Notes: generated by a model not told the origin, from the letters alone. Counted from the first letter of the stretch, positions 1 to 34,873 are shown. The stretch is DNA of 34,873 nt from Desulfuromonadaceae bacterium (GCA_012512925.1 JAAZDE010000179.1:1-34873); one strand, 5' to 3'. A program made the numbers and translations.

Positions 1-67
1 ACAAGTGACAAGTGACAAGTGACAAGTGACAAGTGACAAGTGACAAGTGACAAGTGACAAGTGACAA
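1..67. repeat. Perfect tandem heptamer array (acaagtg)x9 plus a partial copy; truncated by the window edge
   Basis: Direct reading: nine consecutive acaagtg units from 1 to 63, then acaa. Confidence 0.98.
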
Positions 68-185
68 ACAATAGGTAAGCAACCAGTTATAGTCAAAGCA
101 TAATAACCAATAACAAGCTGCCGGTTGCTGGTTTTTCTACGAGCTACGAACCACAAACTGTTTTTCAGTCACCAGTCCGTCAGCC
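68..185. repeat. Degenerate 7-bp-period continuation of the array
   Basis: Heptamer-phased imperfect units such as gccggtt/gctggtt, gagctac/gaaccac and tcaccag, between the perfect array and the stop codon of the SBP gene. Confidence 0.45.
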
Positions 186-196
186 GCATCCACCTT

Positions 197-1888
197 TCAC
201 CTGCGGTATTTCCACTCCGATTCAGGAACATGCCAGCGGATGAAGTTGTGCATGAGGCCTACCGGCGCCGGCTCGATGCCGCGAAAACGGGCCGCCACTA
301 CCGGCAGGGAATCGGGTACGTAAAGGAACGCATAGGGCTGTTCCTCGGCGAGGATTTCCTGGAAACGGCCGTAGATGGCCTTGCGCTCCTGCTGATCCAT
401 GGTGCGGCGCCCCCGCTCCAGCAGTTCGTCCACCTCCGGATGGTTGAAATGGATGAAATTGAGCTGGCCGACGCCGGTTTTGCTGGAGTGCCAGACGTTG
501 TAGCCGTCGGGGTCGACGGGCACGGTCCAGCCGAGGAGAGTGGCCTCGAAATTTCCTGGATTGATGAATTCCTTGAGAAATGAAGCCCACTCGATGACCC
601 GCAGCCGCACCTCGATCCCCAGCTCCCTGAGACGGCGCTGGATGATTTCACCGCACTTGACGCGCTGGTCGTTCCCCTGGTTGGTGACGATGGTGAAGGA
701 GAAGGGGCGTCCCTGGCGATCGAGGATCCCGTCCCCGTCGCTGTCCCCCCATCCCGCCTCCCGCAACAGCTGGCGGGCTTTTTCCGGGTCGTAGGGATAT
801 TTGCGGACCTCGGGGTTGTAGGGCCAGGTTCCAGGTACATAGGGCCCGGTCGCCGTCCTTCCCAGACCCAACAGCACCCCCTTGACGATCTCCTCGCGAT
901 CGATGGCGTAGGAAAGCGCCTGGCGCACCCGCTTGTCCTGAAACAGAGGTTGGCGCAGATTGAAGCCGAGATAGGTGTAGGCCATAGACGGATAGCGGTA
1001 TTTGCGGAAGTTGCGCCGAAAGTTGGAGGACTCGGTCTGGCGGGCGTACTGCAGAGGAGTCAGCCCCATCTGGTCGATGCCGCCGGTCTGCAACTCCAGA
1101 AACATGGTGGTAGGATCGGGAATGACACGAAACACCACCCGGTTAAGATAGGGCCGCCCTTCGTAATAGTCGGGATTGGCCTCGAGAACGATCCGTTCGC
1201 CCCGCCGCCACTCCTTGAAAACGAAAGGACCGGTGCCGACCGGCTCGGCGGAGAGGGGGCTCCTGGTGATCTCGACCCCTTCCAGCAGATGGCGGGGATG
1301 AATGTCGAGGGCCCAGCTGCTCAGGGCCGAGGCCAACGGTTTGCGGTAGGTGACGACGAAAGTGTAAGGATCGGGGGCCTCGGCCCGCTCCACCTGGCGA
1401 TAACGTTCCGCGTAAGCGGTGGGAGTCTTCGGGTCAATGTAGAGGCGATAGGTGAAAAGCACGTCGGCGGAGGTAAAGGGGGTCCCGTCGTGCCATGTCA
1501 CCCCTTGGCGCAGGTGAAAGGTCAGGGTCAGATGATCGGGGGAAATCTGCCACGATTCGGCCAGATCCCCCTCGATCTCGAGGTTCTTGCCGTAACGGAC
1601 CAGACCGCTGTAAATCAGCCCGTTGACGCTGGCGGAGGTGCCGTCCGAAGCCAGCACCGGCAGCAAATTGACAGCGTCGGCGCCGCTGCCGATGAGTATG
1701 GTATCGCCGTGGACGGGGGACTTTGCCCCCTCCGCCACTACCACCGGCCCTTCCACCTCGGAACAGGAGGAGAGCAGCAGAATCAGCAGCAGGGCCGCCG
1801 ACAACCATTTTCCGGCGATTATTCCAGAATCACCCCGGAGACAGCCCTTTGTCGATAGAGCGGGGAAAAAAGAAAGGAACCGCTTCAT
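197..1888 (-). CDS. ABC transporter substrate-binding lipoprotein, oligopeptide/dipeptide type (SBP_bac_5)
   Basis: 563-aa ORF with lipobox LLSSC and SBP_bac_5-like text (LAESWQISPDHLTLTFHLRQGVTWHDGTPFTSADVLFTYR, VRQALSYAIDREEIV, DPEKARQLLREAGW). Confidence 0.93.
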   Translation of the reverse strand: MKRFLSFFPALSTKGCLRGDSGIIAGKWLSAALLLILLLSSCSEVEGPVVVAEGAKSPVHGDTILIGSGADAVNLLPVLASDGTSASVNGLIYSGLVRYGKNLEIEGDLAESWQISPDHLTLTFHLRQGVTWHDGTPFTSADVLFTYRLYIDPKTPTAYAERYRQVERAEAPDPYTFVVTYRKPLASALSSWALDIHPRHLLEGVEITRSPLSAEPVGTGPFVFKEWRRGERIVLEANPDYYEGRPYLNRVVFRVIPDPTTMFLELQTGGIDQMGLTPLQYARQTESSNFRRNFRKYRYPSMAYTYLGFNLRQPLFQDKRVRQALSYAIDREEIVKGVLLGLGRTATGPYVPGTWPYNPEVRKYPYDPEKARQLLREAGWGDSDGDGILDRQGRPFSFTIVTNQGNDQRVKCGEIIQRRLRELGIEVRLRVIEWASFLKEFINPGNFEATLLGWTVPVDPDGYNVWHSSKTGVGQLNFIHFNHPEVDELLERGRRTMDQQERKAIYGRFQEILAEEQPYAFLYVPDSLPVVAARFRGIEPAPVGLMHNFIRWHVPESEWKYRR

Positions 1889-2652
1889 GGCAGGGAATAG
1901 ATCCGGAACCCCTCGGGAGTCCGCAATTCAAAAAGGTCGTCCGCGAGGGCAACGTTGGTCTCCAGGGTGGTGAAACGGATGGTCATCTCGACTTCGCGGG
2001 CGGGGAGAAAAAGTTTCATCTCCAGGGGGAAATTCCCCGCTTCACCGGTGAAATCGGCATATTCGGCTTCCAACTGCCGATCCCCCCGGAAATAGAGGAC
2101 CACCCTGGTCAACCGCCGATCCCGGCTGAAATGGAGGTCCTGCTTCCACTCCCTGCCCGAGCGGGTCAGCCGGTAGCCCTCCGCCGTCGCGACAATCAAG
2201 GGCCGGTCGGGAAAATCGCCTTGCGGCGCCTGGTTCAGGGCCAGGCGGATCAGATCGGCGGGAGCCAGGGGGAGATGCAGCAGACGGTGAATGTTTTCAG
2301 CCGAAGCCCGGCCCCGGTAGAAGATCCCTTCCGCCAGATCGAGGGCGGTGACCTCCCGGTCATTGACGGCCGCCACCAGCACCGGCTGCCCGAACAGGCC
2401 GAACAGTTCCGAGCGGATCCTGTCCGGCTTGCGGATCAACAGGGCCTGCCGGCTTTTCAGGGAAAGGCGTTTTCCTTCCCGCCAGGAGATATGGGCCAGG
2501 CCGCGCAGGCTGAACAGGGAATCCTCCCGGCGGCGCAGTTCCTCCAGCAAATCCTTGGCCGTCACCTCTTCCGGGGGCGGCGGCAGAACCGTCGGCGGCA
2601 GGGTGCAGGAACAGAGCAGGAGCACCAGCCCGATCAAACCGAGTCGCTTCAT
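1885..2652 (-). CDS. LolB-like / DUF4292-type outer-membrane lipoprotein
   Basis: 255 aa with lipobox LLLCSC; LolB-like pattern (SLRGLAHISW...RIRSELFGLFGQPVLVAAVNDREVTALD...HLPLAPADLIRLALNQAP). 4-bp overlaps with both neighbours. Confidence 0.7.
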   Translation of the reverse strand: MKRLGLIGLVLLLCSCTLPPTVLPPPPEEVTAKDLLEELRRREDSLFSLRGLAHISWREGKRLSLKSRQALLIRKPDRIRSELFGLFGQPVLVAAVNDREVTALDLAEGIFYRGRASAENIHRLLHLPLAPADLIRLALNQAPQGDFPDRPLIVATAEGYRLTRSGREWKQDLHFSRDRRLTRVVLYFRGDRQLEAEYADFTGEAGNFPLEMKLFLPAREVEMTIRFTTLETNVALADDLFELRTPEGFRIYSLP

Positions 2653-4355
2653 GGTTTCCCCTCCATTTTGTCCAGTTTGTCCCGCAGCGCCTGGTTTTCC
2701 GGATCCAGCTCCAGACTTTTACGGTAGGCCTCCCCGGCCTCCCGATTCCGCCCCAAGGCCCTCAGCGTATCCCCGATATGTTCGTGAAGCACGGGATCTT
2801 CCCCCATCTCCGCCAGGGCTATTTCCAGATGTTTCAGAGCCTCGGCAAAGTTCCCCCGTTTGTAGTGAACCCACCCCAGGGTATCGCGGATATGGGGCCT
2901 GTCTCTGAGTGCCAGGGCCTGCTCCGCCAGACGCAGGGCGCGATCCAGGTCCCGTCCCCGTTCGGCCAGGGAATAGGCGATGAAATTGATGGCTTCCGCA
3001 TGTTCGGGCTGGAGGCGCAGAATCTCTTCCATGACCGCCATGGCGGCCTCCCCTTCCCCCCTTTTCTCGAGGAGCATCCCTTTCTGGTAGAGCAGATCGG
3101 TTTCCTTGGGAAAAGCGCTGACGCCGCGCTCCAGGGCGTTGAGGGCCTTGCCGCTATCCCCCCCATCCTCATAGAGAGCGCCGAGAAGGCGGAACAGCGC
3201 CGGGTTGCCCGTCCGCCCCGCCAGGTTCTTTTCGATCAATTCGAGTCCCTCGCCGCTTCGGCCGAGACCGTGGTAGAGATAGCCCATGTGGACCAGAGCG
3301 TCGTCGTAGAGGGGGGACCAGGGGCGGATTTCCGCGAAGGCGGCCAGCGCCTCCGCATCCTTGCCCTCTTTGACCAGGGCGATCCCCAGATAGTAACGGG
3401 CCTGATCCCAATCCGGGCGCAGTTTGACCTGGCGGGCGAAAACCTCCGCCGCCTCGGACCAGCGCTGCCTCTCCAGATGAATCAGGCCGCTCTTGCGCAG
3501 CGCTTCGAGATTGTCCGGCTCCTCGTCCAGAATCAGCCGATAGTGGTCCATGGCTTCATCGAGGCGGTTCTCCATGAGCAGCACCTGGGCCAGATGAAGG
3601 CGCATTTCGGTGTTGCCGGGATTCTCCCTCAGCCCTTCGCGAAAAACCGCCCGGGCCTTGTCCCACTCCTTCATCTGTTCCAGCATCCCCCCCAACTCGA
3701 GAACTACCGGCTCGAAACCGGGCTGGCGGGCGAGAATCGACCGGTAATGCTTTTCCGCTTCACCGGTCAGACCGAGTTGACGGTAGAGACGCCCCAGGGC
3801 CAGTCCGGCCCAGGGCGAATCGGGATTCCTGGCCTGCATTTCCCTGAAAACCCGGATTGCCTCCGCCTTGTCCCCTTTCTGGGAGTAGGCCATACCCAGT
3901 TTCAGGGAGGCCCCCTCCTCTTCGGGGTCCAGTTCAAGAATGCGCCGCAGGGGGGGGATCGCCGCATCCGGCTCATTGGCCGCCAAATGAATCTCGGCCA
4001 GCAGAAACAGGGCGTCGATCAGATCGGGATCCAATTGGAGAGCGGTCCGCAGCGAGGCCAAAGCGGCCTCCTTGTCCCCATTTTGGGCCTGGAGAGAAGC
4101 CATCCGGTAATGAAGATAGGGTGCCTGGGGATCGAGACGGAGAGCTTCGCCAAGGGCCTCTTCGGCCTCCGCGGACAAGCCCTGGTCTTCCAGAAGATTG
4201 GCCTTGGCGAAAAGGAAGGCGGCTTTTCCGGCGGCGTCCTCCGCGCCGAAGGGGTGCGAATCGCCCGGGGGAAAACCGGTCAGACGGCCGCATCCGGCGA
4301 CAGCCAGGGGTAGCATCAGCCACAACGAAAAGCGTCTCAGTTGGCGGAAAAACAT
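2649..4355 (-). CDS. TPR-repeat lipoprotein
   Basis: 568 aa with lipobox AVAGC and many TPR units (EAEEALGEALRLDPQAPYLHYRMA, AIRVFREMQARNPDSPWAGLALGRLY, EAYRKSLELDPENQALRDKL). Confidence 0.92.
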   Translation of the reverse strand: MFFRQLRRFSLWLMLPLAVAGCGRLTGFPPGDSHPFGAEDAAGKAAFLFAKANLLEDQGLSAEAEEALGEALRLDPQAPYLHYRMASLQAQNGDKEAALASLRTALQLDPDLIDALFLLAEIHLAANEPDAAIPPLRRILELDPEEEGASLKLGMAYSQKGDKAEAIRVFREMQARNPDSPWAGLALGRLYRQLGLTGEAEKHYRSILARQPGFEPVVLELGGMLEQMKEWDKARAVFREGLRENPGNTEMRLHLAQVLLMENRLDEAMDHYRLILDEEPDNLEALRKSGLIHLERQRWSEAAEVFARQVKLRPDWDQARYYLGIALVKEGKDAEALAAFAEIRPWSPLYDDALVHMGYLYHGLGRSGEGLELIEKNLAGRTGNPALFRLLGALYEDGGDSGKALNALERGVSAFPKETDLLYQKGMLLEKRGEGEAAMAVMEEILRLQPEHAEAINFIAYSLAERGRDLDRALRLAEQALALRDRPHIRDTLGWVHYKRGNFAEALKHLEIALAEMGEDPVLHEHIGDTLRALGRNREAGEAYRKSLELDPENQALRDKLDKMEGKP

Positions 4356-4537
4356 GGATTTCCCTCGCTATTCCAGCGAAAAGTTAGCACACCCTCTCGC
4401 CGAGCGTCAAATCTTACCTCGTCCCGGCAGGTTTTGTTCCTTATCTTCTAATTCATGTTATCATACCCCACCCCCGGCTGGTTTCTTTACACCCCTTCCC
4501 GTCATGTTAAAGTTTTCATAAGCCGGGAGAATTCTCC

Positions 4538-6109
4538 ATGGATGACAACCTATTGCATCGAGCGCTGATGAACAAAGAGGCCTACCCCGAGGAGACCGCC
4601 GCCATACACTTTGTGGAAACCCACGCCTCCCGCCTCTACCTCACCGACCGCCATGTCTACAAGATCAAAAAGCCGGTCGACTTCGGCTTTCTCGACTTCA
4701 GCACTCTGGACAAAAGGCGCCATTTCTGCGAGGAAGAGGTGCGACTGAACCGCCGTTTCTCGCCCGCCACCTACCTGGGAGTGGTCCCCCTGTGCCGTTC
4801 GGGGTCCGCCCTCCGCTTCGGCGGTCCCGGAGATACCATCGAATACGCCGTCCTCATGAAGCGTCTTCCCGAGGATCGGATGCTCGACCGGTTGGTGGCG
4901 GCAGGCGCCGCAGGACTGGCCAAGGAGATGGAGCGGCTCGCTCTCTTCATCGCCGAGATGCACCGCCGGACCCCACCTCACGCAGAGTTGGAAGAATCGT
5001 CCGATCTCCAAGTCATCCGGCAGAACTGGCGGGAAAACTTCGACCAGACCCGCCCTTTCGCCGGAAAGACCATCCCCCGGGAGGGACTTGAGGCGGCCCG
5101 CCGCCTCGTTGAAGGGTTCCTGGACAGCCAGGCGCCGCTGCTGCGGCAGAGGGAAAAGGAAGGATTCGTCCGTGAACTCCACGGCGACCTGCATAGCGAA
5201 CATATCTGCCTGACCGATCCCATACAGATCTACGACTGCATCGAATTCAACCGCCGCTTCCGGATCTCCGATGTCCTCGCCGATATTGCTTTTCTGCTGA
5301 TGGACCTGGAATTCCGCGACCGGCGGGATCTGGCCCGGGCGCTGCTGAAAAACTACCGCCGGCATTTCGCCTGGGGCCATGGGGCCGATCTGCTGATCCC
5401 CTTTTACAAAGCCTACCGCGCCTGGGTGCGGGGCAAGGTCGCCTCCCTGGCCATGGCCCAGCATCGCCAGGCAGAGGAGCAATACGGCCTCCTGCAGAAC
5501 CGGGGCCGCCGTTATTTCAATTTGGCCATGGGCTATCTGGCCCCTCAGGCCCTCGTTCTGACCTGCGGCCTGATGGGAGTCGGCAAGTCGCTTTTCGCCG
5601 GAGAACTGGCCGCGGCGACAGGAATGACCCACCTTCGCTCCGATGCGGAACGGAAGGAACTGGCGGGCCTCGATCCGAACACCAAGATTCGGAATAACTT
5701 CGGAGAGGGGCTCTACGCGCCGACCATGAGCGATGCCACCTACCGCTCCCTCCACGACAAAGCCGGCCGCGCCCTGATCAGGGGGAATTCGGTGGTGGTA
5801 GATGCCTCTTTCGCCAAAAACCGCCACCGGGAGATCTTCAGCCAACTGGGGGAACAGTACGGCGTTCCGGTTCTGCTGGCCCACCTCCAATGCGGCCAGG
5901 CTACTCTCATGGAACGCTTGCGGCAGCGTGAAAGCAGAGGGAATGACATCTCCGACGGGCGCCGCGAACTCCTTTCTTTCCAGGCCGGATACTTCGACTC
6001 CACTTCAGAATTTCCGGGAGTTATCGAAATCGACAGCGAAAAGGAGATCGATTATAATGTCGGTCTGACCTTATCCAGATTGCTCGTGAAAAAAACCGGA
6101 GGCCGATGA
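4538..6109 (+). CDS. Bifunctional APH-like kinase domain plus P-loop AAA-type kinase domain (COG2187/COG0645-like)
   Basis: N-terminal APH-like HGDLHSEHICL...IYDCIEFN; C-terminal Walker A GLMGVGKS. RBS gggaga upstream. Confidence 0.85.
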   Translation: MDDNLLHRALMNKEAYPEETAAIHFVETHASRLYLTDRHVYKIKKPVDFGFLDFSTLDKRRHFCEEEVRLNRRFSPATYLGVVPLCRSGSALRFGGPGDTIEYAVLMKRLPEDRMLDRLVAAGAAGLAKEMERLALFIAEMHRRTPPHAELEESSDLQVIRQNWRENFDQTRPFAGKTIPREGLEAARRLVEGFLDSQAPLLRQREKEGFVRELHGDLHSEHICLTDPIQIYDCIEFNRRFRISDVLADIAFLLMDLEFRDRRDLARALLKNYRRHFAWGHGADLLIPFYKAYRAWVRGKVASLAMAQHRQAEEQYGLLQNRGRRYFNLAMGYLAPQALVLTCGLMGVGKSLFAGELAAATGMTHLRSDAERKELAGLDPNTKIRNNFGEGLYAPTMSDATYRSLHDKAGRALIRGNSVVVDASFAKNRHREIFSQLGEQYGVPVLLAHLQCGQATLMERLRQRESRGNDISDGRRELLSFQAGYFDSTSEFPGVIEIDSEKEIDYNVGLTLSRLLVKKTGGR

Positions 6110-6363
6110 AGAAGTTTCCCGTTGGCGTCGTTTCCGAAATCTGCCTGCTGTTGCTGCTGGCGGGAATGATTCTGCTCAATTATCCCTTTCTGGGAATTTT
6201 CAGCGGTTCCGGCCCGGTTTTGGGTTTCCCTTCCCTCGTCGGCTTTCTTTTTCTGGCCTGGGGCCTGCTGATCGTCATGATCTTCCTGCTGGCGGCACAT
6301 CTCGGCCGGGACGGCGAAGAGCAGGATGAGACCGGCGGACGGCGGGAAAAGAGGCGGCCATGA
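6106..6363 (+). CDS. Small two-TM membrane protein, candidate accessory subunit of the following SLC5-type protein
   Basis: 85 aa, two hydrophobic segments (EICLLLLLAGMILLNYPFLGIF and LVGFLFLAWGLLIVMIFLLAAHL); ATGA overlaps with the genes on both sides. Confidence 0.8.
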   Translation: MKKFPVGVVSEICLLLLLAGMILLNYPFLGIFSGSGPVLGFPSLVGFLFLAWGLLIVMIFLLAAHLGRDGEEQDETGGRREKRRP

Positions 6364-9300
6364 TCCCCTTCGCCATCGTCGCCGGAACATCCCTGCTTTA
6401 TTTCGGGATCCTCTTCGGGGTCGCCTTCTACGCCGATAAATGCCGCCGGGCCGGGTACAGCATCACCTCCAACGCCTATATCTACGCCCTGTCCCTCAAT
6501 GTTTTCCTGAGCGCCTGGACCTTCTACGGAGCCGTGGGCAGAGCCGCCAACAACGGCATCGATTTTCTCGCCCTCTACCTCGGACCGTCCCTGATCGTTC
6601 TCACCTGGTGGCTGCTGCTGCGCAAGATGGTGCGGGCCAGCCGGGAACAGCATATCGTCAGCTTCGCCGATTTCATCTCCAGCCGCTACGGCAAGTCGGC
6701 CTCCATCGGCGCCGTGGTGACACTCTTCTGCATCATCGGCACCCTCCCCTACATCGCCATCCAGCTGCGGGCCATCACCGCTACCTTCGACATGCTGTCC
6801 ATTCCGCCGGTGGTCAGCCCCCAGCACCTGATCGATCTGTTCAACACCTTCGACCTGCTCTCCGTCCCCGCCGAGCAACTCGGCAGGGTGCCGACCGCGA
6901 TCTCTCCCACGCTCCCCTCATACATCGACAGCGGCCTGATCCTCGCCCTGATCCTCGGCCTCTTCTGCGTCCTTTTCGGCGCCCGCCATCTCGACGCCTC
7001 GGAACGCCACGAGGGTCTCATCGCCGCCGTCGCCCTCGAATCCCTGGTCAAGCTTTTCGCCTTTCTGGCCCTCGGACTTTTCGTCACCTTCGGTCTCTTT
7101 GACGGTTTCGGTGATCTCTTCGAACAGTTTTCCCGCCATTCCCCCCGGACCGGCGAACTCATCTCCCTGCCCAGCGCGACGATTCCCTATTCCCAGTGGT
7201 TCTCCCTGATGGTCATCGGCATGCTGGCCATTTTCTGCCTCCCCGGCCAGTTTCACCTGTTGGTGATCGAAAACAGCCAGGAGAAACATATCCGTACCGC
7301 CATGTGGCTGTTCCCGGCCTATCTTCTGCTGTTCACCCTCTTCGTCATCCCCATCGCCGCGGCCGGACTGGTTTTCTACGGCGGCACCGACCTGGCGGCC
7401 GACTATTTCGTCCTTCGCATTCCCATGGAGAAAGGACCGCCCTGGCTCACCATGCTGATCTTTCTCGGCGGTTTGTCGGCCTCCGCGGGAATGGTGATGG
7501 TCACCTCCGTGGCCCTTTCCACCATGATTCTCAACAACCTGGTGGTGCCCGCCATCCTCAAGATCAGAAGCGGCGCCGCCTCCCTGTCCGGGCTGCTGAT
7601 CAACACCAAACGGGTCGCCATCTTCGCCGTCATTCTCGGCGGCTATTTTTATAACGAAATGATCTCGGCAAGCTACGGGCTGATCAGCATCGTTCTGATC
7701 TCCTTTGTCGCCGCCATCCAGTTCGCGCCGGCTTTGATCGGCGGCCTGCTGTGGAAAAGGGCTTCCCGCAGGGGAGCGCTCACCGGCCTGGTCCTGGGCT
7801 TCGCCGTCTGGAGCTACACCCTGCTCCTCCCCTCGCTGATCGCTTCCGGCTGTTTCCCCTGCAACATCCTGGACCAAGGTCCCTGGGGATTCTCTTTTCT
7901 CCGCCCCCAGGCCCTCTTCGGCCTCTCCGGGCTGGACGTCTGGTCCCATGCCCTATTCTGGAGCCTGCTCTTCAACCTGGGACCCTTTGTCGCCATTTCC
8001 CTGTTTGGCCAGCTTACCCCCAGCGAAAAAGAGCAGGTCGACCGCTTCGTTCATGTCCTCTCGCCCCCGGCCGAGCCCACGGGGATGAAGATTCTCAGCA
8101 AAGCCCCCAGCGTCAGGGAGTTCGTCGAGTTGATGACCAAATTCATCGGCGAGGAAAGGGCCCAGTCGGCCATCGGAGATTACCTGAAAGACAGAGGGTT
8201 CGATCATCGCGGCACCCTTCCCGACCGCGAGGTCCCGGCCCTGAAACGTTTTACGGAAAAGACCCTGGCCGGATCGGTGGGCACCGCCCCGGCCCGCATT
8301 ATCATCGAAAATTATCTCTCCGCCCGGGGCAGCAAGATGGAGGATGTCTTCGATATCTTCGGCAACGTCACCCTGAGCCGCAACGCCAGCCGCGAGCAGC
8401 TCAGCGTCCTTTACGAGGCGGCGCGGATGGTGGCCAGCGGCAAAGGACTGCAGACCACCCTCGACGATATCCTGCGTCTTCTGGAACAGCAGTTCATGCT
8501 CGATTTGTGTATCATCCGCATTTACGACCCGGCCCAGAACGCCCTGGTCACAAAGAGCCAGATCGGCATGACCGAAGGGCATCTGCTCACTTCCAGGATC
8601 CAACTGCACGAACAAACTTTCGTAACCGACACCTTCCGCAAGAACGCCGTCGTCGTCATCAACGACGCCGAAACGGTCAACAATCCCTTTTCGGCCAAGG
8701 TCATCCGCCGGGAAGGGATCAAATCGATGGCCCATGCGCCGATCGTCATCGAAGACCAGCCGGTAGGGGTTCTTTCCGCCTATTCCAAAACCATCAAGGG
8801 CATCTTCACCGAAGAGTTTATGGAATTTTTCACCAGCCTGGCCGGTCAAGTGGGAGTGGCCTGGCGCAACGCCCAACAGGCGGAAAAATTGCTTGAAGCC
8901 AAGGAACACCAGAAGGAGATGGAGATCGCCAAGCGGATCCAACTCAGCCTGCTCCCCACCACGCTGCCTCAGATCGAGGGGCTCTCCCTGGCCGGAGTCT
9001 GCGAACCCGCCAGCCAGGTGGGGGGGGACTATTACGACGTTTTGATCAACGGCGACGAAAGTCTCGACATCCTCATCGCCGACGTGTCCGGTCACAATGT
9101 CGGCGCCGCCCTGATGATGGCCGAGGCGCGGACCTTCATCCATGCCCTGTTCCATACCTTTTCCGGCCCGGCCGGGATCATGCAAGCCCTGAACAACTTC
9201 TTCAACCGCGACCTGAGCGAGGCGGAACTGTTCATCACCCTCTTCTATCTGCGCCTCGACCCCAACAGCCGCCGCTTCAGCTACGCCAGCGCCGGCCACA

Positions 9301-9638
9301 ATCCCCCGCTGCTGTTTCGGGCCGATATCGGGAAGTGCCAGGCTTTGGACGCCGAAGGGCTGATCCTAGGCATCAAAGAAGAGGTCGATTTCGAAGAGAA
9401 GGTGGAATCCCTGTCCCCCGGGGACGTCCTTCTCCTCTACACCGACGGCATCATCGAGGCCCGCAATGACGATGAGGAACTCTTTGGCGAGCCGCGTCTG
9501 AGAATCTTTCTCAGGAAACACCACAAGCTTCCCCCCGCCGACATCGCAGTCGAACTGTTAAGTACGGTGCGCCAATTCTCCGGCAGGGAGAGCTTTGAGG
9601 ATGATGTCTCTCTGGTGATCATCAAGGCGGATCTTTGA
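6360..9638 (+). CDS. SLC5/SSF transporter-like membrane domain - STAC-like linker - GAF - SpoIIE/PP2C serine phosphatase
   Basis: 1092 aa: N-terminal multi-TM SSF region; STAC-like FVELMTKFIGEERAQSAIGDYL...LAGSVGTAPARIIIENYL; GAF-like region; SpoIIE motifs VCEPASQVGGDYYDV, LIADVSGHNVGAALMMA, SYASAGHNPPLLF, LLLYTDGIIEARN, FEDDVSLVII. Confidence 0.92.
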   Translation: MIPFAIVAGTSLLYFGILFGVAFYADKCRRAGYSITSNAYIYALSLNVFLSAWTFYGAVGRAANNGIDFLALYLGPSLIVLTWWLLLRKMVRASREQHIVSFADFISSRYGKSASIGAVVTLFCIIGTLPYIAIQLRAITATFDMLSIPPVVSPQHLIDLFNTFDLLSVPAEQLGRVPTAISPTLPSYIDSGLILALILGLFCVLFGARHLDASERHEGLIAAVALESLVKLFAFLALGLFVTFGLFDGFGDLFEQFSRHSPRTGELISLPSATIPYSQWFSLMVIGMLAIFCLPGQFHLLVIENSQEKHIRTAMWLFPAYLLLFTLFVIPIAAAGLVFYGGTDLAADYFVLRIPMEKGPPWLTMLIFLGGLSASAGMVMVTSVALSTMILNNLVVPAILKIRSGAASLSGLLINTKRVAIFAVILGGYFYNEMISASYGLISIVLISFVAAIQFAPALIGGLLWKRASRRGALTGLVLGFAVWSYTLLLPSLIASGCFPCNILDQGPWGFSFLRPQALFGLSGLDVWSHALFWSLLFNLGPFVAISLFGQLTPSEKEQVDRFVHVLSPPAEPTGMKILSKAPSVREFVELMTKFIGEERAQSAIGDYLKDRGFDHRGTLPDREVPALKRFTEKTLAGSVGTAPARIIIENYLSARGSKMEDVFDIFGNVTLSRNASREQLSVLYEAARMVASGKGLQTTLDDILRLLEQQFMLDLCIIRIYDPAQNALVTKSQIGMTEGHLLTSRIQLHEQTFVTDTFRKNAVVVINDAETVNNPFSAKVIRREGIKSMAHAPIVIEDQPVGVLSAYSKTIKGIFTEEFMEFFTSLAGQVGVAWRNAQQAEKLLEAKEHQKEMEIAKRIQLSLLPTTLPQIEGLSLAGVCEPASQVGGDYYDVLINGDESLDILIADVSGHNVGAALMMAEARTFIHALFHTFSGPAGIMQALNNFFNRDLSEAELFITLFYLRLDPNSRRFSYASAGHNPPLLFRADIGKCQALDAEGLILGIKEEVDFEEKVESLSPGDVLLLYTDGIIEARNDDEELFGEPRLRIFLRKHHKLPPADIAVELLSTVRQFSGRESFEDDVSLVIIKADL

Positions 9639-9749
9639 AAGGGTGCAGCCAACTTTTCCGCCAAGGTGAAAAAATTTATGCTATTTTAATAGGGATATGG
9701 TTTTTATGAAATTTGAAAATCGGAGATGTCATCATCAGGAGGAACTGCA

Positions 9750-10085
9750 ATGAACTGCGATGTCACGGACCATGGGAATGCGGTTGTCGTCGAAGTGAAG
9801 GAAGAACGCCTGGACGCCCACAACAGCAACGAATTCAAATCCCAGATGCTGAGCCTCTTTGAAGGGGGCAAAAACAACATGGTCATCGATCTGAAAGGGG
9901 TGCGCTTCATCGATTCTTCTGGCCTTGGCGCCCTCGTGTCGGGCTTCAAGAACGCCACCGCCCGCAACGGCAGCCTCAAACTCTGCGGCATGCAGACGCA
10001 GGTGAAATCGATGTTCGAGCTGACCCGCCTGCATCGGGTTTTCGAAATCTTCGCCGGTGTCTCCGAGGCCCTGGCCAGTTTCTGA
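9750..10085 (+). CDS. STAS-domain anti-sigma factor antagonist (SpoIIAA/RsbV-like)
   Basis: Start set at MNCDVTDHG after RBS aggagg; phospho-acceptor motif VRFIDSSGLGALVSGFK. Confidence 0.93.
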   Translation: MNCDVTDHGNAVVVEVKEERLDAHNSNEFKSQMLSLFEGGKNNMVIDLKGVRFIDSSGLGALVSGFKNATARNGSLKLCGMQTQVKSMFELTRLHRVFEIFAGVSEALASF

Positions 10086-10104
10086 TCACCTCCTCCGGGT
10101 TGGT

Positions 10105-10563
10105 ATGTACGATAAAATCGAAGTCAATATCCGCATCCCCAACAAGACCCGCTACCTGAGTCTGATCGGCAATATCGGCGAGAATCTCGCCCGTACCCTC
10201 GACAAGTACGGCGGGGACCGGGAAGAGTTGGCCTACCACATCAATCTGGTGCTGACCGAATCGATCGCCAACGCCATGATCCACGGCAACGTGGAGAACC
10301 CGGACAAGGAGGTCCATATCTCCATCGGCATCGACCACGATTGCCTGCGCATCCGGGTCCGCGATCACGGCCAGGGATTCGACATCAATTCCCTCCCGCC
10401 GCCGGATGAAAACATACTCGACGATCACGGACGGGGAATCCATATCATCCGCTGTCTGATGGACGAGGTTTCCTATCGCAGGGTCGATGGCGGCAACGTT
10501 CTGGAGATGGTCAAAGACCTGTCCAGGTCGCCCTCCAGAAAAAGAGAAACCAGTTCGGAGTGA
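10105..10563 (+). CDS. HATPase_c anti-sigma factor / serine kinase (SpoIIAB/RsbW-like)
   Basis: LVLTESIANAMIHGN (N box), LRIRVRDHGQGFD (G1), DDHGRGIHIIRCLMDEV (G2). ATG placed at MYDKIEVNI. Confidence 0.93.
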   Translation: MYDKIEVNIRIPNKTRYLSLIGNIGENLARTLDKYGGDREELAYHINLVLTESIANAMIHGNVENPDKEVHISIGIDHDCLRIRVRDHGQGFDINSLPPPDENILDDHGRGIHIIRCLMDEVSYRRVDGGNVLEMVKDLSRSPSRKRETSSE

Positions 10564-11150
10564 TGCCCGATCTTCAATTTTCCTCCGGCTTCCCCCTTGT
10601 AATCGGCGAACAGTATTCCCGCCGCTTCCGCCGCCAGACGATCCAGATCCGAATCCCCCACATAGAGGACCTCGTCCTTTCCCGCCCCCAGCCGTGACGC
10701 GGCCAGAAGGAGCATCTCCGGATCGGGCTTCGGCCGCGCCACGTCCTGGCAGGTTACCACCGTGCGGAAATAGCGGGCCAGATCGAAATGCTCAAGAATG
10801 GCGTAGGTGCTCTGGCCGCGGTTGGTCGCCACCGCCAGATCCGCTTTGCCCCGCAGACTCCGCAGTGCCGGAAGGAGACCGGCCTCCATCTCCATCAACG
10901 GGACGAAACGGCGGAAATCGAGGGCGGCGGCGTAGGCCAGAGCCTCGTCCCGCCTCTTTTCCCCCAGCAGAACCTCGAACACCCGGGCGCTGTTGGCGGT
11001 ATGGCAGAGAAACATCTTTTCGGGGTCCTCAGCAGTCACCTCGGGGGCGCCGAAGGCCCTGAAGACCGTATTGTAATAGGCCAGATTGGCCCGGAGGCTG
11101 TCGAACAGCACGCCGTCGAAATCGAAAATGATCCCTTTGATTCTGCTCAT
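10473..11150 (-). CDS. HAD-superfamily hydrolase (phosphoglycolate phosphatase-like)
   Basis: GIIFDFDGVLFDS (motif I), VATNRGQS (motif II), KPDPEMLLLA and VGDSDLD (motifs III/IV). Confidence 0.93.
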   Translation of the reverse strand: MSRIKGIIFDFDGVLFDSLRANLAYYNTVFRAFGAPEVTAEDPEKMFLCHTANSARVFEVLLGEKRRDEALAYAAALDFRRFVPLMEMEAGLLPALRSLRGKADLAVATNRGQSTYAILEHFDLARYFRTVVTCQDVARPKPDPEMLLLAASRLGAGKDEVLYVGDSDLDRLAAEAAGILFADYKGEAGGKLKIGHHSELVSLFLEGDLDRSLTISRTLPPSTLR

Positions 11151-11932
11151 CGCGCCACCTTATTTTTATAAACAAGAACCAGGCCGCCTATCCCCAAAGC
11201 CATCATCGGCAGGCACAGCAGCTGCCCCATGGTGGCGCCGGCCCACAGATAACCGAGGTGGGCATCCGGCTCGCGAACGAATTCCACCAGAAAACGGAAC
11301 ATCCCGTATAACAGAAAGAAAGTGAAAAAGGGAACGCCGTGGGACACCTTTCGGCGGTGCAGAAAGAGGATCACCACGGTCAGCGCCAAGCCTTCGAGAA
11401 ACGCCTCGTAAAGCTGGCTCGGGTGGCGCGGCAAAGGACCGGCGCCGGGGAAAACCATCCCCCAGGGCAGATCGGTGACCCGTCCCCACAACTCGCCGTT
11501 GATGAAGTTGCCGATACGGCCGAAAAAGAGGCCGGGAGCGGCGGCGCCCGCCATGATATCAGCCACCAGCAGCACCGGAAGCCCTTTTTTCCAACTGAAA
11601 ATCAGGACAGCGGCGGTCACTCCCAGCAACCCGCCGTGAAAGCTCATCCCCCCTTCCCAGACGGCGAAGATGCTTAAAGGATGACGCAGATAATAGGCGG
11701 GATTGTAGAAAAGGACATAGCCCAGCCGGCCGCCGAGAATGACCCCAAGCATGGCGTAAAACAGCAGATCGGAAGCGGTTTCGTCGGCCATAGCGAGTTG
11801 GCGGTAGCGGCCGAGGCCGCGGATCACCAGGTAGCCGATACCGAAAGCCAGCAGATACATGAGGCCGTACCAGCGCACCGACAGGGGACCGATCTGGATC
11901 AGTACCGGATCGATGTGGGGATAGCTGAGCAT
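11147..11932 (-). CDS. lgt: Prolipoprotein diacylglyceryl transferase
   Basis: MLSYPHIDPVLIQIGPLSVRWYGLMYLLAF; MSFHGGLLG; GRIGNFINGELWGR; HPSQLYEA. Start trimmed from the ORF-track start. Confidence 0.97.
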   Translation of the reverse strand: MLSYPHIDPVLIQIGPLSVRWYGLMYLLAFGIGYLVIRGLGRYRQLAMADETASDLLFYAMLGVILGGRLGYVLFYNPAYYLRHPLSIFAVWEGGMSFHGGLLGVTAAVLIFSWKKGLPVLLVADIMAGAAAPGLFFGRIGNFINGELWGRVTDLPWGMVFPGAGPLPRHPSQLYEAFLEGLALTVVILFLHRRKVSHGVPFFTFFLLYGMFRFLVEFVREPDAHLGYLWAGATMGQLLCLPMMALGIGGLVLVYKNKVAR

Positions 11933-11947
11933 TGGAAAATCCTTATC

Positions 11948-11996
11948 GGTGACCGGCAACTGGTTACTGGTGATTAGTGACTGGTTTCTGGTTGAA
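11948..11996. repeat. Degenerate heptamer array (ccggcaa ctggtta ctggtga ttagtga ctggttt ctggttg)
   Basis: 7-bp phasing visible over about 7 units; lies between the rluA-like stop and lgt. Confidence 0.85.
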
Positions 11997-12014
11997 ATAA
12001 AAACAACATACCAA

Positions 12015-13001
12015 TCACCCTTCGGTTTTTTGCTGCCCATCCCGGAGCCAGGTGATTGCCTCCGTCATATCCTCGGGCAGCGGCGCCGTCAATTCCAGTG
12101 ACGCGTCGGTGACGGGATGGGGCAAAAGAAGATGAAAGGCATGGAGCATGGGGCGGCAAAACCGTATGCCTGAAAGAGATTCCGCCCCGCCATACCTTGG
12201 GTCCCCCAGCAGGGGACGGCCGGCCTCCGAAAAATGAACGCGGATCTGGTGGGACCGGCCGGTCAGGATCTCCGCTTCCACGTAAGTCGCCTCGGCATAC
12301 CGCTCGAGCACCCGATAGCGCGTGATCGCCTCCCGTCCGCCGACGGCCACCGACTTCATCCGGTTGGTGCCCCGATTGCGGGCAAGCAGAGAGCGGAACT
12401 CCCCCTCCCCCTCCGGAAAAGTCCCCGCCGCCAGCAGGCGATAGAGTTTTTTCACCCGCCTCTCCTGGAAAATGGCCGTCAGCGGTTTGTGGGAGCGGCG
12501 GTGAATGGAAAATATCAGCAGGCCCGAGGTATCGCGATCCAGACGCTGGACCATCCCCAGTTCGGGCCGGTCGAGAGGGCGAAAGGGGTTGTGGAGATAG
12601 CGGAGCAGGGCTTCGTAGAGGGTTCCTTTGTAGCGGGCCGGAGTCGGATTGGTGTCGATTCCCCAGGGTTTGTTTACGGCCAGCAGCCATGGGTCGCGGA
12701 ACACCACCATGGCATCGTCGATAGAAAAAACCTCCAGCGGTCGGCCGTCGAAAAAAACCTCCACCGTCTCCCCGGGCCGCACCGACTGGGAACAGCGACG
12801 AACACGGCGCCCGCCGGCATGAACCCCGCCCAGGTCGATTGCTTTGCGGACCGTCCCCCGGGACAGCTCAGGGCATCGTCCGGCTATAAAAAGATCAAGC
12901 CTCTGCCCATCCTCCTCCGGCAAAGGCTGCAGGCGCCAAAGCTTTTTTATGGGAGGGGAAATAACGCCGCCTTCCATTCCTGCATCAGTCATATCGTCCA
13001 T
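12015..13001 (-). CDS. RluA-family 23S rRNA pseudouridine synthase
   Basis: S4-like N-terminus (QRLDLFIAGRCPELSRGTVRKAIDLGGV), catalytic MVQRLDRDTSGLLIF, GRSHQIRVHF, LLGDPRYGG. Confidence 0.95.
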   Translation of the reverse strand: MDDMTDAGMEGGVISPPIKKLWRLQPLPEEDGQRLDLFIAGRCPELSRGTVRKAIDLGGVHAGGRRVRRCSQSVRPGETVEVFFDGRPLEVFSIDDAMVVFRDPWLLAVNKPWGIDTNPTPARYKGTLYEALLRYLHNPFRPLDRPELGMVQRLDRDTSGLLIFSIHRRSHKPLTAIFQERRVKKLYRLLAAGTFPEGEGEFRSLLARNRGTNRMKSVAVGGREAITRYRVLERYAEATYVEAEILTGRSHQIRVHFSEAGRPLLGDPRYGGAESLSGIRFCRPMLHAFHLLLPHPVTDASLELTAPLPEDMTEAITWLRDGQQKTEG

Positions 13002-13053
13002 GGTGAAAAAAAACCGCTTGGGTCCAGCGCTGCAACCGAACCAGATTACCGGG

Positions 13054-13091
13054 AAAAAAGAGGGAGGTCAACGGTTTCACCGTTGACCTCC
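13054..13091 (-). terminator. Rho-independent terminator downstream of the REC-PilZ gene
   Basis: Perfect 12-bp inverted repeat ggaggtcaacgg-tttca-ccgttgacctcc (13063-13091), followed on the minus strand by CTCTTTTTT. Confidence 0.85.
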
Positions 13092-13178
13092 GGATAAGTA
13101 TATAGCGAATTATATTCCGAAAAAGGATTTCCCGTCCAATTTAAAAAAACCAGCCGGGAAAAAATCGGGAATGGCTTG

Positions 13179-13937
13179 TCAGGCAAGGGGGCTGGAGCGG
13201 TTTTCCTCCTCCCGGACCAGTTCATGCAGGCTTTCCTGGCTGATCTGGTGCAGGTAATTGCGGATCGCGCTGATTTCCTCAAACTGGAGTCCGACGAACT
13301 GGATCCCCATTCCCGCCGTCAAATCAGGATTCGCCTTATGGTGAGGAGGATTGACCCAAGCCACACGCCCCCGGCAGGAGACGGTCCGCTTCTCGCCGGG
13401 GAGAATAAAGGCCAGCACCAGGGGGGTGTTTTCCGGAAGGACCTCCTCGGTTTCCAGGAAAACCCCGCCTGTGCTCATGTTGACGGAATAGCGCTGAAGG
13501 GTCCGGGTATCCCCTTCAGTTCCATAACTGATTACCAGGCGGGCACGGACCCGGGGAGCCTGCCGTCCACAGTCGCCCAGAAAACGATTGGTCATTTCCA
13601 TGAAATCCCCCTTTTTGACCGGCTTGAAAACGTATCCCTCGCAACCGCTGGCCTCGCACTTTTCGATGTCATCCTCATCGGGATGGGTCACCAGGATGAT
13701 GGGAATATGTTTTAAAAGTGGATCTTTTTTGATCAGGGCGCAGGCCTCATCCCCGTCCATGTCGCCCATGTGTAAATCCATGAAAATGATCCCCGGAGGC
13801 TGCCGGGAAACCAGACGCACCGCTTCCAGAGCGGAGCAGGCGGTCAAAACATCAAAACGCTTTTCGTCGAAAAACGACCTTTCCAACTCCAGAAAAGGAG
13901 CGACATCATCGACCAGAAGAACCTTTTCTCTATTCAC
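13179..13937 (-). CDS. Response regulator: REC receiver plus C-terminal PilZ-like domain
   Basis: VLLVDDV, IIFMDLHM, ILVTH, FKPVKK (REC); RVRAR...NMSTGGVFLET (PilZ RxxxR and NxSxxG). Confidence 0.88.
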   Translation of the reverse strand: MNREKVLLVDDVAPFLELERSFFDEKRFDVLTACSALEAVRLVSRQPPGIIFMDLHMGDMDGDEACALIKKDPLLKHIPIILVTHPDEDDIEKCEASGCEGYVFKPVKKGDFMEMTNRFLGDCGRQAPRVRARLVISYGTEGDTRTLQRYSVNMSTGGVFLETEEVLPENTPLVLAFILPGEKRTVSCRGRVAWVNPPHHKANPDLTAGMGIQFVGLQFEEISAIRNYLHQISQESLHELVREEENRSSPLA

Positions 13938-14005
13938 GCCTCTCTCCTGCGGATAACCCTATCCGGCAAACCACTCTTGAAAAAAACAACGCAACGAAAT
14001 CCACC

Positions 14006-14704
14006 TTAACGCAAAATCACCTTTTTGACATATTCCAGCGCCGCCACCGACTCCATCAGCGGTATGATCGTCTGGGTCTCGGGGCGAACCCGGACCGTCA
14101 AATCAACCTTCATCTCGCGGCTCATCAGGTCCCGCTCCAGTGAAAAATCAAAAATATCGATCTTTTTCTCCCCCAGAAAGACCCTCAGTTTCTCCAGCGT
14201 TCCGTCTTCCGCGGAGCAATGAATGGTCAGAATCCGGAAGGAACCGCGCCGTACCCGCCTTTCCACTTTCTTGAGAACCCACAAGGTGAGCAGCGAAAGC
14301 AGGGTGGCGAAAAAGGCCGGGAAATAGAGCCCGACACCCACCGCCATCCCCAATCCGGCCACCAGCCAGAGGCAGGCGGCGGTGGTCAGGCCCCGCACCG
14401 AAAGCCCTTCGCGAAGAATCGCGCCGGCCCCCAGAAAACCGATTCCGGTCACGATCTGAGCGGCGATCCGGGTCGGGTCGAGACGCAGTATCCCCGTCGC
14501 CGGTTCAGCGCCGAACCTCAGGTAAAAATACTCTGAGATAAAAACCATCAGGCAGGCGCCCATGGAAACCAGAAGATGGGTGCGGAAACCAGCGTCCCGG
14601 CCATGGTACTCCCGCTCCAGACCGATCAATCCGCCCAACAGGGCAGCCAGCAGAAGCCGCCCTGCAAAAACCGCCATGTCTCCTTGTAAGATCATCTTAT
14701 GCAA
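14006..14704 (-). CDS. MgtC/SapB family membrane protein
   Basis: LLGGLIGLEREYHGRDAGFRTHLLVSMGACLMV, IVTGIGFLGAGAILREGLSVRGLTTAACLW. Confidence 0.95.
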   Translation of the reverse strand: MHKMILQGDMAVFAGRLLLAALLGGLIGLEREYHGRDAGFRTHLLVSMGACLMVFISEYFYLRFGAEPATGILRLDPTRIAAQIVTGIGFLGAGAILREGLSVRGLTTAACLWLVAGLGMAVGVGLYFPAFFATLLSLLTLWVLKKVERRVRRGSFRILTIHCSAEDGTLEKLRVFLGEKKIDIFDFSLERDLMSREMKVDLTVRVRPETQTIIPLMESVAALEYVKKVILR

Positions 14705-14888
14705 TTCCCTTTCCCACCAGCCTGCCGATCAGGTCCGGCCAGGAAAAACTGGCGATTAATTCCTCTTCTCAAATGAAATTTTATCTTATTTCCAGGGAAG
14801 GGGTCCTCTTTTGCCTGGGAATTGGGACAAATCGCGGCAAAGGGATGCGAATTGTGCGGCCATTCCACGTCGCCAGGGCCTGGATTAC

Positions 14889-14917
14889 AAAAAAACGGGC
14901 GACAAAGCCGCCCGTTT
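14889..14917 (-). terminator. Rho-independent terminator of the EF-G paralog
   Basis: Perfect 9-bp stem aaacgggcg/cgcccgttt with 7-nt loop; minus-strand T-tract follows. Confidence 0.85.
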
Positions 14918-14947
14918 CATTGACACAAAAATGGAGATTGCGCTTTC

Positions 14948-17032
14948 CTATTCTTCCTGCTGTCTCTTGAGTTGTTCGATCACCTTCTCCGCCATCTGGG
15001 CGGGAACCTCCTCGTAATGGGAAAATTCCATGGTGAAAAGACCACGGTCGGAGGTCATGGAACCAAGCTCGGAAGAATATTTCAACACCGAGGCCATCGG
15101 CACATTGACGCTGATCACCTGATTCCCCCCTTTGGCCTCGAAGCCGAGAACCCGGCCGCGGCGGGAGTTGATGTCACCGATCACGTCCCCCATGCACTCG
15201 TCCGGTACGGTGATATCCATGCGCACGATCGGCTCGAGAAGAATCGGGTTGGCCTGCTCCATCGCCTTCTTGAAGCCCATGGAACCGGCGATCTTGAAAG
15301 CCATCTCGGAGGAGTCGACATCGTGGTAGGAACCGTCGAACAGGGTCACCTTGAAGTCGACTACCGGGTAGCCGGCCAGAATGCCCTTGACGGAAGCTTC
15401 CTGGATCCCCTTGTCAACGGCCGGTATGTACTGGCGCGGGATCACCCCGCCGACGATCTTGTCGACGAATTCGTAGCCGCCGCCCCGCTCATTGGGCTCC
15501 ACTTCGATCCAGGCATCGGCGTACTGGCCGCGCCCGCCCGACTGCTTCTTGTATTTGCTCTGCAACTTGGCCTTTCCCTTGATGGTCTCGCGGTAGGGAA
15601 CCTTCGGTTCCTTGAGCTCGACGCCGACGCCGAACTTGCGCTTCAGCTTTTCCATGGCCACCTCCAGGTGGAGTTGGCCCATGCCGGAGAGGATCAGTTC
15701 ATGGGTCTCCTCGTCGCGCAGCATCTGCAGGGTGGGATCCTCCTCGATAAGACGCTGCAAACCGCTGTGGATCTTGTCCTGATCCCCCTTGCTCTGCGCT
15801 TCCAGAGCGAAGGAGATGACCGGGCTCATCGGCGTCGGAGACGGCAGCAGGATCGGCTTGGCGGCATCGCAGAGGGTATCGCCGGTACAGGTGGCCTTCA
15901 GCTTGGCCACGGCGACGATATCTCCCGCCGCCGCCTCGTCGGTGGGTTTCTGTTTCTTCCCTTCCAGATAAAAGATCTGGCCGATCCTTTCCGAGGCGTC
16001 CCGGTTGGGATTGTAGACGTTCGAATCGCTCTTCAGCGTCCCCGAATAGATCCGGAAAAGGGTCAGCTTCCCGGTGAAGGGGTCGCTGATGGTTTTGAAA
16101 ACACGGGCCGCGAAAGGGGCCTGTTCATCACAGGGACGTTCCTCCTCGGCATCCCCCTTGACCGTCTTGCCGATCACCGCTTTGCGGTCGGCGGGAGAGG
16201 GCAGGCAGGTCGCCAGACAATCCAGGAGCTGGTCCAGCCCCTTGTTGGCCAAGGTGCTACCGCAGAGAACCGGCGTCAGCAGGCAGCTGCGCACACCTTT
16301 TTTAAGTCCGTCGAGGATCTCCTCACTGGACAGTTCCTCGGTTTCCAGGTATTTCTCCATGAGGGCGTCGTCGGCCTCGGAAACGGCCTCCATCAGCACC
16401 ACCCGCATCGTCTCGGCCTCATCCTTCAGTTCCGCCGGGATTTCGCCTTCCGTGGCCTTGCCGCCGGAAGCGTCGTTGTAGGTGTAGGCTTTCATGGTGA
16501 TCAGGTTGATCACCCCTTGGAAGGCGGCTTCGGCGCCGATCGGCATGGTCACGGCCACGGCCTGGGTGGAAAAGGCCTCGGAAAGTTCCTTGACCACCGG
16601 CTCGAAATTGGCCCCTTCCCTTTCCATCTGGTTAACGAACACCACCCGCGGAACCTGATACTCGTTGGCCCATTCCCATATCTTGATGTCTTGGGCCTTG
16701 ACCCCGCCGATCACCGGCGCGACCAGCAGAACGCCGTCGACGACGCTGAGGGAGTCGCGGGTATCATGGAGAAAATTGGTATATCCGGGAGTGTCGATGA
16801 TGTTGAAGGTGGTCCCTTTCCAGTCGAAGTGATTGAGACTGGAACTGAGGGTCAACTTGCGCTTCACCTCTTCCGGCTCGTAGTCCATGACGGATGTGCC
16901 GTCATCGACCCGGCCCAGCCGGTCGGTCACCCCGGTCATGAAAAGAAGCGTCTCAGCCAAGGTGGTTTTGCCGCATCCCCCGTGGCCGACGATGCCAAGA
17001 TTCCGCAACTTGTCTCTAGAACACTTGCCCAT
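14948..17032 (-). CDS. fusA: Elongation factor G paralog (stand-alone, divergent EF-G-like GTPase)
   Basis: 694 aa, full EF-G layout; G1 GHGGCGKTT, DTPGY, NQME; domain IV GGRGQYADAWIEVEP; C-terminus RRGRVLGFEAKGGNQVISVNVPMA. Confidence 0.93.
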   Translation of the reverse strand: MGKCSRDKLRNLGIVGHGGCGKTTLAETLLFMTGVTDRLGRVDDGTSVMDYEPEEVKRKLTLSSSLNHFDWKGTTFNIIDTPGYTNFLHDTRDSLSVVDGVLLVAPVIGGVKAQDIKIWEWANEYQVPRVVFVNQMEREGANFEPVVKELSEAFSTQAVAVTMPIGAEAAFQGVINLITMKAYTYNDASGGKATEGEIPAELKDEAETMRVVLMEAVSEADDALMEKYLETEELSSEEILDGLKKGVRSCLLTPVLCGSTLANKGLDQLLDCLATCLPSPADRKAVIGKTVKGDAEEERPCDEQAPFAARVFKTISDPFTGKLTLFRIYSGTLKSDSNVYNPNRDASERIGQIFYLEGKKQKPTDEAAAGDIVAVAKLKATCTGDTLCDAAKPILLPSPTPMSPVISFALEAQSKGDQDKIHSGLQRLIEEDPTLQMLRDEETHELILSGMGQLHLEVAMEKLKRKFGVGVELKEPKVPYRETIKGKAKLQSKYKKQSGGRGQYADAWIEVEPNERGGGYEFVDKIVGGVIPRQYIPAVDKGIQEASVKGILAGYPVVDFKVTLFDGSYHDVDSSEMAFKIAGSMGFKKAMEQANPILLEPIVRMDITVPDECMGDVIGDINSRRGRVLGFEAKGGNQVISVNVPMASVLKYSSELGSMTSDRGLFTMEFSHYEEVPAQMAEKVIEQLKRQQEE

Positions 17033-17160
17033 TCATTCTCCTTTCGTAGCCTGGGACCGTCGTTCTTTGCGGTTTTTCCAGGCACTCTCCATCAAAATAT
17101 GCGAAAGATTCGCTTTTAACGCGGCTATTAAACCAAAATTTCTCGTCTTTGAACAGTCAC

Positions 17161-17940
17161 TTATTCCGGGGCGGCGCCTTTATTGCGTTCATGGATAATG
17201 CGCAGGCCCTTCAAGGCCAGTAAGGGATCGCTGCGCTCGATGGTCTCGGAAGCGGCGGCGATGGCATCGCACAAACCGCCGGTGGCCAGCACAAAGGAAT
17301 TTTCCCCGGACTCCTTCTTCATCCGGTTGACGATGCCGTCGACCAGGCCGGCATACCCGAAAAAAAGACCGGCCTGGATGCTGTTGACGGTATTTCTGGC
17401 GATGATCTGCGGCGGTTGGGCCAACTCGACTCTGGGCAACTTGCTGGCCTTGTCGAACAGCGCCTCGGAGGAAATGCTCAGTCCCGGGGCGATGGCGCCC
17501 CCCTGATATTCGCCGCGGCGGCTGACGAAATCGAAGGTGGTGGCGGTCCCGAAGTCGACCACGATCACCGAGCGGCGGTACTCCTCATAGGCGGCCACGG
17601 CGTTGACGATGCGGTCGGCCCCGACCTCTTTGGGATTGTCGTAATGAATCGGCATGCCGGTTTTGACGCCGGGACCGACGATACAGGGATGGTGGCCAAG
17701 ATAGCGTCGGCAGAATTCGCTCAAGGGATTGAGGACCGGCGGGACGACGCAGGAGATGATAATGGCGTCGATATCTGCCAGATCGAGGCCGCCGAAATGG
17801 AACAGGCTGCGAATGACGATGGCGTATTCATCAGCGGTACGGAATTTGACGGAAGTGATGCGCCAGCTTTCACGGAGTTCCGCTCCCCGGAACACCCCCA
17901 GCACGATATGGGTGTTGCCAACATCGAAGGCCAGAAGCAT
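17161..17940 (-). CDS. coaX: Type III pantothenate kinase
   Basis: [46 protein letters not shown]. Confidence 0.96.
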
Positions 17941-17955
17941 GATGGCACCTTTTTA

Positions 17956-17990
17956 GTCAGTGGTCATTGGTCATTGGTCGGTGACTGGTC
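17956..17990. repeat. Degenerate heptamer array (gtcagtg gtcattg gtcattg gtcggtg actggtc)
   Basis: 7-bp period by inspection; between the birA stop and coaX start. Confidence 0.88.
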
Positions 17991-18006
17991 CCGGAAAAAT
18001 TCCGGG

Positions 18007-18807
18007 TCAATGAACCGCCAGGATATCCCCGCTCAGCACCCGCTCCACGCGACCCCCCTGCAAACGCAGCAGCAAGGCCCCCTCTCCGTCGATGCCGAAA
18101 GCTTCTCCGCTGAGGAGACCGCCGCCGCCATCGATCTCGACGCGCCGGCCCAGCATGGCGCAGCGCTCCTGCCAACGGCGCCGGATGGGGTCGAATCCTT
18201 CTTCCAGAAAGATCCCGTAGTGAAGGTCCAGCAGCCGCAGCAGCCGTTTGGCCAGCGGCACCCTGGGCACCGTCTCCCCTTTCTCGATGGCGACCGAGGA
18301 GGCGGGATAGAGGGGACGCTCCGGGAGTTGATCGATCCTCATATTGACGTTGAGGCCGATACCCAGGATAATGAAATCGACTCCCGACATGGTGGCTGCA
18401 ATCTCGCCGAGAAGGCCGGCGACCTTTTTCCCTCCCAGCAGCACGTCGTTGGGCCACTTGACCCCGGCGATCAGGCCGCAACAGCATTCCACCGCCTCGG
18501 CGACGGCCAGGGACGAAAGCAGCGTGATCTGCGGCGCCTGTTGCGGCGCCAGGCGCGGGCGCAATACCACAGAGAGATAGAGATTGACCCCCGGCGGCGA
18601 CACCCAGTTCCGCCCCATGCGACCGCGGCCGCCGCTCTGCTCGTCGGCAATCACCACCGTTCCCTCCGGTGCCCCTTGTTCCGCCAGGCGGCGGGCCTGA
18701 AGGTTGGTGGAATCGGTGCTCTCCAGGTAAACGACAGAGCAACCGATGCGGCGGCTTTCGGCAAAGCCGACCCCCGCCAGCTGACTCAGATCGTCCCGGC
18801 CGTCCAT
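18007..18807 (-). CDS. birA: Biotin-[acetyl-CoA-carboxylase] ligase (catalytic domain, no N-terminal HTH)
   Basis: LESTDSTNLQARRLAEQGAPEGTVVIADEQSGGRGRMGRNWVSPPGVNLYLS; VKWPNDVLL; GIGLNVN. Confidence 0.94.
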   Translation of the reverse strand: MDGRDDLSQLAGVGFAESRRIGCSVVYLESTDSTNLQARRLAEQGAPEGTVVIADEQSGGRGRMGRNWVSPPGVNLYLSVVLRPRLAPQQAPQITLLSSLAVAEAVECCCGLIAGVKWPNDVLLGGKKVAGLLGEIAATMSGVDFIILGIGLNVNMRIDQLPERPLYPASSVAIEKGETVPRVPLAKRLLRLLDLHYGIFLEEGFDPIRRRWQERCAMLGRRVEIDGGGGLLSGEAFGIDGEGALLLRLQGGRVERVLSGDILAVH

Positions 18808-18820
18808 CGGATAGTTCCTC

Positions 18821-19657
18821 TCACGGAAACGAGGTGTCGAAAAGAAGGCTGATATCCACCGCCCGGCTGGAATGGGTCAGTGCTCCCACCGAGATGAAAT
18901 CGACCCCGCATTCCGCCAGAGAACGGACCGTGGCCAGGCTGACCCCCCCCGAAACCTCCAGAAGAGCTCGCCCCGCCACGAAAGCGACGGCCTGCCGCAC
19001 GGTTTCCGCCTCCATGTTGTCGAGCAGGAGAATGTCGGCGCCGGCGGCGAGGGCCTCGGCCGCCTCGTCAAGCGTAGAGACCTCCACCTCGACCCGCAGG
19101 GGATGGGGCGCCATCCGTTTCGCCCGGCCGACGGCCGCGGCGATACCTCCCGCCGCCCGGCTGTGGTTTTCCTTGATCAGAATACCGTCGGCCAGGGAAA
19201 AACGGTGATTGCGCCCGCCGCCGACGCGGACCGCGTATTTTTCCAGAAACCGCAGCCCCGGCGTGGTCTTGCGGGTATCGACGATGGCCGCCCTGGTCCC
19301 CTCGACCGCCTTGACGAACTGGCGGGTCAGGGTGGCGACGCCGCTCAGCCGCTGCACAAAATTGAGCGCCACCCGCTCCCCCTGAAGGAGGGACACGGCC
19401 CGCCCGGAAACGAGAGCGAAAACCTCACCCCTGGCTATGGCCATGCCATCCCGGAAGCCGCTCTCGAAGCGGATCTCCTCATCGACCAGGTGAAAGACGC
19501 GGCGGGCCACGTCAAGGCCGGCCAACAGGAATTCCTCCTTGGCCAGCAGTTCCCCCTGGGCGGAAGTGGCGGCGTCCACCGTCACCCGGGTGGTGACGTC
19601 CCCCGAGGCGATATCCTCCCGCAACGCGTTGCGGAGCAGTTCATCAATGGCAAACAT
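18821..19657 (-). CDS. nadC: Nicotinate-nucleotide pyrophosphorylase (carboxylating)
   Basis: LREDIASGDVTT; NFVQRLSGVATLT; DTRKTTPGLRFLEKYAVRVGGGRNHRFSLADGILIKENH; EVEVSTLDEA. Start trimmed to MFAIDELL. Confidence 0.97.
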   Translation of the reverse strand: MFAIDELLRNALREDIASGDVTTRVTVDAATSAQGELLAKEEFLLAGLDVARRVFHLVDEEIRFESGFRDGMAIARGEVFALVSGRAVSLLQGERVALNFVQRLSGVATLTRQFVKAVEGTRAAIVDTRKTTPGLRFLEKYAVRVGGGRNHRFSLADGILIKENHSRAAGGIAAAVGRAKRMAPHPLRVEVEVSTLDEAAEALAAGADILLLDNMEAETVRQAVAFVAGRALLEVSGGVSLATVRSLAECGVDFISVGALTHSSRAVDISLLFDTSFP

Positions 19658-19798
19658 GGACCACATCCTCTTCCCGGCCGGGTTTGAAGATTTCATTCAT
19701 AGCACAGGGAACCACCTCCCGCAACTGGGAAAACCTTGAAAAACAGAGTGATTTCCTTGGGCAAAAGTACTTCGGGAGCGACGCCTGGCGATCTGTCG

Positions 19799-19835
19799 GC
19801 CAGGTTACCGGTTACCAGGTACCGCTCACAAATCA
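19799..19835. repeat. Degenerate heptamer array (ccaggtt accggtt accaggt accgctc acaaatc acc)
   Basis: 7-bp period by inspection; runs into the stop codon of the ABC-F gene. Confidence 0.75.
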
Positions 19836-21763
19836 CCTGCCCCGCCAGCCTGCAGTTCCTCCCAGCGAAGGTAAAAACGATCCACCTCGCGGCGGAGATC
19901 CTCATGGCGGTGGATGGCTTCGGTAAATCGTTCAGCATCGCCGTAGAAAACAGGATCCGCGAGAAGCTTCTCCAGGGCGGCGAGTTCTTCCTCCCGTTCG
20001 GCGATGGTCTCCTCCAGCGTCTCGATCTCCTTGAGGCGCTTGCGCTCCTCCCGCTGGGCGTCCCGACGTTCCCGGTGCTCCTGGCGACGCTCGGCTTTTT
20101 TGTCATCCTCCCCATTGGCGGCCGGTGCCGCGCTCCGGCACTCGACCCGCTCCCCGCTATGGGTGGCGTCCCCTTGCGACTGTTTGCTCTGCAGGAAATC
20201 ACCATAATTGCCGGGATAGGAAAGAACCTTGCCCTGCCCCACCTCCAGAACGCGGGTGGCCAGTTGGTCGACGAAATAGCGGTCGTGGGAGACGAAGACC
20301 ATGGTGCCGTCGAAATGGCGCAGGGTGTCGAGCAGCACCTCTTTGGAATCGATGTCGAGATGGTTGGTCGGTTCGTCCAGCAGCAGCAGATTACGCGGTT
20401 TCAGGAGCAGCTTGGCGAAGGCCAGCCGGTTGCGCTCGCCGCCGGAAAGGACGGCGACCTTCTTGTCTACGTCATCGTTGGAGAAGAGAAATCCCCCAAG
20501 CAGGTTGCGGAGTCTGGGGACCATATCAAAGGGAGCCGCTTCGGTGATCTCCGCCAGCACCGTCCGTCCCGCATCGAGGAGCGCCGCCTGGTTCTGGGCG
20601 AAGTAGCCGATCCGCAGCCCCTCCCCTTCGCGGCGTTCTCCCTTCCACGGCGTTTCAACCCCGGCCAGCAGGCGCATCAGGGTCGATTTGCCGGCCCCGT
20701 TGGGTCCCGCCAGGGCCACCCTCTCGCCCCGGCCGATCGGCAGATCGACCCCTTCCAGAACCGTCAGCGGACCGTAGCCGTGGCTGATCCCGGAAAGCCG
20801 TAAAACATCCTTGCCCCCCTTGGGGGAAGGCGGGAAGCGGAAGCCGATCCTTTTGGGCTGAGGCGGCAGATCGATCCTGTCGATCTTTTCCAGCTGCTTG
20901 ACCCGACTCTGAACCAGGGAGGCCTTGTTGGCCTGATAGCGGAAGCGGCTGATGAAATTCTCGATGCGGGCGATCTCCTCGTCCTGGCGCCGTTTGGCCT
21001 CGCGCAGGGATTCGATACGGCGCTCCCTTTCGGTCAGATAGGCGCTGTAGTTGCCGGAATATTCCTGAAGACCGCCATTCCAGATGTCGATGATCTTTTC
21101 CACCACCTGGTCGAGAAAATGGCGGTCGTGGGAGACCACCACCAGGCTGAAGGGATAGCTCTGGAGGAAGGATTCCAGCCACTCCCGCGTTGCCAGATCG
21201 AGATGGTTGGTCGGCTCGTCCAGAAGGAGCAGGTGAGGACGCCGCAGCAACAGCTTGGCCAGGGCGATGCGCATCTGCCAGCCGCCGGAGAAACCGCTGC
21301 AGGGCTTCTCCCAGTCAGCCCGGGCAAAGCCGAGGCCATCGAGAACCTTCCCTGTGTCCGACTCCATGGTGTAGCCACCCTTGAGACGGAACAGCTCCTG
21401 CAAGGCCGCGTAACGCTCCAGGCCGGCCTCGTCGGCCCGGGAGGCCATGCCCCCTTCCAACTCCTTCAACTCCCGCTCCAGCGCCTCCAGCTCGGCCAGG
21501 GCGGAACGGACCTCTGAAAAGAGGGAGTTGTCGCCAATACCCTCCACCAATTGCGGCAGGTAGCCGATGGTGATCCCCTTGGCGGCGTCGATCTCTCCCC
21601 GGTCCGGCTCCAGTTCACGGCTAAGTATCCGCAGCAGGGTGGTCTTGCCTGCGCCGTTGGGGCCGCACAAGCCGATGCGGGTCCTGTTGCCGATAAACCA
21701 GGAGACCCCCGAGAGCACCTCGCGCCCGCCGAAATCCTTGCTGATGTCTTTGATGTGGATCAT
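19826..21763 (-). CDS. ABC-F family ATPase (two ABC domains, Uup/YheS/YdiF-like)
   Basis: Two Walker A (GPNGAGKTT, GPNGAGKST), two signature motifs (SGFSGGWQMRIALA, LSGGERNRLAFA), LLLLDEPTNHLD twice, C-terminal charged coiled coil. Start placed at MIHIKDISKDFGG (ORF-track start is a spurious extension). Confidence 0.95.
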   Translation of the reverse strand: MIHIKDISKDFGGREVLSGVSWFIGNRTRIGLCGPNGAGKTTLLRILSRELEPDRGEIDAAKGITIGYLPQLVEGIGDNSLFSEVRSALAELEALERELKELEGGMASRADEAGLERYAALQELFRLKGGYTMESDTGKVLDGLGFARADWEKPCSGFSGGWQMRIALAKLLLRRPHLLLLDEPTNHLDLATREWLESFLQSYPFSLVVVSHDRHFLDQVVEKIIDIWNGGLQEYSGNYSAYLTERERRIESLREAKRRQDEEIARIENFISRFRYQANKASLVQSRVKQLEKIDRIDLPPQPKRIGFRFPPSPKGGKDVLRLSGISHGYGPLTVLEGVDLPIGRGERVALAGPNGAGKSTLMRLLAGVETPWKGERREGEGLRIGYFAQNQAALLDAGRTVLAEITEAAPFDMVPRLRNLLGGFLFSNDDVDKKVAVLSGGERNRLAFAKLLLKPRNLLLLDEPTNHLDIDSKEVLLDTLRHFDGTMVFVSHDRYFVDQLATRVLEVGQGKVLSYPGNYGDFLQSKQSQGDATHSGERVECRSAAPAANGEDDKKAERRQEHRERRDAQREERKRLKEIETLEETIAEREEELAALEKLLADPVFYGDAERFTEAIHRHEDLRREVDRFYLRWEELQAGGAGDL

Positions 21764-21837
21764 CCGCCAAACCCGAAGAATCGATTTAAAATAGGCAAAG
21801 TTATTTTCGTCATTTTTTATTCGCTGATCGCCGACAC

Positions 21838-21868
21838 AAAAAAACGAGGGGTTCGCCAACCACCCCTC
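21838..21868 (-). terminator. Intrinsic-terminator-like hairpin upstream of the ABC-F start codon (possible attenuator)
   Basis: Minus strand: GAGGGGT-ggttggcga-ACCCCTC-G-TTTTTTT; 7-bp perfect stem plus T7 tract, about 75 nt before the ATG. Confidence 0.7.
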
Positions 21869-22433
21869 TCGAAAAAACAAGGATAAGGAATATCCGCCCT
21901 GTGGGGCAAGATCAACAAAAAAATTCTTGGGCTTTTTTACCCGGCGCTGCCTTTTGTTTCTGGCCCACCTAGTCATGACTGCCGATACCGAGCGGAACGA
22001 TTCCTTTTTCGGCACCCAACAGGGCCAGAGTGACGCGCTGGCTGCAGGCAAGAGGATCAGGGGCGGTTTGCTGTCGGAGCAGAACTGCCGAGGGCGGAAA
22101 TAAAAAGAGATAGGGCCGTCAACAAACCCTTTTAGGCAAGCAGCGGTTCGCATCATTCCGAACCCTAAAAATTTCGCCAAACACCCCCCATTTTCCTCTG
22201 CGCCATTGCCAACCGCAGGACTTTCTGCGATAAATAAGATTAGCGTTATCCTTACTATCCCCTTTTATTTAAAGTCGGTCATTCCCGAATACTCGTCGGG
22301 AACCTGAGGGGACCAGAGTTGGTGACGCCAATTCAAGACAAATTGACGGTGCAAGACTGGCCGTGGCCATATTTTTTACAGTCATCCGACTCCTAGCGGC
22401 CTGTTGGCCGCCAAGAGAGAAGAAAAGGATTTT

Positions 22434-24584
22434 ATGGGCAGAAAAATTTTGATCAACGCCGATCATCCCGAGGAGAGCCGCATCGCCATCGTGGAAGACG
22501 GCGTCCTCGTCGAATACGAGGTCGAATTCACCGGCAAGGAGCAAAACAAGGGCAATATCTACAAGGGAACCGTCGTCAACGTGGTGCCCGCCCTTCAGGC
22601 CGCCTTTGTCGATTACGGCGCCGAACGCCCCGGTTTCCTGCAGAGCAGCGACATCAATCCGCGCCTGCTGCGCAGGGAGGGGGAACCCGCCCCATCGGGC
22701 CCCTTCCGCATCGAGAAGGTCCTCAAGCAGGGCCGGGAACTGCTGGTCCAGGTGGTCAAGGACGCCCGCGGCACCAAGGGCGCGGCGCTGACCACCGAAC
22801 TCTCCCTGCCGGGGCGCTTCATGGTGCTGATGCCTTACGGCGATGCCCGCGGCGTGTCGCGGAAAATCGACGACGAAGCGCAGCGCAAGAAGATCAAGGA
22901 GACGATGGCCTCCTTCAACCTTCCGGAGAATGTCGGCTATATCGTCCGCACCGCGGCCATCGGCCAGAAAAAGGAAGAACTGAAAAAGGACATCGACTAC
23001 CTTCAACGCATCCACGAAAAGGTTCAGGAACTGGCCGCCAAGGCCAAGGCCCCGGCCCTGATCTACCAGGAATCGAACCTCGTCATCCGCTTTTTGCGCG
23101 ATTACTTCAGCACCGACATGGATTCGGTGCTGGTCGACAATCCGCAGGTCTATCAGCAGGCCGTCGATTTCTTCAAGGACGTCCTCCCCGACTACGCCGG
23201 CCTGGTCAAACTCCACCGGGAGAAGCGTCCCATCTTCTCCCGCTATCAACTGGAAGAGCAGATCGCGGCCATTTCCAAAAACAAGGTGACCCTCCCTTCC
23301 GGCGGTTCCATCGTCATCGACAGCACCGAAGCGTTGGTCGCCATCGACGTCAACTCGGGAAAAACCCTCGGCGAGGGTAACATCGAGGGCACCGCCTTCA
23401 AAACCAACATGGAGGCGGTCACCGAAATCGCCCGCCAGCTCAGGCTCCGCGACCTGGGCGGTCTGATCGTTCTCGATCTGATCGACATGAAGGACCGCGC
23501 CCACATCCGCGACGTGGAAAAGGGGCTCAAGGATGCCCTGAAAAAAGACAAGGCGCGCATCAACATCTCCCGCATCAGCAAGTTCGGCCTGCTGGAATTG
23601 AGTCGGCAGCGGATCAAGCCCACCCTCGGTGAACAGTCTTTTATTTCCTGCCCTCACTGCCAGGGCAGCGGCCGGCTGAAACGGGTCGAAGCCCAGGCGG
23701 TCACCGCCCTGCGCAAGATCGCGGCGGTGCTCATCAAGGGGGAAACGGATCGGGTGGAAGGGGAACTGCCGCTGGAAACCGCTCTCTACCTTCTCAACGA
23801 AAAACGTTCTTCCCTGGCGGAATTAGAGGAAAAATACCAGAGCCAGATCCTTCTCAAGGGCCGCCCCGACGTCCTTCCCGACCATTTCGAACTGACGGTC
23901 CACAACAAGGAGAAAACCGCCGCCGCGGACGACACCCAGCCCCCGACAGCGGCCGTAGCAGCGGCTTCGACCCTGGAGACGGCGGAGCCGGCTGAAAAGG
24001 AAACTGCCGCCCCGGAACCGGAAAAGAAGAAATCCCCCCGGAAAAGATCGCGGCGGGGCAAGGGCGGCGCCAGAAAAGAGCCGACTGCCGGAGAGGCCGC
24101 CACGGCCGAAGCACCGGCCGTCCCTCCTCCCTCTGCCGAGACGGAAACCCCGGAGCCGGCCCCGGTCCCGGAAGAAGCCAGGGAAACCTCCTCATCATCC
24201 GAGGCGCCGGCCGCCGCGGAAAAGAAGCCGGCGCGCCCCTCCTCCCGCCGCCGGGGAGGTCGAACCAGAACGAAAAAGGAAACCGCTCCGGACTCGTCCC
24301 CAACCTCCGAACAGCCGGAGCGCGGCGCGGCAGTCCCGGAACCGGCCGCCGCGGAAACCTCACCCAGCCAGGGGATGGAAGAACCGGCGGCGGCTTCCGG
24401 CATTGGGAAACCGGCGGATGCGCGTCCCAAGGCGGCCCGGCGACCCCGCAGAAGGCCGCGCCAGGGAGAGAAGAAAAAGGATCAGCCGAGCGAAAAAGCG
24501 GCCGGCGAATCGGCCACCCTTGCGGCAAAGGAAAGCTCGGAGGCGAAAACAGCTTCCGAGCCGGAAAAAAAGGAAGAGAGCTGA
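22434..24584 (+). CDS. Ribonuclease E/G family endoribonuclease with long low-complexity C-terminal tail
   Basis: MGRKILINADHPEESRIAIVEDGVLVEYEVE; NIYKGTVVNVVPALQAAFVDYG; VAIDVNSGK; GGLIVLDLIDM; Zn-link SCPHCQGSG. RBS aagga upstream of ATG. Confidence 0.96.
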   Translation: MGRKILINADHPEESRIAIVEDGVLVEYEVEFTGKEQNKGNIYKGTVVNVVPALQAAFVDYGAERPGFLQSSDINPRLLRREGEPAPSGPFRIEKVLKQGRELLVQVVKDARGTKGAALTTELSLPGRFMVLMPYGDARGVSRKIDDEAQRKKIKETMASFNLPENVGYIVRTAAIGQKKEELKKDIDYLQRIHEKVQELAAKAKAPALIYQESNLVIRFLRDYFSTDMDSVLVDNPQVYQQAVDFFKDVLPDYAGLVKLHREKRPIFSRYQLEEQIAAISKNKVTLPSGGSIVIDSTEALVAIDVNSGKTLGEGNIEGTAFKTNMEAVTEIARQLRLRDLGGLIVLDLIDMKDRAHIRDVEKGLKDALKKDKARINISRISKFGLLELSRQRIKPTLGEQSFISCPHCQGSGRLKRVEAQAVTALRKIAAVLIKGETDRVEGELPLETALYLLNEKRSSLAELEEKYQSQILLKGRPDVLPDHFELTVHNKEKTAAADDTQPPTAAVAAASTLETAEPAEKETAAPEPEKKKSPRKRSRRGKGGARKEPTAGEAATAEAPAVPPPSAETETPEPAPVPEEARETSSSSEAPAAAEKKPARPSSRRRGGRTRTKKETAPDSSPTSEQPERGAAVPEPAAAETSPSQGMEEPAAASGIGKPADARPKAARRPRRRPRQGEKKKDQPSEKAAGESATLAAKESSEAKTASEPEKKEES

Positions 24585-24593
24585 TTTTCGGGA

Positions 24594-24674
24594 GACTGGC
24601 AACTGACCCCTGATGACTGGCAACTATCCGAAAAACAAAACATTCACCAGTTATCAGTGATCGGCAGTCACTGC
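24594..24674. repeat. Two opposed degenerate heptamer arrays between convergent genes
   Basis: Plus-sense actggca actgacc cctgatg actggca, then caccagt tatcagt gatcggc agtcact (inverse sense). Contains the perfect hairpin cagtga-tcggcag-tcactg (24655-24673). Confidence 0.75.
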
Positions 24675-25354
24675 CTTCGCGGCCTGGAACGCAGAAAAAC
24701 CGCCACCGCTCCTTCGCCGCCGAGATTGCGGGGGGCGACCCCCCAGGCGGAAATCCACTTCTCCCCTTCGTTGTCGAGAAAATCCGCCACGGCGGCGCGA
24801 AGCACTCCTTCCCCCTCCGACCCTTTCCCCTTGCCGGTGACGATGAGCACGGTCCGCAGGCCGTTGTGAGACGCTTTTTGGAGAAAAAAACCGACCTTCT
24901 GCAGGGCTTCGGCGCGAGTCAGGCCATGCAGATCAAGTGTGTCCTCGGGCACGACCCGCCTCTTGCCAAGACCTTTCAGCCGCCGAGACGGAGACTCCTC
25001 CCCACCCTCCAGATCGACCTGATCATGAAAAACCCTGTCGAGATTCCCCAGGGCCGACAAAAAAAGCGTCTCTTCGTCCTCAGCCACCGGGTATTTTTCT
25101 TCCGGCTCGTGAAGATTCAGAAACGCCTCTTCGGCTTCGAGTTCCTCTTCTGGTTGCAAATCCGCAGGGGCACCCAGCCTGCTGACTGCCAGGCGGGCCA
25201 TTTCCTCTTCAAAAGAACCTGTCAGATCGCCGCCGGAAGTCTGGTCAGGAACCGGTTTCGGGAGTTGAGGCGGCGAATCCTTGACGGGGAGTGATTTTTT
25301 CAGGGCGCGCAGGGCGTCGCGGAAATCGCTGCCGCCCCTCTTTTTCCGCGTCAC
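24668..25354 (-). CDS. Smr (MutS2 C-terminal-like) domain protein
   Basis: DTLDLHGLTRAEALQKVGFFLQKASHNGLRTVLIVTGKGKGS...GVLRAAVADFL: LDLHG and GKG Smr motifs. Confidence 0.92.
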   Translation of the reverse strand: MTRKKRGGSDFRDALRALKKSLPVKDSPPQLPKPVPDQTSGGDLTGSFEEEMARLAVSRLGAPADLQPEEELEAEEAFLNLHEPEEKYPVAEDEETLFLSALGNLDRVFHDQVDLEGGEESPSRRLKGLGKRRVVPEDTLDLHGLTRAEALQKVGFFLQKASHNGLRTVLIVTGKGKGSEGEGVLRAAVADFLDNEGEKWISAWGVAPRNLGGEGAVAVFLRSRPRRQ

Positions 25355-25358
25355 AACA

Positions 25359-26084
25359 CTACCGCCTGACGATCTTGCGGTGCCCCTGGATGGCCCGGGT
25401 CTGCTGTTTGATCAACTCCCCCGGCTTTTCAAGGTGAAACTGGAACCAGAGGTCACCGTAACCTTTCATCTTCATCCTCTTCCCTTCCTGAAGGGCGGCG
25501 AGATTGGCCTTCAGCCGTTCATCCTCCCCGGTCTTCTTGATCCCCTTCTCCATTACGGCGATGGCTTTATCCTTTTCGCCGATCTTTTCCAGGCAAAAAG
25601 CATAAAGATTCCAAAGTAACGGCTCTTTTTTGGTCAGGTTGAGGGCCTTTTCAAAGGTCTTCTTCATCTCTTTCGGCTTGTTGCGCTTCATGTAACAGAT
25701 GCCCAGCATCCCCATGCCGGCCCAGTTGCGGGTGAACCCCTTCTGGAGGTAATCGAAAGCGGTTCGGAAATCCCGCTTCAGGTAATAGATCATGCCGATC
25801 TGGGAATGAAGCTGAGAGGCGACATAAAGCTGCCAATTGCGATACTTGAGCCCTTCTTCCAGGGTTTTGATCGCCTTCTCCGTGCGCCCCGCCTGTATAT
25901 CCTTTTCGGCATTCTGCATGATGCCGGTAAGCTTCTTGATAAAAACCCGACTCAGGATGAAAAAGGACGCCACGTAGACCACGGCCGTGGCCATGGCCGC
26001 ATAGCCGAGATCGATTCCGGCGCCGAAATAGAGAGCGGCCAGAACCACCAAACCTACTGCGAAGGATATCAAAAGGTTGTACAT
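25359..26084 (-). CDS. Membrane-anchored TPR-repeat protein
   Basis: N-terminal hydrophobic segments (MYNLLISFAVGLVVLAALYFGAG..., AAMATAVVYVASFFILSRVF), then TPR-like units. Confidence 0.8.
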   Translation of the reverse strand: MYNLLISFAVGLVVLAALYFGAGIDLGYAAMATAVVYVASFFILSRVFIKKLTGIMQNAEKDIQAGRTEKAIKTLEEGLKYRNWQLYVASQLHSQIGMIYYLKRDFRTAFDYLQKGFTRNWAGMGMLGICYMKRNKPKEMKKTFEKALNLTKKEPLLWNLYAFCLEKIGEKDKAIAVMEKGIKKTGEDERLKANLAALQEGKRMKMKGYGDLWFQFHLEKPGELIKQQTRAIQGHRKIVRR

Positions 26085-26217
26085 GAAGCGTCCTTTCCGG
26101 AAGAGGCTTAAACGAAAAAATCTTAGCAACCTGGCCGCTAAAAGTCAAAAAGTATCCCATGGAAGGATCGTGACTGCAAAGGGGATCCCGCCACCCGATC
26201 GATATCCCGCCCCGGGA

Positions 26218-27318
26218 TCAGAACATGTACCGGCGCATGCTCACGTTCAACAGCAACCCCACTCCGGTCATGGTGGTGACCATATTGGTTCCTCCGTAGG
26301 AAAAAAGGGGGAGCGGCACCCCCACCACCGGTAGCAGACCGATGACCATGCCGAGATTGACCACCGCATGCCAGAAAAGCATCCCGGTGACGCCGATGCT
26401 CAGGTAGCGGCCGAACTTGTCCGTTGACCGGTAGGCGATATAGATGCCCCAGATGATGATCAGGAAATAGAGAAAAAGCAACCCCATGCAGCCGATGAAG
26501 CCCCACTCCTCGGCGAAAACGGAAAAGGCGAAATCGGTGTGCCGTTCGGGAAGAAAGGAGAGTTGGGACTGGGGACCTTTCAGAAAGCCCCGGCCCCAGA
26601 AACCGCCCCCTCCCACCGCGATCTTGGACTGGATGATATGATAGCCGGCCCCCAGGGGATCGCTCTCCGGATCGAGAAAGGTTTGGATCCTCGCCTTCTG
26701 GTAATCCTTGAGGAAAAACCAGCCGAACCAGGGGGCGACGGCGGCAATGCCGCCGAGCAGAAGCAGGGATCGCGGACGGATGCGGACAAAGAGGATGAGG
26801 GTGGCGCCGATGAAGATGACGATCAGGGCGGTCCCCAGATCAGGCTGGCGCAGAATCAGTACAAAGGGGATTCCCAGCAGCAGAAAGGGGACGGCGAGAT
26901 CGGGCAGGGCGCAGCCTTGGGGATAGCTTCTGTTGCTGAAATAATAGGCCAGGGCGATGATAATGACGATCTTCATGATCTCGCTCGGCTGCAGATTGAA
27001 AAAACCGAGATCGATCCAGCGGCGCGCCCCCATGCTGACCTTCCCGAAGAGAGCCGCCCATCCCAAAAGCAGAACCGCCCCCATATACAGAGGCCAGGCC
27101 AGACCCCGCAAGCGGCGGTAATCGAAAAGGCAGAGGGTAAAAGCGATGGACAGGCCGATCATCAACCAGAAAATCTGCTTCTGGTAGATGGGGCGGGCGG
27201 CGACCGGCCAGGAATAAGTGGCACTGAACAGATTCAATATGCCGACGGCGGAAACCGCCATAATCAGTGACAGGAAAAAGAAGTCGAAATGGGTCAGGAG
27301 CCTTCTGTCAAACATCAC
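26218..27318 (-). CDS. rodA: Rod-shape-determining protein RodA (SEDS glycosyltransferase)
   Basis: LGWAALFGKVSMGARRWIDLGFFNLQPSEIMK; RQPDLGTALI; PERHTDFAFSVFAEEWGF; LPVVGVPLPLFSYGGTNM. GTG at 27318 or ATG at 27315. Confidence 0.97.
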   Translation of the reverse strand: MMFDRRLLTHFDFFFLSLIMAVSAVGILNLFSATYSWPVAARPIYQKQIFWLMIGLSIAFTLCLFDYRRLRGLAWPLYMGAVLLLGWAALFGKVSMGARRWIDLGFFNLQPSEIMKIVIIIALAYYFSNRSYPQGCALPDLAVPFLLLGIPFVLILRQPDLGTALIVIFIGATLILFVRIRPRSLLLLGGIAAVAPWFGWFFLKDYQKARIQTFLDPESDPLGAGYHIIQSKIAVGGGGFWGRGFLKGPQSQLSFLPERHTDFAFSVFAEEWGFIGCMGLLFLYFLIIIWGIYIAYRSTDKFGRYLSIGVTGMLFWHAVVNLGMVIGLLPVVGVPLPLFSYGGTNMVTTMTGVGLLLNVSMRRYMF

Positions 27319-29156
27319 TAATCCCCTTCGGGAACGATCCCTTCCCTGGCACCGACTGCCTGGACGCCAAAATAGTGGGCAAAAAGGGCCTGGCAGATGG
27401 GAGCGGCCATGCTGCTGCCATGCATGCCATGCTCGACCACCACGGCCATGGCAATTTCCGGTTTGTCCGCCGGGGCGAAGGCCACGAAGAGGGCGTGATC
27501 GCGGAATCGGTAAGGGACCTCTTCTTCTCTGTTGGGCGGGATCTTGTCCTTGAGTTTTACGACCTGGGCCGTCCCCGTCTTGCCGGCCATGCGGACCCCC
27601 TCCAGGCGGCTGCTCCAGGCGGTGCCGCGCTGCTCATTGACCACCGCCGTCAAAGCTTCCCGCACCGCCCGCACGTTTTCCTCCTTCAGGTCGACATGGT
27701 TGACAACCGTGGGCTTGTTCTGAAAAATCAGCTCTCCGGAAGGATCCTCGATGCGGGACACGAGATAGGGCCGATAGACCGTGCCCCCGTTGGCCACCGC
27801 GGCCGTCATCACCGCCAACTGCAACGGCGTGGTCAGCACAAACCCCTGACCGATGCTGGCATTGACCGTTTCGCCGTCGAACCAGTCTTCCTTGAACGCC
27901 CGCCGCTTCCATTCCCGGGTCGGAATCAGCCCTTTTTTTTCTCCGGAAAGTTCGATGCCGGTGGCGGTGCCGAGCCCCAGACCCAACGACATGGCAGAAA
28001 TACGATCGATGCCGGTTTCGAAACCGACCTGGTAGAACCAGACATCACAGCTCTCCTTGAGCGCCTTGCGCAGATCGGTCCAGCCGTGCCCGCCCCGTTT
28101 CCAGCAACGGAAACGGCGATTGCCGATATGGATCTGACCGGGACAAAAAACCTGCCGATCCGGCTTGACCAGCCCGGATTCCAGGGCGGCCAGGGCGGTG
28201 ACGATCTTGAAGGTCGATCCGGGGGGATATTGCCCCTGTATGGCCTTGTTGGAAAGGGGGTGGCGGTGGTCCTCCAAAAGTTGCTGCCATTCAGCGCTCG
28301 ATATCCCCTGGGCGAAATGTGCCGGATTAAAACAGGGACTGCTGACCATCGCCAGGACCTCCCCGCTATGGACATTGACCACTACCGCTCCCCCCGCCTC
28401 GTCTCCGAAAGCCTTCTCGAGAACCTGTTGCAGTTTGCGGTCGAGGGTCAGATAAACCTGGCGCCCCGGCCTTGGCTCCCTGGTCCTGAGAATACGAAGC
28501 TTTTTCCCCTTGACATCGACCTCGATCAGATGATTTCCCGGTTCCCCCCGCAGGTGCCCCTCCAACCCCCGCTCCAGGCCGCTTTTGCCGATAAAATCGC
28601 CGCCCCGATGCCCTTCGTAATCGCTTTTCTGCAGTTCCTCCTCGCCGATCTGCCCCATATAGCCGAGCACATGAGCGGCCATGTCTCCAAATGGGTAGGA
28701 CCGGACCGGCTGCGCCTCAACAAAAACCCCGGGCAGATCGACGGCATTTTCCGCAAGCAGTTCCATCCGCTCCCAACCCAGATCCTCGGCCAGGGCCAGG
28801 GGTAGATAGCGGGGTTGTTTTCTCCCTTTCTGCCAGTTCTTCTCCAGGGTTTCCGGATCCTGGCCGGTAAAGGCGTTCAACCGGGCGAAAAGCACCTCTT
28901 TTTCCCCCACCTCCCGGGGCAGAACCATCAGATTGAAGGAGGGGCGGTTTTCCACCAGCAACTCGCCGTTGCGGTCGAAGACGGGACCACGGGCCGGGGA
29001 GATCGGAACAAAGCGGATACGGTTGTCTTCCGATTGGGTCCGATAACGATGGCCTTCGATCACCTGCAGATTCCACAACCGCAGCAGAAGGATGAGAAAG
29101 ATCGCCGCCACCCCGGCCACCAAAATAAAAAATCTGTTCTTTCCGGAAGCTACCAC
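27318..29156 (-). CDS. mrdA: Penicillin-binding protein 2
   Basis: SARG-like region (SPARGPVFDRNGELLVENRPSFNL), catalytic YPPGSTFKIVTAL, GKTGTAQV. Confidence 0.97.
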   Translation of the reverse strand: MVASGKNRFFILVAGVAAIFLILLLRLWNLQVIEGHRYRTQSEDNRIRFVPISPARGPVFDRNGELLVENRPSFNLMVLPREVGEKEVLFARLNAFTGQDPETLEKNWQKGRKQPRYLPLALAEDLGWERMELLAENAVDLPGVFVEAQPVRSYPFGDMAAHVLGYMGQIGEEELQKSDYEGHRGGDFIGKSGLERGLEGHLRGEPGNHLIEVDVKGKKLRILRTREPRPGRQVYLTLDRKLQQVLEKAFGDEAGGAVVVNVHSGEVLAMVSSPCFNPAHFAQGISSAEWQQLLEDHRHPLSNKAIQGQYPPGSTFKIVTALAALESGLVKPDRQVFCPGQIHIGNRRFRCWKRGGHGWTDLRKALKESCDVWFYQVGFETGIDRISAMSLGLGLGTATGIELSGEKKGLIPTREWKRRAFKEDWFDGETVNASIGQGFVLTTPLQLAVMTAAVANGGTVYRPYLVSRIEDPSGELIFQNKPTVVNHVDLKEENVRAVREALTAVVNEQRGTAWSSRLEGVRMAGKTGTAQVVKLKDKIPPNREEEVPYRFRDHALFVAFAPADKPEIAMAVVVEHGMHGSSMAAPICQALFAHYFGVQAVGAREGIVPEGD

Positions 29157-29185
29157 CTCAGAACCTCAAACGATGCCACTTTTCC

Positions 29186-29719
29186 TCAGAGTCCGCTTTC
29201 TTCCAGAGACGGCCCTGGCAGGTCGGCTGCCCAGAAAGCCTTTCGCCGCAGGGCCTGCAATCCTTTCAACAACACGAAAGCGGCCACCAGATTGAGCCCG
29301 GCTTGAGGGAACAGTCCGAAGGTCACGAGCGCCCACACTCCGCCCCCCCGAGGACTGAAGAAAACCACCAAAAAGGCGATCAGGATCAACTCCAGACAGG
29401 TCCCGAGAGCCACCATATAATAAAAAGGAAAGGTGGTTTCGATGTTGATAGGTGAAACCAGAATGCGAATGACGAAAAAAAGGGCCGCATAAACCAGTCC
29501 GTAGAGACCGAGCACATTACCGCCGAACACATCCATGAGACAACCCAGAGCAAAGCAGGCCAGGGCGCCCTGGAAAAAACTGGCGAAAAAAGCCAGATAA
29601 ACCACCATGACCAGAAACAGATCGGGTTTCCAGGAAATCGGAAACATACGGGGGAAAAGCCAGGTCTGAACCAAAACGGCGGTGGCGATAAAGACCGTCA
29701 ACAGCAGCAGCCGTCTCAT
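29186..29719 (-). CDS. mreD: Rod shape-determining protein MreD
   Basis: 177-aa multi-TM protein in mre gene order directly after mreC. Confidence 0.9.
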   Translation of the reverse strand: MRRLLLLTVFIATAVLVQTWLFPRMFPISWKPDLFLVMVVYLAFFASFFQGALACFALGCLMDVFGGNVLGLYGLVYAALFFVIRILVSPINIETTFPFYYMVALGTCLELILIAFLVVFFSPRGGGVWALVTFGLFPQAGLNLVAAFVLLKGLQALRRKAFWAADLPGPSLEESGL

Positions 29720-30555
29720 TTTTGCTCCCTGCGCAGCACCATGACCTCTTCAAGACGGAAAAAATCGGCTGTCGGCAGCACCGTCACCGATTGAAACAGA
29801 CCATAGCTGGGACGTCCCACCCGCACCACGTGGCCGACCGGCAGACCGCTGGGGAAAACCCCGCCGCCGCCGGAAGTGACGATCAGGTCTCCCACCTGGA
29901 TATCCTTCTGCCGCAGGGTGAATTCCATAGTCAGGTAACCTCCCTGCCCGCGAATAATGCCCCGGGCGCGGTTCTTCTGGACCAGAGCCCCCAACGCCGA
30001 AGAAGGATCGGTGACCAGAAGCACCCGCGACTCACTGGGGGCCACCCGGAGGATGCGCCCCACCACCCCTTCCGCCACCATCACCGGCATCCCTTCCTCG
30101 ACGCCGTCCGCACTTCCCTTGTTGATGACCACGGTGCGGAACCAGCTGGTGCTGTCCTCGGCGAAAACCTGGGCCACCAGGGCGGAAAGCTGCATGGTAT
30201 CGCGAAACTCGAGAAGACGCTGGAGGCGCTCGTTGGCCAGCGCCACCTCATCCAACTCCTGGAGGCGGGCGCGAAGACGGCGGTTTTCCTCCAGCAGCAG
30301 ACGGTTCTGCTCGGCGGTGGAAACCAGCCACAGATAACTGTCCCACCACCTTCCGGCCGTGTGAAAAAAATAATCGGCCCCCTTCTGCAAGGGGGCCGTG
30401 ACTTCCAGAACCGTTTTTTCGAAAAAAGTGGTCTGATTCCGGTAACGCAGATGGTAGGAATAGAAAAGCAGGGCGGCGACAAGGAGGATGACCGCGAAAA
30501 CAAGTTTGCGGAATTTTCTAAGCCAGTCCAGCATGGATTGCCTTGCCCGGTCCAC
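29716..30555 (-). CDS. mreC: Rod shape-determining protein MreC
   Basis: N-terminal TM, coiled coil, VVINKGSADGVEEGMPVMVAEGVVGRI, VGDLIVTSGGGGVFPSGLPVGHV. Confidence 0.96.
   Translation of the reverse strand: MDRARQSMLDWLRKFRKLVFAVILLVAALLFYSYHLRYRNQTTFFEKTVLEVTAPLQKGADYFFHTAGRWWDSYLWLVSTAEQNRLLLEENRRLRARLQELDEVALANERLQRLLEFRDTMQLSALVAQVFAEDSTSWFRTVVINKGSADGVEEGMPVMVAEGVVGRILRVAPSESRVLLVTDPSSALGALVQKNRARGIIRGQGGYLTMEFTLRQKDIQVGDLIVTSGGGGVFPSGLPVGHVVRVGRPSYGLFQSVTVLPTADFFRLEEVMVLRREQK
30364..30398 (-). terminator. Terminator-like hairpin inside the mreC coding region
   Basis: Perfect 9-bp stem cggccccct-[6 nt]-agggggccg (30375-30398), followed on the minus (sense) strand by attattttttt. Confidence 0.45.
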
Positions 30556-30596
30556 AAGATTCAGCCGGCAACCTGAGCAGCAAGAGAATCCTCATT

Positions 30597-31682
<1,086 letters not shown>

Positions 31683-31833
31683 TTATGTCGTGAAACGAGG
31701 TTTGAGATTAGCAAAACCGGTGCCGCATTGCAAGGGCATTCAGGGAAAAAAGGATTGCAAATAACCTTTGATTTGTCTAGTATTTACCGTTCTTGTTCGA
31801 AACTTCAGCGGACTCTCGGGAAGGATTTTCGAC

Positions 31834-33774
31834 ATGCTTGACATGATTCGCAAAAAACAAAAATCGGTAATCATCCAGATCGTTTTCTGGACCATTATCG
31901 CCGCTTTCGTAGGCACCATCTTTCTGGTCTGGGGAAAGGGAGAAATGGGCGGCGGGGATGACAGCCAGCTGGCGGCCGCCGTCAACGACACCCGAATCGA
32001 TCTGGCGAGCTATCAACACACCTACCAGAACATGACCGACTTCTATCGCGAAGTGTATGGCGTCCAATTCACTCCGGAGATGGAAAAACGGCTCCAGATC
32101 AAACGTCAGGCGCTGCAGACCCTGATCGACCAGGCCCTTGTCCTGGAGGAAGGTAAACGGCTCGGCATCCGCGTATCCAGAGACGAGTTGGTGGAGTCCA
32201 TCGCCCGCATCGGCGTTTTTCAGATCGACGGCCGGTTCGACAGGGACCGTTACATCAGGGTTCTCTCCTCCCAAAGGATGACTCCCGAACAGTTCGAGAA
32301 AGGCCAGGAAGAACAGCTGATCAGGGAAAAAACCCTCAAACAGCTCAATGAAGGGATCACCGTTTCCGACGCGGAGATCGAGGAAACCTACCGTCAGCAG
32401 GAAGAAAAGGTGGAGCTAGATTTCATCCGCCTGAGTCCCGCCCGGTTCGAGGAGAAGGTCACCATCGACGAAACCGCCCTGGGGGAATTTTTCAACACCA
32501 AAAAGGAAGATTTCCGCCTGCCCGAGATGTTCTCCCTGTCCTATGTGGAATTCGATCCGGCAACCTTTCGGGACGGGGTTTCCCACACTCCCGAGGAGCT
32601 GGAAAAATACTATCGTCGCCATATCGATCTTTTCGAGATCGAAGAGCAGGTGAAAATCGCCCACATCTTCTTCCGTCTCCCCGATGGCGCGGACGATAAG
32701 GCCCGTGATGAGATCCGCAAGAAAGCCGGGGATGTGTTGAAAAAAATCCGCGGCGGAGAGTCTTTCGAAAAACTGGCCAAAAACCACTCCCAGGACCCGG
32801 CAAACTCGGCGAAGGGCGGGGAAATCGGGTTTTTCAGCCGCGGCACCATGCCCCCGACCCTGGAGGCGGCTGCTTTCTCGCTGGCCGTCTGCACGGTCAG
32901 CGAACCGCTCCTTTCTCCGGCCGGTTATCACCTTCTCAAGGTTCTGGACCGCATCGAGCCGGGCATCCAGCCCCTGGAAACAGTGAAGGAGAAGGTCGAG
33001 GACGGACTGATCGGCGAGAAAGCCAGAGAACTGGCCTTCGACAGGGCCATGGACATCTACAACATCCACCGCAAGGAAGGAAGCCTCGAAGCCGCCGCCA
33101 AGTCGGCCGCACTGCAGATAGAAACCACCCCGCTGTTTGCGCGGGGGGATGAAGCCGGCAAGCTGGGCATCCTGCCGGAAACCATGGAACGGGCCTTCAC
33201 CCAGGAGCCGGGAAAGCTGGCCCGTCCGGTTAATCTCAGAGACAAGGTAATCCTGTTCGCCGTCCAGGAACGTCAGCCCAGCCGAATTCCCGAACTCGCC
33301 GCGATCAAGGATAAAGTGGAAAAGGCCTTCCGCCAGGAGAAAGCCGCCGAGCTGGCCGCAAAAGCGGCCGACGACGTCCTTGCCGACCTTCGGCAGGGGA
33401 AACCCCTGGCCGAGGCCGCCGGCAAGATTCAGGCCGAGGTGGTCAACACCGGCCTTTTCAACCGCCGGAGCGAACCTTTCGTCCCTCTGATCGGCAATTT
33501 CGGCGCGGCTTTCCCGGCAGTGTTTCAACTGACCCAGGAAAAACCGTTCCTCGACCAGGTTGTAACCATCGAGGAGGATGCCGTCATCGCCGTCCTCAAG
33601 AATTCCCAGCCGGCCGACATGGCTAAATTCACTCCGGAAGAGCGCAGCGCCCTTCACGAGCTGACACTGGCCCGCAAACAGAGGGAAAATATCTCCCAGA
33701 AGCTGGCCGAGCTCAATCAAAAGGCCAAAATCACCCTCGGCCCGAGAATGCAGATGATCCTCGAGGAGTCCTGA
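31834..33774 (+). CDS. PpiD-like periplasmic peptidyl-prolyl isomerase/chaperone (SurA_N plus PPIC parvulin domain)
   Basis: [34 protein letters not shown] anchor; SurA_N-like region; parvulin [13 protein letters not shown]...[29 protein letters not shown]. Confidence 0.92.
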
Positions 33775-33778
33775 AACG

Positions 33779-34675
33779 ATGAAACCGACTCTGCTGCAGA
33801 CCGATTTTCCCGATCTCAAACTGCACAGCCGCGGCAAGGTGCGCGACATCTATGACCTTGGAGAACATCTCCTGATCGTCACCAGCGACCGCATGTCCGC
33901 CTTCGACGTTATAATGAACGAAGGCATTCCCTGGAAGGGCGAGGTGCTGACCCGCCTCTCGCGGTTCTGGTTCGAAAAAATGACCGACCTCGTCCCCAAC
34001 CATCTGGTGGCCGTCGAAGTGGATGATTTCCCGGCGGCGGCCCGCCGCTACCGGGAACAGTTGGCGGGGCGCAGCATGCTGGTCAAAAAGGCCCGTCCGC
34101 TGCCGGTCGAGTGCGTTGTCCGCGGCTTTCTGGCCGGTTCCGGCTGGAAGGAGTACCGGCAGCAGGGCACCGTGTGCGGGATTCCCCTCCCTTCGGGCCT
34201 GCGGGAAAGCGACAGGCTGCCGGAACCGATCTTCACCCCCTCCACCAAGGCCGAAATCGGCAGCCACGACGAAAATATCCCTTTCAACAAGGCCGAGGAA
34301 CTGTGCGGCACCATGCTGGCCGCGGAGATCCGCGACCTGACCCTGGCCATCTACCGCAAAGCTTTCCCCCTCGCCGAAGAGCGGGGGATACTGATCGCCG
34401 ACACCAAATTCGAATTCGGCCTCGACCCCGATGGCGGGGTGATCTGGATCGACGAGGCCCTGACCCCCGACTCCTCCCGCTTCTGGCCCAAGAACAGCTA
34501 TCAGCCCGGCGGCTCCCAGCCGAGTTTCGACAAGCAGTTCCTGCGCGACTACCTGGAAACCCTCGACTGGAACAAACAGGCCCCTCCCCCTCCCCTGCCC
34601 GAGGAGATCATCCGCAAAACCTCAGAAAAGTACCGCGAGGCGCTGGAGAGGCTGACGGGGATAAAGCTCGGATAG
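33779..34675 (+). CDS. purC: Phosphoribosylaminoimidazole-succinocarboxamide synthase
   Basis: [67 protein letters not shown]. Confidence 0.98.
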
Positions 34676-34797
34676 GGTCTCCGCCGGTCGAAGCAACGGG
34701 CGAAAACAGTCGCGCTATCGGGGTCAAATACCGGTGGCGCCTTATTGCCGCCGCAAACAAGGTCTTTGGCCTTGTCGATCTGTCTGATCAAAAATAC

Positions 34798-34873
34798 GCG
34801 CCGCTGGCTCAACGGATAGAGCATCGGACTTCGGATCCGAGGGTTGGGGGTTCGAATCCCTCGCGGCGCGCCA
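34798..34873 (+). tRNA. tRNA-Arg, anticodon TCG, CCA encoded
   Basis: Acceptor stem gcgccgc/gcggcgc, anticodon arm tcgga-cttcgga-tccga, T-arm with ggttcgaatcc, 3' gcca; 76 nt. Confidence 0.95.

Follow-up and report, generated by a model that had tools for sequence, protein, structure and literature searches.

The stretch of DNA analysed here, referred to as the window (34,873 nucleotides, C123:1-34873, from a Desulfuromonadaceae bacterium), contains five regions, all of them intergenic, in which a unit of seven nucleotides recurs. A sequence-only reading had placed these arrays in a 7-bp phase, and lag 7 gives the highest self-identity among lags 4-12 in every region (P 0.00005-0.02, for lag-7 identity under random placement of segments of equal length), with two of the loci weak when taken alone. 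The gene neighbours named in that reading agree with their Pfam assignments, namely SBP_bac_5, an RluA-like pseudouridine synthase and Lgt, a BirA-like ligase and CoaX, ABC-F, RNase E/G and Smr.

The window opens with a perfect array detected by TRF on the plus strand (1-67; (ACAAGTG)9.6, equivalent to GTGACAA units; score 134), which is truncated by the contig end and for which a significance test was unneeded. It is followed at 68-185 by decayed heptamer arms, such as ACTGGTGACTG and TTCGTAGCTCGTAG on the minus strand, which lie behind the stop codon (197) of the solute-binding protein gene and were recognised by lag-7 identity (0.41, P 0.005) and by reading of the sequence. Elements of this kind appear to break short-read assemblies, and the window itself starts inside one. 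A supposed strain polymorphism between C105 and C39 was rejected, being just a 92-bp common contig end that is most likely an assembly artefact.

The rluA-like/lgt spacer carries the forward arm of a decayed element (11948-11993, plus strand; TRF period 7; P 0.0004 for 11948-11996), followed by an A-rich loop, GAAATAAAAACAACAT (11994-12009), assigned by reading of the sequence and by comparison with the loop of the family described below, to which the GTTGAAATAAAA loop of this element is similar. A short reverse arm, ACCAATCACC (12010-12019, minus strand), overlaps the rluA-like stop codon (12015-12017) and pairs with the forward arm in the RNA fold. The birA/coaX spacer contains an array of ATGACCA/GTGACCA-like units on the minus strand (17956-17992; TRF score 41; P 0.00005 for 17956-17990), and a separate small hairpin, CCCGGAATTTTTCCGGG (17990-18006, minus strand), seen in the RNA fold, lies between the birA stop and this array. 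Two nucleotides past the ABC-F stop there is a weak array of three units, reading GGTAACC on the minus strand (19803-19824; TRF score 30; P 0.002 for 19799-19835). Finally, past the rng stop (24584), a decayed forward arm (24594-24630, plus strand; P 0.004) is separated by an A-rich loop (24631-24644, from reading of the sequence) from a decayed reverse arm (24645-24674, minus strand; P 0.02), which overlaps the smr stop (24668); the two arms pair in the RNA fold (z -3.0). This last locus is absent from the TRF output of the window scan, and both it and the 19799 locus are individually weak evidence of period 7. The loci at 11948-12019 and 24594-24674 are decayed two-armed elements with both arms inside the window. 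When positions 1-67 are set aside, the window still holds three period-7 segments, compared with a mean of 0.48 and a maximum of 2 after dinucleotide shuffling. An Rfam search of 76 kb returned no array match above the gathering score and only a tRNA, at 34798-34870 of the window.

The proposal that these arrays belong to a genome-wide family was borne out by a scan of the whole genome, in which (GTRRCNN)x3 gave 149 matches and the reversed pattern none, although the reversed GTRRC control is non-neutral in some genomes, GTGACCA arrays being compatible with either pattern. For TRAYNNN the reversed control was likewise non-neutral, and its counts were not used as statistics. Within 605 kb of the genome, 30 segments of period 7 were found (and 23 at its multiple, 14), as against 0-5 at other periods between 4 and 15 and none after shuffling. 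A portion of 0.82 Mb (32%) of the genome was read as sequence, in stretches.

Many of the arrays are paired, with a forward array (GTGACTG and variants) followed by a spacer, commonly of 15-60 nt, and then by the reverse-complement array. When an arm was defined as three or more GTRRY units spaced by 7 nt and neighbours were counted within 120 bp, the genomes G000, G006, G012 and G066, each from a different bacterial family, yielded 25 forward-reverse pairs and no reverse-forward pairs, alongside two forward-forward and three reverse-reverse neighbours; copies within a genome being related, these counts are not fully independent, yet the result is the same in four genomes whose units differ. 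The forward-then-reverse order is constant across the four families despite their differing units (GTGACTG, GTGACGC, GTGGCGC). The arrays had been described as orientation-variable, and both orientations do occur, yet they do not vary freely, since they form the inverted pair inside one element, forward then reverse in 25 of 25 cases. The element thus has the layout 5'-(GTRRYNN)n - A/T-rich loop - (NNRYYAC)n-3' and spans roughly 60-200 bp. Single, partnerless arms are also common. The mean fold z of the inverted pairs is -7.3, a value that mostly restates the inversion by which they had been selected. No target-site duplication or exact ends of elements could be defined. Co-evolution between arms was rejected, with p 0.02 in G000 only and none in the other three genomes, and a strong G1-T2 positional constraint in the unit is not claimed, random phase patterns giving ratios just as low in 3 of 60 cases.

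The loop is also conserved: ACTGGTTAAAATCAAA, allowing one mismatch at most, was located at 11 sites in this genome, every one of them linked to an array, and a complete 78-bp element used as a query retrieved about ten more copies with at least 64 of 78 nucleotides matched. The earlier notion of a tandem heptamer family stands, but the simple array is not its unit of dispersal, which is instead an inverted pair around a conserved loop. Arrays of four GTRRC units in 7-nt phase were present in 47 of the order's 136 genomes, with 0 to 178 matches each, and, in a sample spanning the phylum, in 51 of 395 genomes. The units are genome-specific across the order (GTGACTG, GTGACGC, GTGGCGC, GTAACCA), and TAACTGA arrays also occur in this order.

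These observations bear on the possibility that each array has simply grown in place by slippage from a short seed, with no copying between loci. Slippage had been suggested as a source of the repeats, and its likely role in array length is supported by one G006 array (L208), which changes stepwise between homogeneous blocks of GGTCACT, then GGACACT, then GACAAAT; moreover, among long simple repeats the heptamer class is the most frequent in many prokaryotes (cited in PMC4679880). However, purely local growth is unlikely as a complete account, as the loop and the two-armed architecture are common to unlinked loci, the arm order is fixed, and one unit family is used throughout a genome and another in the next.

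A further possibility is a REPIN-type element mobilised by a RAYT (Y1) transposase, Y1_Tnp genes being present in 117 of the 136 genomes of the order. Whereas RAYT genes have their REPs on either side, no heptamer unit pairs were found within about 1.4 kb of the sole Y1 gene here (C69:32125), and the Y1 and heptamer counts are unrelated by inspection, as illustrated by G071 (40 matches, no Y1 gene) and G082 (25 Y1 genes, no matches). Although hairpin-forming inverted doublets in spacers are found here as in REPINs (PMC3116915), mobilisation by a RAYT is very improbable and was rejected on the repeat-free flanks of the only Y1 gene and on the unrelated counts.

The position of the elements relative to genes is not random. 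Because the gene finder was a simple home-made codon model, individual coordinates may be inexact, starts more so than stops; with this reservation, the 59 elements with both neighbours called divide into 48 in tandem gaps, 7 in convergent gaps and 4 in divergent ones. Divergent gaps make up 27% of intergenic bases, which gives the observed 4 of 59 a binomial probability of the order of 1e-4 and upholds the view that divergent promoter regions are avoided. The bias towards gene 3' ends, a central claim of the sequence-only reading, was likewise recovered: a gene 3' end is at most 20 nt away in 38 of 55 elements, compared with a mean of 22 and a maximum of 33 in 2000 trials with uniform positions inside identical gaps (KS p 2e-6). 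Called genes contain 0 of 46 arms in G000 and 4 of 56 in G006, G012 and G066 combined. The usual start of the forward arm in G012 is 5-7 nt past the stop codon, and several reverse arms end 11-13 nt ahead of the next start. Elements are also present within the core gene clusters pil, dap and gcv.

Such proximity to stop codons could be taken to mean that the arrays are kept as a fence, the GTRRC core supplying TGA, TAA or TAG in every reading frame past the end of a gene. Any gene reading into a forward-reverse element would meet the stop-rich arm first, and in 13 of the 48 tandem elements the distance to the predicted stop is 0, by contact or overlap; pilT and one L031 gene use the array's own TGA as their stop codon. 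Nevertheless, G066 arrays consist mostly of GTGGC units, whose TGG is no stop, and units of this kind contain stops incidentally, as pointed out for TAACTGA (PMC4679880). The abundance of GTGGC units led us to reject this explanation, which we consider the least probable of all.

Comparison with relatives revealed sites at which the element is missing. C-terminal pieces of 18 element-abutting genes were used as queries for orthologues in G001 (same genus) and G004 (same order), with one genome per species, so that the comparison is between species; the pil and ETF names are our own reading of the sequences. The pilT-pilC spacer measures 99 nt here but 25 in G001 and 13 in G004, the pilC-pilS spacer 120 nt but 42 and 15, respectively, and the spacer at the ETF locus 99 nt but 27 in the same-genus relative. 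Wherever a match to the downstream gene was obtained, the relatives' spacers are short and element-free, and the excess over G001 amounts to 72-78 bp, or about one element. At a paralogous locus, G001 carries different heptamers (TCATTGG). In most relatives the convergent rng-smr gap holds a GC-rich terminator and is free of heptamers, whereas the element is found here.

The last of these comparisons, with a terminator at the element's place, would suit intrinsic terminators acting in both directions (A-tract, stem, T-tract), with stems that heptamer slippage has extended. The outer boundary of the arms points in the same direction, as it reads GTYAC-[TG]GC-YTTT, with T at +4 to +7 reaching 0.47-0.73 in G006 and 0.32-0.73 in G012, and on the flank facing away from the upstream gene T amounts to 0.42 at +4 to +9 as against 0.22 further out. 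The T-runs that follow the stem are, however, short and often absent, and in L037 and L039 the element has canonical terminators next to it. Intrinsic terminators belong at transcript ends rather than inside operons, yet three consecutive pil spacers (pilB-pilT, pilT-pilC and pilC-pilS) are filled with elements, and terminators there would be strongly polar, provided that the pil cluster is one transcript, as the short spacers in G001 and G004 suggest. A pure terminator role is improbable because consecutive spacers of this cluster carry elements. The tendency towards A-tract, stem and T-tract outside the arms nonetheless fits leaky terminators or shields of mRNA 3' ends.

For this genome-wide family, with its inverted pairing in fixed order, its position behind genes, its conserved loop, its genome-specific units and its empty sites in a sister species, the explanation that we favour, by a modest measure, is that the arrays are the two arms of a dispersed REPIN/BIME-like miniature hairpin with slippage-prone heptamer stems, which, if it acts at all, may serve as an intercistronic mRNA stem-loop. 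Whole elements would be copied into intergenic spacers, mostly just past a stop and ahead of the next ribosome-binding site. Copying of whole elements is preferred to local birth because the same arms and loop recur at unlinked sites and because a sister species has empty sites, although the latter could in principle represent losses in G001 and G004. Slippage of the 7-mers, placed after copying on account of the homogeneous blocks within arrays, would then shift the arm length and also yield long homogeneous arrays, and old copies would decay to degenerate arrays such as those of the window. Copies would presumably persist where neither a coding frame nor a promoter is broken, that is, in transcribed 3' spacers, where an intercistronic mRNA stem-loop may exert REP/BIME-like effects, such as shielding the upstream mRNA 3' end or leaky termination where a T-run follows. 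A broader and more doubtful proposal is that the elements are previously unnamed non-autonomous mobile hairpins, found across the order and scattered in the phylum, whose stems of 7-nt units share a GTRRY core, which may be copied by non-RAYT machinery and in which one unit might possibly correspond to one protein subunit of a DNA- or RNA-binding partner.

Reports of heptamer repeats from scattered bacteria go back to the STRRs, and we know of no accepted explanation for the seven bases or for their spread. A discrete element, with fixed order, conserved loop, empty sites and genome-specific units, provides a concrete unit of dispersal that can be tracked in strain pairs, and elements within core clusters (pil, dap, gcv) may re-tune expression between cistrons. 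In the genome paper of Pelobacter carbinolicus, multicopy sequences were annotated and the main text refers to supplements for them (PMC3543383); a term search of that main text turned up no heptamer or hairpin description, and some of the present elements may be among those multicopy sequences.

The elements, whose function is putative, are a variation on known heptamer repeats (STRR, TAACTGA). The suggested kinship with cyanobacterial STRRs is supported by a 7-nt tandem unit that is predominantly intergenic in both; the elements described here differ in host lineage and in their two-armed hairpin layout. To our knowledge, such a layout has not been described for STRRs, and the STRR2 unit, TTGGTCA, is the reverse complement of the TGACCAA type at 17956-17979 of the window. 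TAACTGA repeats, known from Beggiatoaceae, Cyanobacteria and Bacteroidetes (MacGregor 2015, PMC4679880), are likewise 7-nt tandem, mostly intergenic repeats with stops in three frames on one strand, and their unit in rotated form, ATAACTG, is one base apart from GTAACTG. In BOGUAY, however, the repeats are direct (169 sets with one indirect) and lie for the most part immediately ahead of start codons (PMC4679880), whereas the elements here pair inverted arrays around a conserved loop and lie just past stop codons, and so are not TAACTGA repeats in MacGregor's sense. REPINs and BIMEs (Bertels and Rainey 2011, PMC3116915) resemble them in having two inverted, hairpin-forming blocks around a spacer, an intergenic position and genome-specific families, but the stems here are tandem heptamers in variable number, and no repeat-flanked RAYT (Y1) gene was found in this genome. 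The nearest known relatives are thus TAACTGA repeats and STRRs in sequence, and REPINs in architecture.

In G006, a member of the same bacterial order, a single array of approximately 430 bp (L208, 9873-10304) consists of three homogeneous blocks in succession, in which GGTCACT units give way to GGACACT and then to GACAAAT; this array is a fossil record of unit turnover. The dapB-dapL spacer is occupied both in this genome, by heptamers, and in the same-order relative G004 (L308), by a different inverted pair with units of approximately 8-9 nt (ACGCAACG/ACGCGACG).

Several arrays of the (GTGACTG) type were also found on a few contigs catalogued as viral in IMG/VR (L350, L349 and L351), which may be either mis-binned host DNA or carriers. 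Within the window, the best matches listed among named genomes for the ABC-F protein (19826-21763) are Bacteroidota-type proteins with approximately 40% identity, and its gene possibly originated from an old transfer. A DUF4292-domain protein is encoded at 1888-2652, adjoining the gene of the solute-binding protein.

Long TAACTGA arrays are also present in this order, in the genomes G031 (contig C1, 147997-148112), G050 (C65), G068 (C63) and G013 (C7), and their exact unit is the heptamer known from Beggiatoaceae and Cyanobacteria (PMC4679880).
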